Part shown: piece by piece, positions 1 through 64,000 of the stretch
How positions within the stretch are numbered: the stretch's first letter is position 1
Layout of the letters: each line of letters starts with the position of its first letter
From: Cellulophaga algicola DSM 14237
Lineage (GTDB): Bacteria; Bacteroidota; Bacteroidia; Flavobacteriales; Flavobacteriaceae
Length of the DNA: 64,000 nt
Assembly (NCBI RefSeq): GCF_000186265.1
Contig: NC_014934.1
Span: forward strand, 3,472,001 to 3,536,000
Reading direction: 5' to 3'
Notes under the pieces: model-generated
The model's database searches: none
What the model was told of the DNA's origin: nothing
Seen by the model: the letters and a program-made list of their open reading frames with translations, nothing else
Position numbers and translations under genes: made by a program

Positions 1-144
1 TCTTTTGTTTTTTAGGGGAGTAAGCTCATCGTAAACATTGAGAATATAAAATGTACAAGAGGTTTCTTTAAATAATTTTGTTCCGTAAAACAACGCACAG
101 TAGGCATCATTAGAAAAGTCGGTAGCTACTAATATAGATTTCAT
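1..144 (-). CDS. Universal stress protein, N-terminal part (runs off window)
   Basis: The first 48 codons of a UspA-family protein are visible. The start MKSILVATDFS and the following segment TSCTFYILNVY match the beta1 and beta2 strands of the four complete paralogues nearby. The rest lies left of the window, so the length and the nucleotide-binding motif cannot be judged. The start codon is 17 bp after the stop of the next Usp gene on the same strand, so the two probably share one transcript driven by the palindrome-containing promoter near 1053. The exact role of Usp proteins is not deducible from sequence; the family is linked to energy and oxidative stress. Confidence 0.85.
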   Translation of the reverse strand, partial: MKSILVATDFSNDAYCALFYGTKLFKETSCTFYILNVYDELTPLKNKR

Positions 145-161
145 TTTATAATTTTATAATT

Positions 162-998
162 TTATAATTGTGGAATTACCATTAAAGGCACATTGACATG
201 GAATCCTATTTTTTTTATGATAGGTTCCATGAACAATCGCTCAAAAAAAGTATGTTTGTTTTGAATCATGACAAGTAGATTAATTTTCTTTTTTAATTGA
301 AAATCATTTACAGCCGCAATAATTTCATTGTCTGGCACATCATGAAAAGTTGCATAATTAACCAGCAGTTGGTCTAATTGCTTTTTGTGTTCCTTTTGTA
401 CGATATCAAGTTCATTACCGGTTCGCACATGCATAATATTTATTTGTGATTGATGCTGTTTTACAATTTGTAAAAGCCCCTCAATTTCTTTTTTAGGATA
501 GGTTATTTCAAAATCTGTAGGAAATAGAATTTCTTTAGGTGCTTCGTATTCAAAAGAATCGGGTACTACAATCACCGGACATTTAGTGCGTTTGATAATA
601 CTAACGGCGTTGCTGCCAAATAGAATTTCTTGGGCACCAGAGGCTCCTTTTGTACCCATGACAACAAGATCAATTTTTTCTGAAGTCGTCATTTCAAGAA
701 TTTCATTCAAAAGTGTGTTAAAAACTGTATGCGTTTTTATAGTATGCTTAGGGTTAGGGTGTTCTGTTTCAATTTTATTTTTTAATTCATCCATTCTGGA
801 CACAGCTGTTTCTCTCATTACATCTCCTAAACCAATTAAGCCTGGACTGCCAATAAGGTATTCTGCTTGGTAAACTGTTGGATTATACGTGTGTAAAAGA
901 TAAAAGGTACATTTTATGTTTTTATAAACTTTTAAAGCATATTCAATAGCCTTATAGGAATTTTCAGAAAAATCAGTAGGAAGCAATATTTTTTTCAT
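162..998 (-). CDS. Universal stress protein, tandem UspA domains
   Basis: This 278-residue protein consists of two UspA folds in tandem. The first domain (about residues 1-150) starts MKKILLPTDFSE and carries the nucleotide-binding G-2x-G-9x-G(S/N) signature (MGTKGASG...GSNAVS). The second domain (about 155-278) begins again with EILFPTDFE but lacks a clear binding motif. It is cytoplasmic and probably binds ATP or AMP. It is the first gene of a minus-strand operon with the partial Usp. Its promoter has a -7-like TAATTTTA (1029 to 1022) with a Crp/Fnr-type palindrome at 1053-1064 exactly one class II distance upstream. The family is certain; the physiological role is inferred from the island context. 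Confidence 0.93.
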   Translation of the reverse strand: MKKILLPTDFSENSYKAIEYALKVYKNIKCTFYLLHTYNPTVYQAEYLIGSPGLIGLGDVMRETAVSRMDELKNKIETEHPNPKHTIKTHTVFNTLLNEILEMTTSEKIDLVVMGTKGASGAQEILFGSNAVSIIKRTKCPVIVVPDSFEYEAPKEILFPTDFEITYPKKEIEGLLQIVKQHQSQINIMHVRTGNELDIVQKEHKKQLDQLLVNYATFHDVPDNEIIAAVNDFQLKKKINLLVMIQNKHTFFERLFMEPIIKKIGFHVNVPLMVIPQL

Positions 999-1052
999 GA
1001 CGCTTTAATTTTACGTTGGAATAAAATTACCCAACTTCATGCTATAAAAGAA

Positions 1053-1064
1053 TGATATATATCA
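1053..1064. promoter_or_regulatory. Crp/Fnr-type operator TGATATATATCA, divergent usp/trx promoter
   Basis: A perfect palindrome lies in the 119-bp divergent spacer. Its centre (1058.5) is 29.5 bp from the first base of a minus-strand -7-like element (TAATTTTA, 1029 to 1022). It is also 29.5 bp from a plus-strand one (TAAATTTA, 1088-1095). One site could therefore activate both usp and thioredoxin from about -41.5. The spacing is read from the sequence; the binding protein is inferred. Confidence 0.75.
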
Positions 1065-1117
1065 GGTCTTTACTGTTCTATATGTTATAAATTTATAATT
1101 CAAAAAAGAATAGAACG

Positions 1118-1414
1118 ATGAAAAGTAGTTTCGATAAAATAATAGACTCTGATACACCAGTATTAATTGATTTTTTTGCCGATTGGTGTGGTCCATGTAA
1201 AAGTTTGGCACCTATTTTAAAACAAGTGAAAGAAGAAATGGGTGATGCCGTTAAAATTGTAAAGATAGATGTTGATAAGAACCAATCTTTAGCAGCAAAA
1301 TATCAAGTAAAAGGGGTGCCTACCATGATGTTGTTTAAAAATGGAAAACAACTTTGGAGGCAATCAGGAGTACTTCCTAAAAATGATATTGTGACTGTTA
1401 TTAAAACAAAGTAA
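1118..1414 (+). CDS. trxA: Thioredoxin
   Basis: This is a 98-residue single-domain thioredoxin. The active site W23-C-G-P-C27 sits in ADWCGPCKSLAP, and the cis-proline loop is visible as KGVPTMMLF. There is no signal peptide, so it is a cytoplasmic dithiol reductant. It is slightly shorter than the usual 105-110 residues at the N-terminus. It stands alone on the plus strand between Usp genes, which is unusual for a housekeeping trx. It shares the palindrome at 1053-1064 with the divergent usp gene, so it is probably an accessory, stress-induced thioredoxin. The symbol follows family resemblance only. Confidence 0.9.
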   Translation: MKSSFDKIIDSDTPVLIDFFADWCGPCKSLAPILKQVKEEMGDAVKIVKIDVDKNQSLAAKYQVKGVPTMMLFKNGKQLWRQSGVLPKNDIVTVIKTK

Positions 1415-1427
1415 GGGTACTCATTTT

Positions 1428-2267
1428 TTATTCGTGTAAAACCAAAAACGGTACGTTGGTATGGTAGCTTATTTCTTCTACAGTTGGGCGGAATAAGATG
1501 CGCTCTAAAAAATTTAAGTTTTTAGCTACCATAACTAGCATATCTACGCTTTCAGTAGTTGTAAATTCATCTATAGCCGTGTCTAAATGTTGCCCTTTTA
1601 AGTTACTGAAATTGTGTGTGATATCTTTGAAATAATAGGCTAAAAACTCCTTATTCTTAGTTTGTAAATTACTTAGCGTTTCGTCTTTACTCTCAATATG
1701 TAAAAAATTAAGCGCTGCATTAGTTAGTAATGTAATATCTTTTAAGAGCGATAATATATGTAAGTTGTAATCAATAATATAATCAGTAGGAAAACCTATT
1801 TTCTTTGGCTTATGGTATGTTGTTTTCTCTGGTACCGCTAAAACTGCACATTTTACTTTTGTAATAACATTGCCTGTATTACTCCCTAAAGCTATTTTTT
1901 TTAAGCCAGAAGCTCCTTTAGTTCCCATGATAATTAGGTCTATCTTTTTACTGCTTACCTCATTTTTTATGTGTTCAATAAAAAAACCATAGCTTGCTGA
2001 GATATGAAAAATATGCTTTGTGTTAAATGGCAATTCTTCAATGCGCTGTAAGAGCACATCAAGTTTTTTTAAACTCTCTTTTAGTAACTCTTCTTCAATT
2101 AATTCTGGAGGTAATACCATGGCGGTTTCCCCTGCAGATGCGGCTAGTACAGGGCTAATATGAGTAATGTAAAACGTACATTTAGATTTTTTAAATAAAG
2201 ATAATCCGTAGGCAATAGCGTTCCAAGAGTTTTCAGAAAAATCTGTTGGGAAAAGTATGTTTTTCAT
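1428..2267 (-). CDS. Universal stress protein, tandem UspA domains
   Basis: This 279-residue double UspA protein starts MKNILFPTDFSENSW. The first domain has MGTKGASG...GSNTGN, the expected nucleotide-binding loop. The second domain starts KIGFPTDYI and is degenerate. It is the second gene of a two-gene operon: the upstream usp stops 15 bp before this start, so it should depend on the promoter with the palindrome at 3184-3195. Its 3' end faces the thioredoxin gene with only 13 bp between them. It is most like the usp at 3222-4058 at the C-terminus (both end SYHTNVPFLVLHE or similar), which suggests local duplication. Confidence 0.92.
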   Translation of the reverse strand: MKNILFPTDFSENSWNAIAYGLSLFKKSKCTFYITHISPVLAASAGETAMVLPPELIEEELLKESLKKLDVLLQRIEELPFNTKHIFHISASYGFFIEHIKNEVSSKKIDLIIMGTKGASGLKKIALGSNTGNVITKVKCAVLAVPEKTTYHKPKKIGFPTDYIIDYNLHILSLLKDITLLTNAALNFLHIESKDETLSNLQTKNKEFLAYYFKDITHNFSNLKGQHLDTAIDEFTTTESVDMLVMVAKNLNFLERILFRPTVEEISYHTNVPFLVLHE

Positions 2268-2282
2268 GCGTTTGGTTTTTAT

Positions 2283-3128
2283 TTAGCGCGATAAATTTTG
2301 AAGTACTAAAAATGGTACATGTATCTTAAGGCCTATTTTGTCTACTGTAGACCTAAACAGCATGTCTTCTAAAAATGAATGTCGAGAATTTACCATCACA
2401 AGAAGATCTATATCTTTTTCTTCAATGCTTATCATTATTGCATTTAGTCTATTTTTTACGGGTGTTTGCTCAAAACTTAAAAAAGTATTAGGTAAACTTT
2501 CTTCAAGGAATTGTTTGTTATCTAACTGGCGTAAACTTAAAGTTTCAAAATCTGAGATATGGAGACAATAAACTGTAGATTTAAATTCATGCGCTAAAGC
2601 GTTTAATAGTTTTAATTCGCGACGTTTGTAGGGCAAATTATAATCTGTAGGGAATAGGATGTTTTTGGGCTGTTGGTAGCTATAGGTTTCCGGAATTGCT
2701 AGTACAGGGCATTTTACATATTTAAAGACCTGAACAGTTTGGCTTCCAAAAGTTATTTTTTTATCGGCTGTTTGTCCTTTTGTGCCCATGATTATGACAT
2801 CAATATTGATCTCATTGACCGTATCATTTACAGCATCTACTAAAGATTCAAAAATGGCTAAGCCTTTGTATTCATGCTTAGGATTGTGATTTTTTTCTTG
2901 TTTATCGGTTATTAGGTTACTGAGTTGTTTTTTAGCCTGTTTTTCAATACTAGTTCTGTATTCAGAAATAGATAAATCTGTGTTGTTTTTTAACGTTCCA
3001 TAAACTTCATCTGCATAGGCGTGAATAAAATAGAAAATTGTTTGTTCACATTTATATAAATCCAAAGCATAAGAAATAGCATGCATTGCATTTGTAGAAA
3101 AATCAGTTGGGATCAATACAGTTGTCAT
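2283..3128 (-). CDS. Universal stress protein, tandem UspA domains
   Basis: This is a 281-residue double UspA protein. The N-terminal strand is TTVLIPTDFST, the first-domain loop is MGTKGQTADKK...GSQTVQ, and the second domain begins NILFPTDYNLPY. It is the promoter-proximal gene of a two-gene usp operon. Its promoter shows -7 TAATTTTG (3160 to 3153) preceded at the class II distance by the palindrome at 3184-3195. No membrane or secretion signal is present. Function beyond the family is not recognisable. Confidence 0.92.
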   Translation of the reverse strand: MTTVLIPTDFSTNAMHAISYALDLYKCEQTIFYFIHAYADEVYGTLKNNTDLSISEYRTSIEKQAKKQLSNLITDKQEKNHNPKHEYKGLAIFESLVDAVNDTVNEINIDVIIMGTKGQTADKKITFGSQTVQVFKYVKCPVLAIPETYSYQQPKNILFPTDYNLPYKRRELKLLNALAHEFKSTVYCLHISDFETLSLRQLDNKQFLEESLPNTFLSFEQTPVKNRLNAIMISIEEKDIDLLVMVNSRHSFLEDMLFRSTVDKIGLKIHVPFLVLQNLSR

Positions 3129-3183
3129 AGCATTTTATTTAAGATATGACTTCAAAATTATCTTATGATATGCTAATTCCCTA

Positions 3184-3195
3184 TGACAAATGTCA
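3184..3195. promoter_or_regulatory. Crp/Fnr-type operator TGACAAATGTCA before usp operon
   Basis: The arms TGACA and TGTCA are perfect. The centre at 3189.5 lies 29.5 bp upstream of the -7 element TAATTTTG of the usp operon starting at 3128. It has the same geometry as the sites at 1053 and 4113 but with a C/G variant of the half-site. Confidence 0.72.
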
Positions 3196-3221
3196 TACTT
3201 CAGATAATTAATAAAGTAGGC

Positions 3222-4058
3222 TTATTCATGAAGTACAAAAAAGGGAATTTTTGTATTATAACTTATTTTTTTAATGGTAGAATTAAATAAGAGTTGTTGT
3301 AGGTAGTTTAAGTTTTTGGCCGCTATGATAGTCATGTCAATCCTATTGGTACGTGTAAAGTCTTCAGTAGCGCCCTTAATATTTTTATTTTCTAAGCTAT
3401 GAAAACTATAATTATCTTCAAAAACTTCATCTAAATATTCAAGTAAATAGCGTTTGTTTTTTTCTTGAGGAATGCTTAATGCCTCAGTTACCAAAACATT
3501 CATCACATTTAAAAACCCATTGGATACCTGAACAATTTCAGTTAAAGATTCTAAGATATCGAAAGAATAGAAATTATTAAAGTTTGTCTGAAAAGCTATA
3601 TTTTTTATGGGCTGATATGTTGTGTTTTCGGGTATGATTAATAAATTTGAGGCTACTTTAGTGATCACATCTTCTGTATTACTTCCAATAAATTTTTTTG
3701 TAAAGTTTGTATTTCCTTTAGAGCCCATAGCAATAAGATCTATCTTTTTTTCTAGAAGGGTTCTACGAATAATAGCAATAAAATTTCCAAACTCTTGTAA
3801 AGCATAGAATTGGTGCTGTTCTGATGGGTGTTTTTTTGAAATTTCTTTTATGTTTTCTTCAAGAAGCTCCATTTTAGAATGTGTATCAACCTTATTATAA
3901 TTTAAGGCTAAGCCATTAGATACTATTCCAGATTCACTTAAAGAACCAATATTCATGATATAGAATGTACAGGCTGTATTTTTATGAAAAGCAACAGTGT
4001 ATTCTAATGCATTAAAGGAATGCTCAGAAAAATCGGTAGGTACTAAAATCTGCTTCAT
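3222..4058 (-). CDS. Universal stress protein, tandem UspA domains
   Basis: This 278-residue double UspA protein starts MKQILVPTDFSEHSF. The first-domain loop reads MGSKGNTNFTKKFIGSNTED. The second domain begins IAFQTNF, with PTD changed to QTN, so that half has probably lost nucleotide binding. It is a single-gene unit. Its promoter has an exact TACTTTTG -7 (4089 to 4082) with the palindrome at 4113-4124 upstream. It is the fifth Usp within 4 kb. Confidence 0.92.
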   Translation of the reverse strand: MKQILVPTDFSEHSFNALEYTVAFHKNTACTFYIMNIGSLSESGIVSNGLALNYNKVDTHSKMELLEENIKEISKKHPSEQHQFYALQEFGNFIAIIRRTLLEKKIDLIAMGSKGNTNFTKKFIGSNTEDVITKVASNLLIIPENTTYQPIKNIAFQTNFNNFYSFDILESLTEIVQVSNGFLNVMNVLVTEALSIPQEKNKRYLLEYLDEVFEDNYSFHSLENKNIKGATEDFTRTNRIDMTIIAAKNLNYLQQLLFNSTIKKISYNTKIPFFVLHE

Positions 4059-4112
4059 TAAATGGTTTAAATACTTAAGCGCAAAAGTATAAAGCCATTA
4101 GTTTCTAAAAAA

Positions 4113-4124
4113 TGATAAATATCA
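4113..4124. promoter_or_regulatory. Crp/Fnr-type operator TGATAAATATCA before usp
   Basis: The centre at 4118.5 is 29.5 bp from the first base of the exact -7 element TACTTTTG. The site lies 55 bp from the usp start codon. It also stands 32 bp from the end of the adjacent receiver-Crp gene, the candidate binding protein. Confidence 0.75.
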
Positions 4125-4156
4125 TCACGTAGTAAAATTAGTGTTCTTTAAATTTA

Positions 4157-5209
4157 TTAAGTGATGTATTGTAGTGCCTTAAGTTCTTTTATTTTTATAT
4201 TTCGACCATCAATCTCAATTAAACCTTCTTTTTTGAAACCCGATAAAGTACGTATTAAACTTTCTGTGGCAATACCTGCAACACTAGCTAGATCACTTCT
4301 AGAAATTTTTATAGGATCATTAGTTTGGGTATTCATAATCTCCGAAAACTGTAAAAGTGTTTGAGCTGTTTTTTTTCGGACAGAGCTGTAAGCCATTTGC
4401 AAGAGTTGCTGTTTAATCTCTTTTATATTTCCTGATAATAATTCTACCAATTCTAAGGATATATTGTGATTTCTTTCTAAAATTGCCTTTAAATTTTCTT
4501 TTGAAATACCGGCAAGAACAACATCTTCCATTGCAGTAGCAGATTCTTGATAAGGTACATTTTTTAAGAATGATGTAAAGCCTAAAAAATCATCTGCTCG
4601 GTATAAAGACGTAATTAATTGTTTCCCATCTTCATCCATAGAATGGCATTTAATAACTCCTTTTAATACTAAAAAAATAGTGTTGGAAGCATTACCTTCT
4701 TTGTAGATGATGCTGCCTTGGGAGAAGGTCAATTCGTCTCCATTATCATCAAAAAAATTCTTCAATTCATTTAAATCCAGAATGCTGTCTTCTGAGTTTT
4801 CTTCTTTGTTATGCGCAGCAGTTGCATTTAGCTTTAAAATCTCATGTTTGGCTAGCCTACTTTCAATAGCGCTAATTAAATCTTCTTCTTCAAAGGGCTT
4901 GGTTAGATAATCATCTGCACCTAAATCCATCCCTTTCCTAATTTCCTTATGTTCTGTTTTTGCAGAAAGGAATATAAACGGAATTTGTTTTGTGATTTTA
5001 TCCTCATTAAGGGCTTTTAAAACACCATAGCCATCTACTTCTGGCATCATAATATCACAAAGAATAATATCTGGCACTAATTCTTTAGCAGCTAGAATTC
5101 CTATTTTACCATTTGGAGCGGTGGTTACTGCGTAACCAGCAAGATCTAAAAGTTCTTCCGTATTCTCACGAAGGGCTCTGTCATCTTCAATTAATAAAAT
5201 AGTTTTCAT
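4157..5209 (-). CDS. Response regulator with CNBD and Crp/Fnr DNA-binding domain
   Basis: This 350-residue protein joins a CheY receiver (1-125; acidic pocket E8/D9/D10, phospho-acceptor D52 in CDIMMP, K104) to a cyclic-nucleotide-binding-type beta-roll (about 150-265) and a Crp winged helix (about 275-345). The recognition helix has E316 and R320 (TESLIRTLS), the pair that in Crp and Fnr contacts TGA/TCA half-sites. There is no Fnr-type cysteine cluster, so it should not sense oxygen through iron-sulfur chemistry itself. The upstream LOV kinase ends 4 bp before its start, making them a cognate pair. I infer that it binds the TGAY-N4-RTCA palindromes across this island. Confidence 0.9.
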   Translation of the reverse strand: MKTILLIEDDRALRENTEELLDLAGYAVTTAPNGKIGILAAKELVPDIILCDIMMPEVDGYGVLKALNEDKITKQIPFIFLSAKTEHKEIRKGMDLGADDYLTKPFEEEDLISAIESRLAKHEILKLNATAAHNKEENSEDSILDLNELKNFFDDNGDELTFSQGSIIYKEGNASNTIFLVLKGVIKCHSMDEDGKQLITSLYRADDFLGFTSFLKNVPYQESATAMEDVVLAGISKENLKAILERNHNISLELVELLSGNIKEIKQQLLQMAYSSVRKKTAQTLLQFSEIMNTQTNDPIKISRSDLASVAGIATESLIRTLSGFKKEGLIEIDGRNIKIKELKALQYIT

Positions 5210-5213
5210 GTGC

Positions 5214-7100
5214 TTATAATTTTAAATCTTTTGGTATGGTAATCGTGAAAATAGACCCTTCATTCTCAATGCTTGAGAACTCTAATGTGGTACTTAAGTT
5301 TTCTAGATGTTGCTGAGCAATGTTTAAGCCAATTCCTGTTCCTTGGGTTAACAAAGCATTTTCCGCTCTAAAGTAGCGATTAAAAATGTGTTTCTGTTCT
5401 TCTATAGGAATACCTATACCATGATCTACCACTTTAATATTAATTGTTGTTTCATTATTTTCTACAACAATATCAATAGCGGTGTTTTCTGGAGAGTATT
5501 TAATAGCATTATGTACTAGATTAGATAAGGCCAATGTTAGCGTTTTTTCATCAAAATATATAAAAATATCGTCTATATTTCTTGGGTAACTAATACGTTG
5601 CCCAGTTTTAAGTAACATATTAGCATTGTAGATGACTTCATCTAATAATTTGCTTAATGGAAACTCATCTAAGTCATAATTTATTTTTCCGGAATCTAAA
5701 CGTTCAACCGATAAAAAATCAGTCAGAATAGTATCAAGGTAACGCACTTTACTTTTTATGGTATTTACATGCTTATCTCTTTTCTCTTGTTGTTCTGTTT
5801 GGGTGTATTTGGCAAGTAAGGTAATAGAAGTTAAAATACTACTTAAAGGGGTTTTAAACTCATGAGAAACTAATGATAGGAATCTTGTTTTTAACTCGTT
5901 AAGTTCTTTTTCTTTTGCTAAAGCTTCCGTTAATTGTTTGGTACGCTCTTGAACGGTTTTTTCTAATTTTAAGGTGTAATTTTTACGGTCTGTAATGTCT
6001 AATATTATAGCTAAAAAAACATCTAGATCTCCAAATCTAGATAATTGTAAGTGCACTTCTGCAGGGTATTGTGTGCCATCCTTTCTTTGGTGCGTAGTTT
6101 CAAACTCTATTTTCTCTTGTTCTTTGTTAATAAGCGGAATCAATATTTCTCTGAATTGGTTCTCCGTATAATCTGGTTTAATATCTATAGGAGTAAGCTT
6201 TTTTAATTCCTCTAAGGTATATCCAATGTTGTTTTGCGCCCCTTTATTCGCATTTAAAAAGAGTAAAGTTTCTTTGTCAAATAGAAATATTTCATTTAAA
6301 GATTCATTAAAAATCTTAGCCCAATGTTCTTTTTCTTGTTGTGTTTTTACACGTTCTGTAACATCATTTTGTATCCCGATATAGTTGGTGATTAATCCAG
6401 ACTTATCTCTAATAGGGGTGATGTATAGATCGTTATAGAATAAAGTACCGTCTTTTTTATAATTACGAACAATTGCTTGAGAACTTTTGCCATTTTTAAT
6501 GGCATTACGCATATTGGTAATACACTCTTGATTTTTGTCATTACCTTGTAGAAAACGGCAATTTTTTCCTATAGTTTCTTCTTCTGAATATCCTGTAAGC
6601 GTTAGGAATGATGTGTTGCAATAGATAATAGGGTTATCTGGTTTTAACGCATCAGAAATAACAATACCATTAGAGGCAGATTGTAGTGCCTCACTCCTCA
6701 TTCTTAAATCTTTTTCGGCTGCTTTACGGTCTGTAATGTCAATGATAAGTGCCATGACATACGTTGTGTTGTAAATCTCAAACGGATTTAGACCAGCTTC
6801 TAAAGGAAATTCATCTCCGTTTTTTCGGACACCAAACAATTCACGACCATGCCCCATTTGTCGCTTCTCACTCTTAGAAATAAAATTATCTACATGATGA
6901 TCATGGTTAGGATGGTATCTTTTAGGAATAAGTATATCAAGCGGTTGCCCAATAAGCTCGTCTTTTTTATACCCGAACATTTGCTCAGTAGAAGAATTAG
7001 TGGCAACTATGGTTTGCTTTTTGTCTACAACGATAATACCCTCTGAAACGCCTTCTGAGAGAAGATTAAAAATAGCACTGTTCTTTTCAAAAGTTTGCAT
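5214..7100 (-). CDS. PAS-LOV-PAS sensor histidine kinase
   Basis: The 628 residues comprise PAS (about 8-130), a LOV-type PAS (about 135-255), a third PAS (about 258-375), a coiled linker, HisKA with H413 in SHEFKTPLS, and a HATPase (N-box and GTGIGLN near 600). The second PAS has GKNCRFLQ (178-185) with C181, the residue that forms the photo-adduct with flavin. It also has N213, N223 and Q244 at the positions expected for flavin contacts, so it is a bona fide LOV candidate. No membrane segment is present; it is cytoplasmic. It is co-transcribed with the receiver-Crp regulator. Light sensing is inferred from the motif, and redox sensing through flavin is an alternative. Confidence 0.9.
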   Translation of the reverse strand: MQTFEKNSAIFNLLSEGVSEGIIVVDKKQTIVATNSSTEQMFGYKKDELIGQPLDILIPKRYHPNHDHHVDNFISKSEKRQMGHGRELFGVRKNGDEFPLEAGLNPFEIYNTTYVMALIIDITDRKAAEKDLRMRSEALQSASNGIVISDALKPDNPIIYCNTSFLTLTGYSEEETIGKNCRFLQGNDKNQECITNMRNAIKNGKSSQAIVRNYKKDGTLFYNDLYITPIRDKSGLITNYIGIQNDVTERVKTQQEKEHWAKIFNESLNEIFLFDKETLLFLNANKGAQNNIGYTLEELKKLTPIDIKPDYTENQFREILIPLINKEQEKIEFETTHQRKDGTQYPAEVHLQLSRFGDLDVFLAIILDITDRKNYTLKLEKTVQERTKQLTEALAKEKELNELKTRFLSLVSHEFKTPLSSILTSITLLAKYTQTEQQEKRDKHVNTIKSKVRYLDTILTDFLSVERLDSGKINYDLDEFPLSKLLDEVIYNANMLLKTGQRISYPRNIDDIFIYFDEKTLTLALSNLVHNAIKYSPENTAIDIVVENNETTINIKVVDHGIGIPIEEQKHIFNRYFRAENALLTQGTGIGLNIAQQHLENLSTTLEFSSIENEGSIFTITIPKDLKL

Positions 7101-7125
7101 ATTTTCAAAGTTAAAACTTTAAAAC

Positions 7126-7137
7126 TGATTATTATCA
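7126..7137. promoter_or_regulatory. Crp/Fnr-type operator TGATTATTATCA before LOV kinase
   Basis: The half-sites TGAT and ATCA are perfect. It lies only 26 bp from the kinase start codon, unlike the roughly 55-bp distance elsewhere. A likely -7 (TACTTTTT, 7151 to 7144) lies upstream of it, so the palindrome would cover the transcription start. This suggests negative autoregulation rather than activation (inference). Confidence 0.55.
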
Positions 7138-7234
7138 TTGAAAAAAAAGTATAAAGTTCTAACTTTAAATTGCTCTCCTATTTAATTAATTTTTACGGTA
7201 AAAGTTAAAACACTTTAGGCTCATACGTTTTGCA

Positions 7235-8188
7235 TTAAGAATAGACTTTTGTTGGTTGATCCTTTATAAATTTATAAAGCTTATTAACATCTTCAATAGT
7301 ACACAATTGTGAACCAGGAGTCATCGTCGCAGCGGTACCACAAGCAACACCAAATTTAGCAATTTCACTGATCGGTTTATTATTTGCTAAGGCATAAACC
7401 ATACCTGCAACCATACTGTCACCAGCACCAATAGTACTGTTTTGATATACTACTGGTGCATTTATATGTTCGTGATAATCTTCAGTAATCACTAATGCTC
7501 CTTGAGCACCTAACGAGACTACCATTAGTTCACATGGATTATTTTTTATAAATTTTTGAGCAAGTGGTTTCAAGTCAGCAAATGAAATTTCAGCTACTCC
7601 ACATAACCTACTTAATTCTCCTAGATTGGGTTTAATCAGGAAAGCACCGGCTTGAGCACCTATGATTAATGGTTCTCCAGAAGTATCTAAAATTAGTTTT
7701 GCTTTCTTAGCTAGCACCAACTTGGCAATACGGGCATAAAAATCTAAAGGCATTCCCAGAGAAAGGCTACCACTAGCAACTAAAAATGTTCCTTCCGTGA
7801 GCAGCTTATCTAGCCGTTTAATTGTTTCCTCACATTCTTCTTCTGATATTTCAGGACCAGGCATCCCAAATCTATATTGCTGATGGCAATTTACATCGGT
7901 CACCGCTAAATTTTCTCTCGTTATTCCTTTAATCGAAATACACTCTTGTTGTATACCAGTTTCTGATAGTAACGTTTTAAAATAAGCCCCAGTATACCCA
8001 CCGGCGAGGTACATGCAAAGTGAATCTTGTCCTAATTTTTGTAAAACTTTAGACACATTTATTCCACCACCTCCGGCTTCAAAAATAGGTTGTTCACAAC
8101 GCAATTTACTATTTGGCTTTATTCCGTTTACAGTAGTGCTTTTATCAATAGCAGGGTTAACAGTTAAGGTAATTATCTTCGGTGTCAT
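7235..8188 (-). CDS. pfkB: 6-phosphofructokinase II (PfkB family)
   Basis: This 317-residue ribokinase-fold sugar kinase phosphorylates fructose-6-phosphate. The sequence parallels E. coli PfkB closely: LTVNPAID at the start, EAGGGGINVS, a YRFGMPGPE loop, IKPNLGELS, and the catalytic/anion-hole GAGDSM with Asp as base. 1-phosphofructokinase or tagatose-6-phosphate kinase are less likely alternatives. The start overlaps the end of the ATPase gene by 4 bp, so it is the third gene of a patatin-ATPase-pfkB operon controlled from the site at 11592. With AckA-Pta nearby it fits glycolytic ATP supply when respiration is limited. Confidence 0.88.
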   Translation of the reverse strand: MTPKIITLTVNPAIDKSTTVNGIKPNSKLRCEQPIFEAGGGGINVSKVLQKLGQDSLCMYLAGGYTGAYFKTLLSETGIQQECISIKGITRENLAVTDVNCHQQYRFGMPGPEISEEECEETIKRLDKLLTEGTFLVASGSLSLGMPLDFYARIAKLVLAKKAKLILDTSGEPLIIGAQAGAFLIKPNLGELSRLCGVAEISFADLKPLAQKFIKNNPCELMVVSLGAQGALVITEDYHEHINAPVVYQNSTIGAGDSMVAGMVYALANNKPISEIAKFGVACGTAATMTPGSQLCTIEDVNKLYKFIKDQPTKVYS

Positions 8189-10701
8189 ATTGTAGTATTA
8201 TTTGTTTTTTTACGGGTATTCCATTTTACTATCTCAAACCAAATAACGGAAATGAAACCAGTAAGCATGGATAAAAATAATTGCTCAAAACTTAAGCTAC
8301 TAAATTGAAAAAAGTGAGTAAAAGGAGGTATAAATAGGAGGGAAGCTGTTATTACTACTGTAATTGCAATAATTAAAGGTACTAAGTTGTTTTTGTATTT
8401 TAAGGTCGTGTATAAGGAATAATAAAAAGACCTATTTATTAATGTTAAAAATATATTGGCAGCAATCAATACTAAAAAGACCATGGTTCTAGTGGTATCT
8501 TCTGTAAAATTTTGAGCTATTCCATATTGATAAATAGAAAGCGTACCTACTGTAATAGCAAGGCCTTGAATAATACTCGTTAAAAGTTCTTTTAGATTAA
8601 AAAAAGTAGTGGTCAAAAGTCTTGGTTTTTGAAGCATAGTATTCTTTTCTAGTGGTTCATTTTCATAGATGATAGAACAGGTAGGGCCCATGATAAGCTC
8701 TAAAAGAATCACGTGTGTTGGAGAAAATATATTGGGAAAAGCCCAACCTAATGCCAAAGGAATAAATACCGTTAGTATGATCGGGATATGTATGGATATA
8801 ATATATTGAATAGCTTTTTTAAGATTGCTATAAATTTTTCTACCCATGGCAATGCTATCTATCATTTTAGAAAGATCATCATCTACGAGAATTAAGGAGG
8901 CTGCTTCTTTAGCTATTTCTGTTCCTTTAGTACCCATAGCAATTCCAAAATGTGCAGCTTTCAAGGCAGGGCCGTCATTAACGCCATCTCCAATCATAGC
9001 AACAACTTCGTTGTTAGCCTTCAACGCATTGATGATTCTTAATTTTGCATCCGGAAACATTCTAGAAAATACCTGTATGTCTTTTACCTTTTCTTGTAAT
9101 TGTTTATCGTCTAATTGCATTAATTCTGTACCCGTCATACCTTTCTCGTAGCCAATAAAATTAACTTCTTTGGCAATAGCACTAGCGGTTGTTGCGGTAT
9201 CTCCTGTAATTAATTTTACGGTAATCCCCGCACGATCAAATTCTTTTAAAACAGCACCAATATTTTTTTTAGGAGGGTCATAAAAGGCAACAAGCCCCAA
9301 AAAGTCAAATAAAAATTCTTGTTGTGTTTCAGGGTAATCTGTTCCTATAAATTTAGCAGTACCAACACCTAGTAATCTGTAGCCTTGATCTCCTAATATG
9401 GTTATCGCTTTTTGAATCTTACCTTTCTCTGTGTCTTTTAAGTTACTTATGGGGAAGAAAGCTTCTGGAGCTCCTTTAGCAGCAATAATTCGTTCTCCTT
9501 GTTGGTTTTCAAAAAGATGTGTCATCATGGGAGGTTTTCCGCCTAACGGGTATTCATGAACCATTTTGTACGCTTGGCGTTCATCAACAGGTATTATTTT
9601 TGAGTATGTTTCATGGAGTGCTATTTCCATAGGGTCAAAAGGAATAGGTTCACTAGACCACATGGCGGCAGTAATTAATTCTTCTTCTAAAAGATTCGTT
9701 TTTTCGGGAATAGGTACTATTTGATCTGATTTGAAAAGATAGAGTTTAACCAAGCTCATTTTATTCTGAGTGATTGTTCCTGTTTTATCTATGCAAATAA
9801 CTGTAGCACTCCCTAAACTTTCTACCGTTTTAATCTGCTTTACCACAATTCCTAATTTCATTAAGCGCCATGATCCAAGGGCCATAAATGTTGTGAATGC
9901 TACGGGAATTTCTTCAGGCAATATACTCATTGCTAAGGTGAGCGCTTTTAGTAAACTTTCTAGTAGATTTAGCGTGTTGTAATAATTAATTCCCCATACG
10001 AACAGAAATGTTATTCCGCCAACAATAGACATTTTCTTAACAAAGCTTGCTATTTGTAATTCTAAAGGAGTTTTCTCTTCCTGTATACTTTCAAGACTTT
10101 TTCCTATTTTACCTAAGGCGGTAGCATTCCCAATTGCGGTGATGGTGGCAATGGCTAAACCACTTGCTACCATAGTTCCTGTATAACATTTATTTTTTTC
10201 AGATTGTGCATCTTTAAAAACCGCCATAGATTCTCCAGTGAGCAGCGATTCATTGACAGAAAAATCATTTGAATGTATAATTACGCCATCGGCGGGAATT
10301 ATAGTTCCTTCTTCTACCATAACACTATCTCCTATTACTAAGTCATGCGTCTGAATTTCTTTAAGTTCACCATCCCTAATAACTTTAGCTTTTGGTTGCG
10401 TAATATTCTTTAGCTTTTCTAAAGCATTTCTACTTTTAGACTCTTGATAGAATGAAATAGAGGCCACTAATACAATAGCAGATGCTAAGAAAATACCATC
10501 GCCTATATTGCCTGTTAGAAAGTAAATTCCTGAAGCAATACTTAATAACAACACCATTGGCTCTTGTAAAATGTCTTTTAGCGCGTCTATAAATTTATGC
10601 TGTTGCTTGTAGTCTAAAGTATTTTTTCCATGCGTTTTACGAGCAGCTAAAACTTCTTGTTCAGACAATCCTTTTATACCAAAATTAACGGGGTCTATCA
10701 T
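8185..10701 (-). CDS. P-type cation-transporting ATPase
   Basis: The 838-residue P-type ATPase has an N-terminal cation-ATPase segment (GLSEQEVLAARKTHGKN), an actuator domain (TGES), the phosphorylation motif DKTGT with D305, the hinge MIGDGVNDGPALK and a C-terminal membrane bundle. The M4 motif is PEEIP rather than the PEGLP of Ca2+ pumps, so the ion (Ca2+, Mn2+, Mg2+, Na+ or other) cannot be named. It resides in the inner membrane. It sits between patatin (14-bp gap) and pfkB (4-bp overlap) in one operon. Similar ATPases occur in stress islands with Usp proteins in other bacteria. Confidence 0.9.
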   Translation of the reverse strand: MIDPVNFGIKGLSEQEVLAARKTHGKNTLDYKQQHKFIDALKDILQEPMVLLLSIASGIYFLTGNIGDGIFLASAIVLVASISFYQESKSRNALEKLKNITQPKAKVIRDGELKEIQTHDLVIGDSVMVEEGTIIPADGVIIHSNDFSVNESLLTGESMAVFKDAQSEKNKCYTGTMVASGLAIATITAIGNATALGKIGKSLESIQEEKTPLELQIASFVKKMSIVGGITFLFVWGINYYNTLNLLESLLKALTLAMSILPEEIPVAFTTFMALGSWRLMKLGIVVKQIKTVESLGSATVICIDKTGTITQNKMSLVKLYLFKSDQIVPIPEKTNLLEEELITAAMWSSEPIPFDPMEIALHETYSKIIPVDERQAYKMVHEYPLGGKPPMMTHLFENQQGERIIAAKGAPEAFFPISNLKDTEKGKIQKAITILGDQGYRLLGVGTAKFIGTDYPETQQEFLFDFLGLVAFYDPPKKNIGAVLKEFDRAGITVKLITGDTATTASAIAKEVNFIGYEKGMTGTELMQLDDKQLQEKVKDIQVFSRMFPDAKLRIINALKANNEVVAMIGDGVNDGPALKAAHFGIAMGTKGTEIAKEAASLILVDDDLSKMIDSIAMGRKIYSNLKKAIQYIISIHIPIILTVFIPLALGWAFPNIFSPTHVILLELIMGPTCSIIYENEPLEKNTMLQKPRLLTTTFFNLKELLTSIIQGLAITVGTLSIYQYGIAQNFTEDTTRTMVFLVLIAANIFLTLINRSFYYSLYTTLKYKNNLVPLIIAITVVITASLLFIPPFTHFFQFSSLSFEQLFLSMLTGFISVIWFEIVKWNTRKKTNNTTI

Positions 10702-10715
10702 ATGTTTGGTTTTAA

Positions 10716-11534
10716 TTAATGGGTAATTGAGAAGCCATTAATTATTTCTAAATTTATGGTGTCAAGCGTTTTTTTCTTATTTTCTTTATTTTTTTCTAAC
10801 GATGCTATAGCAGATTCATACCCTAAGTTAAAAATAGTATCATTATTTTTCATTGAGAAGGTACTAAACTCTTTCATCCGATTTGGCCTGATTAATACAT
10901 CACAGTCTTTGAACTTTTTACTAGTTTCATTTGCCAACATAATATGATAAGATCGTTCCATAATATTGTAGACATGTTTTAAGCTGTCTTTTTCTATTTT
11001 TTGAAAAGGATTGACATACACTCCAACAATCTGATCACATTTATGTTTAATTAAATCTACCGGGAAATTATTTAAAATACCACCATCTGCATAATAACCA
11101 CCATCTATTTCTACGGGAGCAAAAACACCAGGAACTGCAGCAGATGCTAATAATGTTTTAATTAAAGATCCAGTATCAAATACTTTTAAAGTGCCATCTA
11201 ATAAGTTGGTAGCGGTAACAACTAAAGGTATTTTAAGGGCTTTATAATCATCAACGGGGAGGTACTTCTTAAACTGATTGTAGAACTTTTCGGTATCTAA
11301 AAATCCAGGTTTGTTCATGGCGTAATTTGATAATGAGAAAAGTTGAGTAGCATTAAAAAATTCTAAAATTTGTTGCCACGAACAACCACCAGCATATAAA
11401 CCCCCCACTATAGCACCCGCACTAGTACCCGCAATATAGGATGGATAAATATGGTTTTCTTCTAATGCTTTAATGACACCTATATGAGCAATACCTCTTA
11501 CACCACCTCCAGAAAGTACTAAACCTGTATTCAT
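10716..11534 (-). CDS. Patatin-like phospholipase
   Basis: A 272-residue cytoplasmic-type patatin. The oxyanion hole is GGGVRG (residues 9-14), the nucleophile elbow is GTSAG with S38, and the dyad aspartate lies in YYADGGILNNFPV. It is predicted to hydrolyse acyl chains of phospholipids. There is no signal peptide and no outer-membrane barrel, unlike PlpD-type enzymes. It is the first gene of the operon with the ATPase and pfkB. Its promoter has TACTTTCG (11568 to 11561) as a near-consensus -7, with the palindrome at 11592-11603 upstream. Confidence 0.9.
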   Translation of the reverse strand: MNTGLVLSGGGVRGIAHIGVIKALEENHIYPSYIAGTSAGAIVGGLYAGGCSWQQILEFFNATQLFSLSNYAMNKPGFLDTEKFYNQFKKYLPVDDYKALKIPLVVTATNLLDGTLKVFDTGSLIKTLLASAAVPGVFAPVEIDGGYYADGGILNNFPVDLIKHKCDQIVGVYVNPFQKIEKDSLKHVYNIMERSYHIMLANETSKKFKDCDVLIRPNRMKEFSTFSMKNNDTIFNLGYESAIASLEKNKENKKKTLDTINLEIINGFSITH

Positions 11535-11591
11535 ATAATTTACAATCAGATAATTAATATCGAAAGTAGGAAAGATTTATTTTTTTAGACC

Positions 11592-11603
11592 TGACGAATA
11601 TCA
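11592..11603. promoter_or_regulatory. Crp/Fnr-type operator TGACGAATATCA, divergent patatin/sigma promoter
   Basis: The centre at 11597.5 is 29.5 bp from the minus-strand -7 TACTTTCG (patatin operon). It is also 29.5 bp from a plus-strand CAACTTTG (11627-11634; sigma-like gene). It is the second site in the window positioned to serve both directions. Confidence 0.7.
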
Positions 11604-11664
11604 TAGTAAACTTTTATAATATGTTACAACTTTGAGGGAGATTACTTAATAATAAACAAAGATT

Positions 11665-12432
11665 ATGGAAAATATATTAAATCGTTCAGAACAGATAAGT
11701 GAATTTAATTTACTTGTATCCAGTACTTATGTAAACTTAATTCAGCTAAAAAAAGAAGGAGAGACAAAAGCGTTTAATGCGTTGCTTTTAAAAGTTTTAC
11801 CGCAAGTGAAGCAATATGCACAACATAAATTAAATGTAGCGTCAAAAAATGGGAAATTGGATAAAAATAGATTTAAAGCTGATGATATTATAGATCAGCT
11901 ATTTATTGAAGTTTATGACCATATTGATGCCGTAGAGGCTGCGGATGATTTTCATGCTTGGTTATTTAAAAAAGCAGATGAATTAGTAGAAGATTTACTT
12001 GTTGATGAAGAATTTGATACTTATTTTTTTGAAAATGTAGATAATTTTTCAAAACCAGAATGGGATGAAATGGAAGAAAAATATAGTACAGATGGCGATG
12101 GTGATTTTGTAATGCTTGAAGAGTTTGATAATAATCGATATTTAAATAATGATTACTTATTAAATGCTGTTTTTGTAGAGGATAAGGACAAAGAGATTAT
12201 TGCTAATTTAGATAAAGAATTAGGGGCAGAACGTATTAAAAAGCATGCAGATTTAGTTTTATTAGGCTTGCCAAAAACCATGAGTAGTGCTTTTGAATTA
12301 TTCAATACTTATAAATTTAATGTGCACGAAATTTCTAAAATTATAAATACAAGCGTCAGTGAGGTTGAACACTTACTGAAAGAGGCAAAATCAAAAATGA
12401 AATCAAGTTTTTTAAACAGATATATGAATTAA
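11665..12432 (+). CDS. Sigma-70 family (ECF-like) RNA polymerase sigma factor
   Basis: A 255-residue protein with a sigma-region-2-like N-terminal half (KADDIIDQLFIEVYDHI...FHAWLFKKADELVEDLL). It ends in a region-4-like helix-turn-helix (LPKTMSSAFEL...VHEISKIINTSVSEVEHLL). A long acidic linker (about residues 112-175) separates them, making the protein larger than a typical ECF sigma. No anti-sigma gene follows; the next gene (17 bp downstream) is a small helical protein. The promoter shares the palindrome at 11592 with the divergent patatin operon. Assignment as an active sigma factor is probable rather than certain. Confidence 0.7.
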   Translation: MENILNRSEQISEFNLLVSSTYVNLIQLKKEGETKAFNALLLKVLPQVKQYAQHKLNVASKNGKLDKNRFKADDIIDQLFIEVYDHIDAVEAADDFHAWLFKKADELVEDLLVDEEFDTYFFENVDNFSKPEWDEMEEKYSTDGDGDFVMLEEFDNNRYLNNDYLLNAVFVEDKDKEIIANLDKELGAERIKKHADLVLLGLPKTMSSAFELFNTYKFNVHEISKIINTSVSEVEHLLKEAKSKMKSSFLNRYMN

Positions 12433-12449
12433 TTTAAAATAATAGCACA

Positions 12450-12860
12450 ATGAAAACAGTACCTAAAAATCCTAAAACGGCGCTGCTTTTAGGCGCAGGT
12501 TTAGATGTTTTACATCAAGAAAGTAAAGAGTGGTTAGAAGCTATTTCTTTTTGGAGTTATGAGGCTCAGTTTTTTAAAAATCTGTTAGAAAAGGCAAATA
12601 CAAATGAGTCTAGGTACCAACAAATGTTGCAAACATTAGATGACATCTATAATCAGCTTTTTAAATTTCTTAAAAAGGACATTGTTGCCCATGAAAAAAA
12701 TCTTTCTGAACTAACAGAATTAGCAGAAGGATTAAGTGATGAAGCTTACCGAGAAGAGCATAAAAGATTAGGAGAAAGTATGTCTTTATTAACGCAAGAT
12801 TTTAAGGAATTAAAAATGACAATTTTCGACTTTGTTAAACAGCGTAAGCAATTAAATTGA
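12450..12860 (+). CDS. Hypothetical small helical protein
   Basis: These 136 residues are almost entirely predicted alpha-helical, with no signal peptide, no membrane segment and no recognised motif. Charged heptad-like stretches (KDIVAHEKNLSELTELAEGL...HKRLGESMSLLTQDFKEL) suggest a helical bundle. It follows the sigma-like gene by 17 bp, so the two are probably co-expressed. A role as a partner or regulator of that sigma factor is a positional guess. Its last 9 bases overlap the convergent exonuclease III gene. Confidence 0.7.
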   Translation: MKTVPKNPKTALLLGAGLDVLHQESKEWLEAISFWSYEAQFFKNLLEKANTNESRYQQMLQTLDDIYNQLFKFLKKDIVAHEKNLSELTELAEGLSDEAYREEHKRLGESMSLLTQDFKELKMTIFDFVKQRKQLN

Positions 12861-13616
12861 AAGTGTAATTCCTATAGGGCAATGGTCAGACCCCATAATA
12901 TCAGCATAAATAGTAACCTTTTTAATTTTATCTGCTATTGCCTTGCTTACTAAAAAGTAATCAATACGCCAGCCTGTATTGCGCTCTCTAGATTTAAAAC
13001 GGTAACTCCAAAAGGTGTAGGCAACTTCATCTGGGTGTAAAGCTCTAAAAGAGTCTACAAAATCATTCGCTATAAAATTATCCATTCCATCAATTTCTAT
13101 TTGGGTATATCCAGCGGTTTTGTTGTAGTTTGCTTTATCGTTTTTTAAATCTATAGCTTGGTGGGCCACATTAAAATCACCACATGCAATTACAGGTTTT
13201 TTCTTCTCTAAGTTTTTTAAATAAGCTAAAAAATCTTTATCCCATTGTTGGCGGTATTCTAAGCGATCTAATTTTTGTCCAGAATTTGGAACATAGACAT
13301 TCACAAGATAAAAAGAATCATATTCTGTACATAAGATGCGTCCTTCAGTATCATGTACCTCGATGCCCATATTGGGCGTTGCACTTATTGGCGCTTGTTT
13401 ACTTAAAATAGCAGTACCTGAATATCCTTTTTTGTCTGCAGAATTAGAATTAAGACTAAAATTGGATAGCGACTCTAGCGCCTTTGCTACTTCACTATCT
13501 TGAGCTTTTGTTTCTTGTAAGCATAAAATATCTGGAGCCATAGTTTTTACGGCTTCAAAAAAATCTTTTTTTACGGCAGCACGAATACCATTAACATTCC
13601 AAGAAACAATATGCAT
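12852..13616 (-). CDS. xth: Exodeoxyribonuclease III / AP endonuclease
   Basis: This 254-residue endonuclease/exonuclease/phosphatase-fold protein repairs abasic sites and trims 3' ends of DNA. Visible motifs are WNVNGIRAA at the start, LQETKA (metal-binding Glu), NVYVPNSG, GDFNVAH, and the C-terminal GSDHCPI with the catalytic Asp-His. The length matches the family. It stands alone, convergent with the small helical gene, and its upstream region (13617-13721) contains no TGAY-N4-RTCA site, so it may not belong to the stress regulon. Confidence 0.93.
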   Translation of the reverse strand: MHIVSWNVNGIRAAVKKDFFEAVKTMAPDILCLQETKAQDSEVAKALESLSNFSLNSNSADKKGYSGTAILSKQAPISATPNMGIEVHDTEGRILCTEYDSFYLVNVYVPNSGQKLDRLEYRQQWDKDFLAYLKNLEKKKPVIACGDFNVAHQAIDLKNDKANYNKTAGYTQIEIDGMDNFIANDFVDSFRALHPDEVAYTFWSYRFKSRERNTGWRIDYFLVSKAIADKIKKVTIYADIMGSDHCPIGITLSI

Positions 13617-13721
13617 AATTGTGTTTTATTGTGAATAAATTCAGTTCGTATAAATAAGCGATGAAGTTACTAAAATCAGTCTAAAAATTAAAGAATAAAA
13701 TACGAATACATTCCTGATGCT

Positions 13722-14990
13722 TTATCCGAATAAGACATACAATACTCCAAGAATTATAATTCCTCCAAAGCATATGCTTATGAGTTTACGAGTTTCCTTA
13801 GATCCATTGATTAAGCTTATACCTAGTTTTACCACGGTGTTACTTAAGATTGCTGTTATAATTACAGCTGTAGCCGTACTATTATTCCCTGAAGTTTGCG
13901 ATAATTTAGCCATACTAATCGTGATGGCATCTGTATCTGCTAACCCAGCAATTAAGGCAGTATAATACAAGCCATCCTCACCAAAATACGATTTTCCATA
14001 AAAAATAGCAAACCGGATCACTATATAAATAACTCCGAAACCTATAGCATTCACTAAATTTAAAGGGTTTCCTAATTTTATGTTTGAATCAGGAGTGTTT
14101 GTTTGGTTGTTAACTAATACTAACACAGTGCCCAGACAAATAAAAGTCAATATAGCAAAAGGTATCGCGATGGAGGGTATTAATGCACTGTTGAATATGA
14201 AAATTAATAATGCTAATCTAGGAAACATTATGGCGGAGGCTAAAATAATACCCGCACTATATTTTCTTGATAATTCAGGAAACTCTTTGCTTTTTGCAGC
14301 ATAACTCCATGCTACAGCAGTACTGGATATGAGTCCGCCTAACAATGCGGTTAAGAGAATTCCTTTTTTGGAGCCTACAAATTTGACTAGAAAATAACCA
14401 ATAAAGTTTAAGAAGGAGACGATTACGATAACAGATCCAATTTCAAATGGGTTTAGCAAACTGTTAGGTCCTAAGTCTTTGTTAGGTAAAAAGGGAAGTA
14501 TTAACAACGCTATGATGGTAAATTTTATAAAAGCAGATAATTCTTCTGCGGTGATATTGCTTACAACACTATTAAATCTTGTTTTAAGGGACAATAGCGT
14601 TGTAATAATTACAGCGGTCGCAACGGCTTCTCTATACAATTCTCCTGATACCATAAGCCCTAAAACAAAAGTGGTTATTAAAGCGAGATCTGTTGTTAGC
14701 TCATTGGAGTAGGTACTGTTCGATTTTGAAAACTGTCTGAAACCTAAAAATAAAATAAATGCGACCAAGGTTGCAATAGGAAACCATACGCTAAATGAAT
14801 TACTCAAACTTCCAATAACAAAGCCTAGTATGGTAACAATTGGAAAGGTGCGGATACCAGCAAATCCTTCTTCTTTTTTTAATTTATCGTACTCGCGTTC
14901 CAAACCAATGATAAGCCCCATTCCTATACTGATAACAATACCCAGCATATAGCTACCCATGATTTCACTTAAATACGTAGTGGTTTCCAT
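13722..14990 (-). CDS. MgtC/SapB family membrane protein with DUF4010-type domain
   Basis: The 422-residue integral membrane protein has an N-terminal MgtC/SapB-like segment (IGMGLIIGLEREYDKLKKE...GIRTFPIVTILGFV). A long multi-helix C-terminal part resembles the DUF4010 extension (ALLGGLISSTAVAWSYAAKSKE; ALIAGLADTDAITISMAKLS). About 11-12 hydrophobic segments are visible. Substrate and direction are unknown; MgtC itself modulates membrane ATPases. The UbiB gene ends 10 bp upstream of its start, so both are transcribed from the promoter with the palindrome at 16751. Confidence 0.85.
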   Translation of the reverse strand: METTTYLSEIMGSYMLGIVISIGMGLIIGLEREYDKLKKEEGFAGIRTFPIVTILGFVIGSLSNSFSVWFPIATLVAFILFLGFRQFSKSNSTYSNELTTDLALITTFVLGLMVSGELYREAVATAVIITTLLSLKTRFNSVVSNITAEELSAFIKFTIIALLILPFLPNKDLGPNSLLNPFEIGSVIVIVSFLNFIGYFLVKFVGSKKGILLTALLGGLISSTAVAWSYAAKSKEFPELSRKYSAGIILASAIMFPRLALLIFIFNSALIPSIAIPFAILTFICLGTVLVLVNNQTNTPDSNIKLGNPLNLVNAIGFGVIYIVIRFAIFYGKSYFGEDGLYYTALIAGLADTDAITISMAKLSQTSGNNSTATAVIITAILSNTVVKLGISLINGSKETRKLISICFGGIIILGVLYVLFG

Positions 14991-15000
14991 ATATTATGAG

Positions 15001-16683
15001 TTATACATTACGATTCTTGAAAATGGAATAAATGATGGCTAAACCTAAAACAGCAGAAATTAAAAATCCAAGAGCTCCTAAAATAGGGATTCCGTTTACT
15101 TTTGGAGGCATATCTGCAATTACTAGAATAGAAGAACCTATAGATAATGCAGCAATAATTATAGCATATACCATCCGGTTAATGGCCGTTTTAAGCGTGT
15201 CTTTAAGTTCATTTAATCCTTTGTGCTCATGAACAATGACTAGTTTTCCGTTTTTTATTTTGCTTATAATATCATTAATATCTTCCGGAAGAGTATCTAC
15301 TAAATTGGTATAATCCTGAACTCTAGAAATACTCTTTTTTACAAATCGTTTAAAACTTAAACGCTTGCGAATAATGGTAGTCATGTAGGGCTCTAAATTC
15401 TCGGTAATATTAAAATTAGGATTGAGTTTTAGGCCTACTCCTTCTATAATTACTAAGGCGCGAATTAGCATGTATAAATAATGAGGGATAGCAATCTTAT
15501 TGGCGTACAAAATATTTTTAAATTGATTTAAGGTGTTCCCAAGTTTTATATTTTGAATGGCAACATTACTAATACCTTCTAAAAGCTCATTTAAGTCATA
15601 TTCTAAGGTTTTCTCATCAGGAATATCTGTTCTTATGGCAATCTTTTTTAATACTACTATAATTTTTTTCACATCTTTTTTAAAGAATCCGAGCAACAAA
15701 TCCTCTAAAGCTTCTTTATCTTTAGGTATAATGCTGCCCATCATCCCATAATCAATAAAACAAATTCGTTCCAATTCTGGAAGCACAAAAATATTACCTG
15801 GATGCGGATCGGCATGGAAGAATCCAAAATCTAAAACCTGTGTTAAATACAAATCGACACCTAAAGTTGCTACTGCTTTGGTGTCAATATTATTTTCTTC
15901 TAGTTTTTCTATTTCTGAGACCTTAATCCCATCAATATATTCCATGCAAATAACCCGGTCATTACTAAATTCTGGATATGCTTTTGGAACATAAATAAGT
16001 TCATTTTTTTCAAAATTCTTAGCAAAACGAAGCATGTTGTTTAGTTCCTGAGTATAACTAAGTTCTTCATTAATACTCTTTTCAAAAGAATTAATCAATT
16101 GCGTTGGCTGTAATTGCTGTGCTTGAGTGCTGTATTTTTCTAATGCTTTTGCTACATCTTTCATAATTGAAATGTCTGAAGCAATAGTATCTTTTATATT
16201 GGGTCTTTGGATTTTAAAAATAACCCATTCCCCGGTTAGTAATTGTGCCTTATGTACTTGTGCTAAGGAAGCAGCTGCCAATGGCTCAGGAGAAATATAG
16301 GAAAAGCACTCGTTAGTATCAAGCTTTAATTCTTCTGTAATTTTTTTTGAAACATCAAAATTATCCAATGGTTTTACATTGTCTTGTAATTTTTCAAGTT
16401 CTTTTAAAAGCTCTGGAGGAAGCATATCTTGACGATTGCTAATAATCTGGCCCATCTTTACATAACTTGGACCTAATTCTTCCAATACCATTCTGATACG
16501 TTCGTACGTAGAGTAGGAGAGCAATTTATGAGTGTCAGGGTGTTTCTTTAGATAGGTGTTAGGGATTAGGTTTCTAATTGAGGTTGATGCCAATACATCT
16601 TCAAAACCATATTTAGAAAGTACACTAAACAGTGTACCATACCTTTTTAAATCTTGAGTTTTTGGTAATTTCAATGGAGGCAT
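15001..16683 (-). CDS. ABC1/UbiB family atypical kinase (AarF-like)
   Basis: A 560-residue UbiB-family protein. The KxGQ motif (LGPSYVKMGQIISNRQDMLP) and the alanine-rich loop (AAASLAQVHKA) mark the atypical nucleotide-binding N-lobe. HADPHPGNIFV and CFIDYGMMG are the catalytic and metal-binding loops. Two hydrophobic segments at the C-terminus (about 505-555) anchor it in the membrane. UbiB proteins support quinone or lipid metabolism; the flavobacterial substrate is not known. It is the first gene of an operon with the MgtC-like protein. The promoter has an exact -7 TATTTTTG (16727 to 16720), and its leader contains a second inverted repeat. Confidence 0.9.
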   Translation of the reverse strand: MPPLKLPKTQDLKRYGTLFSVLSKYGFEDVLASTSIRNLIPNTYLKKHPDTHKLLSYSTYERIRMVLEELGPSYVKMGQIISNRQDMLPPELLKELEKLQDNVKPLDNFDVSKKITEELKLDTNECFSYISPEPLAAASLAQVHKAQLLTGEWVIFKIQRPNIKDTIASDISIMKDVAKALEKYSTQAQQLQPTQLINSFEKSINEELSYTQELNNMLRFAKNFEKNELIYVPKAYPEFSNDRVICMEYIDGIKVSEIEKLEENNIDTKAVATLGVDLYLTQVLDFGFFHADPHPGNIFVLPELERICFIDYGMMGSIIPKDKEALEDLLLGFFKKDVKKIIVVLKKIAIRTDIPDEKTLEYDLNELLEGISNVAIQNIKLGNTLNQFKNILYANKIAIPHYLYMLIRALVIIEGVGLKLNPNFNITENLEPYMTTIIRKRLSFKRFVKKSISRVQDYTNLVDTLPEDINDIISKIKNGKLVIVHEHKGLNELKDTLKTAINRMVYAIIIAALSIGSSILVIADMPPKVNGIPILGALGFLISAVLGLAIIYSIFKNRNV

Positions 16684-16687
16684 ACTA

Positions 16688-16719
16688 TTTTACGTTACAT
16701 TTTGTGTTGCAACGTAAAA
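16688..16719. repeat. Inverted repeat TTTTACGTT...AACGTAAAA in ubiB leader
   Basis: Nine-base arms (16688-16696 and 16711-16719) are separated by 14 bp, between the -7 element and the start codon of the UbiB gene. The expected transcription start falls inside the right arm, so it could be an operator as well as a leader hairpin. The half-motif ACGTAAAA also occurs near 1009 and near 25412, before usp and cbpA. Confidence 0.5.
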
Positions 16720-16750
16720 CAAAAATAGCACAATATTTGGTGTTTTTAAA

Positions 16751-16762
16751 TGATAAATATCA
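16751..16762. promoter_or_regulatory. Crp/Fnr-type operator TGATAAATATCA before ubiB-mgtC operon
   Basis: It is identical to the site at 4113-4124. The centre at 16756.5 lies exactly 29.5 bp from the first base of the perfect -7 TATTTTTG of the ubiB promoter. The ackA 3' end is 32 bp further right on the same strand. Confidence 0.75.
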
Positions 16763-16793
16763 CTCTCAACAATACCGTTTACTGGAATGGCAC

Positions 16794-17978
16794 TTATACG
16801 TTGATTAAGCGATATGCTTGCTTAGCAATTTCTAACTCCTCATTGGTCGGTATCATCAACACTTTTACGTAAGCACCTTTTTTATTAATCTCCAAGAGTG
16901 TTTTTGATCTTGTATTATTTTTATCCGTATCCAGGGTAATTCCCATAAATTCTAAATCAGTACAGACCATTTCACGAATTAAAGCAGAATTTTCACCAAT
17001 ACCAGCAGTGAAAATAATTGCATCTATACCGTTGAGAATAGCAGCATAAGCTCCAATGTATTTTTTAATGCGGTACGTATTCATTTGTAAGGCTAGTATG
17101 CAATCTTGATTGCCATTTGCAGCTTCTGTTTGTATGTCTCTTAAATCGCTAAAACCAGTAAGTCCTAGCATGCCACTTTTCTTTATCAAGAGTTCATTCA
17201 CTTGTTCTAAAGTATAACCAAGAGTTTCTACTAAATAGAAAATTACGGCATGATCAATATCGCCACTTCTAGACCCCATTATTAACCCGTTTGAGGGTGC
17301 AAATCCCATACTGTGGTCAATACTTTTTCCGTCCTTAATTGCGGTCATACTACAGCCGTTTCCTAAATGAATAGAAATAATTTTAGAAGATTTTAATTGT
17401 AAATATTCAATAGCTTTTTCTGAAACATATTTATGACTGGTGCCATGGAAACCATAAACTTGTACTTTGTTTTCATAGAATTTCTTTGGCAGTGCATATC
17501 TTTTTGCTACCTCAGGGATAGAATGATGAAAAGCGGTATCAAAAACAGCGACTTGTTTGGCATTAGGGAAAATTTCTTCCGCCAATTCTATACCTTCTAA
17601 GTTATGCGGATTATGTAAAGGGGCTAATGAAAATAGGTTTTTAATTTTCTCTTTTACAGAGGCATCAATTAGTGAGGTGTCAGAAAATGCTTTTCCTCCG
17701 TGCACCACACGATGGCCAACTATAGCAATTTCTGCTGCATTTGTAATCACTCCTAAAGAGGGATCTAATAATAAATCTGCTATTTTGAGTAGCCCTATTT
17801 TATGACTTAAAATAGCTTGAGTTTCTTCTAGTTTTGAAGTGTCAGTGCTGTATTTTAATATAGCATTTTCACTACCAATTCGCTCTATGAGACCTTCGCA
17901 AACTACACGTTCTGAAGGCATGCTTATTAGTTGATATTTTATAGAGGAACTGCCAGAGTTTATTATAAGTATATTCAC
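16794..17978 (-). CDS. ackA: Acetate kinase
   Basis: This 394-residue acetokinase makes ATP from acetyl phosphate. Signatures are LIINSGSSSIKY at the N-terminus, GHRVVHGGKAFS, VFDTAFHHSIPE, HGTSHKYVS, SIHLGNGCSMTAI and TAGIGENSA. The start codon is GTG (complement of 17976-17978); the first encoded residues MNILIINSGSSS fit the family start exactly. It is the second gene of a pta-ackA operon with a 28-bp gap. The pair forms the acetate overflow/fermentation route and fits the energy-stress theme of the island. Confidence 0.97.
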   Translation of the reverse strand: MNILIINSGSSSIKYQLISMPSERVVCEGLIERIGSENAILKYSTDTSKLEETQAILSHKIGLLKIADLLLDPSLGVITNAAEIAIVGHRVVHGGKAFSDTSLIDASVKEKIKNLFSLAPLHNPHNLEGIELAEEIFPNAKQVAVFDTAFHHSIPEVAKRYALPKKFYENKVQVYGFHGTSHKYVSEKAIEYLQLKSSKIISIHLGNGCSMTAIKDGKSIDHSMGFAPSNGLIMGSRSGDIDHAVIFYLVETLGYTLEQVNELLIKKSGMLGLTGFSDLRDIQTEAANGNQDCILALQMNTYRIKKYIGAYAAILNGIDAIIFTAGIGENSALIREMVCTDLEFMGITLDTDKNNTRSKTLLEINKKGAYVKVLMIPTNEELEIAKQAYRLINV

Positions 17979-18006
17979 GTAAAATTGGTTTTATGGTTGG
18001 TGTTAA

Positions 18007-20100
18007 TTATAGTCCTTCTGCCTGAATCGCGGTTATAATTACGGTATTAAAGATATCTTCAACAGTACAGCCACGACTTAAATCGTTTACCGGTTTATTT
18101 AAACCTTGTAACATGGGACCAATTGCTAAGGCGCCTGTTTCTCTTTGTACGGCTTTATAGGTGTTGTTTCCTGTATTTAAATCAGGAAAAATAAATACAC
18201 TGGCTTGCCCTGCAACTTCAGAATCAGGAAGTTTACTTTTTCCTACTTTACTATCTACCGCAGCATCATATTGAATAGGGCCTTCTACTTTTAGATCAGG
18301 TCGTTTAGTTCTAATTAGCGCCGTAGCTTTTCGTACTCTATCTACATCTTCACCAGTACCAGAAGCACCAGAAGAATAGGATAGCATGGCTACTTTAGGT
18401 TCTATTCCAAAGGCAGCACTCGTAGCCGCAGAAGAAATGGCAATTTCAGATAATTGTTCGGCAGTAGGGTTAGGGTTAATGGCGCAATCGCCGAAGATGG
18501 TTACCCGGTTAGGCAAACACATAAAAAATACGGAGGAAACTAAAGAAACACCTGGCTTGGTTTTTATAAATTGCAATGCAGGTAGTATGGTATGTTGCGT
18601 TGTATGTACTGCTCCCGAAACCATCCCGTCTGCATGGCCTTTATGCACCATCATCGTCCCAAAATAAGACACATCTTCCATAAGATCTTTTGCCATAGCT
18701 AGATTTACATTTTTATGCTTCCGCAATTCATACAAAGTTGTTGCGTAGTCTAAAAAGTTAGGAGATGTTTTTGGATCAATGATAGTAATTTCATTAGGGT
18801 TAAAAACAAGAGCAAGCTCTTCCATTTTAGCCGCAATCTGCGCTTTATCACCTAAAAGAGTTAGCGTTACAGCTTCTACTTCCAGTAATTTCTTTGCTGC
18901 TATTAAAATTCGCTCGTCAGTACCTTCTGGTAATACAATATGTTTTTTGGCAGATTTAGCTCTTTTTAACAAGTTGTATTGAAACATTCTAGGCGTAATA
19001 CCTTCAGCCTTAAACGTAATTAGACGTTCTGCAAGATCATTAACAGGAATGTGTTTTTCAAATTCTTGAATAGATGTTGTTATTTTTTCAGTATTATCCG
19101 CGTATATTTTTGGTTTTATAGCACCAATTTTATTGGTAACAGCAAAGGTTCCTTGATTCACAGAAATTATCGGAATAATATCAGAAAGACCTTCAATTAG
19201 TTTTATAATAGAATCTTCAGGAATTAGCCCTCCTGTAAGTACAATGCCTGATAAGTTGGGGTAATTGGTAGAGATATTAGCTTGTAAAGCACCAAGAATA
19301 ATATCTGCTCGATCTCCTGGGGTAATAACAAGACTGTCTTTTTTTAAATGGGTTAAATAATTACGGAGTTGCATGGCTCCTACGCTAAAGCCGTTAGCTT
19401 GGTTGTTTAAATAGTCTGCTCCAAATAATACTTTGGCATCTAATTGACTCGCTATTTCTTTTACAGTAGGATTCCCTAAAGTAGGATTAGCAGGAATAGC
19501 ACCGATAAGTACTTTCTCTGGTAATTTTTTCTTTAAGGCAGCAACTACTAATTCTAAATTTTCTGGTTGTACTTTATTGGCTACGGTTAGTAATACTTCC
19601 ACGCCTTTTTCTCTAAAAGAATCAAATCCCATATACAGATTGCCCACTAATTCTTCTAATGTTTTACCAGCACCGCTTGTAATAATAACAGCGGGAATCC
19701 CTAAATTTTTAGCTACTAGTACGTTTATATCCCATTCAATAATAGCACCTTCTCCAGAGAAATCGGTTCCTTCTACCAGAACAAAATCAAAACGATCTTC
19801 AATCGCTTTAAATTTATGAATGATATGACTAATGATTTCATCGTCTTTGTCTTGATTTTTTAACTGTAGAACTTTACTCCGAGTATAGGCATAAGCCTCT
19901 TCAGGTTTCATATCCACTTCAAAATGAGATAATACGGTATGGATATGATTGTCTATTTGATCATTTTTAAAATCATCAACAATAGGGCGGAAATAGCCTA
20001 CTTTAGCTGTTTTTCCTAATAAAATTTGCATTAGACCTAATGACACAATCGATTTACCACTATTGGGTTCAGTGGTAGCAATATAAATGGCTTTACTCAT
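18007..20100 (-). CDS. pta: Phosphate acetyltransferase
   Basis: The 697-residue long-form Pta converts acetyl-CoA and phosphate to acetyl phosphate. The N-terminal P-loop/CobQ-like domain (TEPNSGKSIVSLG) is followed by a DRTGG-type regulatory domain (about 215-340) and the C-terminal catalytic PTA domain starting at RAKSAKKHIVLPEGTDERI, with SSGASGTGEDVD and the GPMLQGLNKPVNDLSRG end. Length matches the E. coli-type enzyme. Its promoter shows an exact -7 TAACTTTG (20132 to 20125), but the upstream palindrome is of a different type from the rest of the island. Confidence 0.97.
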   Translation of the reverse strand: MSKAIYIATTEPNSGKSIVSLGLMQILLGKTAKVGYFRPIVDDFKNDQIDNHIHTVLSHFEVDMKPEEAYAYTRSKVLQLKNQDKDDEIISHIIHKFKAIEDRFDFVLVEGTDFSGEGAIIEWDINVLVAKNLGIPAVIITSGAGKTLEELVGNLYMGFDSFREKGVEVLLTVANKVQPENLELVVAALKKKLPEKVLIGAIPANPTLGNPTVKEIASQLDAKVLFGADYLNNQANGFSVGAMQLRNYLTHLKKDSLVITPGDRADIILGALQANISTNYPNLSGIVLTGGLIPEDSIIKLIEGLSDIIPIISVNQGTFAVTNKIGAIKPKIYADNTEKITTSIQEFEKHIPVNDLAERLITFKAEGITPRMFQYNLLKRAKSAKKHIVLPEGTDERILIAAKKLLEVEAVTLTLLGDKAQIAAKMEELALVFNPNEITIIDPKTSPNFLDYATTLYELRKHKNVNLAMAKDLMEDVSYFGTMMVHKGHADGMVSGAVHTTQHTILPALQFIKTKPGVSLVSSVFFMCLPNRVTIFGDCAINPNPTAEQLSEIAISSAATSAAFGIEPKVAMLSYSSGASGTGEDVDRVRKATALIRTKRPDLKVEGPIQYDAAVDSKVGKSKLPDSEVAGQASVFIFPDLNTGNNTYKAVQRETGALAIGPMLQGLNKPVNDLSRGCTVEDIFNTVIITAIQAEGL

Positions 20101-20124
20101 GTAAATGATATATTATAGTAGTCT

Positions 20125-20169
20125 CAAAGTTAAGAGATTCTTTATCTAAGTACAAGTGTTAAACTTGTA
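20125..20169 (-). promoter_or_regulatory. pta-ackA promoter with TACAAGT...ACTTGTA palindrome
   Basis: The -7 element TAACTTTG occupies 20132 to 20125. Upstream, TACAAGTGTTAAACTTGTA (20151-20169) is an inverted repeat with 7-bp arms and a 5-bp centre. Its centre (20160) is 28 bp from the -7, again near -41. The half-site differs from TGAY, so a different activator or a diverged site is possible. Confidence 0.5.
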
Positions 20170-20223
20170 TTCTCTCAAGAAAACGAATTAAATTTTATTG
20201 TTTTACGTTGTAAATTTTACGAG

Positions 20224-20676
20224 TTATATCTCTTTTCTCTTACCTGTAATTTCGGTAATATTAATTCGGAATACAGTGGGTATACCTTTGGAATAAGATT
20301 TGTTAGAAAACTCGCTTATAAACTCTGCTTCTTTATTTTCCTTCTCAAAAATCAACTTTTTTACCCCCTCACTAAACTCATGTAGTTTTTGCTTAGCATC
20401 AATACCGGTAAGTTCTTCGAAAGTGCCATGGACTAAAACAGATTGCCAATTGTTTACCGATGTTATTTCTTGTACTGCTAAGGATACATGCTTGTTCTTG
20501 CGCATGGCTTTTAGCTTTAGACCATCAGCAGTATAGCTTATTATTGAACCCTCTTCTTTATCAAAATAATACGTAATTGGTATCACGTACGGGATGTTCT
20601 GAGAGATAACGCCTAGGTTACCAAAATAATTTTGAATAAGGATGCTTATGCTCTGGCTTTTGCTTAAATCGGTCAT
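20224..20676 (-). CDS. Pyridoxamine 5'-phosphate oxidase-like flavin-split-barrel protein
   Basis: The 150-residue protein resembles the PNPOx-like/nitroimidazole-resistance (NimA-type) group. It has an N-terminal LSKSQSISILIQNYFGNLG helix and strand, IPYVIPITYYFD, the central YTADGLKLKAMRKNKHVSLAVQEI and WQSVLVHGTFEEL. Such proteins bind FMN or heme on a split barrel. I place the start at 20676 (MTDLSKSQ) because family members begin just before this helix; an in-frame start at 20763 would add 29 unsupported residues. Substrate unknown. It sits alone between pta and the divergent exporter operon. Confidence 0.8.
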   Translation of the reverse strand: MTDLSKSQSISILIQNYFGNLGVISQNIPYVIPITYYFDKEEGSIISYTADGLKLKAMRKNKHVSLAVQEITSVNNWQSVLVHGTFEELTGIDAKQKLHEFSEGVKKLIFEKENKEAEFISEFSNKSYSKGIPTVFRINITEITGKRKEI

Positions 20677-20830
20677 TTTATTGGATGTAATTGATGTTGT
20701 TTTTACGAGTCTACTGATTGCTTCAACAAAAATAATATGCTTGGAGGTCTTAAAATATGACATTAGTCATTCATTTATTTAGATGCTATAGCGAAAAAAG
20801 ATTCTTTAGTAACAAAAAAATACGTTTACA

Positions 20831-20842
20831 TGATTAATCTCA
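20831..20842. promoter_or_regulatory. Weak Crp/Fnr-type operator TGATTAATCTCA before exporter operon
   Basis: One half-site base differs from the island consensus. The centre at 20836.5 is 29.5 bp from TTATTTTG (20866-20873), a 7/8 match to TAnnTTTG, ahead of the adaptor gene at 20898. The shared spacing is the main reason to list it. Confidence 0.4.
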
Positions 20843-20897
20843 TAGGTAAAGAATATTACTTATGTTTATTTTGTAGTGTAACGATGATTTCTTTCAA

Positions 20898-21974
20898 ATG
20901 AAAATAGTATCTCTAGTTTTTATCTTATTTTTAGTTTCATGTGGAAGTAAACAAGAGAAAACACTTCCTGTAGTTAAAAAATTAACGGAGTCTGTGTATG
21001 CTTCTGTGACTATTGAACCAGATAGTTTGTATGAAGCACACGCTGTGGTTAATGGTATTCTTGAGCGTAATTTAATAGAAGAAGGGGCATTTGTTTCAAA
21101 AGATACTCCTCTAATGCATATCACAAACTCATCAAGTGAATTAACGGCAGAAAATGCCTTACTATCATTGCAGCTCTCTACAAGTAATTACCAAGGGAAT
21201 TCAACTGTTTTAAAAGAGCTAAATGATGATATTAAAACAGCAGAATTAACCTTAAGAAATGATTCTATAAATTTTAAACGGCAAGAAAACTTATGGAATC
21301 AAAATATTGGCTCAAAAATAGAATATGATACTAGAAAACTAGCTTACCAGCGTTCTGTAAACCAACTAAAGGTCTTGTTGAATAAGTTTAATCGGACTAA
21401 AAAGGAATTACAGACACAAGCTAAGCTCGCACAAAACACGTATAAAACGTCTAAAATTAACACCGATGATTACACCATTACTAGTAAAATTAATGGAAAG
21501 GTATATGCGTTGTATAAAAATGCAGGTGAAAATGTGACCACGATGGAACCATTAGCATCCGTAGGTAGTGCCACGGATTTTATTATAGAATTGTTGGTGG
21601 ATGAAGTAGATATTGTGAAAATTGAAAAAGGTCAGAAAGCTTTAATCAGCTTGGATGCGTATTCATCTACCGTATTTGAGGCTTTAGTTACTAAAATATA
21701 TCCTCAGAAAGATTCGCGTACACAGACTTTTAAAGTAGAAGCTTTGTTTATAAACATGCCGGATAAGCTATACCCAGGGCTTTCAGGAGAAGGTAATATT
21801 GTGATTTCTGAAAAAAATAACGCGTTAATCATTCCTAAAGAATATCTAGTGAATGGCAATACTGTTTTAACGGAAGATGGTTTGGTGCCTGTCGTTATAG
21901 GATTACAGAATTTAAATGAGGCAGAAGTTATAAAAGGAATTGCTGCGGATACTGAAATTATAAAACCAGAATAA
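20898..21974 (+). CDS. HlyD/MFP-type periplasmic adaptor lipoprotein
   Basis: This 358-residue adaptor has a lipobox at FLVSC15, a beta-barrel/lipoyl half (EAHAVVNGILERNLIEEGAFVSKDTPL), a long helical hairpin (about 75-185) and a return lipoyl half (YTITSKINGKVYALYKNAGENVTT). The barrel and membrane-proximal domain follow. It links an inner-membrane ABC permease to an outer-membrane exit. It overlaps the permease gene by one base, so adaptor, permease and ATPase form one MacAB-like operon. No TolC-like gene is in the operon. Substrate unknown. Confidence 0.88.
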   Translation: MKIVSLVFILFLVSCGSKQEKTLPVVKKLTESVYASVTIEPDSLYEAHAVVNGILERNLIEEGAFVSKDTPLMHITNSSSELTAENALLSLQLSTSNYQGNSTVLKELNDDIKTAELTLRNDSINFKRQENLWNQNIGSKIEYDTRKLAYQRSVNQLKVLLNKFNRTKKELQTQAKLAQNTYKTSKINTDDYTITSKINGKVYALYKNAGENVTTMEPLASVGSATDFIIELLVDEVDIVKIEKGQKALISLDAYSSTVFEALVTKIYPQKDSRTQTFKVEALFINMPDKLYPGLSGEGNIVISEKNNALIIPKEYLVNGNTVLTEDGLVPVVIGLQNLNEAEVIKGIAADTEIIKPE

Positions 21975-23236
21975 TGACGAATTGGCCTGTAATCCTTAAC
22001 ATCGCAAAAACTCATTTGCTGACGAAGTTAAAGTCTACGTTAACCGCAGCACTTGGGGTAACTTTTGGGATTGGAGCGTATATTACCTTGGTTAGTTTTA
22101 TGACCGGTTTAAATACGATGCTTGATGATTTGATTTTAAATCAGACCCCTCATGTTCATTTGTACAATGAGGTTAAACCTACAGAGAAACAGCCCGTAGC
22201 ACGCTTTGATGAAATACAGCAATCTTTTCAATTTATACATTCTGTAAAGCCCAAGCAAAATCAGAAAAAAATACATAATGCGTTGCCTATTTTACAGTAC
22301 TTAAAAGAGGATAAAAAGGTAAAAGGGGCGACGCCTCAAGCTAGAGCTCAGATTTTTTATATTTCTGGTGCTATTGAATTAGGTGGTAATTTAATAGGCG
22401 TAGATATTATGCAGGAAGTTAAGCTTTCAAATATTAGAGACTATATAGCACAGGGCACTCCTGAAGATTTGAAAAACAGTGACACCGGTATTTTACTAGG
22501 AGCAGGCTTAGCTAAAAAAATGTCCTTGAAAATAGGAGATAGGGTACAGGTGAGTACCATAAAGGGCGACCTTTTTCCGCTTAAAATAGTAGGAATATAC
22601 CAAAGTGGTTTAGCAGATGTAGATAACAGCCAAAGTTTTGTAAATTTAAAAACGGTACAGCGAATTTTAGGGGAAACTCAAAATTATGTTACAGATATTA
22701 ATGTAAAATTAAATGAAATTAATGATGCACCAGAATACTCAAAAAAACTAGCCAGTTTATTCTCTATTACGGCAACAAGCATTAATGAAGCAAATGCACA
22801 ATTTGAAACAGGAACAACTATTAGAAATCTTATTACCTATGCCGTATCCATTACCTTATTAATTGTAGCAGGATTCGGGATCTATAATATCCTAAATATG
22901 CTGATTTATGAGAAAATGAAAGATATAGCCATATTAAAAGCAATAGGGTTTTCGGGTAATGATGTGCAGCTTATTTTTATGAGTCAGGCAATGATTATTG
23001 GTTTGGTAGGTGGCCTCTTAGGCCTTTTAGTGGGTTTTGGATGCGCTGTACTTATAGATCATGCTCCTTTTAAAACAGAAGCCTTACCTACCATTGACAC
23101 ATTCCCCGTAAATTTTAGTGTAAGCTATTATATAATCGGAATTGTATTTGCATTAGTATCCACTTTTATTGCTGGGTATTTACCAGCAAATAAAGCCCGT
23201 AAAATTGATCCAGTAAAAATAATCAGAGGTACATAA
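21974..23236 (+). CDS. ABC transporter permease, FtsX/MacB type
   Basis: The 420-residue permease has an N-terminal transmembrane helix (about 17-40), a periplasmic MacB-type domain (about 45-270), and three C-terminal helices with the FtsX signature (LITYAVSITLLIVAGFGIYNI; EKMKDIAILKAIGFSG; ANKARKIDPVKIIRGT). It should act as a mechanotransmitter rather than a classical pore. It lies between the adaptor (1-bp overlap) and the ATPase (8-bp gap). LolCE-like lipoprotein sorting is an alternative to drug or peptide export. Confidence 0.9.
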   Translation: MTNWPVILNIAKTHLLTKLKSTLTAALGVTFGIGAYITLVSFMTGLNTMLDDLILNQTPHVHLYNEVKPTEKQPVARFDEIQQSFQFIHSVKPKQNQKKIHNALPILQYLKEDKKVKGATPQARAQIFYISGAIELGGNLIGVDIMQEVKLSNIRDYIAQGTPEDLKNSDTGILLGAGLAKKMSLKIGDRVQVSTIKGDLFPLKIVGIYQSGLADVDNSQSFVNLKTVQRILGETQNYVTDINVKLNEINDAPEYSKKLASLFSITATSINEANAQFETGTTIRNLITYAVSITLLIVAGFGIYNILNMLIYEKMKDIAILKAIGFSGNDVQLIFMSQAMIIGLVGGLLGLLVGFGCAVLIDHAPFKTEALPTIDTFPVNFSVSYYIIGIVFALVSTFIAGYLPANKARKIDPVKIIRGT

Positions 23237-23244
23237 TAGCGCAT

Positions 23245-23919
23245 ATGGATTTAGTTCTAGAATCAAAAAATATAAATAAGCATTTTTTAAAGCCTAAAGA
23301 TTTTCACGTTTTAAAAGACATCTCCTTCCGAATTGAAAAAGGAGAGTTTACTTCTATTATGGGAAAATCTGGATCAGGAAAGTCCACTTTGCTCTATATC
23401 TTATCTACCATGGATACAGACTATACAGGAGAATTGTATTTGAATAATGAATTGGTGACCGGTAAACAGCATCAAGAACTTTCTAGAATCAGAAATAAAT
23501 ATGTAGGTTTCGTCTTTCAGTTTCACTATCTACTTTCAGAATTTACAGTGTTAGAGAATGTGATGTTACCCGCAAAGAAACTAGGCGAAAAATCGCATCA
23601 AGAAATTGAGTATTTAGCGATGGAGAAATTAAAAATGTTAGCTATAGATAAGCTAGCTTTACAACGTGCTTCTAGAATTTCGGGAGGAGAAAAACAACGA
23701 GTAGCTATTGCTCGAGCTTTAATTAATAATCCTGTAATTTTAATGGGAGATGAACCCACAGGAAATTTAGATAGTCATAATGCAGATAATGTGTTCAATA
23801 TTTTCAAGCAATTGAAAGAAGAAGAAGGACTATCTTTATTAATTGTAACTCATGATGAAGATTTTGCAAATAAAACGGATCGCATTATCCAAATGGAAGA
23901 TGGTAGGATTATACCTTAG
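23245..23919 (+). CDS. ABC transporter ATP-binding protein, MacB/LolD type
   Basis: A 224-residue ATPase. Walker A GKSGSGKST, a Q-loop near VFQFHYLLSEF, signature RISGGEKQR, Walker B VILMGDEPTGNLDS and the switch His in LLIVTHDE are all present. The length and the ALQRASRISGGE context match the LolD/MacB family that pairs with FtsX-type permeases. It is the third gene of the exporter operon. Confidence 0.93.
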   Translation: MDLVLESKNINKHFLKPKDFHVLKDISFRIEKGEFTSIMGKSGSGKSTLLYILSTMDTDYTGELYLNNELVTGKQHQELSRIRNKYVGFVFQFHYLLSEFTVLENVMLPAKKLGEKSHQEIEYLAMEKLKMLAIDKLALQRASRISGGEKQRVAIARALINNPVILMGDEPTGNLDSHNADNVFNIFKQLKEEEGLSLLIVTHDEDFANKTDRIIQMEDGRIIP

Positions 23920-23953
23920 GAAAACACAAAACTATAATTTAAATATTTGATAA

Positions 23954-24172
23954 ATGAAAAAAGTACATAACGTATTAACGGAGATTTCTGTTTTGATTAA
24001 AAAGATAGAAACAGATTACCCAGAACTATATCAATTTTTAGATGAAAACCCTATAACCTTACCTACAGAACTTCATCCAAAATTAGACAGCAATACACTC
24101 GAAGATTATTTAACAGATCTAAAAAGTTTATTAAAACATCATATTGAAAATCATATTAAATCTAAAAAATAA
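23954..24172 (+). CDS. Hypothetical 72-residue protein
   Basis: A short, soluble, mostly helical protein (two helices around LDENPITLPTELHPKLD) with no known motif. It follows the ATPase gene by 34 bp in the same direction and ends 2 bp before the convergent cbpM gene, so it is likely the last gene of the exporter operon. Typical base composition and clean spacing argue that it is real. Function not recognised. Confidence 0.65.
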   Translation: MKKVHNVLTEISVLIKKIETDYPELYQFLDENPITLPTELHPKLDSNTLEDYLTDLKSLLKHHIENHIKSKK

Positions 24173-24174
24173 GA

Positions 24175-24468
24175 CTAAAAATCGTCAAACCGTTGAAGTT
24201 TTTGTCTTAATAGACGTATTTCGTTTTGCATCGCCATAGTGCGTTCTAATAGTTGTTGTACGGCATCAAGACCTTCAATGTTAATATTGAGGTCTTGATG
24301 TAAGCGCAGCATTTTTTCTACCTTGGGCAACTCTTCCAAAGAAATAAAAGGACTGTCATTTACGATTTTTAATTCGATGATGTCATAGTCATATAATTCA
24401 GTAACGAATGCTACTTCTATTTCGTGACCACTACAAAAATCATTAAGTTGTATTAATTGTGTTTCCAT
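24175..24468 (-). CDS. cbpM: CbpM-like chaperone modulator
   Basis: This 97-residue helical protein of the MerR-like CbpM family inhibits or tunes the DnaJ homologue CbpA. Recognisable features are the family-typical start (IQLNDFCSGHEIEVAFVTELYDYDII), the central PKVEKMLRLHQDLNINIEGLDAV and the terminal coiled segment ending in LRQKLQRFDDF. It lies 10 bp downstream of the CbpA-type gene, the standard arrangement. Confidence 0.88.
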   Translation of the reverse strand: METQLIQLNDFCSGHEIEVAFVTELYDYDIIELKIVNDSPFISLEELPKVEKMLRLHQDLNINIEGLDAVQQLLERTMAMQNEIRLLRQKLQRFDDF

Positions 24469-24478
24469 GTGTTTCCGA

Positions 24479-25390
24479 TTATAGGTTTGTGGCTGCTAAT
24501 GCTTCAAATAATTCTTTTTGTTCTTTTGTTAAATTAGTAGGTATTTTAATTTGATAGGTAATATAAAGATCTCCAAATTGATCTTCTTTTTTGTATTTAG
24601 GGAGTCCCTTTCCTGATAATTTTATTTTGGTACCGTTTTGTGTTTCTGGTTTTACTTTCAATTTTACTTTTCCTGATAAGGTATCTATAGTGATCTCATC
24701 TCCTAAAATAGCTTTGGTCAAAGGCAGTTCTATTGTTTTGTAAAGATTAGCACCTTCACGCGTAAACTCCGTATTGTTTTTTACGGTGAATTTTATGAAT
24801 AAATCTCCGGCAGGACCGTTATTAACCCCAGGTCCGCCATGGCCTGTAATTTTAATGGTTTGTTGGTCTTCTATCCCTGCAGGAATTGTAATCCGAATAT
24901 TTTTATTGTTTACCGCTAAAGTCTGTTTATGCGTGGTTAGAGTTTCTGTTAAGTTCAAGGTAATTTCTGCATTATAATCTTGCCCTCTAAACTTGGTGTT
25001 TTGTCTTGAGGATCTAAAATTACCTTGTTGCCCCCCACCAAACATACTTTCAAAGAAATCTGAGAAATCTTCATTAGATTGTCCGCCAGAAAAACCTCCA
25101 GAACCACCATAGTTTTGTCTGCTACGCTGATTTTGACTTTGTTTTTGTCTTTCAAATTCATCAGCATGTTGCCAATCTTTTCCGTATTGGTCATACTTTT
25201 TGCGCTTCTCTACATCACTAAGCACTTCATTGGCCTCATTAATTTTTTTGAAATTTTTCTCTGCTTCTACATTATCCGGATTTAAATCTGGATGATGTTT
25301 CCGTGCCATTTTGCGATATGCTTTTTTGATGTCGCTAGCAGATGCACTTTTAGTAATGCCTAAAACCTTATAATAATCTATGAATTCCAT
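24479..25390 (-). CDS. cbpA: CbpA-type DnaJ co-chaperone
   Basis: The 303-residue class B J-protein contains a J domain (1-70) with H33-P34-D35, a Gly/Phe/Ser-rich linker (about 85-130) and two beta-sandwich C-terminal substrate domains. It has no zinc-finger cysteine repeats, separating it from DnaJ proper. It stimulates DnaK under stress. It is the first gene of the cbpA-cbpM operon. The promoter carries TAACTTTA (25447 to 25440) as -7 with the palindrome at 25472-25483, placing this chaperone in the same putative regulon as the Usp genes. Confidence 0.93.
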
Positions 25391-25471
25391 ATGCTTATGA
25401 TCCCGTATTAATTTAGTTTTACGTTTAAAAAACTAACTATAAAGTTACGAAGAGAACTGGTCATTAAAAAA

Positions 25472-25483
25472 TGATATATGTCA
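25472..25483. promoter_or_regulatory. Crp/Fnr-type operator TGATATATGTCA before cbpA
   Basis: The centre at 25477.5 is 30.5 bp from the first base of the near-consensus -7 TAACTTTA, one base longer than the spacing of the other sites. It is the rightmost member of the set; none was seen further right. Confidence 0.65.
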
Positions 25484-25510
25484 TCTGTGTTCAAAAAAAA
25501 GTTTCAGTGT

Positions 25511-25544
25511 AAAAAAAAAATCCAATGTAAGTACATTGGATTTT
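25511..25544 (-). terminator. Intrinsic terminator of receiver-GT2 gene
   Basis: The perfect stem AAAATCCAATGTA / TACATTGGATTTT has a very short loop. On the minus strand a run of ten T follows, which is the classical rho-independent layout, 24 bp after the stop at 25568. Confidence 0.85.
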
Positions 25545-25567
25545 AAATATTGATTTAGGCTTTATTT

Positions 25568-26707
25568 TTATTTATAGTGTATGGCAATTTTAGCCAGTTG
25601 CCCTACAATTTGTATAGAATCTTTCATAGAAAGTTTAGAACCATCGGCGTGAATCCATCTTTTTAATGGTTGCTCACAAATCATAGTTTGTACTTTATCT
25701 TTACCATAATGCTTGCGCATACGCATAAAAATCTCTACATCAAATAACCAACGGGTAATAAATTTTTTCTGAAAAACTAATTCTACCAACTCTTTATCCA
25801 TTATTTTGGCACCACATTGGGTATCATTAAATGGCATTTTTAAAATAGATCTAATGATAAGATTTATAGTCATACTGATTATTTTCCGTGCAGATTCTTT
25901 GGTGATATTAGCACCCATTCTACTCATGCGAGAACCGCTGACAATTTTAAAATCTGATGTTTCCATTGTTTTTACCAAGTCATCAAAATCTCTAAAATCT
26001 GTAGATAAATCGGCATCTAAATAGCCTATGTAATCTAATTGTGAATCTTTGGCTAAATGTAGCATTCCTTGGCGTACTGCCTCTGCTTTACCACCATTCT
26101 TCTCACAATTATAAACACTTATTTTATTTTCATTGCCCTTACGTAATTCTTCTAGTACTTCTAGCGTACTGTCTGTACTACCATCATTTACAAAACATAA
26201 ATGATACCCAAGGTTATTATGTACAAAACTCTTAAAGGCCTCACCGGATAATCTCTCCTCTTCATTATAGCAAGGAATTACCACTCCAACACAATATTGT
26301 TGTAGCATTTGTCCTTCACTTTTACTACATACACTGGTTGTTGTATTGGGGGTCCCAATAATACGTTTTACACGTGCCGCTACTTCGCTTAAGCTCACGG
26401 GCTTTTTCATGTAATCATCGATGCCTAAATCAAAACCATTTACAATAATTTTTTCATCAGTATTACCCGACATCACCAAAATTGGAACTTTTGATTCCTC
26501 AATTATTCGAATATGTTTTACAACTTCAAGACCAGTCATTCCTGGCATATTTATATCAAGAATTACTAACTCTGGCTCAAATGTTTTAAAAAGTTCAATA
26601 CCTTTTACACCTGAATCTGCAGTTTTTACTTCGTATCCTAACTCTATTAGTCTTTTTTGTAGCGACATAAGAATTAATTGTTGGTCATCAATAGCTAAGA
26701 TTTTCAT
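25568..26707 (-). CDS. Receiver domain fused to family 2 glycosyltransferase
   Basis: The 379-residue fusion has a CheY receiver at 1-120 (acidic D7/D8, phospho-acceptor D51 in LDINMP, K102). After a 20-residue linker comes a DPM1-like GT2 catalytic domain (about 138-375) with VVIPCYNEE, FVNDGSTDS, GYLDADLS (DxD at 231-233) and an RWLFDVE-type end. GT2 of this kind transfers sugars to polyprenyl phosphate. No C-terminal membrane helices are visible. Phosphorylation could directly gate glycan synthesis. It is monocistronic, next to the surface-glycan genes; the cognate kinase is not obvious. Confidence 0.9.
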   Translation of the reverse strand: MKILAIDDQQLILMSLQKRLIELGYEVKTADSGVKGIELFKTFEPELVILDINMPGMTGLEVVKHIRIIEESKVPILVMSGNTDEKIIVNGFDLGIDDYMKKPVSLSEVAARVKRIIGTPNTTTSVCSKSEGQMLQQYCVGVVIPCYNEEERLSGEAFKSFVHNNLGYHLCFVNDGSTDSTLEVLEELRKGNENKISVYNCEKNGGKAEAVRQGMLHLAKDSQLDYIGYLDADLSTDFRDFDDLVKTMETSDFKIVSGSRMSRMGANITKESARKIISMTINLIIRSILKMPFNDTQCGAKIMDKELVELVFQKKFITRWLFDVEIFMRMRKHYGKDKVQTMICEQPLKRWIHADGSKLSMKDSIQIVGQLAKIAIHYK

Positions 26708-26960
26708 GGGTTTTGGTTTGGGAGGGTTTTAATTTTAGTATTTAACAATGATATTACGAATATGAATAGTATTATTTTAGCTTTGGTTTACTTACATTTA
26801 TCTATAGTTGAATCGTTGTTATGTAAGGTTAAGTACATCATCTCATTATTTAAACAAAACACATTAATATGTAAATTCTTACAAAAAAGAAAGTAAATAA
26901 CTATAGTATAACGTGAATTTATGTTTATTGTTATATTCCCCTAATAAATTTATTATTTTA

Positions 26961-26968
26961 TATCTTTG
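26961..26968 (+). promoter_or_regulatory. -7 element TATCTTTG of the surface-glycan operon
   Basis: It is an exact TAnnTTTG match, 33 bp before the start of the large membrane glycosyltransferase. The rest of the 294-bp spacer (26708-27001) is very AT-rich and shows no other clear signal. Confidence 0.6.
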
Positions 26969-27001
26969 ATTTTGTTGTATTTTCTTACCACAACGTTCTA
27001 A

Positions 27002-30000
27002 ATGAAGAAAAAAACCAATACCCTTTTAATATTAGCTTTAATTGTAGGTCTCGCTTTTCATGGGTCTGCAATTTTCTTCACCTTAGAATCTACCTATGAT
27101 GCCTTAATACATTTGTTTTTTGCAGATCATTATGCAAATTCATGGTTTGATCCTTGGGAATATAGATGGTATACTGGTTTTACCGTACAATCTTACCCAC
27201 CCTTAGTACATCAGGTCATAGGTATCCTTTCTTATATTGGAGGCTTAAAATTTGGGATGTATACGGTAGCATTATTAGCTATAGTATTGTTTATTACTGG
27301 AGTTTATAGATATACGCTGCTCATGACCGGCAGTAGGAGAATTGCTGGTTATGGGTCCATTTTAGCAGTTTTTTCTTCCACCTTTGTAGAAACCCTTCAT
27401 ATTTTTGGGCAATTACCCAGTATTACGGCACTTTCTATTTTACTACATTCTATGCCCGAAATATACTTGTGGATAAGGACAGGTAAAACCAGGTATTTTT
27501 TAACCAGCATTTCAATGCTTGCCGTTACTGTAACTTCGCATCATGTAACGCCAATATTTGGAATGGTATTTTTTATAGCCCCCTTAATTGGTATGGCGGT
27601 TATGGATGCTGCTCGTGAACGTGTAAATACTTACAAAGAGCTTTCCTTTAAAATTTTCTGGAATACTACATTACAACATTTTTGGCGTATAGCAAAGTTT
27701 GGTTTAACCAGTATATTTTTAATTGTATTCTGTATTTTTCCATATTGGTATAACTCTAAACGTAACCCTATAACCCAGGTAGCTATACCACACGGTTCTC
27801 GTGATAATTTTTTAGAAGTTACTTCATCAGGTCTTGTTTTTTTTGTAATTCCTTGGGGTATATTTCTTTTTGTTTTACCTTATTTTTTCTATAGGTATTT
27901 TAGTAAAAGATATATTTTCTTTGGCTTGTCTTTTGCGCTACTTACAATTTTAGGTACAGGTGGTACAACCCCTATACCGCTATTAATGCTAGGAGAAAAT
28001 GCTTTTAATATTTTAACATTAGATCGTTTTACGCTATGGGCTACCATTATGGCACTACCCATTTTTGCAGAATTTGCGTATCGCATGGTAGAGGGCGATT
28101 TAAAAGTTCTTGTTCAAGAGAAATTTGGGGGAGTTTATCACAGAGTTTTAGGCGGATTAATTGCTGGTGGAATGTTATTTGTGGTCATGTTCACCATGAC
28201 TTTAGGATACTTTAGACCCTCGCAACCCGCAAAAATTAATGTATTGCCTATTGTAAATTTTCTTGGTGCAGATTCACATGATTCTTGGCGTTATTTACCT
28301 TTAGGTTTTGGGGATCAAATGGCTTGGCTTTCGGCACAAACAAAAGCGATGACTGTAGATGGTAATTACCATTCTGCAAGAAGATTACCAGAATTAACTA
28401 CGAGAGCTATTGAGCGTATTGAAAACTCTAAATTTAGAGGGGTAGAAGGCATAGGCTCTTTACAGCAGTTTTTAACCGTGCCAGAGAAATACAATTTAAA
28501 GTATATATTTTCTAATGATAAATTCTATGACCCTATCTTATATTATTGCGGTTGGCAGCGTTTACAGCAGTTAGAAAATGGAATTATGGTCTGGGAAAAG
28601 CTAAATGTACCCCCCATTCCCCAAATTATACCTAAGGAGGACGTGCCTACCATCATGAAAATTATGTGGGGAATTATACCCCTATCTACAGTGCTTATTG
28701 CATTTATAATTAATATTCAACTTATTTGGGTTCGCCTTTTAAAATCTAGAAAAATAGAAACACCATCTTTTATGAAGTTGGAATTGCCCTATAAAAAGTT
28801 TTCTTATAAGCTTTTGATATTTTCTCATTTCTGGGCATTGATAGTTTTAATGTGCTTAGGATATGGTATTTATCTGTTCTATATTAAAAATGTAGCACAG
28901 TATTCGGCAAAGAATGTGGTAGAGGCGTATTATGATGCTTTAGATTTTAAAGAATTTAATAGAGCACATAAATATCTAGATCCTAATAGCAACATTACCA
29001 TTGCCCAATATATGTTAGAGGTCTCTGTTACAGATGGTATTCTAAGTTCTTATGCTAAAATGGATTCTTTGCACGTAGAAATTTTTGACGAAACCCCAAC
29101 AAGTGCTAAAGCCAAAGTAGCAACTAGATGGATTACGCCATTAGAAAATTTATACAGTAGTGATTATCATGAGCTTATTAAAAGAAAAAACAAATGGTAT
29201 ATAAAGCCATCAAAGTTTGATAATGATATTCCTCCAGATCAATTATTTACCGCTAATGGTACCACTTTTTATAACCATGGTAGAAGAAAAATATCAACAC
29301 AACAAACGTATCATGAAGATGTATTAAAGCAACCGGTATTAGAGATATTAAGTGCTAAGTTGGTGAAAAATAAAGGTCAATTTAGCATCATAGGCGAATT
29401 GCAAAATGTAGATAATGTTCCGGCAGATATTGTAGTAAAAGCAACTCTTTATAATGACAATAATAAAGAATTGGCCAACTATAATGCTAAGTATCATATG
29501 AAGCATAAATTAATGCCTAAGGAAACTACAGCTTTTAAAATAAATTTTGAAGGTATAGCTTGGTCTTCCACAAAAGATACATTGCCACCTACGTTTGATC
29601 CAGATCAATTTACACCTATGAATTTTGAAGACCAACCCACAAAATTTAATCTGCAATCTGCAGGTAATGTTGCTAATACAGATTTATATAAGGGTGTTGC
29701 ATTGCAAGATTTAGAATACACGGAACAAGGTTTTAATGGTGTGCTTTTTAACTCTGGCGTTCAGGAAGTTACCATTCCGCAATTAATTATATCTTATTAT
29801 AGCAAAGACCATGAATTATTATGGGTAGATCATGCTTTTGTGCCAGAAGGAGTTCGCATTCAAAGAAAACAGTTTTTCAATTATATACCAGAACAGTTAG
29901 ATAGTTTAGAGATTATTAATAGCAGTTTAAAGAATTGTTTTGTAAACGGATTGCCTAATTCTGCTATTTCGGATAAAATTTTCCCGGATAGAAAACTCAG

Positions 30001-30091
30001 CCACGGACCAAGTCAAACTCAACCTTTTAAAGGAATTGGGTATGAGTATATAAAATTTGAAATTAACAGTTATATTGGAAATCCAAAGTAA
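27002..30091 (+). CDS. Large membrane protein, GT-C/PTPS-related family
   Basis: The 1029-residue protein has about ten N-terminal membrane helices (1-420) resembling the 6-pyruvoyl-tetrahydropterin-synthase-related/GT-C group. An acidic first loop (STYDALIHLFFADHYANSW) could hold the catalytic Asp. A soluble segment, further helices near 550-640, an NTF2-like domain (VEAYYDALDFKEFNRAHKYLD, about 650-760) and a beta-rich C-terminus follow. It probably transfers a lipid-linked sugar on the periplasmic face. It is the first gene of an operon with the lipoprotein (1-bp spacer) and glycosidase. Exact donor and product unknown. Confidence 0.7.
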   Translation: MKKKTNTLLILALIVGLAFHGSAIFFTLESTYDALIHLFFADHYANSWFDPWEYRWYTGFTVQSYPPLVHQVIGILSYIGGLKFGMYTVALLAIVLFITGVYRYTLLMTGSRRIAGYGSILAVFSSTFVETLHIFGQLPSITALSILLHSMPEIYLWIRTGKTRYFLTSISMLAVTVTSHHVTPIFGMVFFIAPLIGMAVMDAARERVNTYKELSFKIFWNTTLQHFWRIAKFGLTSIFLIVFCIFPYWYNSKRNPITQVAIPHGSRDNFLEVTSSGLVFFVIPWGIFLFVLPYFFYRYFSKRYIFFGLSFALLTILGTGGTTPIPLLMLGENAFNILTLDRFTLWATIMALPIFAEFAYRMVEGDLKVLVQEKFGGVYHRVLGGLIAGGMLFVVMFTMTLGYFRPSQPAKINVLPIVNFLGADSHDSWRYLPLGFGDQMAWLSAQTKAMTVDGNYHSARRLPELTTRAIERIENSKFRGVEGIGSLQQFLTVPEKYNLKYIFSNDKFYDPILYYCGWQRLQQLENGIMVWEKLNVPPIPQIIPKEDVPTIMKIMWGIIPLSTVLIAFIINIQLIWVRLLKSRKIETPSFMKLELPYKKFSYKLLIFSHFWALIVLMCLGYGIYLFYIKNVAQYSAKNVVEAYYDALDFKEFNRAHKYLDPNSNITIAQYMLEVSVTDGILSSYAKMDSLHVEIFDETPTSAKAKVATRWITPLENLYSSDYHELIKRKNKWYIKPSKFDNDIPPDQLFTANGTTFYNHGRRKISTQQTYHEDVLKQPVLEILSAKLVKNKGQFSIIGELQNVDNVPADIVVKATLYNDNNKELANYNAKYHMKHKLMPKETTAFKINFEGIAWSSTKDTLPPTFDPDQFTPMNFEDQPTKFNLQSAGNVANTDLYKGVALQDLEYTEQGFNGVLFNSGVQEVTIPQLIISYYSKDHELLWVDHAFVPEGVRIQRKQFFNYIPEQLDSLEIINSSLKNCFVNGLPNSAISDKIFPDRKLSHGPSQTQPFKGIGYEYIKFEINSYIGNPK

Positions 30092-30092
30092 T

Positions 30093-31325
30093 ATGTATAA
30101 AAATTTGCTCCTAGGTCTCTGTTTAATTTTTATAGGATGTTCTTCAAAAAAAGAAGAGCCGCTACCTGTTGTTCCTATGAATGCAGAATTAGTAAGCACT
30201 ATAGCCAATTATACCGCGGGAGATGCTATAACGCTAGCTTTTAAAACAGAAACCCAAGCTCCCAATCTTAGGCTATATATTAGAAATGCCTTCGGTACCT
30301 TGTTATTATCACCCCAAAATATAGAAGGATCCATAGTTTTTTCTCTTCCAAATAATTTTTCACGAATGGCAGGAAAATGCCACTGGAAATTTCTTCAAGC
30401 GGAGCAAACCATTTTAAAAGGTGAAATAGATATAAGCCCAAATTCAGCAAAGGAAACCAATATGGAAACCTATTTTGGACCTAGAAGTATTACAGCAGGG
30501 AATAGAGACTATTCTATGTTAGTAATTGCCCCGACAGATATCTATGATAACCCTGTGCCAAATGGAACGGAGGTAACTGTAAAATCACAATTCCTAAATT
30601 CTATTGATGCGTATAAGGTTACCACCAATAATCTAATGGCTTGGTACAATGTAAAGTCGACAAAAAAATCTGGAAGAATATTAGTTACCTCAGCATGTAA
30701 TGGTACCACATCAAAAGAGCTAACGACCATTGTGTACCCATCTAATGCTACTAATTTTAAAATAGCTGCATTTAGAGCTCATGATTATGCAGATGGAAAT
30801 CAAATTTTGAAACTAAAATCAGATATTATTTATGACGAATTCGGGAATGTAGTTAGCGATGGAACATTGGTTACTTTTATTATTAAGAATGATAAGGATG
30901 CTTATTTATACACGGTAGGTACCACCTTAGAGGGAAAAGTAGAGGGGAGAACGTTACACCCGTCTGAAGCTGTAAATTGGGAGATTCAAGCATTTATTAC
31001 AGGAGCTTCAGAAAGTAATATTATTGATGTAGCTTTTAAAACTGCTATTTCTGATTATAAAGTATCTTTTTCAAAAGGGAACAGAAATATAGATATAGGA
31101 CCTTTAGAAAGCTTTATGAATCAATTGGTGCCCGATGGTATTTTGGTACAATTAGACATCTATACAGCAGATGATAAATTTGTTGAAACAAGAAAAACAA
31201 CGACCAAAAAGGGGGTAAGTACAATTTTTATAAATCCAGAATACTTGCCCAAAGGCACGTATAAATTAGTGGTAAAAACGGCAGGAATAACTAAAGAGTT
31301 TACAAAAGAACTGAATGGCATTTAA
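30093..31325 (+). CDS. Lipoprotein of the surface-glycan operon
   Basis: The 410-residue protein begins MYKNLLLGLCLIFIGC with the lipidated Cys at position 16. I chose this start over an upstream in-frame ATG at 30057 because it directly precedes the signal peptide and follows the stop of the previous gene by one base. The body is all-beta, with repeated Ig/invasin-like segments (for example IYDNPVPNGTEVTVKS and IYDEFGNVVSDGTLVTF, the DxxGNxVxDGT pattern of Big-type domains). It is probably a periplasmic or surface scaffold for polymer assembly. Its end overlaps the next gene by 11 bp. Confidence 0.8.
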   Translation: MYKNLLLGLCLIFIGCSSKKEEPLPVVPMNAELVSTIANYTAGDAITLAFKTETQAPNLRLYIRNAFGTLLLSPQNIEGSIVFSLPNNFSRMAGKCHWKFLQAEQTILKGEIDISPNSAKETNMETYFGPRSITAGNRDYSMLVIAPTDIYDNPVPNGTEVTVKSQFLNSIDAYKVTTNNLMAWYNVKSTKKSGRILVTSACNGTTSKELTTIVYPSNATNFKIAAFRAHDYADGNQILKLKSDIIYDEFGNVVSDGTLVTFIIKNDKDAYLYTVGTTLEGKVEGRTLHPSEAVNWEIQAFITGASESNIIDVAFKTAISDYKVSFSKGNRNIDIGPLESFMNQLVPDGILVQLDIYTADDKFVETRKTTTKKGVSTIFINPEYLPKGTYKLVVKTAGITKEFTKELNGI

Positions 31326-32856
31326 ATTAAATAAGACACTTTATAGAATCATAATTATTGTCACATTTGTGGGAGTAAATGCACTTATTCTCTCGGGTAT
31401 AGGTTCTGCATGGGTATTTTTAAATACAGGTGCAGACCGTACTTCTATGTTGCATTTAGAGGTACCTATGGATGAGGTGTATAGGCCTAGTATAGAATGG
31501 ACCGATCTGGAAAATCCAGGCAGACCTATAGAAGAACAGACCTTGGGGGAAATTACTAATGACTACTTAAATGCTTGGCACGTACGGAACATCGCCTTTA
31601 AAAAGAATGATTATTACGGGGTTGAAGATTTTTATACCGATAGTGCACGTGTCCGCTTATATGATAATATAGATCTTAATTTAAAAAACAATAATTGGTA
31701 TAAACGAACAACATTAAGCCATAAAACAGCTGTAGATTTTTATAGTACGGATGGGACCATGGTGGTTTTTAAGGATTACAATGTTGAGGAATATCAAGAA
31801 ATATATACAGGAGAAGAATTATTGTATGCAGAAAAAGACACGACCAGTTACCATGTCATGATGCTTTTAGAAGATGGCTTCTGGCGAATAAGGCATTTAA
31901 AAGAAATTGAAAATAGTCCGGATACCACAAAAATAGCAGATCGCAATATTAATTCTAAAATTGAAAAAATAAAGCAATTAAAAGGAATCAATTATTATCC
32001 AAAAGATTCGCCTTGGGATACTTTTGGGAAACGATTTAATGATACTGTAATAGATAAAGATTTCAAAATTTTACAAAAAATGGGAGTAAACGCCATTCGT
32101 ATTTTTGTGCAGTATGAAGATTTTGGCAAGAGTATGGTAGCTTATAAAAAGATAAATTCCTTGAAGAAAATTTTAGATCTAGCGGAACAAAATAACTTAG
32201 ATGTGCTTATAACATTATTTGATTTTTATGGAGATTATGATGTTTCTAATTGGACCTTAACGCACCGCCATGCAGAAGCAATTGTAAATGCCGTAAAAGA
32301 GCATCCAGCATTATTAGGTTGGGATCTAAAGAATGAGCCAGATTTAGATTTTGAATCTCGGGGACGTTTACGGGTATTGGGCTGGTTAGAGCAAATGATC
32401 GCAAACATTAAGAAATGGGATAGAAACCATCCTGTAACAATAGGGTGGTCTTCTCCAGAAGCTGCGGTAGAATTAGCAGATCAGGTAGATTTTGTTTCTT
32501 ATCATTATTACAAAGAAGCCAGTAAATTTAAAGTAGCGCATCATAAATTAGCCAAAGCCGTTCCAACAAAGCCTAAATTATTACAGGAATATGGTGTTTC
32601 ATCATATAAAGGATTATGGAATTTATATCGTGGTGCTAATGAACAGGGGCAGCTTGAATACTATGAAGAAATGCAAGCTATATTGTCTAAAGAAAAGATT
32701 CCTTTTATGTTCTGGACCTTATACGATTTTGAAAAAGTACCAAGTTCCGTAGCAGGTAGTCTCCCTTGGAAATCAAAAAAACAGCATTTCTTCGGTTGTT
32801 TAGATTCTTTAGGCAATCCTAAGCCTTCTTTTAAGGTATTATCAAATTTAAAATAA
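31315..32856 (+). CDS. Clan GH-A (GH5-like) glycoside hydrolase, membrane-anchored
   Basis: This 513-residue protein starts with one membrane anchor (about 10-35), followed by an NTF2-like domain (about 75-205) and a TIM-barrel hydrolase (about 220-513). The general acid is E341 in GWDLKNEPD and the nucleophile is E425 in LLQEYGVSS, both in clan A context. It resembles periplasmic glycosidases encoded in exopolysaccharide operons, which trim or release polymer. The NTF2-like module is shared in type with the upstream GT-C-like protein. Substrate unknown. Confidence 0.85.
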   Translation: MAFKLNKTLYRIIIIVTFVGVNALILSGIGSAWVFLNTGADRTSMLHLEVPMDEVYRPSIEWTDLENPGRPIEEQTLGEITNDYLNAWHVRNIAFKKNDYYGVEDFYTDSARVRLYDNIDLNLKNNNWYKRTTLSHKTAVDFYSTDGTMVVFKDYNVEEYQEIYTGEELLYAEKDTTSYHVMMLLEDGFWRIRHLKEIENSPDTTKIADRNINSKIEKIKQLKGINYYPKDSPWDTFGKRFNDTVIDKDFKILQKMGVNAIRIFVQYEDFGKSMVAYKKINSLKKILDLAEQNNLDVLITLFDFYGDYDVSNWTLTHRHAEAIVNAVKEHPALLGWDLKNEPDLDFESRGRLRVLGWLEQMIANIKKWDRNHPVTIGWSSPEAAVELADQVDFVSYHYYKEASKFKVAHHKLAKAVPTKPKLLQEYGVSSYKGLWNLYRGANEQGQLEYYEEMQAILSKEKIPFMFWTLYDFEKVPSSVAGSLPWKSKKQHFFGCLDSLGNPKPSFKVLSNLK

Positions 32857-32878
32857 TATAGATATTTTACTTCAAAGT

Positions 32879-32913
32879 ACCCCGACACTATCTTGAGTTA
32901 GGGGTTTTTTTTT
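32879..32913 (+). terminator. Intrinsic terminator of the glycan operon
   Basis: ACCCC (32879-32883) pairs with GGGGT (32901-32905), followed by a run of T to 32913, 22 bp after the glycosidase stop. The stem is short but the T-tract is strong. Confidence 0.7.
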
Positions 32914-32929
32914 GATAGGGTATAAAAAA

Positions 32930-33260
32930 AAGGAGAGTAGACCACAACATCTCTCTCCTTTAACACACATAATCACTAACCAAAGTTATAAGTAAGTTTA
33001 TTTTTTTAGGATTATGCTTCTTTAAAAGAAGGGAGAGTAGACCACAACATCTCTCTCCCTTACACACATAACCACTAACCAATCTTAAATATCGTATACT
33101 ATTTTTTTTAGGGTGATAAAGTTTAAATAAAGGAGAGTAGACCACAACATCTCTCTCCTTTTATCACACATAATCACTAACCAAAATTTTGTATTGTTTT
33201 GTGTTTTTTAAAAAGGAGATTTGACTTACATCGCCTCTCCTTTCTTCACATAACCAATAA
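32930..33260. repeat. Four tandem terminator-like hairpin units
   Basis: Units start at 32930, 33029, 33130 and 33213. The first three share AGGAGAGTAGACCACAACAT (or a one-base variant), then CTCTCTCC, then ACACATAAtCACTAACC; the fourth is diverged. AAGGAGAG pairs with CTCTCCTT around a constant loop. On the minus strand each hairpin is preceded by GGTTAGTGATTATGTGTG and followed by T-rich sequence, so each looks like a short RNA body with its own terminator. A TAACTTTG -7-like box precedes the last minus-strand unit. The units lie between convergent genes. A tandem small-RNA family or stacked terminators are the two readings. Confidence 0.6.
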
Positions 33261-33276
33261 TAAAAGTGTAATTATT

Positions 33277-34488
33277 TTAAGCCTGTTCCTCTTGTAATTT
33301 AGGTAAAGGCATTTTTTTTTCTATAATAGTATTAAAATGAGTTAAGTACATTTCTGCTATGCTAGACATTGGTAATGAACATGCAGCTGTATAATTGGTA
33401 TGTCCTAAACTTCTTCTGTACGTGTCATTGGTAATTATATTCTGTATGGCATCTGCCAAAGAGGTAGAATTATCTGCATCAAAGAACTCTCCTCTATAGC
33501 CTTCTTCTTTTACTAGAATACTTAAATCTCCTAAATCAGGTAACGCAACGGCATTGCCATAACTTCCTGCTTGATGTAATACTCCAGAACTCCCTGTAGT
33601 AGATGTGTATGGAAATACGACAACAGCGCTATCCCTAAATATTTTTTCTACATCTTCCTCTGCAACATAACCAGTAAATCGTATTTGAGGTACTGCATTG
33701 TATTTTGTTTTCATTTCCTCTAAATATCCTGGTGTATTTGGGCTATCGGTTCCAGCAATAACAATTTCAATATTTTCTTGTGTTCTTTTCCGAATAAGTT
33801 CAACAGCTTCTATTAATATTTCTACTTTTTTGTAAGTGCCGAACTTTCCAAAGGCCATCACTTGTTTAGGTCCTGCTGGTAAATTATAGCTTGGAGTAGG
33901 AGGGGTTTCAAATGCACCATGCGGAATTAAAGCTATATTTTTTGCGGTATATTTTTCTTCTAGAATAGTAACATATTTACTAATTGTTACCGCAACGACA
34001 TCTGAAGCAAGTACAAATCTGGTTAAAGTAGTACCTATAAAATTATATATTTTTTGTAATAGTTTATTTTCTGTAAATCCGGCACTTTTTAAATCTACTT
34101 GCTCTAAAATGTTGTGTAATAATGAAATGGTAGGAATACCTTTAAACTTACATATTGCAGGTAAAAGAAGACCTAAAGCTGCAGGGATTTTTTTATCTCC
34201 AAATTTTAAAAATTGAAGGTTAAATAATATGGCATCTGGTTTTGTTTGGTTCAACGCTTTATTGACGCTAAAAATAGTACCATAACTATTAAAACTCCAA
34301 CATTCTTTCACTGTTATTTTACAACCCTCTTCAGTAAAAGCTAGCTCTTTCTCACCTTCAGTCTTATCGCAAATAAGAATAAGCTCAGTGACCTGATCTT
34401 GTAATCTAAAATGTTTTACTAAGTGGTAACCATATTCTGTTAAGGTTACTTTACTAGGTGGATAAGCGGTGACAATGGCTAGTTTCAT
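33277..34488 (-). CDS. Family 4 glycosyltransferase
   Basis: A 403-residue GT-B enzyme. The N-terminal Rossmann half starts MKLAIVTAYPPSKVTLTEYG. The C-terminal half has GPKQVMAFGKFGTYKKVEIL, VIAGTDSP, IRFTGYVAEEDVEKIFRDSAVVVFPY and the donor-binding SSGVLHQAGSYG region with a Glu-poor EX7E equivalent. It is soluble and probably acts at the cytoplasmic membrane. Downstream on the same strand are the four hairpin repeats; upstream, 133 bp away, is the flippase gene. Sugar specificity is not predictable. Confidence 0.85.
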   Translation of the reverse strand: MKLAIVTAYPPSKVTLTEYGYHLVKHFRLQDQVTELILICDKTEGEKELAFTEEGCKITVKECWSFNSYGTIFSVNKALNQTKPDAILFNLQFLKFGDKKIPAALGLLLPAICKFKGIPTISLLHNILEQVDLKSAGFTENKLLQKIYNFIGTTLTRFVLASDVVAVTISKYVTILEEKYTAKNIALIPHGAFETPPTPSYNLPAGPKQVMAFGKFGTYKKVEILIEAVELIRKRTQENIEIVIAGTDSPNTPGYLEEMKTKYNAVPQIRFTGYVAEEDVEKIFRDSAVVVFPYTSTTGSSGVLHQAGSYGNAVALPDLGDLSILVKEEGYRGEFFDADNSTSLADAIQNIITNDTYRRSLGHTNYTAACSLPMSSIAEMYLTHFNTIIEKKMPLPKLQEEQA

Positions 34489-34621
34489 GGTTTTGTTTTT
34501 AATAATTTGGTTTGTGTTTTACAAATATGGTTTGTTATTGGCTGTTATATTTTTATATGCTGCCAAGGTTCGTTTTACTGCCGTTGAAAGAAATGATACT
34601 TTCGATAAGCAGATTTATTCA

Positions 34622-35860
34622 TTATAATTTCGATTTTTTCAATAAAAAATAAATGATTTGTACTGCTAATAAAATGGCCATAGCTATAATTTGTACTTGT
34701 ACGACTATTTCTAACGTGTCATGATAAAACACGACTAATATAATTTGAGACATGCCTAATAACCCTGATAGTATTACGGGTACATAATGATCTAATGACA
34801 AGAAATAATAGGCAAATATGTTTCCAATAGCGAATAAGGATGTGGCTAAAGCGTATTGCCATAATAAACCAGCCATAGCTATATAGGCATCACCAAACAT
34901 GATGGTAATAATAAACTCAGGCATGATATAACAAGCTGTTACAATAACAGCCGATAAAAGCCCTATATACCCAACATATTTAAATAATATAGGAGCGGTA
35001 GGCTCACCATCCTTTTGTTTTTGAACTACCGTGGGTAACAATAGCATGACAAACATCCAAGCAACAAAGTAAACCACTCTCCCAATTAACGCTAGCGAGG
35101 CATAAAGACCCGCATCTAATGCATCAAAATAATGTTTGACCAAAAGAATATCGCTGTTATTTATGATAATTTGAGTAAATTCATAGCAGGCGGTAAGAAT
35201 CATAAACTTCGTTACTCGCTTTGCATTTTCTGGTAATAATTTTGCTTTGGATGTAAAGGATAAATCTTTTAAATCTGAAGGGATTAGTCCAAATATAAAT
35301 GAAATCCCTATACCTAATGCCACTAAAAAAGAGGACTCTAAAGGGACTAATAATAAGAGTGCTATAGTGATTAGCAACCTACTCCACATTTCGGTTTGGT
35401 AGGTTATTGATAGATTTTTAAAATCTTGATTCCCTTGGTAATTTCCTCTATTTACACTCATGAAAAAGTACAAAGGCACACCAATACCAAACAGAATAAA
35501 CATCCAATGGCTTTTTGTATGAAAGAGTTCCTGTAAGTTTTTAGAAAATACGATGATTAGTATTCCAGCAATAGTGCCAAAAATAGTAGCATGTTTATAA
35601 CTTCTATTTTTAAAACTTAACCACTGATCTCCTGAAAATAATACTGCAAATTTTGCGGTAGCCAGTTGAAATGTCATTCCTACAAATGATAAGACTAATA
35701 ATAAAGTAATTAATAAAGCAGCTTCAGCGAATGCTTCGGGTCCTAATAAACGACCTAATAATAAATTGTAAATATAATTACCACCGTTTACTAATAAAAC
35801 ACTACCCATGAACAATTGTTCTGGTGTAATTTTTTTAAGTAAGATTTTAATGGTAGACAT
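34622..35860 (-). CDS. Polysaccharide flippase-like membrane protein (Wzx/MOP type)
   Basis: The 412-residue, roughly 12-helix membrane protein has the MOP-superfamily start (LFMGSVLLVNGGNYIYNLLLGRLLGPEAF), where the GPEAF loop is typical of Wzx-like proteins. It would flip an undecaprenyl-linked oligosaccharide. It is transcribed in the same direction as, and probably with, the GT4 gene. No Wzy or Wzc homologue is in the window, so the polymerisation route is uncertain. Confidence 0.8.
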   Translation of the reverse strand: MSTIKILLKKITPEQLFMGSVLLVNGGNYIYNLLLGRLLGPEAFAEAALLITLLLVLSFVGMTFQLATAKFAVLFSGDQWLSFKNRSYKHATIFGTIAGILIIVFSKNLQELFHTKSHWMFILFGIGVPLYFFMSVNRGNYQGNQDFKNLSITYQTEMWSRLLITIALLLLVPLESSFLVALGIGISFIFGLIPSDLKDLSFTSKAKLLPENAKRVTKFMILTACYEFTQIIINNSDILLVKHYFDALDAGLYASLALIGRVVYFVAWMFVMLLLPTVVQKQKDGEPTAPILFKYVGYIGLLSAVIVTACYIMPEFIITIMFGDAYIAMAGLLWQYALATSLFAIGNIFAYYFLSLDHYVPVILSGLLGMSQIILVVFYHDTLEIVVQVQIIAMAILLAVQIIYFLLKKSKL

Positions 35861-36205
35861 TCTAATTTGGTTATTTGGTTTGATTGGTGGACTTCTTTAA
35901 AAAGCACATAGCTATAACGTTAAAACTTTAAAATATTGTAGGATTATTCTTATATTTTATAAAATTTAAATTAAATAATGTTTAAAAATCCGTTCCTATT
36001 TCTATCAAATAAAGAGTTCTTAAGAGGTCTTTTAAGGCTGGTTTCGTTGAGTTACCTATTGTTATAGATGAATGAACAATTACTTCTTTCCAAAATAAAG
36101 TATCGAAGTATAGTTTTACTAGGATTAAAAAAACAGCAATGAATGCTAATATTTTCGCTAAAAAACCGTTATTTAAAATGTAGTAAAAAACGTACAAAAT
36201 ATTCC
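35861..36205. other. Divergent intergenic region, no gene supported
   Basis: The 345-bp AT-rich spacer lies between the flippase and the barrel gene. The only signal seen is a plus-strand TAGTTTTA (36111-36118), a 7/8 match to the -7 consensus, 88 bp before the barrel start. A 71-codon minus frame (35982-36197) has no family resemblance and is not called. Confidence 0.5.
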
Positions 36206-38275
36206 ATGAGAAAGTTTATCCTTATTATACCCATACTTTTTTGTCAATTGCTATTGTCTCAAACAGATGATATGACTAACGGTTTCAAATTACTAGAAAA
36301 AGGTGATTTTGAAAAAGCAGAAACATTCTTTAAAGAGTATCTGGGGGAGTATCCTGATAATAAAACTGCAAAACTTTGCTACGGTAGAGCGGTAGGGCTT
36401 AGTGGTGATCCAGAAAAAGCAAACGCTATGTTTAAGTCTTTGTTGGTAGAATATCCAGGAGATTTTGAGATCCAGATTAATTATAATGAATCTTTTCTTT
36501 GGGATAAAAAATATAGTGAAGCAGAGCCTTTGTATGAGGAGTTAGTTTCGGAGAATCCAGAAAATTTTGGTGCTGTTTTAGGATATGCGAATACCTTATC
36601 TAATTTAAAAAAGTATAGCAAAGCTTTAGTTATGGTGAATAGGGCTATTGCATTACAGCCAGAAAATGTAAGTGCTAAAGTTTCAAGAAAATATATGAAA
36701 TTAGGCTATGCCAATAGCTATGTAAACAACCAAGAATATCAGAAAGGAATAAATTATTTAAATGAAATTTTCACAGATTTTCCTGAAGATAGGGATGCGT
36801 TATTAAACCTAGCCAATGTATATCTGATCATTAAAGAAACAGAAAAAGCTAAAAATATCTATACCCGTTTGGCGATAAGTCCAAAAGATTCTATTACAGC
36901 ATTAAATGGTATTGCGCTTGCAGAACATATAGGAGAGAATGATAAAGAAGCTTTACGCGTTGCAATACAGGCAAAAGAAAAGGTAAACGCTATTGATGAT
37001 ACAAAATTAAAAGAGCAAACCTATGATCGGTATGTACAAGCTCTTATTTGGAATAATAAATATGGAAAGGCAAAAGAAGAAATTGCGTTATTAGAAAAAC
37101 GCTACCCAGAAAAGAATTGGTTTGCAGCTCTAAAGGCTACTCGTGGCATGTACACGGCAGATTTTAAAACAAGTTTAGCTAACTATGATGCCATTTTAGC
37201 AAGAGACAGTGCTTCGTTTGATGGAAACTTAGGAAAAGCAAATGCTCTTTTTGCATCAGATAGAATAATACCAGCCTATGAAGCTGCATTTCAAACTTTA
37301 AAAATATTTAATAAACAAAAAGATGCCCAAGGTTTTATAGAGAAGCTTAACATACAATTTACGCCCAGTGTAGAAGAGCATATTGCATATACTTTTGATA
37401 ATGGTAATAATGTGGCCTATTCAAGCAATACAAGTTTTAATGTACCAATTACGACAAGGTTGTTAACGACCTTAAGCTATCAATATAGAAATACAGAAAA
37501 TTCTGTGACCCTAAATAAAGCACAATCACATGTAGTACTTGGAGGTATAACGTATAAGCTTATGCCGAAAACAAATTTGAAGGCTATTGTTGGAATAAAT
37601 AATTCAAGCGGCACAGATATATCTTATACACAACCTGTTTTTGATATAAAACTTCAGACACAACCTTTTAAGCTTCAGAGTTTAGATTTTGGATACCAAA
37701 GAGAGGTGCAAAGTTTTAATGCAGAATTAATTGAACAAGAAATTGTAATGAACCATTTTGGCTTAAATTATAATTTAGGAACCAATTTTAAACTTGGTTG
37801 GTATACTCAGTTAATGCATACGAGACAAACAGATGATAACATACGAAACCTACTTTTTACTTCGCTCTATTACAATGTTTTTAAAAAGCCAGCCTTTAAA
37901 GTAGGATTAAATTTTCAGTACATTACATTTAAAGACCAATTACCCATCATATATTTTAGTCCAGAAACCTACCAAGCTTTTGAATTGTTTGGTGATTTAA
38001 GAGGTAAATTCTCTGAAAAGACTACCTATATGCTAAGTGCAGCTTCAGGATTACAAAAAGTGGAAGAAGATGATCAAACTGTAATTTTTAGAGCTGAAGT
38101 AGGGGTAAAACATCAATTTAACAAAAGATGGAATGTAGAGCTGTATGGTAAATATAGTAATATAGCTTCTGCTACCGCAGCTGGTTTTGAGTTTACAGAA
38201 ATTGGTTTAAAAGTAAAATGGTTGTTTCTTAAAGAACCATTTTACTTTAAGAAGTTGAAGAAAAACAATGAATAA
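36206..38275 (+). CDS. TPR protein with C-terminal YaiO-type outer-membrane beta-barrel
   Basis: The 689-residue exported protein starts MRKFILIIPILFCQLLLSQ, a signal peptide. The in-frame upstream ATG at 36143 would bury that signal and was rejected. Residues about 25-390 are TPR-like helical pairs (GFKLLEKGDFEKAETFFKEYL; LYEELVSENPENFGAVLGYANTL). Residues about 400-689 are amphipathic strands of a YaiO-family barrel ending in an aromatic/basic tail. The layout parallels PgaA- and BcsC-type exporters, where periplasmic TPRs guide polysaccharide to an outer-membrane pore. It is divergent from the flippase-GT4 pair and probably part of the same pathway. Confidence 0.82.
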   Translation: MRKFILIIPILFCQLLLSQTDDMTNGFKLLEKGDFEKAETFFKEYLGEYPDNKTAKLCYGRAVGLSGDPEKANAMFKSLLVEYPGDFEIQINYNESFLWDKKYSEAEPLYEELVSENPENFGAVLGYANTLSNLKKYSKALVMVNRAIALQPENVSAKVSRKYMKLGYANSYVNNQEYQKGINYLNEIFTDFPEDRDALLNLANVYLIIKETEKAKNIYTRLAISPKDSITALNGIALAEHIGENDKEALRVAIQAKEKVNAIDDTKLKEQTYDRYVQALIWNNKYGKAKEEIALLEKRYPEKNWFAALKATRGMYTADFKTSLANYDAILARDSASFDGNLGKANALFASDRIIPAYEAAFQTLKIFNKQKDAQGFIEKLNIQFTPSVEEHIAYTFDNGNNVAYSSNTSFNVPITTRLLTTLSYQYRNTENSVTLNKAQSHVVLGGITYKLMPKTNLKAIVGINNSSGTDISYTQPVFDIKLQTQPFKLQSLDFGYQREVQSFNAELIEQEIVMNHFGLNYNLGTNFKLGWYTQLMHTRQTDDNIRNLLFTSLYYNVFKKPAFKVGLNFQYITFKDQLPIIYFSPETYQAFELFGDLRGKFSEKTTYMLSAASGLQKVEEDDQTVIFRAEVGVKHQFNKRWNVELYGKYSNIASATAAGFEFTEIGLKVKWLFLKEPFYFKKLKKNNE

Positions 38276-38392
38276 TGCTTACTTAATAAGACCCCTTACA
38301 AAGATAGTAGGGAGTATATAGCTGACATTTATGGTATTTTAAAAGCTTGTTTTTAAAATAATAGAATATAAAATCGGGGGGTAGCGTAGTTC

Positions 38393-39106
38393 TTACAGAA
38401 GATTAAGTCTTCTCATTAATTCTGGTCGGTTAGATCTACTTATAGGGATTACACTCTTCTCTATCAAAACACTATTGTCCTCAATGTCAATAATTTTAGT
38501 AAAATTAATGATATAAGAACGGTGTATTTGCAAGAACATATTATCAGGTAATTTATCTTTAATACTCTTTAACGTATTGTGTACACGATAGTTCTTCTTT
38601 TCCGTTTTTACTTCAATATAATCGCCTTTTGCTTCTACGACTAATATTTCATTTAACTTTAATTTTATCAACCGTCTATCAATATTAATGTAAATATCTT
38701 CCTCTGCATTAGAAGCTGCTTTTGTTGTTACTTGCGCAGGAACTTTAGCTTTCTCTAGGGCAGTTTTTACCTTTACAATAGATTTCTCAAAACGAGCTTG
38801 TGTAATAGGTTTTACCAAGTAATCTACAATAGCTTCATATTCATATGCTTCAATAGCAAAATTAGTATCTGAAGTTGTTAAGACTATTCTAGGAGGATTT
38901 TTTAGTGTTTGAACAAAATCTATTCCTGTAAAGCCTGGCATATGAATGTCTAAAAATATTACATCAACAGTTTGCTGATTTAAAAATTTCATGGCTTCCA
39001 TGGCATTAGAAAAAGATTCTATAACATCTAATTCTGGGATTTTAGAACATAATTGTTCCACAATCATTCGTGCAGCACCTTCATCGTCGACTATAATACA
39101 GTTCAT
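38393..39106 (-). CDS. LytTR-type response regulator
   Basis: The 237-residue protein has a receiver (1-120; D7/D8, phospho-acceptor D53 in FLDIHMP, K97 region VKPI) followed by a LytTR DNA-binding domain (about 140-237; IYINIDRRLIKLKLNEIL, VEAKGDYIEV, IHRSYIINFTKI). It is the last gene of a minus-strand operon, 3 bp after Hpt. The expected flow is kinase to Hpt to this regulator. Targets are not visible. Confidence 0.93.
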   Translation of the reverse strand: MNCIIVDDEGAARMIVEQLCSKIPELDVIESFSNAMEAMKFLNQQTVDVIFLDIHMPGFTGIDFVQTLKNPPRIVLTTSDTNFAIEAYEYEAIVDYLVKPITQARFEKSIVKVKTALEKAKVPAQVTTKAASNAEEDIYINIDRRLIKLKLNEILVVEAKGDYIEVKTEKKNYRVHNTLKSIKDKLPDNMFLQIHRSYIINFTKIIDIEDNSVLIEKSVIPISRSNRPELMRRLNLL

Positions 39107-39109
39107 AAA

Positions 39110-39430
39110 TTATAGGTTTTTAATGTATTGTTCAATTTTGTCCAAGATAAATAAAAATTTATCGTTTAATGTAGAATCTCCTTTTTTTAAATCTTCCTCA
39201 TAAATCACAGCAGTTTTGTAATCTTCAACCAAACCAAGGATGTTTAGTTTATGCTTCAATTTATGAACAATGTCTGCAGTACTTTTATAGTTTACTGCGG
39301 TAATACAACGTATGTATTCTTGTTTTTCTAAAGGTATTTCTTCTTTTAATACAGAAATAAACTTCTGCTCAAATTCGGTATCATCACCAGATAATTCTTT
39401 TATATAGTCAAGATTTGGTTGCTGTTCCAT
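39110..39430 (-). CDS. Hpt histidine phosphotransfer protein
   Basis: The 106-residue helical protein has an Hpt motif at DIVHKLKHKLNILGL. H56 is the likely phosphorylated residue (HxLK), though the usual following Gly is His60. It is a stand-alone module with no kinase domains. Its place between a histidine kinase (1-bp gap) and a LytTR regulator (3-bp gap) implies a phosphorelay step. The kinases here lack receiver domains, so how the Hpt receives phosphate is an open point. Confidence 0.85.
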   Translation of the reverse strand: MEQQPNLDYIKELSGDDTEFEQKFISVLKEEIPLEKQEYIRCITAVNYKSTADIVHKLKHKLNILGLVEDYKTAVIYEEDLKKGDSTLNDKFLFILDKIEQYIKNL

Positions 39431-39431
39431 A

Positions 39432-40493
39432 TTATTTTTTTAAAGTAAAATATATTGTAGTTCCTTTATTTTCTTCAGATTCTAGCCAAATATCCCCATC
39501 ATAGATATTAACTACTTTTTTTACTAATGCTAAACCAATCCCAGAAGCTTTAGAATCGTTTTCTAGTTTCTTAAACATATTAAAAATACTTTCTTGATGT
39601 TTTTTGGCAATACCTTTACCATTGTCTGTAACAGAAAATTTCCAGAAATTGGTATCGTCAATATGTTGAATAACAATCAGTCCTTGGTCTACATGTTCTG
39701 TGGCAGTAACGGCATTGGTTATTAAATTTTTAAAAAGCTGTTCTACTTTATACTTTTCTGTTAGAAAGGTAGGTAGCTTACCATAAATTCTTACCTGAAT
39801 ATTTTCTGGAATGAAAATAGTTTTTTTTATCTCTTCTATTAGGTTGTTTAAATTTAGCTGTATTTGTTCTTCTTCTAATGAATCTATAACAGCATGTCTT
39901 AAAATACCATCAATAAGCGCATCCATTTTTTGAAGATTTTGAGAAACCAGATTGCAATTAGTTATACTAGCGGATGAAAATTTTTCTTTTTCATCTTCTA
40001 ATATCCAAGACATTAAGGCATTGATATTTCGGATAGGTGATTTTAAATCATGCGATACCATATGTGCATAGTCATTTAAAGAAGCATTTTGCCGCTCTAA
40101 ATTCTTAAGTAGGGTGTTTTTTTCTGCAGTCATTTTTATAATATCCTTGGCTTGTTTTTCTATTTTAGTAGCAAACTCTAAAGCATCTATTTCTAAGGAA
40201 TCTTTAGTACTAGTTTCTTCATTTTCGGTAATTTTTGTATCATTTAAAACACGAATTGCTTTTTCTAAAATAGTTAAGGTTTTACGCTGACTTTCTGATT
40301 CTAAACGCAATACTTTATTTGTTTGAAATAATTCTTTAGAACTTATATTCATTGCTCTTTGCACCATATCTGCCTTTCCATCATAATCTTCGTAGGAGTT
40401 ATTAATGGCCTCTAAAAAAGCAGTAACCTCCTCAGAATCTTTTAAATTTTCAGGTAAATGTTTTCGTATTTGTCTTTTTAGGAGTGAGTGCAT
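39432..40493 (-). CDS. Histidine kinase without sensor domain
   Basis: A 353-residue cytoplasmic kinase. A coiled-coil N-terminus (about 1-135; SQRKTLTILEKAIRVLND) leads to HisKA with H148 in AHMVSHDLKSP and a HATPase (NAVTATEH, DNGKGI, GIGLALVKK). No PAS or membrane segment is present. The start overlaps the stop of the FIST gene by one base, so translation is coupled. Kinases of this kind are partners of NosP-like FIST proteins, which would supply the sensing function. Confidence 0.88.
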   Translation of the reverse strand: MHSLLKRQIRKHLPENLKDSEEVTAFLEAINNSYEDYDGKADMVQRAMNISSKELFQTNKVLRLESESQRKTLTILEKAIRVLNDTKITENEETSTKDSLEIDALEFATKIEKQAKDIIKMTAEKNTLLKNLERQNASLNDYAHMVSHDLKSPIRNINALMSWILEDEKEKFSSASITNCNLVSQNLQKMDALIDGILRHAVIDSLEEEQIQLNLNNLIEEIKKTIFIPENIQVRIYGKLPTFLTEKYKVEQLFKNLITNAVTATEHVDQGLIVIQHIDDTNFWKFSVTDNGKGIAKKHQESIFNMFKKLENDSKASGIGLALVKKVVNIYDGDIWLESEENKGTTIYFTLKK

Positions 40494-41626
40494 TATTCGC
40501 TAATCAGAGTTAAGGTCATTGTTTGATTATGTAATTTACATCCTATTTGATTAGAAAATGGGGATAATTCTCCGTAAGAGTAAAACCCAGTAACTACTGC
40601 CTGATGGCCTATAGTTTCTATCACTTCTTCTATTTCTTCTTCTGTTCGTTGGTTCATTACCAATTTTCTTCCAATACAACTGACCAATAACGCTAATTCT
40701 GGTTTTTTTATTCTAGAACGCATAGCATATTCAGCTGCTTTAGATGCACCATCTACAATATCATCAACCGTAGACATCATTAATTGTACGGTAGCACCTT
40801 CAGGAACATCTCCTGCCAAAATCATGGTATTGGTATTTTCATCTATATTTAAAATTGTTCTGACCACAATTTCACTACTGTCTTTTACACGTAAACTTAA
40901 CGGGTATAATAGAGCTGCTTGTGGCAATTCATTAGCCTTATCACCTAAATATTTTTTGTATAAATCTAAAGCCGGTTGGCTATCTAATTCATAAAGAACA
41001 TTATTTACAGATTTTGTAATAACACGTTCTGGACCAAAAGCAGTCCAACCCCCATAATTAGCACAAGTAATTTCTAAGGAATCTCCATAAAGACCTATGG
41101 CAATTATTTCTCCTATTTTTGGGTTTTCATTAAATGATGATACCGTTTTTTCAAACCGAGCACCGTCACCACAGAGTCCGCCCGAAATATTAGTGTTATT
41201 AGTAATATTTTTTTCAAGACCTTTTATAAGAGCAGACCCGTTTATTAAACTCCCTTCAGAAACTATAAAAAGATGTTTTAAACCTTCTCTATCAAAGGTA
41301 CTAGATAATTTTTCGCCTAGTAGTTCAGTATCACTATCAAATTTCTTTATATTTTCTGAATGTATTACATAAGAACTTTTTTCAAATGATATGGCGGTAA
41401 CTGTAATACTATCATCAAAAACATTTTCACCAATTATTTCACCAGAAGTAGAACCAAATACTATATTTCCATCAGGAAAAATTTCTTTCACTTCTTTATA
41501 GATGGTATCTGATTCTAATAAATATCTATTTCCAAAAACGAGTACAAGCGGATTCTTTAAATCTTTTTTATCTGATTTAAAATCCCACTCTTTGCCTTTA
41601 TGTTTTATGACTTGTACTATTTTCAT
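40493..41626 (-). CDS. FIST domain sensory protein (NosP-like)
   Basis: The 377 residues form FIST N (about 25-215; FGSTSGEIIGE, ISGGLCGDGARF) and FIST C (about 220-365; LDSQPALDLYKKYLGDKANEL, ILAGDVPEGATVQLM, GFYSYGEL). FIST proteins bind small ligands, and the NosP subgroup binds heme and NO. The segment where many members carry a His-Gly-Trp reads Asn-Tyr-Gly-Gly-Trp here, so I cannot point to a heme ligand. It is translationally coupled to the kinase at 39432 and starts 4 bp after the PAS kinase gene. Confidence 0.88.
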   Translation of the reverse strand: MKIVQVIKHKGKEWDFKSDKKDLKNPLVLVFGNRYLLESDTIYKEVKEIFPDGNIVFGSTSGEIIGENVFDDSITVTAISFEKSSYVIHSENIKKFDSDTELLGEKLSSTFDREGLKHLFIVSEGSLINGSALIKGLEKNITNNTNISGGLCGDGARFEKTVSSFNENPKIGEIIAIGLYGDSLEITCANYGGWTAFGPERVITKSVNNVLYELDSQPALDLYKKYLGDKANELPQAALLYPLSLRVKDSSEIVVRTILNIDENTNTMILAGDVPEGATVQLMMSTVDDIVDGASKAAEYAMRSRIKKPELALLVSCIGRKLVMNQRTEEEIEEVIETIGHQAVVTGFYSYGELSPFSNQIGCKLHNQTMTLTLISE

Positions 41627-41630
41627 TAGT

Positions 41631-43982
41631 TTATTTTTTTAGGGTGAAGAAAAAAGTTGTTCCAACCCCAATTTCGCTTTCTAGCCATACCTGACCTTCG
41701 TATAAGTCAATAATTTTTTTCACAATAGAAAGTCCAATTCCCGTAGAGCGTTCCTTATTACCAACAGATTGAAATATTTTAAATATTTTTTCATGGTATT
41801 CTTTTGGGATACCTACACCATTATCTTTTATGCTAAATTGCCAATGAGTTTTTGTTTCTATGCAGCCAATTTCTACTAAGCCATTTTCTCGTTCTATATG
41901 GACAACAGCATTACTTAAAAAGTTCTGGATTAATTGATGAATTTTAGTTCTATCGGCAAAAATTGTAGGTAGTTTATTGGTAACCACAATTTTTACATGG
42001 TCTGGTGTATATATAATATCTGTAATTTCTTTGATTACTTCATTAACATCTACAGACGTATTTTCAATTGTATCATTATTAATTGTAGAATACTTTAAAA
42101 TCCCGTCAATTAGGTTATCCATAGCTTCTACTTTTTCCTGCATCATGGCTAAATTATACTTTCCGTTGTCGTCTAATTTATCTTGGTAATCTTCATTTAA
42201 CCAGGTGCATAAAGCGCTAATACTCCGTAAAGGCGATTTTAAATCATGAGAAACAATGTGTGCATATTCTTGTAAACCTACATTACTTTTTTCTAGCTCT
42301 TTTACAAGGGTTTCTTTCTGTAATTCTAGTTGTTTTTGTACCGTAATGTCTAAATGGATTCCTAAAGAGCCAATTACTTTACCAGAATCACTGTAGCGAG
42401 GAGCACCACTAATAAACCAATGTCTAGTTGAGCCATCTTTCTGTATAACTTCTACTTCATAAGAATCAGATTCTCCTTTAAGTCTTTTTTTACTTTTAGC
42501 AGGCATAGTACCTGTATTGGTTATTTTTATAAGATCTGTAGCTTTTTTACCTAATAATTCTTTTTCAGTATAGCCACTCATGGTACAGAAGCTTTGATTT
42601 ACGGTCTGAATAACCTCATGAATATTTACTTCTAATAGGCCAAGGTTCATATTTGCAATGATGCTACTGTATTTTTCTTTTTGAACTTCTAGATTACGCT
42701 TGTAATTTCTAGAAATAGTAACATCTGTATAGGTCCATAAATGCCCATTATAAACACCTTTATTAAATATAGGTATGTAATCTCTTTCTAGGATTCTACC
42801 ATCTGCCATTTCTAGCTCATCAGAAAGTGTTAAGGTTTTGTTTTGTATTATTTTATCTATTCTTTCTAATTCAAAATCTGGATTTTTAAAAAGCCCTTTA
42901 TGATCCTTCATTGCACTAAAACAATCTACTCCAACAAGTCTATGAGGAGGAATATCAACATCAAAAAAGTTGCAAAGCATTTTATTAGCAAGTACAATAT
43001 TTCTATGCTCATCTTCTACCAAAATTCCGGTATGTAAATTTGCAATTAACGAGGATAACCTATTTTCTGAGGCTTTTAATTGCTCTTCTGCTTCTAGTTC
43101 TTTGGTGATATCTTCAATGATAGCCACCTTGTAATCTATTTCTCCAATTTGATTTTTAACCGCACTAACGGCTGTTTTTGTATGTACTTTTTTGCCATCT
43201 TTTTTAACAAATGTTTTTATTACAGAGAAATTATCTAATTCCCCCATATCCATTTTTTTCATTAAGTTTTTAGCTTCAGATACATTTTTAGGGCAGGAAA
43301 TAGAGTCTAAAGAATGTTTCTTTATTTCGGTATTAGAATAACCTAAAAGAGTTAAAACAGCTTCATTTGCTTTAATAATACGTTCATTGTCTGTTAGAAT
43401 AATCCCTAAAGGAGAATTTTCTACGATGATGTCTAATTGTTTTTTTTGATTGGCTAAAAGTTCTTTAACTTCAGAATCTTGACTAATATCTCTAATGATA
43501 CCTTGAGCTCCAATGGGTTTTCTATCTCTATCATAGATGATACTACCGTTGACCTCGACATGTTTAATAGCACCATTTTTCAATACAAATTTAGGGCGGT
43601 AATTTTTTATGGTACCAACCTCTATGAGAGATTTAAGGGAATTGTATGTGTATTCAATATAATCTTTATGAATATAGGAACTCAACGATACTTTTTCATC
43701 AGGGTCGCACTCTAGAAATTCTCTAGCGGCTTTATTCATTTTTATAATTTCACCAGAAAGATCCATAACAACATATGGGTCTACGATGTTTACAAAAATT
43801 TCATTTAGTTCTGATGATTTTTCAGAGAGCATATCTTCTAAACGATCATTAACTTCTTGTAAATGGCGCGTAGTATCATACAGCTCTTTAGATTTAGCTT
43901 CTAAAATGCTTTCTGCTTGTTTACGAGCTTTTACTTGCCGATCAAGAGCGCGTTTTAATAAAGAGACTTCTTTGTTATCCAT
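41631..43982 (-). CDS. PAS-domain histidine kinase, H-NOX partner
   Basis: The 783-residue soluble kinase has a coiled coil (1-60, EVSLLKRALDRQVKARKQAE) typical of kinases next to H-NOX genes, four PAS domains (starting near 60, 183, 313 and 440), HisKA with H579 in AHIVSHDLKSP and a HATPase. I chose the ATG at 43982 because it gives the usual ATGGATAA overlap with the H-NOX stop and the common MDNKEV start; an ATG at 43997 is also open. The HisKA closely resembles that of the kinase at 39432. H-NOX probably controls its autophosphorylation. Confidence 0.9.
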   Translation of the reverse strand: MDNKEVSLLKRALDRQVKARKQAESILEAKSKELYDTTRHLQEVNDRLEDMLSEKSSELNEIFVNIVDPYVVMDLSGEIIKMNKAAREFLECDPDEKVSLSSYIHKDYIEYTYNSLKSLIEVGTIKNYRPKFVLKNGAIKHVEVNGSIIYDRDRKPIGAQGIIRDISQDSEVKELLANQKKQLDIIVENSPLGIILTDNERIIKANEAVLTLLGYSNTEIKKHSLDSISCPKNVSEAKNLMKKMDMGELDNFSVIKTFVKKDGKKVHTKTAVSAVKNQIGEIDYKVAIIEDITKELEAEEQLKASENRLSSLIANLHTGILVEDEHRNIVLANKMLCNFFDVDIPPHRLVGVDCFSAMKDHKGLFKNPDFELERIDKIIQNKTLTLSDELEMADGRILERDYIPIFNKGVYNGHLWTYTDVTISRNYKRNLEVQKEKYSSIIANMNLGLLEVNIHEVIQTVNQSFCTMSGYTEKELLGKKATDLIKITNTGTMPAKSKKRLKGESDSYEVEVIQKDGSTRHWFISGAPRYSDSGKVIGSLGIHLDITVQKQLELQKETLVKELEKSNVGLQEYAHIVSHDLKSPLRSISALCTWLNEDYQDKLDDNGKYNLAMMQEKVEAMDNLIDGILKYSTINNDTIENTSVDVNEVIKEITDIIYTPDHVKIVVTNKLPTIFADRTKIHQLIQNFLSNAVVHIERENGLVEIGCIETKTHWQFSIKDNGVGIPKEYHEKIFKIFQSVGNKERSTGIGLSIVKKIIDLYEGQVWLESEIGVGTTFFFTLKK

Positions 43983-44517
43983 TTTGGATAATATCAAATT
44001 TCACTTCAGTACCGTCTTCTTTCAATAGCTCGTAGGTTATTGTTGCTGTACCATTAAAATGTTCAAATGTTTTTTCAATTAAACCATGTGCTAATCGGTA
44101 TAACCCTCGGGAGGAGCAATAAACCATGGTAATTGAGTTTTCTGTTTTATCCAGAATTTTAAAAGTAGGAAGTTCTGCTTCTGGATATAGTTTTTTTACA
44201 TGCACATGAATATGATCTTCAATAGCATAAAGAAGGCTAATAGGGTTGGTGTAGTTTTCAATAACTTCTGGATGTGCACTCCCTAGTCCATTAAAGAGGT
44301 AGAGTCCAAAGGCATAAATAAGATCGCCCATGGGGGCCTTAACTTCGTCACTAAGACTGGTAATTAAGCTTACCATTTCATTAAAACTATAGGTACCTAC
44401 AGACGTATAAATACCTTCTGAGGGTAAGTTAGAATTTTCTATAATGGTGTCAACGACTTCTAAGCCGAACTTTAATTCTACCATTTCTAAAAATTCTGTA
44501 AAGACAACACCTTTCAT
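43975..44517 (-). CDS. H-NOX heme-based NO/O2 sensor
   Basis: A 180-residue single-domain heme protein. The proximal heme ligand is H104 (eight residues before Tyr-Pro in HVHVKKLYPE). The heme-propionate motif YxSxR is Y133-C-S-S-R137, both shifted by +2 from the reference numbering, which supports the alignment. No distal-pocket Tyr is obvious, consistent with an NO sensor that excludes oxygen. Stand-alone H-NOX proteins regulate adjacent kinases, and here the kinase gene overlaps its stop by 8 bp. Confidence 0.9.
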   Translation of the reverse strand: MKGVVFTEFLEMVELKFGLEVVDTIIENSNLPSEGIYTSVGTYSFNEMVSLITSLSDEVKAPMGDLIYAFGLYLFNGLGSAHPEVIENYTNPISLLYAIEDHIHVHVKKLYPEAELPTFKILDKTENSITMVYCSSRGLYRLAHGLIEKTFEHFNGTATITYELLKEDGTEVKFDIIQNG

Positions 44518-44595
44518 ATCTGAATATTAATTTCATTCTAAAAGTAGGAAAATTAGTACTTTTTATGAAAAAAATGTTGTGAAACAGCAAAAACC

Positions 44596-44997
44596 TTATG
44601 CCTTAACAAGCTCATTCGTTTGCCAGTACTCAAAAACAGTTTTTAATTTTGTTTCGTAATCTTCATATTTTAAAGGTTTTATAACATAACCAGCCACCCC
44701 TATTCTGTAACATTCTAATAAATCTGCTCTATTTTCAGATGTGGTTAATATAATAGTAGGTAAGTACTTGTATTTTGGGTCTGCTTTTATAATTTCAAGA
44801 AATTCAATTCCGCTCATTCTTGGCATATTCAAATCTAACAGAATAATATCTGGTAGTTTTGAGCTTGATTTTAAAATATCTAAAGCTTGTTCGCCATTCT
44901 TAGCCTCAATTATATTATGTTTTAATTGTAGTTTAGAAACTGTTCTTTGTAGTTTCATTGTTTCAATCGTGTCGTCTTCAATAAATAATACGTCCAT
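44596..44997 (-). CDS. Single-domain response regulator (CheY-like)
   Basis: This 133-residue receiver has acidic residues E7/D8/D9, phospho-acceptor D55 in LLDLNMP, T85 region TTSEN and K103 in VIKPL. There is no output domain. It lies 78 bp upstream of the H-NOX gene on the same strand and may be the first gene of the operon or a separate unit. It could serve as a phosphate shuttle between the receiver-less kinases and Hpt, which would explain how the relay works (inference). Confidence 0.9.
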   Translation of the reverse strand: MDVLFIEDDTIETMKLQRTVSKLQLKHNIIEAKNGEQALDILKSSSKLPDIILLDLNMPRMSGIEFLEIIKADPKYKYLPTIILTTSENRADLLECYRIGVAGYVIKPLKYEDYETKLKTVFEYWQTNELVKA

Positions 44998-45252
44998 AGC
45001 TTTATAAATTAGACTGCAAATATTTCATTTTATATCGTATTAAAATTCATCAAGTAGATGAATAACTAATAAGTATCGGTGAGTGGTAATTCTATATAGA
45101 CTAACATATTTCTATAGGGTGTAAGTGACTGTAAATTAAAGAGAACCCTCAATTGTGTAGTGCTATTTTTTACAATTTCACAAAGAGATAGCAATTGTTC
45201 TTAGCTGTTCTAAAAAAAAGCACTAAATTAATCCTCTTAAAATTACATCAGT

Positions 45253-46704
45253 TTGAATCCATACTACGTTTTAGGCATCATTGCTATTTACTTTATTATT
45301 TTAATGGTTATTTCTCATTTTACCTCTAAAAATGGTAGTGATGAGTCTTATTTTACGGGAGACCGTCAATCGCCTTGGTTTTTAGTTGCCTTTGGTATGG
45401 TAGGAGCAGGGCTCTCTGGAGTCACCTTTGTATCACTCCCAGGAATGGTGGGGAATAATAATTTCTATTTCTATCAATTTATATTAGGGAATGTAGTAGG
45501 GTATTTATTTATCACATTTGTATTAATTCCACTTTACTTTAAACTCCAATTGGTTTCTATTTATGGGTATTTAAAAGAGCGGTTTGGCGTAAATTCCTAT
45601 AAAACAGGCTCTCTATTTTTTTTAATATCACAATCGTTTGGGGCAGCCTTAAGGTTATTATTAGCTTCTAAAATATTGCAGTTTGCTCTTTTTGATGCCT
45701 TGAATGTCCCATTTTTTATCACCGTTATTATCATTCTTTTATTGGTGTGGTTGTACACCAATAAGTCTGGAATAAAGACGATTGTTTGGACAGATACCTT
45801 ACAAACCACCTTTTTAATTTTAGGAGCAGTCATATCAATCTATGCAATTACCACTTCCTTAAATTTAAATTTTAGTACTGCTATTACTGCAGTTACGGAG
45901 CATACCTATTTTGATATTTTTAATTGGGATGGCGCTTCTGGAAACAATTTCTACAAGCAGTTTATTGCAGGTATTTTAGTAGCTATTGCTATGATAGGTT
46001 TAGACCAGAATATGATGCAAAAAACCTTAACCTGTAAAAATCAATGGGATGCTCAGAAGAACACACTTACCTATAGTCTAATATTGGCAGCAACGCAGTT
46101 TCTATTTTTAGGGCTTGGCGTTTTGTTATACATCTATGCCGAGAAAAACGGAATTTCACTTCCTGTAAATGATAAAGGAGAATTAATTCATACAGATACG
46201 CTATTCCCTAATTTAGCATTAAATCATTTAGGAGCTTTTGCAGCCATATTTTTCTTATTAGGGATTATAGCAGCCTCTTTCTCTAGTGTAGATTCTTCCT
46301 TAACAGCCCTAACGACTTCTTTTACCTATGATTTTTTAGATATTTCAGAAAAGTCTGGGAAACAACGAAAAAGTTTAAAGAATAAAGTGTTACTAGGTTT
46401 TTCTGTTATCATATTTACCATCATTATGCTTTTCGCAAATAGCAAAGGCGATGTAATATCTCTAATCTTTAAAGTTGCAGGGTATACTTACGGACCGTTG
46501 TTAGGTTTATTTCTGTTAGGAATGTTTACTAAAATTACACTTAAAGATAAATGGGTTCCTGTTGTTTGTCTTTTGGCACCTTTTGTAACCTACGGGTTGA
46601 GTGAAGTATTAATAGCAAAATTTAAGTTCGATTTTGGTTTTGTGAACATCGCCGTAAATGCAGGTTTAACCATTTTAGGCTTGTTGCTTTTGCGAAAAAA
46701 GTAA
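45253..46704 (+). CDS. Sodium:solute symporter (SSS family)
   Basis: The 483-residue protein with about 13 membrane helices is of the SSS family. It has FVSLPGMVG, a GQ-poor helix 5, GLDQNMMQKTLTCKNQWDA (equivalent of the SSS signature) and SSVDSSLTALTTSF, where Ser residues line the Na2 site. An in-frame stop at 45238 and no ATG before the first helix make TTG at 45253 the most likely start. It is monocistronic. Substrate (sugar, sialic acid, amino acid or other) is not predictable. Confidence 0.87.
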   Translation: MNPYYVLGIIAIYFIILMVISHFTSKNGSDESYFTGDRQSPWFLVAFGMVGAGLSGVTFVSLPGMVGNNNFYFYQFILGNVVGYLFITFVLIPLYFKLQLVSIYGYLKERFGVNSYKTGSLFFLISQSFGAALRLLLASKILQFALFDALNVPFFITVIIILLLVWLYTNKSGIKTIVWTDTLQTTFLILGAVISIYAITTSLNLNFSTAITAVTEHTYFDIFNWDGASGNNFYKQFIAGILVAIAMIGLDQNMMQKTLTCKNQWDAQKNTLTYSLILAATQFLFLGLGVLLYIYAEKNGISLPVNDKGELIHTDTLFPNLALNHLGAFAAIFFLLGIIAASFSSVDSSLTALTTSFTYDFLDISEKSGKQRKSLKNKVLLGFSVIIFTIIMLFANSKGDVISLIFKVAGYTYGPLLGLFLLGMFTKITLKDKWVPVVCLLAPFVTYGLSEVLIAKFKFDFGFVNIAVNAGLTILGLLLLRKK

Positions 46705-46781
46705 GCTTAACATTTTCATAGGATTACGATAGAAGTAGGCTGATTGTTATTCCTTAGTATTGTGATTGATTTAAAATATAT

Positions 46782-47621
46782 ATGATGAAACTAGTAAATT
46801 TTTTACTTACCATTTTTTGCTTTTCTGCTATGGGTTACGGACAAGTGACTTCTATCATGAGTTATAATATCCGTTTAGATGTAGCCTCAGATGGAGAAAA
46901 CGCATGGCCCTTGCGAAAGGATTTTGTTATAGATCAGTTAAAATTTTACAGTCCAGATATTTTTGGTATTCAAGAAGGTACACCGCAGCAGACAGCTTAC
47001 TTAGCAGCACAATTAAAAGACTATAAATTTATAGGCGTAGGAAGAGATGGGGGAGATAAAGGAGAATACTCTGCTATTTTTTATAATTCATCGCAATTTA
47101 CGGTAGCAGAAGAAAATACTTTTTGGCTTTCAGAAACCCCCACAGAAGTTTCTATGGGTTGGGATGCTGCTTGTAATAGAGTGTGTACGTACGGTTTGTT
47201 TACCAACAAGGATACAAAAGAAAAGTTTTGGGTATTTAATACGCACTTAGACCATAAAGGGGCTAGAGCTAGAGCCCAAGGGGTGCAGTTAATTTTGAAT
47301 AAAATAAAGGAAGTAAACACAAAAGACTATCCTGTAGTCTTAACAGGAGATTTTAATCTAGAACCCACAGATGAAGTTATAGCGACAGTAAAAAATGTGT
47401 TGATCGATGCTAAGGAAGTGGCGCACTTGACTTTTGGACCGGAAGGTACCTTTAATGCGTTTAAGTTCACGACCGCTGTAAAAAGAAGGATAGACTATAT
47501 ATTTATCGCCCCAAATCAGGTTAACGTTACTAAATACGCGGTGTTGAGCGATTCTAAAGACTTAAAGTATCCTTCAGATCATTTACCGGTGTATATAGAA
47601 TTTGAAATTAAAAGAAGGTAA
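46782..47621 (+). CDS. Exported endonuclease/exonuclease/phosphatase-family protein
   Basis: The 279-residue protein has a signal peptide (MMKLVNFLLTIFCFSAMGYGQ) and an EEP fold: MSYNIRLD, IQEGTPQQ (metal Glu), NTHLDHKGARAR, LTGDFNLEP and SDHLPVY (catalytic Asp-His). Such exported members act on phosphodiesters such as nucleic acid or phospholipid, and many in this phylum are annotated only generally. It is encoded 77 bp after the symporter and may use its own promoter. Confidence 0.88.
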   Translation: MMKLVNFLLTIFCFSAMGYGQVTSIMSYNIRLDVASDGENAWPLRKDFVIDQLKFYSPDIFGIQEGTPQQTAYLAAQLKDYKFIGVGRDGGDKGEYSAIFYNSSQFTVAEENTFWLSETPTEVSMGWDAACNRVCTYGLFTNKDTKEKFWVFNTHLDHKGARARAQGVQLILNKIKEVNTKDYPVVLTGDFNLEPTDEVIATVKNVLIDAKEVAHLTFGPEGTFNAFKFTTAVKRRIDYIFIAPNQVNVTKYAVLSDSKDLKYPSDHLPVYIEFEIKRR

Positions 47622-47709
47622 ATCGTATTTTTTTTTTAAACCCTAATGCATTCATAATTAAGTTTTTGCAAACTTAAAATTAACATTCTTAAAATTACTT
47701 AAAATTTAA

Positions 47710-47741
47710 TTGCAAATTATTTATTGAAAACAGTATATTTG
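47710..47741 (+). promoter_or_regulatory. tRNA-Arg promoter, TTG (-33) and TATATTTG (-7)
   Basis: The exact flavobacterial -7 TATATTTG (47734-47741) has a TTG 21 bp upstream (47710-47712) and lies 36 bp before the mature tRNA 5' end. It is the clearest housekeeping-type promoter in the window. Confidence 0.8.
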
Positions 47742-47777
47742 CAGCCTCTAAGAATTAAATTTAATTCTTTCAGTGTA

Positions 47778-47851
<74 letters not shown>

Positions 47852-47856
47852 CATCA

Positions 47857-47887
47857 AAAGTCTCTGAATTTTCAGAGACTTTTTTTG
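47857..47887 (+). terminator. Intrinsic terminator after tRNA-Arg
   Basis: A perfect long stem AAAGTCTCTGAA / TTCAGAGACTTT ends in a T-tract, starting 6 bp after the tRNA. Confidence 0.9.
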
Positions 47888-47915
47888 TTTCTATACTTTC
47901 GTATATCCTTTATTC

Positions 47916-48011
47916 GTGAATACGCACTCCATAGCTATAGAAAATTTACGTGTATTTCGTCGTAAATTAGAAAAATTATACGATCAGTTTACCGATTTAT
48001 CTTATTTTTAG
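47916..48011 (+). pseudogene. Short remnant reading frame behind tRNA-Arg
   Basis: A 31-codon GTG-started frame (NTHSIAIENLRVFRRKLEKL...) reads like the start of a helical protein and ends abruptly at TAG. The rest of 47852-48139 holds only the tRNA terminator and the repeated hcp leader. It may be the stump of a gene cut when the accessory island formed. Family not recognised. Confidence 0.3.
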
Positions 48012-48039
48012 CTGTTCAGTAGTGGGGAGCCCTTGGTAT

Positions 48040-48128
48040 TGGTATTTTAAAAAGTAGCATTTCTGTTATCTTATTATATAAATAGCCAATACAATTACGT
48101 TATCCTTCTATAGTTAAACAGTACAAGC
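48040..48128 (+). repeat. hcp leader, copy 1 of an 89-bp direct repeat
   Basis: The sequence from TGGTATTTTAAAAAGTAGC to CAGTACAAGC directly before hcp recurs at 56499-56587 with two mismatches. It ends 11 bp before the hcp start and probably carries its expression signals, though no TAnnTTTG box is obvious. Confidence 0.85.
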
Positions 48129-48139
48129 ACCAGTAACCT

Positions 48140-48823
48140 ATGGCTTTTCTAGCAAAACTCTTTATCAACGGAGAACAACGTAATGTTCTCAATGGCACTT
48201 ATGTATACCATCAACTTCTTGATGCTAGGGGAAAGCCTAAAGCAAAGGTAGAAGGCGGACAATTAAACTTTGTGGTAGAATCTACCGGAGATGATGCTTT
48301 GTTTCATTTATGGATGTTAGATGATTACCAAATGTATGATGGGTATATCCGTTTCTTTAAAAGAGATGGGTTGAGTAAATTGTTTGATTTTGAATTCGCC
48401 AATTGCTATTGTGTAGGATTGCGAGAGCAATTTAGCGCTACGGGTCACGATCCGCTTAAAATGGAACTCACCATTACTCCAGGCATACAACGTGTGCGCG
48501 ATGTAATTTTTGAGAAAGTCTGGAACCCTAGTAATCCTTTTGCGGAGGCTCCGGTTGTTAAAGAAGATTTAGAACCAAAAATTTTATCTTGTAGGTATAC
48601 TGACACAGAAGGTGATGTAGTAGAAGAACTATATGAAGACACGCTAATTTTAGAGGTAAGAACAGAAAATTGCATAGGTAAACTAGTAGATATAGATTTA
48701 TCTGATGATGATTATGACTTTAAGTATAATGGAGTACATCTGGATAATGATATTTTAGAAGATCTATTGATTACATCAAACCTCCAAAAAGTAGAATTAG
48801 AAATTTTCGAAGAAGAAGATTAA
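48140..48823 (+). CDS. Type VI secretion tube protein TssD (Hcp) with C-terminal extension
   Basis: Residues 1-about 132 match Bacteroidota TssD/Hcp: MAFLAKLFINGEQRNVLN, NFVVESTGDD, DGYIRFFKRDGLSKL and KMELTITPG. The remaining 95 residues form an acidic extension (EPKILSCRYTDTEGDVVEELYEDTLILEV...) absent from ordinary Hcp. It would sit in or on the tube lumen and may carry or dock the effector encoded 20 bp downstream. No sheath, baseplate or ClpV gene is in the window. Confidence 0.82.
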   Translation: MAFLAKLFINGEQRNVLNGTYVYHQLLDARGKPKAKVEGGQLNFVVESTGDDALFHLWMLDDYQMYDGYIRFFKRDGLSKLFDFEFANCYCVGLREQFSATGHDPLKMELTITPGIQRVRDVIFEKVWNPSNPFAEAPVVKEDLEPKILSCRYTDTEGDVVEELYEDTLILEVRTENCIGKLVDIDLSDDDYDFKYNGVHLDNDILEDLLITSNLQKVELEIFEEED

Positions 48824-48843
48824 TCCTCGTAAAAACGTAACAA

Positions 48844-51800
48844 ATGGCAACGGTAAGATTACAAGAAAATACAGCACAACAGGCAACAGCGGAAGCGCCA
48901 CCTGAGGGGAGGAAATCAATTTCAGAAATGATTTTTATACCTGCTATTTCTGAAGATTTAGAGGATGGTAGTGAAAGAAGTTCTCAGGAAGTTTGGGTTT
49001 TGGATGCAAAAAGATATAAGGCTTTTAAAGAAGAAGCAGATAAATATGATGAAGCCGCAAAACAATTAGAAGAAGCAAAAATAAACTTAGGTAAAGCTAA
49101 AGATGAACCTAGTGTAGCATCAGCTACATCAGAGTTAGAAACCGCACAAACAAGAATGCGTGAAGTTTTAGCAAAAGGTATGGGTCTAAGTGATACAACC
49201 TTAACCCCTGTGCCCCAAGGTTCACATGAGAAATTAATAGAGTGCTATGGTTATGTAAATAAACGCACGTTTTATGTTTCTGCCCATGATATAAAAAAAG
49301 TATCTGATACAAAAACGAAGGGTAATCGAAAATTTCGTTTTCCAGTAAGTTTCTTTGAACCAACAGGTAAAAATAAATATACGTTTAAGATTGATAATTA
49401 TATCACTGACAGCACAGATGGGAAAGCAGATGATAATAATAGAGAGGTAAATGATGCAAAGGATGAAGAGGCCGGTAAGGATAAAAAAAATGTAATTACA
49501 AGAGCTTATGACGGGTTAAAGGCTGACTTGAACAAAGAGTGGAAATTATTAGATAATTCTGGTCAACTTAAATCAAAACATCTGGTAAAAGTTATTGCAC
49601 CAAGTATTGCTTCGTTTTTAACTGATGAGAATTATGATATTGTTGATGCTAAAATTAAAATGTTTAATGAAGCAGCGAATTTTTCTTTCCAAGAATATGA
49701 AAAAAAACAAAAGGAAATTATTAAGTTTTTAAGTTATGGAATAAAAGAAGAAGTTTCAAAAGATAAAGTAGAAGATAAAAAGGAAAAAGAAGAACCAGAA
49801 GAGTTTACTCATTTTCATTGGGGGAAAATACAGCTATTGGTGCATGAAATATGGAGAGATTCAGATTCCGAATTTCCTTCTGAATTTAAGAATAAATATC
49901 CAAGAATTCCTTTAAAACAAGATACCAGAAAAGCTATCATAGATTACATAGAAAAAGAGCCATTGCCAGAAGCTACATATGATTATGGTGGAGGGGCTCA
50001 ATTTATGCGTTATACAGCGAATGTAGGGGGTAAAGTTAATTTCGATTTTTCTAAGGGTATTGCAAATGCTTCTTTTGGAGCAAGTACTCAATTTTCATTA
50101 GCACAGGCGGGAGCAGAATTTAACAGGTATTTTCCAGACAATAAAGGTACAAGTCTTGAGTTTAGAGCTACCGTATTTGAAGAATGTTTTGAACCTAAAT
50201 TATTGGGTACTGGAGATAACCTTTTTCAGGATACGGCTCCTATGTATGCACACAATTCATCTTTTCCCATGCCATTGGCGTTATTAAACACAACAAGGCA
50301 GCTGAGTAATATAAAAAACGATAGCAGAGGTTTTAAAGATTTAACTTCAGAAATTGTAATACAAGTAGCAGGGCATGCAGATACTACCGGCGGAAATTCC
50401 TATAATCAAAATATGGGCTATCGTCGGGCAAATGGTGTACATGCATTTTTTACCAACAATAACGTTCAATGGTTAGAATTTTTTAAACGAGGTATTTGGA
50501 AAGATGAAGAGCGAGATTTAATGGAGCTAACAATCTATATGCTAAAGAATCATAATTCTGCAGCTTTTGATAAAGTGATGAATACTAAAATAACGGATGA
50601 AGGAGACTTTACGTCGAATATTTTAGAAAAAATGATGACAGCAATTTTTGATTACGACTATCCCCCTGAAAATATAAGATCAGCAAATCTAAGTAGTCAA
50701 ATTAAAGGTCGTGTTCTTCTAGAAAATTTTAAGATTGGAGGAAGTCTAGGTATTAAGAAATCTGATGAAGCCTTAATAGAAGAGTATAACCAATTGCTGA
50801 AAAAACATCTCTTAAGACAAGTAACAGATATTTCTGAGAAAGATTTTAGACGTTTTTATATAGATACAGAAATGCATCCTATACTAACTTATGGTGAGGA
50901 AATATTAAAAATACCTCTACAGGGTCGTGTTGCTGCGAACCGAACGGTTACACTAAACATGTGGGGTGTAGTTAGAGATAAACAGGAAGTTGAAAGAGAT
51001 ATTAAGTTTGGTGCCGCACGTATAAAGATACACGGTCAAGTGAGTGGGTTTGTAGGGGCTAACATTGCGCTATCTGGTGCTGTAGAATTAAATACGTATA
51101 AAGGCGTAACGCAATTAGTGGCGAAACAAAAAGAGTCAGACGTTGTTGCGAAATATGAAGGGGATCAAATAGTACCTGCAGATGATATTCATAAAAATAA
51201 TCCTACGTCTACAGTAGAAGCATTTGATCCCAACCTAACCTTTAGTGGTGAGGCCTTTGTAGGAGCAAAAGCAGAGGCATCCTTGAGTGCAGCGCTAGAA
51301 TGGCAAAATCCAGAAAAAGGACCAAATTTTGGTTTATTAGCTAGCATTGGAGGTTTAGTTTCAGGATCTGCTGGCGCAGGTATTGAAGGTGAGTTCAAAA
51401 TTGGTTTTGATCAAGAATCTAAAACATTTCAAATAAAAATGAAAGCCAGTGTTACTTGGGGTTTAGGTGGTGGTGGGGCATGGTCTTTAAGTATTGGTGT
51501 AGAACAGCTTTATGATTTTATTATATTAGTGTATAATAAATTAGAAGAAAACGATTTTAATTTTGTAGCAATTTTTGAAAAAGCTACTGATACTAAAGGA
51601 GTGCCTACGGAATCTAGGACAGATGTATTTAAAGTATACGAAGCATGGATGCACCAGTTATGGAATGATAAAGAATATGGTAAAGCTGGTGCAGCCGCAC
51701 TTGTAGGAGCTGGTGCAGTTATAGCCTTTTCATTATTAGAAGATATTGATGATCTTCTTAGAAAATTTAAAGAGTACAAAAGAGATCAAAAAGCGACTAA

Positions 51801-52260
51801 AAATTTAGTAAATAATGTATTTCTTGATGAAAAGTATAAAACACTTAGGTTTGCACCACCACGTGTAAAGGGTCGTATGCTATACCAAATAATAGAACAC
51901 AAATTTTGGGATGGAGCTGATATCTTGGATGGCGATTTGTATAAAAACTGTGAACAAGCAGCAATTATTATTATAAAAACAGTTAATCACGGACGAGAGT
52001 GGCAAGAAATTATAGAACATTTAGCAATAAAAGATCCTGACGGCAAAGAGTATAGAGTATATGACGAAACTGCTAAAAAAGATGATCCAGGGAATTTTTT
52101 ACGTCCACAAGAGGGGTCACAGTTTTTAAGGAAATTATTAAATGATATTGAAGATTGGAATACTGTTTGCAATCACGTAAACAAATTACCACATTTAGGA
52201 GAAGCATGGAAATTAGAACCAAAAAATGAAAAACCTTATGTCCCCTATAGACCCTATTAG
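48844..52260 (+). CDS. Probable type VI effector with OmpA-like domain
   Basis: The 1138-residue protein has no signal peptide. It contains an N-terminal helical region with coiled coil (about 55-105), a charged linker (about 190-330), an OmpA-type peptidoglycan-binding motif near 503-535 (VAGHADTTGGNSYNQ...RRANGV), and beta-rich repeats (about 690-880) ending in a Gly-rich stretch (WGLGGGGAWSLSIG). A hydrophobic helix (about 950-970) and a C-terminal tip (about 1000-1138; YQIIEHKFWDGADIL) follow. Position after hcp and before lipoproteins argues for an envelope-targeting effector. The tip's activity is not recognised; a fragment of it recurs at 63854. Confidence 0.65.
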   Translation: MATVRLQENTAQQATAEAPPEGRKSISEMIFIPAISEDLEDGSERSSQEVWVLDAKRYKAFKEEADKYDEAAKQLEEAKINLGKAKDEPSVASATSELETAQTRMREVLAKGMGLSDTTLTPVPQGSHEKLIECYGYVNKRTFYVSAHDIKKVSDTKTKGNRKFRFPVSFFEPTGKNKYTFKIDNYITDSTDGKADDNNREVNDAKDEEAGKDKKNVITRAYDGLKADLNKEWKLLDNSGQLKSKHLVKVIAPSIASFLTDENYDIVDAKIKMFNEAANFSFQEYEKKQKEIIKFLSYGIKEEVSKDKVEDKKEKEEPEEFTHFHWGKIQLLVHEIWRDSDSEFPSEFKNKYPRIPLKQDTRKAIIDYIEKEPLPEATYDYGGGAQFMRYTANVGGKVNFDFSKGIANASFGASTQFSLAQAGAEFNRYFPDNKGTSLEFRATVFEECFEPKLLGTGDNLFQDTAPMYAHNSSFPMPLALLNTTRQLSNIKNDSRGFKDLTSEIVIQVAGHADTTGGNSYNQNMGYRRANGVHAFFTNNNVQWLEFFKRGIWKDEERDLMELTIYMLKNHNSAAFDKVMNTKITDEGDFTSNILEKMMTAIFDYDYPPENIRSANLSSQIKGRVLLENFKIGGSLGIKKSDEALIEEYNQLLKKHLLRQVTDISEKDFRRFYIDTEMHPILTYGEEILKIPLQGRVAANRTVTLNMWGVVRDKQEVERDIKFGAARIKIHGQVSGFVGANIALSGAVELNTYKGVTQLVAKQKESDVVAKYEGDQIVPADDIHKNNPTSTVEAFDPNLTFSGEAFVGAKAEASLSAALEWQNPEKGPNFGLLASIGGLVSGSAGAGIEGEFKIGFDQESKTFQIKMKASVTWGLGGGGAWSLSIGVEQLYDFIILVYNKLEENDFNFVAIFEKATDTKGVPTESRTDVFKVYEAWMHQLWNDKEYGKAGAAALVGAGAVIAFSLLEDIDDLLRKFKEYKRDQKATKNLVNNVFLDEKYKTLRFAPPRVKGRMLYQIIEHKFWDGADILDGDLYKNCEQAAIIIIKTVNHGREWQEIIEHLAIKDPDGKEYRVYDETAKKDDPGNFLRPQEGSQFLRKLLNDIEDWNTVCNHVNKLPHLGEAWKLEPKNEKPYVPYRPY

Positions 52261-53044
52261 AAAAATTAGCAGTGTATTATTTATAGGTTTCGCGTTAAGC
52301 TGTAATTCACAAAAAAGCGCAACACCAGAGCAAGAGCAAATATTAGAAGATGTAAAAGCTAATTTTGTTTTTGTAGAAGGGGGCACGTTTATTATGGGGA
52401 ATAATGATTACCATTATACTACGCTGGAGCATCAAGTTACTTTAGATAGTTACTCTATAAGTAAATATGAAACAACTTTAAAAGAGTTTGATTTATATAC
52501 GGAGTTGAATAATTTAGAACTTATTTATCCTGATTATAGAAATCAAGAAGATATGGGCCCAGATTACGGTGCTATTGGCATGAATTGGTACCAAGCACAA
52601 TCTTATTGTCAATGGTTAGGGGAACAGCTTAATTTACCTATAGATTTACCAACAGAAGCCCAATGGGAATATGCAGCACGTAGCCGTGGGCTAGATGTAG
52701 AGCATGCAACCAATAGCGGAAAAATTGAAGGAAGTTTTACAGAGAAAAGAAACTATCCTGTTTATGATACAATTGTAGGAGCTTACCCGCCAAACCCTTT
52801 AGGTATATATGATATGTCTGGAGGTAGACCGGAATGGACTAATGATTGGCTAGTAGGTTATAGTAAAGACACCTTGGTAAACCCAAGGTATGATACCATA
52901 CATAATTATGAAGAGAAAATGGTCAGAGGCTGGCATAAATTAAGGTATTCAGTATATAGTAGGGGAGGCTCTAGAGAACCAAATAATGATGGTTCGGGGG
53001 TAGGTTTTCGTTGTGTATGCAATCAAAAAACTGAAATAGAGTAA
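52226..53044 (+). CDS. FGE-fold (SUMF1-like) lipoprotein, copy 1
   Basis: The 272-residue protein starts within the effector's last codons (35-bp overlap) and has a lipobox at ALSC26. The rest is a formylglycine-generating-enzyme fold: FVEGGTFIMGNN, ISKYETT, WYQAQSYCQWLG, LPTEAQWEYAAR, GIYDMSG, EWTNDW and a GFRCVC end. The catalytic copper-binding Cys pair of true FGE is not evident, so it is likely a binding protein. Lipidation in tandem directly after an effector suggests an immunity protein (inference). Its first half is nearly identical in DNA to copy 3. Confidence 0.85.
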   Translation: MKNLMSPIDPIRKISSVLFIGFALSCNSQKSATPEQEQILEDVKANFVFVEGGTFIMGNNDYHYTTLEHQVTLDSYSISKYETTLKEFDLYTELNNLELIYPDYRNQEDMGPDYGAIGMNWYQAQSYCQWLGEQLNLPIDLPTEAQWEYAARSRGLDVEHATNSGKIEGSFTEKRNYPVYDTIVGAYPPNPLGIYDMSGGRPEWTNDWLVGYSKDTLVNPRYDTIHNYEEKMVRGWHKLRYSVYSRGGSREPNNDGSGVGFRCVCNQKTEIE

Positions 53045-53823
53045 TGTATGTAAAATTGTCTTTAATCTTATGTTGCGTATTAACGCAAAGTTGTAATTCA
53101 CAAAAAAAAGTAACCCCAGAACAGGAACAAATTTTAGAAGCGGCAAAAGCAAATTTTGTATTTGTAGAAGGAGGTACGTTTACAATGGGTAAAAATGGAG
53201 TTTCAATTGCGTATGAACATGAGGTTACATTAGACAGTTACTCGATAAGTAAGTACGAAACAACTTGGGAGGAATTTGATTTGTATCATATTATGAATGA
53301 TTTAGAAATAATTAACTCACATCATCGAGGTAAAATAAAAGATTATGGGCCTAAATATGCAGCTAAAAAAAACACATGGTTTTTAGCAAAATCGTATTGT
53401 CAATGGTTAGGGGAACAACTTAATTTACCTATAGATTTACCGACGGAGGCCCAGTGGGAATATGCAGCACGTAGTCGTGGGTTAAATGTAGAGCATGCCA
53501 CGGATAGTGGTATTATTGAAGTAGGTGAAGATGATAATTACGGGACGGATACACCTGTTGGCACCTATCCTCCAAACCCCGTAGGCATTTATGATATGTC
53601 TGGAGATAGAGCTGAATGGACCAATGATTGGTTAGCATTATATTCAAAAGAACCTGTTGTAAATCCTAGGTTTGATAGTATAGTTTCTGGTACTGTAAAA
53701 GTAATCCGTGGTTTTCACTCTTTAAGTAATTCTGTGTACATACGTAGCTCTAGAGAGCCTGAGCAAGATGGTTTTGGCGGAGGTTTCCGTTGTGTTTGCA
53801 ACCAAAAAACTCCTATAGAGTAA
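53044..53823 (+). CDS. FGE-fold lipoprotein, copy 2
   Basis: The 259-residue paralogue has a lipobox at TQSC17 and the same FGE landmarks (FVEGGTFTMGKN, ISKYETTWEEF, PTEAQWEYAARSRGL, GIYDMSGDRAEWTNDW, GGGFRCVCN). The start ATG overlaps the previous stop (TAATG), so the three copies are translationally coupled. The ligand-facing middle (residues about 50-100) differs most from copies 1 and 3, as expected if copies neutralise different toxins. Confidence 0.85.
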   Translation: MYVKLSLILCCVLTQSCNSQKKVTPEQEQILEAAKANFVFVEGGTFTMGKNGVSIAYEHEVTLDSYSISKYETTWEEFDLYHIMNDLEIINSHHRGKIKDYGPKYAAKKNTWFLAKSYCQWLGEQLNLPIDLPTEAQWEYAARSRGLNVEHATDSGIIEVGEDDNYGTDTPVGTYPPNPVGIYDMSGDRAEWTNDWLALYSKEPVVNPRFDSIVSGTVKVIRGFHSLSNSVYIRSSREPEQDGFGGGFRCVCNQKTPIE

Positions 53824-54602
53824 TGCGTGTAAAATTGTTTTTACTCTTATGTTGCGTATTAACGCAAAGCTGCAATTCACAAAAAAGCGCAACACCAGAG
53901 CAAGAGCAAATATTAGAAGATGTAAAAGCTAATTTTGTTTTTGTAGAAGGGGGCACGTTTATTATGGGGAATAATGATTACCATTATACTACGCTGGAGC
54001 ATCAAGTTACTTTAGATAGTTACTCTATAAGTAAATATGAAACAACTTTAAAAGAGTTTGATTTATATACGGAGTTAAATAATTTAGAACTTATTAATCA
54101 TGATTATAGAAATCAAGAAGATATGGGCCCAGATTACGGTGCTATTGGCATGAATTGGTACCAAGCACAATCTTATTGTCAATGGTTAGGGGAACAGCTT
54201 AATTTACCTATAGATTTACCGACGGAGGCTCAGTGGGAATATGCAGCACGTAGTCGTGGCTTAAATGTTGAGCATGCTACGGATAGTGGAAAAATTGAAG
54301 GAGGTGTAAATGATAATTATGGAGTAGACACTAAAGTTGGAATTTATCCGCCAAATCCTTTAGGTATTTATGATATGTCTGGAGGAAGACCTGAATGGAC
54401 TAATGATTGGTTAGCATTATATTCAAAAGAACCTGTTGTAAATCCTAGGTTTGATAGTATAGTTTCTGGTACTGTAAAAGTAATCCGTGGTTTTCATAAA
54501 TTAAGTAATTCTGTGTATATACGTAGCTCTAGAGAACCTGAGCAAGATGGTTTTGGCGGAGGTTTTCGTTGTGTTTGCAATCAAAAAACTGAAATAGAGT
54601 AA
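53823..54602 (+). CDS. FGE-fold lipoprotein, copy 3 (mosaic)
   Basis: This 259-residue paralogue is coupled to copy 2 by TAATG; the ATG at 53823 begins a proper signal peptide with C17, so a longer in-frame start at 53790 was rejected. The leader matches copy 2, the segment from about 53877 to 54222 is almost identical to copy 1, and the segment from about 54410 to the end again matches copy 2. This is a clear recombination or gene-conversion mosaic. Role as for the other copies. Confidence 0.85.
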   Translation: MRVKLFLLLCCVLTQSCNSQKSATPEQEQILEDVKANFVFVEGGTFIMGNNDYHYTTLEHQVTLDSYSISKYETTLKEFDLYTELNNLELINHDYRNQEDMGPDYGAIGMNWYQAQSYCQWLGEQLNLPIDLPTEAQWEYAARSRGLNVEHATDSGKIEGGVNDNYGVDTKVGIYPPNPLGIYDMSGGRPEWTNDWLALYSKEPVVNPRFDSIVSGTVKVIRGFHKLSNSVYIRSSREPEQDGFGGGFRCVCNQKTEIE

Positions 54603-54712
54603 TGTATGTAAAATTCTTTTTAGTGTTATGTTGTGTATTGGTTCAAAGCTGTAATTCACAAAAGACACCTGCTAGCGCGAGCGTAACGCTATTGCCGGCT
54701 TTATTTTCATAA
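54602..54712 (+). pseudogene. Truncated fourth FGE-lipoprotein copy
   Basis: The frame starts with the same TAATG coupling and signal peptide (VLCCVLVQSCNSQK) as copies 2 and 3. After about 23 codons it runs into the GCTAGCGCGAGCG repeat and stops at codon 37. The FGE domain is gone, so the copy was cut by recombination at the repeat boundary. Confidence 0.8.
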
Positions 54713-54757
54713 TTTGCGCTCAGTGTAGCTTTTTCTTAATTCTGTTTGTTTTGCTAT
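54671..54757 (+). repeat. Cassette-head repeat, copy a
   Basis: It begins GCTAGCGCGAGCG with a degraded hairpin (GAGCGTAACGCTA). It continues TTTATTTTCATAATTTGCGC TCAGTGTAGC, then a CTGTTTGTTTTGCTATG end, as in copies b and d. It lies 15 bp before the pseudogene at 54773. Confidence 0.75.
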
Positions 54758-54772
54758 GTAGAAGGATAAATA

Positions 54773-55390
54773 ATGAAAAATTTGATAACGATTTTTGTAA
54801 TTATAAATACTTTACTTAGTCGTAAAGAGAATATAAAGCAACATGCAAATAATGAAGAGTTAGAAATAGAATAGTTAGAAATTAAGGAAGAAATTATTTT
54901 AAACGATACAATTAGTACATGTATTTCTGATAAGAAAGATTTTAAATTATTTGATAAGCTAACTAAGGATGGAAAAATAGATGTCTTGGATATCTCGGGA
55001 TCGCAATTTTATTATGCCTCGAGAAAAAAAGATGTTTACTCTTTACTTAATGGAGAAAACATTAAGTGTGTTGCATTTGCAAGTAGTAGTAAATATTTGT
55101 TCAGTAAAATTTTTTATAGAAAGGATTTAGAGTCATCTGAGGTATTCTCCAAAATAAATAAATTAGAAGAAACTGATGAAAATTATAATAAGTATCATGG
55201 CTATTTTAAAAGAGGATTAGTTTTTTCTTTAGACTCAAGAGAGAACACGCTAACACTCATAACCTTTAATATTTTCGCTGATAATAGTTTGCCCAAAAAA
55301 GTAAGGACATTTTTTAAGCAGAACGAAAATGCTTTTGAAAAAGTTTTTATGACTACCGGAATTGGTACTGTTGAAATTCTTGTGGAGTAA
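54773..55390 (+). pseudogene. Lipoprotein pseudogene (amber codon, lost lipobox Cys)
   Basis: One reading frame of 206 codons runs from ATG 54773 to 55390 and is interrupted only by TAG at 54872-54874 (codon 34). The N-terminus reads ITIFVIINTLLSR: where neighbours have LLSC, codon 17 is CGT (54821-54823) instead of TGT. Two independent inactivating changes suggest real decay. The downstream part (GSQFYYASRKKDVYSLLNG...) is otherwise intact. Family unknown; immunity-like lipoprotein by context. Confidence 0.75.
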
Positions 55391-55439
55391 GGATTATAAG
55401 TCTAAATTGCTACTGCAATTATCAAGATATTACTCCTCC

Positions 55440-55525
55440 GCTAGCGTGAGCGTCATGCTCGTGCCCGCATTATTTTCATGTTTTGTGCTCAGTGTAGCTT
55501 TTTTTGACTTTGTTCGTGTAATTCG
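55440..55525 (+). repeat. Cassette-head repeat, copy b
   Basis: GCTAGCGTGAGCGTCATGCTCGTGC, then ATTATTTTCATGTTTTGTGC and TCAGTGTAGCTTTTTTTGAC, ending near TTTGTTCGTG. It stands between the pseudogene and the lipoprotein at 55659. The flanks 55391-55439 and 55526-55658 hold nothing recognised. Confidence 0.8.
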
Positions 55526-55658
55526 ATATATTTTGTGGAACAGATGCGGGGTTATTCCCATTTCAATAAGTAAAAACAGAAAACATTATAGAATATTCTC
55601 ACTAGTATGTTATTCAGATAGTTAATATTTGTCTTAATTTACCGAAAGAAGTACAATC

Positions 55659-56276
55659 ATGAAGAACTGGTTATTTATTTTGCTTTATTGCTTATTAAGC
55701 TCTTGTGTAAGTAAAGAGAAGAGCAAAATAATTCCTTTGAAAAATATAAAACAGAAAAAAATAATAACTACCGAAAAATTTGACATTGGAACTTTTGAGA
55801 AAAATAGTAATGATAATATTTATAGTTTTAAATTAGATGACGGAAGTTTAATTACATTGGAATTAGATGAGGACTTCTATTATAAAACAGTAATTCCGAT
55901 TTTACCAAAATTATATACAGAAGAAAAGCGTTATTATAAATCAGGTTTATTAGAATCGATATTGGTTAAATTTCCAAATAATTTTATAATCAGCTTAGTA
56001 GAGTATGATAAAGAAGGAAAATTAATTAACAAAATTAATTATGACAGTCCTTTCAATTTTAATTTTGAACAACTCGTTAAATTAATTGAAAGTGAAAATG
56101 ATGATATTGACATTTTAGATAAAAAAAATACTACAATAGGAAGAAAATCTGATGAAAGTGGAACTTTTTGGTTTATTACTTATTATAAAGTCCCTATGCG
56201 TAGAGAGGTTATTAAAGTGCATGGTGTTACTGGTGAAATTTTAGAGCGGTCATTTTATCCTCATAGCGAAGATTAA
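55659..56276 (+). CDS. Hypothetical lipoprotein (immunity-like)
   Basis: The 205-residue protein has lipobox LLSSC16. The mature part is beta-rich with KRYYKSGLLESILVKFPNN and YDKEGKLINKINYD, short YxxxGxL motifs like those in MORN/YwqK-type repeats. The C-terminus has HGVTGEILERSF. No known enzyme signature. A degenerate relative of the C-terminus occurs at 56384-56452. Cassette-style position behind repeat b suggests an immunity role. Confidence 0.75.
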   Translation: MKNWLFILLYCLLSSCVSKEKSKIIPLKNIKQKKIITTEKFDIGTFEKNSNDNIYSFKLDDGSLITLELDEDFYYKTVIPILPKLYTEEKRYYKSGLLESILVKFPNNFIISLVEYDKEGKLINKINYDSPFNFNFEQLVKLIESENDDIDILDKKNTTIGRKSDESGTFWFITYYKVPMRREVIKVHGVTGEILERSFYPHSED

Positions 56277-56383
56277 GATAACAACGAATAAAATAAGAGA
56301 GGTAATTGTATTGATACACAGATCAAAGGGCTCTAGAGATTGTGTATGGCTCTGAATTATAACCCCACTAAGAATTAATTAAT

Positions 56384-56452
56384 ACTACCAATGTTAAAGT
56401 CTTTCATTTAAACGCCAAAACTGGGGAGATTATAAAAGAACTTAATATATAG
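56384..56452 (+). pseudogene. C-terminal remnant of a 55659-type lipoprotein
   Basis: A stretch of 22 codons plus stop (TTNVKVFHLNAKTGEIIKEL...) aligns with the end of the neighbouring lipoprotein (REVIKVHGVTGEILERSF). The upstream part is missing. The rest of the 519-bp gene-free stretch 56277-56795 holds the duplicated hcp leader and repeat c. Confidence 0.5.
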
Positions 56453-56498
56453 CAAAGCTAGGCATTAAGATTAAGTAAAACTTCTCAAGATAGGTTTT

Positions 56499-56587
56499 GG
56501 TATTCTAAAAAGTAGCATTTCTGTTATCTTATTATATAAATAGCCAATACAATTGCGTTATCCTTCTATAGTTAAACAGTACAAGCC
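56499..56587 (+). repeat. hcp leader, copy 2 of the 89-bp direct repeat
   Basis: It matches 48040-48128 with two substitutions but leads into repeat c instead of an hcp gene. It is the footprint of an earlier duplicated hcp or of recombination between hcp leaders. Confidence 0.85.
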
Positions 56588-56590
56588 CCG

Positions 56591-56692
56591 TTAGCGCGAG
56601 CGTCACGCTCGTGCCTACATTTCTTTCATTTTTTGATCTATGTTTAATATTCGACTTTGTTTGTTCTACTATGTTTGAAGACGTTGTGGATT
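56591..56692 (+). repeat. Cassette-head repeat, copy c
   Basis: GTTAGCGCGAGCGTCACGCTCGTGC, then CTACATTTCTTTCATTTTTTG and GACTTTGTTTGTTCTACTATG, ending at GTTGTGGATT. It is nearly identical to copy g at the window end; c and g form a second subfamily distinct from a, b and d. Confidence 0.85.
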
Positions 56693-56795
56693 GGGTCCAT
56701 TTTCCCTAGTACATAATTTAATTTTTAGAATTAATTCTGAGGTAGGTGGTTTGAGAACTTCCAAACTATTATTTTAGTACTTTGATTAAAACGCT

Positions 56796-57611
56796 ATGAA
56801 ATTTATTTTTATAAAAGTACTAGGCATCACGCTCCTGCTTTCGTCATGTATGCCTAAAAAAAAGGAAGAGCAAAAACAAAGAAATTCAAAATGTGATTTA
56901 ATGACCAGTCATAAAATTTCGAGTACAAATGAAGTAGAACTGAAGTGCTATTTTAGCGAAAATTGTACGATAGATTCTATTCAAGTAAGCTTTGCGCTAG
57001 ACGAACGATCTTTTGAAAATAAAAACGACTTTAGCTTAAAAAATGTACTGGCAAGTATGGGCTATTTTGAAAAAGATTCTCGTTATCTCATAGGACAAAA
57101 AAGCGCATCTAATTTTTATTTAAATTCTCAAACTGGTTTTGTTACCGCTACATTTCCAATTACTGGTGTTACTTTAAGTACTATTAATTATATACAAGTA
57201 AATACTATAGGAGTTGAAAAAGGAAAAACTGTAGTTTCAAATTTGTACCCTTATGAAAATTCATTGGCCTTGGCTGAAATGGAAAAGACCTATTTAGATC
57301 ATAAAGCTTTTTTAAATACAAATGTCCACCATGTGGTTCAAGAGGTCAAGGACGGTGCTATTGATAAGATATCACTCACGGTAAAAGCGAAAAATATAGA
57401 TACCCTTAGTTATTATAATATTACTATTAACGGAGTGCCGTTGAAATTTAGAGCTAGTACTAAAGCTTCTTTTACAGATTTTCAGCATAAAAATAAAGCC
57501 TGTGAGTTTTCCAACCTTTTAAAAATGAATAAGAATTATTTAAAATTTGATGTTGCCATAGGTGCTTTAGATATTAAAGAAATTCAGGAACTTTCGGTGG
57601 ATTTACATTAA
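56796..57611 (+). CDS. Hypothetical lipoprotein (immunity-like)
   Basis: This 271-residue protein has lipobox LLSSC18 followed by a basic stretch (MPKKKEEQKQR). It is predicted all-beta, possibly two related beta-sandwich halves (about 30-150 and 175-271). No family recognised. It heads a run of five same-strand genes without an intervening repeat, so 56796-60244 probably forms one multi-gene cassette. Confidence 0.75.
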   Translation: MKFIFIKVLGITLLLSSCMPKKKEEQKQRNSKCDLMTSHKISSTNEVELKCYFSENCTIDSIQVSFALDERSFENKNDFSLKNVLASMGYFEKDSRYLIGQKSASNFYLNSQTGFVTATFPITGVTLSTINYIQVNTIGVEKGKTVVSNLYPYENSLALAEMEKTYLDHKAFLNTNVHHVVQEVKDGAIDKISLTVKAKNIDTLSYYNITINGVPLKFRASTKASFTDFQHKNKACEFSNLLKMNKNYLKFDVAIGALDIKEIQELSVDLH

Positions 57612-57631
57612 GCCTTAGAATTAATAATATA

Positions 57632-58231
57632 ATGAAATTTATAATGGGAAAACATGCCTACATCCTTTTTGCTTTAGTTGCCTCAATAGTCATTTCTTGT
57701 AGATCTCAGGAAGAAAACGTAGAATTAAGTTTTGAGAAAACCGATGCACCCCTGAAGATAATGGAGTCTATCACTATGGCTGATAGTGTGGTTGTAATTT
57801 TATTAAAACCCTATAGAATTAAGGTGAAAAGTAATTATTCAAGCACTATAAGAACAAGCAGGCTTAGTATGAATTCCGGAGGTGGTTCTGGATCTCATAA
57901 TCCCAGTAAGTATTTAATTTATACAGATAAGCAAAATCTAGCTCCTCCTCCAACAGGCGTTAAGTTTTCGGGTCACGATACTAAGGTTTTCGATATTTAC
58001 ATTGGATATAGGATGTTTATTAAAAGTAAAGAAAAAAATAGCCTCTTTGTAAATGCGGTGTATTTGGAGGAAAATGGTGGGAGAAAAATCTATGATCTTA
58101 GTAAAAGTGAAATAGCACCTCGTTTTTTTGAACAGAAGATTACTGATGACATAAGAGGGTATCTCTCCTTTAATTTTTATAATTATGAAAATGAATTAGG
58201 TCTGGGACATACGATAAAAGTTGAAAAGTAA
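57632..58231 (+). CDS. Hypothetical lipoprotein, NVELSFEKTD family, member 1
   Basis: The 199-residue protein has lipobox VISC23. It starts its mature part with ENVELSFEKTDAPLKIMES and ends with FEQKITDDIRGYLSFNFYN. It is a paralogue of the gene at 59019, sharing a perfect 58-nt block (57712-57769 = 59078-59135) and the C-terminal third. The middle (about 70-130) is divergent. 20 bp separate it from the preceding gene. Function unknown; a conserved frame with a variable centre fits immunity specificity. Confidence 0.78.
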   Translation: MKFIMGKHAYILFALVASIVISCRSQEENVELSFEKTDAPLKIMESITMADSVVVILLKPYRIKVKSNYSSTIRTSRLSMNSGGGSGSHNPSKYLIYTDKQNLAPPPTGVKFSGHDTKVFDIYIGYRMFIKSKEKNSLFVNAVYLEENGGRKIYDLSKSEIAPRFFEQKITDDIRGYLSFNFYNYENELGLGHTIKVEK

Positions 58232-58394
58232 TTGAAAATGGAGATTTTCAGCTAAATATTTTACTTTTCTCAAATTACTTATCGCTTACAAGTGTCAGAA
58301 TGAATCTTTCAATACAGAAATACTTTTCAGGGAGGTTAAAAATACTAAACGAAGTAAAAACAATTATGTTTATATAATAGAAACATTTTTTTAA

Positions 58395-58985
58395 ATGAAT
58401 AAATTTTTTAAAAACATTTATATAGTGATCCTTGCTTTCTTATTTTTCAATTGCACAGGAGCAAAACAAGCCATTAAAATTAATCAATCAAATTCAGATT
58501 ATGACGTTGTTATTCAATTTGCAAAGGGTGGTATGGATGATGTAATTAATATAAAATTTCCAAATCAGATAATAATTAAAAATAATTCTTTTTCTAAAAG
58601 ATATTTTAATTTAATCAAATACACCTATAAGAATATTCCTAATAACCGGGACTATGGAATTGGATTATTTCAGCAGGATGAAAATAGTTTGAAAAAGATA
58701 AAGAATAATAGTAAAAAGAATATTTCGCCATATGGACAATTGCAATATATTTATTATACAAGGCACTTTGTAGATTCCTCAAAAAATATACAAGACCAGT
58801 TTAATATATATATCCAAAAAAAAACATCAAAGAACAAAGATACTTTGCATATAGGTACAGTTTCAGATTTCAAGAAAAACCACAAAGAACTATTTGAAAG
58901 ACTAACTAAAAACGATAGTATTTCTGTGCAATTCTTAGATGGTAATAAATTTGGTGAACGTATCTCTGTGCCAGTAGAGTGGTAA
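58395..58985 (+). CDS. Hypothetical lipoprotein
   Basis: A 196-residue protein with lipobox FFNC20 and a Lys/Asn-rich, beta-rich mature part (YDVVIQFAKGGMDDVINIKF...). It has no known motif and is not similar to its neighbours beyond the lipid anchor. It is inserted between the two NVELSFEKTD paralogues, 163 bp after the first. Very AT-rich, like the rest of the island. Confidence 0.72.
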   Translation: MNKFFKNIYIVILAFLFFNCTGAKQAIKINQSNSDYDVVIQFAKGGMDDVINIKFPNQIIIKNNSFSKRYFNLIKYTYKNIPNNRDYGIGLFQQDENSLKKIKNNSKKNISPYGQLQYIYYTRHFVDSSKNIQDQFNIYIQKKTSKNKDTLHIGTVSDFKKNHKELFERLTKNDSISVQFLDGNKFGERISVPVEW

Positions 58986-59018
58986 AATCTGGTTTGCTAG
59001 GCTATAATAAACTTTTTT

Positions 59019-59591
59019 ATGAAAAACATATTCCTAATATTAAGTGTATTAACACTACTCTGCTGTAAAGCACAAACAGAAAACGTAGAATTAAGTTTTG
59101 AGAAAACCGATGCACCCCTGAAGATAATGGAGTCTTTTACCATGGCTGATAGTGTATATGTAACTTTATTAAAACCCTATAGAATTAAGGTAAAAAGTAA
59201 TTATTCTAACGACATAAAATTAAGTGAGATTTCAATAGGTCCTGATAATGATGGAGCGTCTGATCTGGGTAAATACTTAATTTTTACAGACAAAGAAAAA
59301 TTGGCTCCTTATCCTAGTGGTGTTAAGTTTTCAGATTTCGAAATTAAGACTTTCGATATTTATATTGGTTATAAGATGTTTATCACAAATTTAGAGAAGA
59401 ATGATCTTCTTAAAAATTCTGTTTTTTTAGAAGAAAATAGAGAGCGGAAAGTGTATGATCTTAGTAAAAGTGAAATAGCACTTCGTTTTTTTGAACAGAA
59501 GATTACTGATGAAATAAGAGGGTATCTCTCCTTTAGTTTTTACAATTATGAAAATGAATTAGGTTTAAGAGAAACTATAGCTGTTGAGTAA
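59019..59591 (+). CDS. Hypothetical lipoprotein, NVELSFEKTD family, member 2
   Basis: The 190-residue paralogue of 57632 has signal MKNIFLILSVLTLLCC (Cys15/16), a mature start TENVELSFEKTD and an end FEQKITDEIRGYLSFSFYN. The signal peptide is unrelated to that of its paralogue while the adjoining 58 nt are identical, which points to recombination precisely after the signal-peptide segment. Confidence 0.78.
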   Translation: MKNIFLILSVLTLLCCKAQTENVELSFEKTDAPLKIMESFTMADSVYVTLLKPYRIKVKSNYSNDIKLSEISIGPDNDGASDLGKYLIFTDKEKLAPYPSGVKFSDFEIKTFDIYIGYKMFITNLEKNDLLKNSVFLEENRERKVYDLSKSEIALRFFEQKITDEIRGYLSFSFYNYENELGLRETIAVE

Positions 59592-59656
59592 TGTTGTGTA
59601 AGATTGTTTACTATTATGTAACTAAATTTAAAATTTGAGTTTTGGACACTTTATTT

Positions 59657-60244
59657 ATGACAATTCTTATTTCCATTTTTTTATCTATTTGGTATAAAAT
59701 AGTTAAGAATAAAAGGGGAAAAGAAAATTTAAGAAACGATAGAAGGTTGTTTGGGTTATTGAAGGAGTCTTTTTCATTTGCAATACCTACTAAAACCATA
59801 AGTATTGATGGCTTTAGAAACGTTGAATATGTTGATACATATCGGACTTCTAATTCTGAAATTTTAGAGCAACGCAGAGTAAAAGAAAGTAGTAGGCTAA
59901 AAGGGAAAAGTTTTATAGAACGCTTTTTTGAAGAAGATACTAATGACCATGACTCAGTGATGCGGAACGTTACATTTTTTAGCACTCAGTTAGCATTATC
60001 CTTTACCCATAAAAATATAGCTTATAAATTTTATCCACGGCTTCCCATTAACGAGACAAAGATTAGTTATTTATTATCTAAACGAGAAAATTTAGTAGTT
60101 TACGTATTAAAATTTGACCCCAATAAAAAAAGTGATATTCCAGATGTTAATACATTAAAACAATATTTCTTTTTTTTAGATGTTAGATTTTTAAATATTG
60201 GCGGGCAGAAATTTATATATTTAGGGAGAGAAATTTTGGATTAA
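59657..60244 (+). CDS. Hypothetical membrane-anchored protein, SIDGFRN family, member 1
   Basis: The 195-residue protein has one N-terminal membrane helix (MTILISIFLSIWYKIV) and a soluble domain. I chose ATG 59657 over an upstream TTG at 59642. The landmark ISIDGFRNVEYVDTYRTSNSEIL...GKSFIERFFEED corresponds to LVVDGFNRKEEQYVDEYGAVYT...GKEFRQESVENFF in the gene at 60440, so the two are distant paralogues. It is not lipidated, so it would remain in the inner membrane. Function unknown. Confidence 0.7.
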   Translation: MTILISIFLSIWYKIVKNKRGKENLRNDRRLFGLLKESFSFAIPTKTISIDGFRNVEYVDTYRTSNSEILEQRRVKESSRLKGKSFIERFFEEDTNDHDSVMRNVTFFSTQLALSFTHKNIAYKFYPRLPINETKISYLLSKRENLVVYVLKFDPNKKSDIPDVNTLKQYFFFLDVRFLNIGGQKFIYLGREILD

Positions 60245-60251
60245 AAGACTT

Positions 60252-60336
60252 GCTAGCGAGAGCGTCACGCTCGTGCCTGCATTATTTTCATGTTTTGCGC
60301 TCAGTGTAGCTTTTTTTGACTTTGTTTGTTTTACTA
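60252..60336 (+). repeat. Cassette-head repeat, copy d
   Basis: GCTAGCGAGAGCGTCACGCTCGTGC, then ATTATTTTCATGTTTTGCGC and TCAGTGTAGCTTTTTTTGAC, ending near TTTGTTTGTTTTACTA. It begins 8 bp after the preceding gene and 188 bp before the next. Confidence 0.82.
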
Positions 60337-60439
60337 AGCAGGTAGACTTTGCAGAGCGCTACAATATTTACTCATACAATTCAAAAATTTTGTCCCCTAA
60401 AAAGGGCTTATTTCTAATTGTAAAAACTGATTTATTTTT

Positions 60440-61030
60440 ATGATTGGTATCGGAATTATTTTTAGTGTACTATTATTTATTTGTGTTTACTTTTTTAGAA
60501 AACACAAAACCAATACTATAAGAAGTGGTGGTCAATTAAAATCTATACGATTAGAAGAGCTTTCAATAATTCAGTTAGATAATTTAGTGGTAGATGGTTT
60601 TAATAGAAAAGAGGAGCAATATGTAGACGAGTATGGTGCCGTTTATACTCCTGAAAAGTACCAAGAGCATTTGCAATCAGAAAATATTTTTACCATGGGA
60701 AAGGAGTTTAGACAGGAGTCTGTTGAAAACTTTTTTTCAGTAGTTAATTTTCCATTGCTCTATAATGAAAAGGAGTATGTATTTAAGCTGAAAATCCCTT
60801 TAGATGAAATCACATTACGGATGAGGTTTTATAATAAAAAGAGTACAAAAATTTATTTAAGTGAAAAGCAATATCCAGATGGTAGCATTCCACAAATGTC
60901 GGTTGATGGTGTTATTCAGAACTCCTTCAAAGAGAATAAAGATAAAGAAGGCTATTTTATTATTGATTTGAGCTTTTTAGGATTACCTACAATAGGTTTA
61001 GAGTGTTTGGGTGCTATTGCTATGGATTAA
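60440..61030 (+). CDS. Hypothetical membrane-anchored protein, SIDGFRN family, member 2
   Basis: A 196-residue protein with an N-terminal membrane helix (IGIGIIFSVLLFICVYFF) and a soluble domain related to that of the gene at 59657. It ends with IIDLSFLGLPTIGLECLGAIAMD. It is separated from its paralogue by repeat d and stands alone between repeats d and e, a one-gene cassette. Function unknown. Confidence 0.72.
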   Translation: MIGIGIIFSVLLFICVYFFRKHKTNTIRSGGQLKSIRLEELSIIQLDNLVVDGFNRKEEQYVDEYGAVYTPEKYQEHLQSENIFTMGKEFRQESVENFFSVVNFPLLYNEKEYVFKLKIPLDEITLRMRFYNKKSTKIYLSEKQYPDGSIPQMSVDGVIQNSFKENKDKEGYFIIDLSFLGLPTIGLECLGAIAMD

Positions 61031-61050
61031 ATTTGAAAATTACTTCGCAC

Positions 61051-61160
61051 TGTTAGCGCGATCATCATGCTTCTGTCTGTGTTATTCTCTAGTTATCTAA
61101 TAACTTGTCCTTCTTTAATGTTTTTGAGTTGAGTTTAGGATTCGATTTTATTTGTTTTGC
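61051..61160 (+). repeat. Cassette-head repeat, copy e (degenerate)
   Basis: It starts GTTAGCGCGATCATCATGCTTCTG and keeps GATTTTATTTGTTTTGCTAA near its end. The hairpin is eroded. It is followed by GTGGAGCGGGAATGC and the remnant at 61191. Confidence 0.55.
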
Positions 61161-61190
61161 TAAATCGGAAGAATTTGTGGAGCGGGAATG

Positions 61191-61313
61191 CATTATGGGT
61201 TCAACCCACATTACAATGCTTGTAATCGAAATTATACGCATGGAACGAGAGATTGTAATCCCATACAACCTAATGCCGTTAATGTAGGAGGAATTCATAA
61301 TTCTCATTTATAG
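61191..61313 (+). pseudogene. Remnant C-terminal tip, CNRN/RDCNP type, copy 1
   Basis: A 40-codon stretch to a TAG reads HYGFNPHYNACNRNYTHGT then RDCNP...VNVGGIHNSHL. A relative is at 62692-62880 (HYIACNRNDSHGSRDCNP...VNCGQIHNNHL). The pattern conserved between copies is at the protein level, so both derive from a coding sequence, probably the end of a lost toxin. The stretch 61031-61363 contains no other gene. Confidence 0.5.
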
Positions 61314-61363
61314 CGCACAAATTTTAACCGTCAAAATACTCATGCTTTTATTCAGTATATACT

Positions 61364-62533
61364 ATGAAAAATAATTTTTTAATCTTATTTCTTTTATTTA
61401 TGGCTTGTAAAGGCGAAAATAAGAATTTGATTGCTACACTAACTATCCAAGATAATGATTCATTGGTTCAAGTAAAACAAGAAAGCATACCTCTAGAATT
61501 TATTTCTAAACTACCAGATTTTGAATTACCGTTAGGTAATATTGATGTAGTAAAAACTATTTTCCCTGATAAGTTTGGACTTCCTTTGGAAACAGATGAG
61601 GATGGAGCATATTTAAATTTGAAGTCTGATGTTTTTACAAAAAAAATACAATCTAATACCAATACTTGGAAAAAGATATCAAATACCGATGGCCTTAACT
61701 ATACACTTACAATAGAAGATTCTTTAAAATATTCTATGTACTCAAACTTTGGTAAACAAGTTGTTAGAGAAAATTATGAATTTATAGGAAAGATTAGAGA
61801 TAAGGATTTCATTATGTTGTTAGGTAAACACACGAGTGATAATGCTTTAAAATCCTATAATTTCATTACTATAGTAATGGTATCAGTAGATGGTGTAATA
61901 ATTGATGATTTAATACTTTATAAGCAAGAATTCGACTATGTTTCCTCATATTCTACTTTCTCATTTATGGATAAACAGAGGATAATATCTTCTAAAAGTT
62001 TTTTTGCAATTGAAGGTGAATATTTTTCTGAAAAAACAGAAAATTATCAAATATCCTCTGAGGGTAAATTTATTCGTTATTATGGAGAAAATGGAGATTA
62101 TAAAAATGAATTAGAACAGGCTAAGAGTAGTACGGGTCACATTTTTTCAAATAAAGACAATATCAAAGAGGTTTCTATTGGCAAGGACAGTGTAATAGGT
62201 AATGGTATAATTTGTAGTGAGCTACATATTTCTTTCTATGAAAATGGATTGGTAAAAGAAAAAGGTTGCCAAGGCATCTATAAGGGTATGGGGACATCTG
62301 TTGGTACTTGGTATAAGTATAATTCCTCTGGAGTTTTAGTTGAAAAAGTCTATTATCATCTTGGAACAATGAAGGATGCCTATAAAGAAGTGGTTGAGTA
62401 TTATTTAAACGGAAATAAGAAATCAATAGAAAGATTCACCAACGATGTACTCTTTGAAATTGATTTAGACTCGATTGGCGAATGGGAATATTACGATTTA
62501 AATGGAAAGCTAATGAAAACAAAGTCTTTCTAA
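61364..62533 (+). CDS. Hypothetical lipoprotein with MORN/YwqK-like repeats, member 1
   Basis: The 389-residue protein has lipobox FMAC15. A unique N-terminal half is followed by GKFIRYYGENGDYKNELEQ and then short antitoxin-like repeats (LHISFYENGLVKEKG; GTWYKYNSSGVLVEKVYY; VVEYYLNGNKKSIERF; GEWEYYDLNGKLMKT), as in YwqK/MORN-type proteins. Such repeats occur in immunity proteins. It shares the FIRYYxxNGDYKNExE segment with the gene at 62882. Single-gene cassette after repeat e. Confidence 0.78.
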   Translation: MKNNFLILFLLFMACKGENKNLIATLTIQDNDSLVQVKQESIPLEFISKLPDFELPLGNIDVVKTIFPDKFGLPLETDEDGAYLNLKSDVFTKKIQSNTNTWKKISNTDGLNYTLTIEDSLKYSMYSNFGKQVVRENYEFIGKIRDKDFIMLLGKHTSDNALKSYNFITIVMVSVDGVIIDDLILYKQEFDYVSSYSTFSFMDKQRIISSKSFFAIEGEYFSEKTENYQISSEGKFIRYYGENGDYKNELEQAKSSTGHIFSNKDNIKEVSIGKDSVIGNGIICSELHISFYENGLVKEKGCQGIYKGMGTSVGTWYKYNSSGVLVEKVYYHLGTMKDAYKEVVEYYLNGNKKSIERFTNDVLFEIDLDSIGEWEYYDLNGKLMKTKSF

Positions 62534-62622
62534 CTATAATTTTAAGTTAGGTAAACAATATCGTTTCAGATTTTAAATTCGGGTAATTATTTGACTATAG
62601 ACCCAATAGAATTAAAGTACTG

Positions 62623-62700
62623 GCTAGCCTTAGTGCAGTGAATATATAGTCGTCTTTTTCTATTTTATTTGTTCCACTAAGTCTGGAAACTTTGTTGAGC
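62623..62700 (+). repeat. Cassette-head repeat, copy f (degenerate)
   Basis: It keeps only GCTAGCC at the start and TTCTATTTTATTTGTTCCACTAA near the end, then TTGAGCGGGAATGCATTATGG as in copy e. It is the most eroded member of the set. Confidence 0.45.
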
Positions 62701-62880
62701 GGGAATGCATTATGGTTCAACCTACATTACATTGCTTGTAATCGAAATGATTCGCATGGTTCTAGAGATTGTAATCCATGTTCTTCTACTGATAACAATT
62801 GCGTAAATTGTGGACAAATACATAATAATCATTTGCATTCGGGTAATTTTAATAATGCAAGCATAGAAAATTTAATTTAA
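62692..62880 (+). pseudogene. Remnant C-terminal tip, CNRN/RDCNP type, copy 2
   Basis: An open 62-codon stretch reads HYIACNRNDSHGSRDCNP...NCVNCGQIHNNHLHSGNF and ends at a TAA just before the next gene. Relative to copy 1 the frame is shifted upstream of this stretch by a one-base deletion (GGTTCAACC against GGGTTCAACCC), so the apparent ATG is probably not a real start. The gap 62534-62881 contains nothing else supported. Confidence 0.5.
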
Positions 62881-62881
62881 G

Positions 62882-63853
62882 ATGGAAGTAATTAAAGCAC
62901 TTATATATTTATTTTTAGTTTTTTCATTATTATCCTGTAAAAAAGAAAAAAAAATATTAATATCTGAAAAGTTAGAGTTATCCAGTGATAAACCAAATTT
63001 TGTTTCTAATAATTTAGAAGCGGACTCGGTATTTGCTGATAAGGTTATCGAAAAACCTTTTGGATTTAGTGACTTAGAAAAGGGAAATATCAATAATGAT
63101 ATACAGGCATTAGTTTATTTTAAAAAATTTATATCTGGACTTAGTTTTAAGGAGTATAGGGGTAGGTTAAAAAGTTATTATACTCAAGAGTATTATGATG
63201 ATGATTTATTCTATATTCCTTTAAAAAATAAATTACACAAATTATATTTTAAAGATAATATTTTGCTAAAACAAGGTGATATATCCTATTCCTTTGTTTT
63301 TACAAAAAAACAATCAAACAACCCAAATAGAAATCAAGAAAATATTTTTTTGGTCACACTAAAAGGTAATGATGTTATATCAAGTAAGAGAGTTTATTCT
63401 TATTTCTTAGGAGAATTTGGGTTTAGGAATTCTAGATTTTTTTATATAAATGAAAATAATATTCTCTACATTCAAGATTTTAAACAAGAAGAAAATATAG
63501 CTTCAATAAGTAATATCTACAAATACAAAATTTCTGAAAAAGGAAAATTTATTCGGTATTATGATAAAAATGGAGATTATAAAAATGAAATAGAAGAAGG
63601 GCTGGTTAAAAATAATACTAGAGAAGGGCCATGGGTTGAGAAAAAAATGAATACTTATGTGAATGATTTTACTTATTTAGAAGCTCATTTTGAGGACGGG
63701 AAGCCTGTAGGTGAATGGAGTTATTTTGTACTCAAGTATAAAAGAAATTCAGAAGGGCAAGCAGATTTAGCAACAGCCACCAAAAGCGCTCTATTGTATA
63801 CGGAAATGTACAAAGACGGAGAAATGATAAAACGTGAGTTCACAAATGAATAG
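62882..63853 (+). CDS. Hypothetical lipoprotein, member 2 of the FIRYY family
   Basis: This 323-residue protein has lipobox SLLSC19. The body contains FIRYYDKNGDYKNEIEEG (about 220-238), matching the protein at 61364, followed by NTREGPWVEKKMN and GKPVGEWSYF, again MORN-like turns. The N-terminal half is unlike its relative. It starts immediately after the CNRN remnant and ends one base before the effector-tip fragment. Likely immunity-type; function not recognised. Confidence 0.76.
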   Translation: MEVIKALIYLFLVFSLLSCKKEKKILISEKLELSSDKPNFVSNNLEADSVFADKVIEKPFGFSDLEKGNINNDIQALVYFKKFISGLSFKEYRGRLKSYYTQEYYDDDLFYIPLKNKLHKLYFKDNILLKQGDISYSFVFTKKQSNNPNRNQENIFLVTLKGNDVISSKRVYSYFLGEFGFRNSRFFYINENNILYIQDFKQEENIASISNIYKYKISEKGKFIRYYDKNGDYKNEIEEGLVKNNTREGPWVEKKMNTYVNDFTYLEAHFEDGKPVGEWSYFVLKYKRNSEGQADLATATKSALLYTEMYKDGEMIKREFTNE

Positions 63854-63894
63854 ACCAAATAATAGAGCATAAATATTGGGGTGGAGCTAATATC
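63854..63894 (+). pseudogene. Orphan fragment of the effector C-terminal tip
   Basis: 41 bp match the effector gene at 51884-51924 with five differences. They encode QIIEHKYWGGANI against QIIEHKFWDGADI. The fragment has no start, directly follows the stop of the lipoprotein at 62882 and ends at repeat g. It is a relic of a displaced tip module. Confidence 0.7.
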
Positions 63895-63897
63895 CCC

Positions 63898-64000
63898 GCT
63901 AGCGCGAGCGTCACGCTCGTGCCTACATTTCTTTCATTTTTTGATCTATGTTTAATTTTCGACTTTGTTTGTTCTATTATGTTTGAAAACGTTGTGGATT
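63898..64000 (+). repeat. Cassette-head repeat, copy g (reaches window end)
   Basis: GCTAGCGCGAGCGTCACGCTCGTGC, then CTACATTTCTTTCATTTTTTG, ending GTTGTGGATT. It is nearly identical to copy c at 56591. The array evidently continues beyond the window. Confidence 0.85.

Follow-up and report, generated by a model that had tools for sequence, protein, structure and literature searches.

Constant palindrome-to-promoter spacing in Cellulophaga algicola and other Flavobacteriaceae, and a receiver-Crp protein as its predicted reader

The island, its regulator pair and its promoter sites

The window, i.e. the whole stretch of DNA that was analysed, comprises 64,000 nt of Cellulophaga algicola DSM 14237 (GCF_000186265.1, NC_014934.1, forward strand, 3,472,001-3,536,000) and has a GC content of 32.5%. 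Exact TGAYNNNNRTCA palindromes occur in it 12 times against 3.1 expected, a number that none of 100 shuffles reached. Nine of them lie in the first 25.5 kb, the one at 6529 within the kinase gene, and three lie past the island. Spacing was counted from the end of a palindrome to a TAnnTTTG box, allowing at most one mismatch in the box; a spacing of 23 nt equals 29.5 bp between the palindrome centre and the first base of the box. The features of the island are as follows.

4157..5209, minus: receiver-cNMP-HTH_Crp_2 regulator (P0001), from Pfam domains
5214..7100, minus: sensor histidine kinase (P0002) with a FixL-like PAS, a LOV domain, a further PAS and HisKA-HATPase
1022..1064, minus: composite promoter of Usp 162-998; palindrome 1053-1064, 23 nt, box TAATTTTA 1022-1029
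1053..1095, plus: composite promoter of thioredoxin 1118-1414; palindrome 1053-1064 reused, 23 nt, box TAAATTTA 1088-1095
3153..3195, minus: composite promoter of Usp 2283-3128; palindrome 3184-3195, 23 nt, TAATTTTG
4082..4124, minus: composite promoter of Usp 3222-4058; palindrome 4113-4124, 23 nt, TACTTTTG
7106..7137, minus: putative site of autoregulation; palindrome 7126-7137 at 12 nt from box TAACTTTG 7106-7113; ATG of the kinase at 7100
11561..11603, minus: composite promoter of patatin 10716-11534; palindrome 11592-11603, 23 nt, TACTTTCG
11592..11634, plus: composite promoter of gene 11665-12432 (weakly sigma-like); palindrome 11592-11603 reused, 23 nt, CAACTTTG
16720..16762, minus: composite promoter of UbiB 15001-16683 and MgtC 13722-14990; palindrome 16751-16762, 23 nt, TATTTTTG
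20727..20769, minus: composite promoter of PNPOx; palindrome 20758-20769, 23 nt, TATTTTTG
20831..20873, plus: weaker composite of the HlyD-MacB-ABC exporter 20898-23919; palindrome with one mismatch, 23 nt, TTATTTTG
25440..25483, minus: composite promoter of CbpA 24479-25390 and CbpM 24175-24468; palindrome 25472-25483, 24 nt, TAACTTTA

The original prediction had placed the palindromes at 1053, 3184, 4113, 11592 and 16751 at 29.5 bp from their boxes, and all of these distances were confirmed, for 1053 and 11592 in both directions. The 30.5 bp given for 25472 was likewise correct and corresponds to the 24 nt spacing, and the site at 20831 is the weaker case it was taken for. The predicted sites were thus real matches, and the list was incomplete, as the minus-strand site at 20758 had been overlooked. 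The true ATG of the PNPOx gene behind it is likely at 20676, and pta (18007-20100) and ackA (16794-17978) follow downstream on the same strand; in one relative (G075) a composite stands 24 nt upstream of the PNPOx ORF. The description of gene 11665-12432 as sigma-like held only as a weak match (37.8 bits), under the cut-off of 42.9, and the gene has no Pfam match. No Rfam match at the gathering threshold was found in positions 1-27000 of the window.

Geometry in the window, the genome and the family

In the window eight oriented palindrome-box cases have a spacing of 23 nt and every other spacing from 0 to 79 has at most two. The same composite reached a mean of 0.055 and a maximum of 1 in 200 dinucleotide shuffles, which bears out the claim that such phasing is hard to get by chance. 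The genome-wide scan that had been named as a check gave 86 composite matches over 31 spacings, of which 35 fall at exactly 23 nt and about 1.7 at each other spacing, whereas the reversed pattern gave 50 matches summed over all 31 spacings. A TAnnTTTG box is favoured by chance at this low GC content, but the shuffles, the reversed-pattern control and the other spacings contradict an origin of the site set in chance or AT-richness, which is practically refuted by computation for the set as a whole, while individual sites could still be chance. After mapping to ORFs (43 of 44 sites placed) the palindrome centre was outside ORFs in 34 of the 35 sites at 23 nt. The idea of one regulon covering 24 kb therefore stands as regards non-random phasing and not as regards its extent; a regulon limited to the island was dismissed because the sites are spread over the genome. 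The geometry recurs across Flavobacteriaceae, since 80 orthologous loci contained 401 composites at 23 nt against 0-19 at every other spacing from 0 to 59.

It is known that class II activation by Crp is centred at -41.5, and the sites of Fnr/FnrN have class II spacing as well. The constant palindrome-box spacing found here is that of a class II Crp/Fnr-type promoter. In Flavobacterium psychrophilum, another flavobacterium, mapped starts put TAnnTTTG at -12 to -5 in the available text of the study (PMC9723704), and with this borrowed box-to-start distance the palindrome centre comes to -41.5, which supports the predicted class II position. The same text calls Flavobacteriaceae understudied, and its accessible main text does not contain the words 'Crp' or 'Fnr' (PMC9723704). 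No description of the palindrome-23 nt-TAnnTTTG geometry in Bacteroidota, nor of a receiver-Crp oxygen system in that phylum, was found among the top-listed open-licence PMC papers. The combination of palindrome, 23 nt and TAnnTTTG could serve as an address rule that predicts oxygen and stress promoters family-wide.

The palindrome at 7126 is different. It is 12 nt (18.5 bp) from the kinase-strand box TAACTTTG, with its centre at about -30.5; the opposite strand has TAACTTTA at 22 nt, a box that is followed by no gene. The site had been called operator-like, and its short, often conserved spacing, unlike that of the 23 nt sites, agrees with this; at this position it probably represses the kinase promoter. 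Many relatives keep a palindrome at the kinase promoter, usually with a second box at 23 nt that faces a divergent gene. Among the 80 loci, 17 kinases have no palindrome nearby, and in 19 loci, mostly of the Aquimarina type, the palindrome is at 24-26 nt, a distance at which repression is not expected and which counts against autorepression.

Candidate readers of the palindrome and the signal

P0001 has the acidic pair, phospho-Asp and Lys of a response regulator in 81/81 aligned sequences, together with the cNMP-binding fold and HTH_Crp of the Crp/Fnr superfamily (Pfam). D52, the phospho-Asp, and E316 and R320 of the recognition helix are equally invariant. Its sole invariant Cys is C51, beside the phospho-Asp, and an Fnr-type N-terminal Cys set for an Fe-S cluster was not found in it. 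Aligned by eye, the position that we take to be the cAMP-contacting Arg of Crp carries Glu in 81/81 receiver-Crp sequences, which makes cAMP an unlikely ligand.

The genome encodes nine Crp-HTH proteins, and genomes with only Fnr also have composites; geometry alone cannot therefore name the binder. Co-occurrence was examined in 80 genomes, one per genus. The median number of composites was 1 with neither regulator (n=15; one such genome, 82% complete and 6% contaminated, has 29 sites), 10 with a close Fnr homologue alone (n=32) and 27 with both (n=17). It was 14.5 with receiver-Crp but no close Fnr (n=16), a group that may retain distant paralogues of about 30-36% identity to the Fnr-like protein P0003. 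Presence of receiver-Crp adds 14.5 to the count (t 6.7) and that of Fnr adds 8. The predicted link to the resident receiver-Crp gains support from this, and the protein is most likely the main reader of the island.

Several regulators could be using the same sites. Fnr would sense cytoplasmic oxygen and the kinase/receiver-Crp pair would contribute another stimulus, be it oxygen, light or redox, both being integrated at one -41.5 site. This is a serious possibility, although we lean against it. The two regulators have near-additive composite counts, equal spacing and overlapping cores, and the resident kinase additionally bears a LOV domain. On the other hand, a second type of receiver-Crp (genomes called at 41-44% identity to P0001) seems to be associated with a distinct core: CTAR/YTAG composites number 19 in 9 genomes vs 5 in the other 71. 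This core class was picked post hoc, after the rows had been seen, and G047 (43%) and G025 (46%), both without such composites, were left out; their inclusion gives 19 in 11. Paralogues may in this way keep their sites apart. The 23 nt geometry is probably common to three or more Crp/Fnr-type regulators in C. algicola.

The regulon could also be as described and respond to light, NO, redox or quinone state, which we regard as rather unlikely. Both kinases of the C. algicola genome carry LOV with the motif NCRFL, and heme in PAS1 is predicted by FixL likeness and a His, which does not prove heme. NCRFL, however, occurs in 1 of 81 aligned kinases against 81/81 for the FixL-like PAS His, and hemN/cco homologues lie inside the flanks of 30 of the 80 loci.

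Unlikely as well is the reading in which P0003 or another Crp/Fnr paralogue serves the island sites and receiver-Crp has a narrower job. The composites of Fnr-only genomes fit it, as does the finding that in the C. algicola genome ccoS, hemN and the gene of the Fnr-like protein each have one. By eye, among the rows listed, core letters are alike in Fnr-only and receiver-Crp-only genomes, and an attempt to split Fnr from P0001 sites by them failed. Against it, receiver-Crp adds more sites than Fnr, and in loci beside receiver-Crp the genes best matching the island Usps have a composite (looser box) at their heads in 19/23 (Usp1), 44/48 (Usp2), 25/26 (Usp3) and 30/34 (Usp4) cases.

Proposed mechanism and its likeness to known systems

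The kinase gene is immediately upstream of receiver-Crp in 77 of the 80 loci. The top PDB match of its PAS1 is FixL (E 2.7e-14), with DosP next, and the residues aligned to FixL include a His in 81/81 and an Arg in 73/81 sequences; against the NCBIfam FixL model P0002 scores 104 bits (cut-off 850). The favoured model starts from the sequences, spacings, conservation and co-occurrence reported above; binding, phosphotransfer, oxygen as the signal and the sign at each promoter are what we infer from them. The kinase with its conserved FixL-like PAS1 would phosphorylate the adjacent receiver-Crp, the two acting as FixL plus a fused FixJ/FixK that responds to low oxygen. Dimers of this Crp/Fnr type would occupy the palindromes at -41.5 of sigma-A-type promoters and bring RNA polymerase to Usp, thioredoxin, patatin, UbiB/MgtC, PNPOx, exporter and CbpA/CbpM, perhaps including pta-ackA via the PNPOx promoter. 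A dimer at 7126 would block the kinase promoter and cap the regulator level. This model, with class II sites, receiver-Crp as reader, a low-oxygen kinase and autorepression at 7126, is in our judgement reasonably likely as a whole.

The FixLJ-FixK/FixK2 systems of Alphaproteobacteria are alike in several ways, according to the accessible parts of three papers: a FixL-like kinase and a Crp-type activator, TTGA-N6-TCAA-like half sites, a nosR site at 40.5, auto-repressed fixK2, and genes of the types hemN, cco, nos, Usp, PNPOx, acetate kinase, J-domain protein and HlyD/ABC exporter (PMC4999443, PMC5582078, PMC9104804). The flanks differ, being T...A in FixK sites as given there and A/C...T in C. 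algicola, whose promoter is of the TAnnTTTG type. No FixJ protein that carries an HTH of its own and controls a distinct fixK gene was found; the FixJ model had 41 matches in the genome, none above the 255-bit cut-off (best 99.2). With the receiver fused to Crp in one protein and no FixJ above cut-off, the system may be said to work like FixLJ-FixK without being a member. Fnr/FnrN share the TGAT-N4-ATCA core and hemN and cbb3 targets, but Fnr has an N-terminal Cys cluster where the island regulator has a receiver. Class II Crp has its centre at -41.5, as predicted for the sites here, and the same recognition-helix Glu and Arg.

Tentatively, and with slightly less than even confidence, the system may be a Flavobacteriaceae FixL with a fused FixJ-FixK, in which a FixL-like (here LOV-bearing) kinase drives a receiver-Crp able to take the place of Fnr, with the exact -41.5 geometry, at stress genes, hemN and cco. 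In many species a single palindrome would then activate a divergent gene at 23 nt and, at 11-12 nt, occlude the promoter of the regulator itself, which is probably leaderless. This suggests that the FixL-FixJ-FixK chain also occurs beyond Proteobacteria, condensed into two proteins, as a two-gene sensor system probably merging two steps known separately in rhizobia, and it would be a natural test case for how site position leads to activation or repression.

In the sampled receiver-Crp-only genomes (n=9) a composite was observed before hemN in four (G027, G075, G042, G040) and before ccoS or ccoNO in four (G027, G054, G075, G042). Within the 80 loci, by comparison, none of 28 hemN homologues has a composite of its own; all 28 are downstream of a same-strand Usp gene, and hemN may therefore be transcribed from the upstream Usp. 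Gene heads of receiver-Crp (0/9), CbpM (0/10) and CcoG (0/12) had no composite. The target types of C. algicola resemble the Bradyrhizobium FixK2 regulon, and the types in the available table of FixK2-dependent genes overlap those of its sites (PMC9104804). In the accessible text of a metatranscriptome study, MalR-like carbon-sensing Crp/Fnr homologues were predicted for a Flavobacteriales genome, a different reading that concerns other Crp/Fnr homologues (PMC8510549).

Fixed spacing of palindromes and promoter boxes

The window (C1:3472001-3536000) has a GC content of 32.5% and contains 12 exact TGAYNNNNRTCA palindromes as compared to 3.1 expected. With both strands scanned and up to one mismatch allowed in the TAnnTTTG box, the box starts 23 nt past the palindrome in 8 oriented cases, and every other spacing from 0 to 79 is represented by at most 2. 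In 200 dinucleotide shuffles this 23-nt composite had a mean count of 0.055 (maximum 1); the strict box, observed 4 times at 23 nt, was found in none of 200 such shuffles. Thus the constant phasing hardly arises by chance, as the original prediction held. Its sites at 1053, 3184, 4113, 11592, 16751, 25472 (24 nt) and 20831 (one palindrome mismatch) were recovered, and one more at 20758 had been overlooked. Palindromes 1053 and 11592 lie between divergent genes and stand at 23 nt toward both. Because the box of site 20758 falls within the mechanically called PNPOx ORF (20224-20763), the next in-frame ATG is 20676 and a composite stands 24 nt ahead of the PNPOx ORF in the relative G075, the real start is probably later than called, ATG 20676 being likelier. 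The window also encodes a possible sigma factor, its sigma-70/ECF match being below cut-off (11665-12432), and a fusion of a response-regulator receiver with a family 2 glycosyltransferase (25568-26707).

The genome-wide scan proposed earlier was carried out on the 4.89 Mb genome (one contig) with the box TAnnTTTR, and gave 44 matches at spacings 22-24 vs 4 for the reversed pattern. At spacings 9-39 it gave 86 vs 50; exactly 23 nt accounts for 35 of the 86 (17 forward and 18 reverse), the remaining 30 spacings averaging 1.7. Of the 44 sites 43 were mapped to ORFs, 2283687 being left out. At 34 of the 35 sites with 23 nt the centre of the palindrome falls in no ORF of at least 60 aa, and the box ends at most 70 nt from the longest-ORF start in 26 of the 34 that have a downstream gene. 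The sites form three clusters, one of them the window island, which extends to at least one Usp gene ahead of the window. The set is not confined to the proposed regulon of a 24-kb island, since further sites occur elsewhere in the genome. Those at 2216-2229 kb precede hemN, ccoS, a Usp and an Fnr-like gene. The cluster at 3383-3443 kb includes pyruvate kinase, a P-type cation ATPase, an MCRA-family protein (oleate hydratase), ferritin, an ATP-synthase-like operon and a second kinase/receiver-Crp pair. A further site is ahead of a cytochrome c gene, behind which lies a nosZ-like gene. In the family, 110 of 120 genomes, one per genus, have at least one composite at 23 nt (0-53 per genome; reversed controls 0-4). 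Across the phylum 74 of 148 genomes have a match, with mostly 0-2 and a maximum of 6 outside the class.

A study on Flavobacterium psychrophilum (PMC9723704) places the TAnnTTTG box at -12 to -5 relative to the transcription starts mapped there. Transferred from this relative, a spacing of 23 nt would put the palindrome centre at -41.5, and one of 12 nt at -30.5. The architecture is thus strong, non-random and spread across the family, probably of class II, and its reader is likely the resident regulator; mechanism and signal are inferred.

Conserved promoters and the kinase palindrome

The island encodes P0001, a receiver-Crp regulator (4157..5209, minus strand), and its sensor histidine kinase (5214..7100, minus strand). 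The nearest orthologues of the regulator, in a named collection, come from Arenibacter, Cellulophaga and Maribacter. Loci around P0001 orthologues (the best 80 of 315 candidates) contain 401 composites at 23 nt, 19 at 24 nt, 18 at 12 nt, 16 at 11 nt and 0-8 at each other spacing up to 59 nt, which are not independent events because related species are over-represented among the 80. The spacer is fixed in length, with most positions near background. With genes assigned by best match, a looser box, and heads defined as genes preceded by 60 nt or more of free sequence, a composite was found before Usp2-like (44/48), Usp3 (25/26), Usp4 (30/34) and Usp1 (19/23) heads, the ccoS homologue (14/14), thioredoxin (12/35) and the cation ATPase (4/8), and before 146 of 511 genes unmatched in the own-genome set. 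None was found before heads of receiver-Crp (0/9), CbpM (0/10), CcoG (0/12) or hemN (0/14). At Usp promoters the sites are asymmetric, the base after the palindrome being T in 149/149 and that before it C or A in 143/149. Each of the 28 hemN homologues in these loci lacks its own composite and lies downstream of a same-strand Usp2-like gene, so hemN is possibly read from the Usp promoter as an operon.

Kinase heads have no composite (0/68), yet a palindrome in 61/68. Between 120 bp before and 40 bp after the kinase start, a palindrome occurs in 63 of the 80 loci. Its spacing to the kinase box is 10-12 nt in 32 of them and 24-26 nt in another 19. A box of looser pattern faces the opposite direction at exactly 23 nt in 52 of the 63, toward a divergent gene, which encodes 134-148 aa in the eight loci with gene maps. 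Its product gave no Pfam match for two copies and no NCBIfam match for one.

L060:7985-8389 and L131:8254-8661, recurrent gene of about 134 aa divergent from the kinase, no Pfam match

The flanking bases agree with this opposite orientation: in 52 loci with both palindrome and box, read from the kinase side, A precedes the palindrome in 52 and G follows it in 48, an inversion of what Usp promoters show. In 63 of 80 loci a box could be paired with a start; as the start codon mostly follows 4 nt past the kinase box (52 loci), the kinase message is probably leaderless. In the window, PfkB, encoded on the kinase strand, occupies the place of the divergent gene. Palindrome 7126 and the 12-nt spacing persist there without it, which suggests that 7126 would serve the kinase operon itself, by occlusion at about -30.5. 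Kinase palindromes at 24-26 nt could have the opposite effect.

Candidate readers of the sites

Crp-type HTH proteins number nine in this genome, eight of them above the family cut-off. The P0001 receiver is intact (acidic pair, D52 and Lys in 81/81), and its recognition helix carries E316 and R320 in 81/81. Such a Glu/Arg pair is expected of Crp/Fnr proteins reading TGA half sites. The kinase gene is directly upstream of receiver-Crp in 77 of 80 loci.

Eighty genomes, our own and 79 of the other 119 in the family set, were sorted by regulator. Receiver-Crp was scored by a full-length P0001-type match (E <=1e-70; 33 genomes) and Fnr by a close match to P0003, the Fnr-like protein of this genome (E <=1e-40; 49 genomes), distant Crp/Fnr paralogues being counted absent. 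The median number of composites was 1 with neither regulator (15 genomes, one outlier of 29), 10 with Fnr only (32), 14.5 with receiver-Crp only (16) and 27 with both (17). A linear model that includes genome size and takes genera as unrelated attributes 14.5 composites to receiver-Crp (t 6.7) and 8 to Fnr (t 3.5). The genome with 29 composites and neither regulator found, G048, has an assembly 82% complete and 6% contaminated.

Nine of the 16 genomes with receiver-Crp only were sampled in 20 stretches, each picked for a site or the regulator. A composite precedes hemN in G027, G075, G042 and G040; none was seen within the sampled stretch for hemN of G053 and G054. One precedes ccoS or ccoNO in G027, G054, G075 (305 nt ahead of the ORF) and G042, whose ORF was probably given too early a start. 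A gene with a best match to Usp lies downstream of a site in 8 of the 9 genomes.

Among the composites listed, P0001 and Fnr sites could not be distinguished by eye in their core letters. P0004, a second receiver-Crp type, seems to be associated with another core. YTAR-core composites number 62, of which 24 are in 9 genomes called P0004-bearing, from 41-44% identity to P0001 and not from a P0004 query, and 38 in 71 others; for CTAR or YTAG, a subset picked after viewing the rows, the counts are 19 vs 5. Neither G047 (43%) nor G025 (46%), left out of the called set, has such a core. Because these cores are concentrated in the P0004-called genomes, paralogues may share geometry but differ in core letters. 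Many YTAR-type cores are seen in the second kinase/receiver-Crp island (L040 to L043, genome 3383-3443 kb).

Sensor domains and likeness to FixL-FixJ-FixK

The best match of kinase PAS1 among solved structures is FixL (E 2.7e-14), followed by DosP. The His aligned to the heme-ligating His of FixL is present in 81/81 kinases and the aligned Arg in 73/81. PAS2 is LOV-like, with a histidine kinase chain as best match (E 1.1e-34) and aureochrome LOV at 8.6e-32; among the aligned kinases the NCRFL signature is confined to the window's own (1/81), the 80 related kinases being without it. Given the PAS His, the rarity of NCRFL and hemN/cco homologues inside the flanks of 30/80 loci, oxygen is pointed to as the conserved signal, with light a possible local addition. 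Both kinases of this genome (PAS2 at window 6350-6700; L040:9936-13187, the second by reading) have LOV (NCRFLQG) and a FixL-like PAS.

The kinase/receiver-Crp pair would work like FixL-FixJ-FixK, yet it is not a member, because the receiver is here fused onto the Crp protein itself and the FixJ model gave 41 matches in the genome, none above the 255-bit cut-off (best 99.2 bits). FixK2-dependent Bradyrhizobium genes tabulated in PMC9104804 include oleate hydratase, acetate kinase, PNPOx, cytochrome c, Usp, a J-domain protein, hemN2 and a HlyD/permease/ATPase exporter. In this genome such types recur in one or other receiver-Crp island or in the hemN/cco cluster, with cytochrome c at the nos locus, a likeness of type that does not by itself imply orthology; acetate kinase has no composite of its own here. 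The same paper describes FixK2 as auto-repressed, by a mechanism not identified there, and PMC5582078 gives 40.5 for the FixK2 site at nosR. In Caulobacterales, FixLJ-FixK is proposed, in PMC4999443, to have replaced FnrN on existing sites, much like the receiver-Crp-only genera here.
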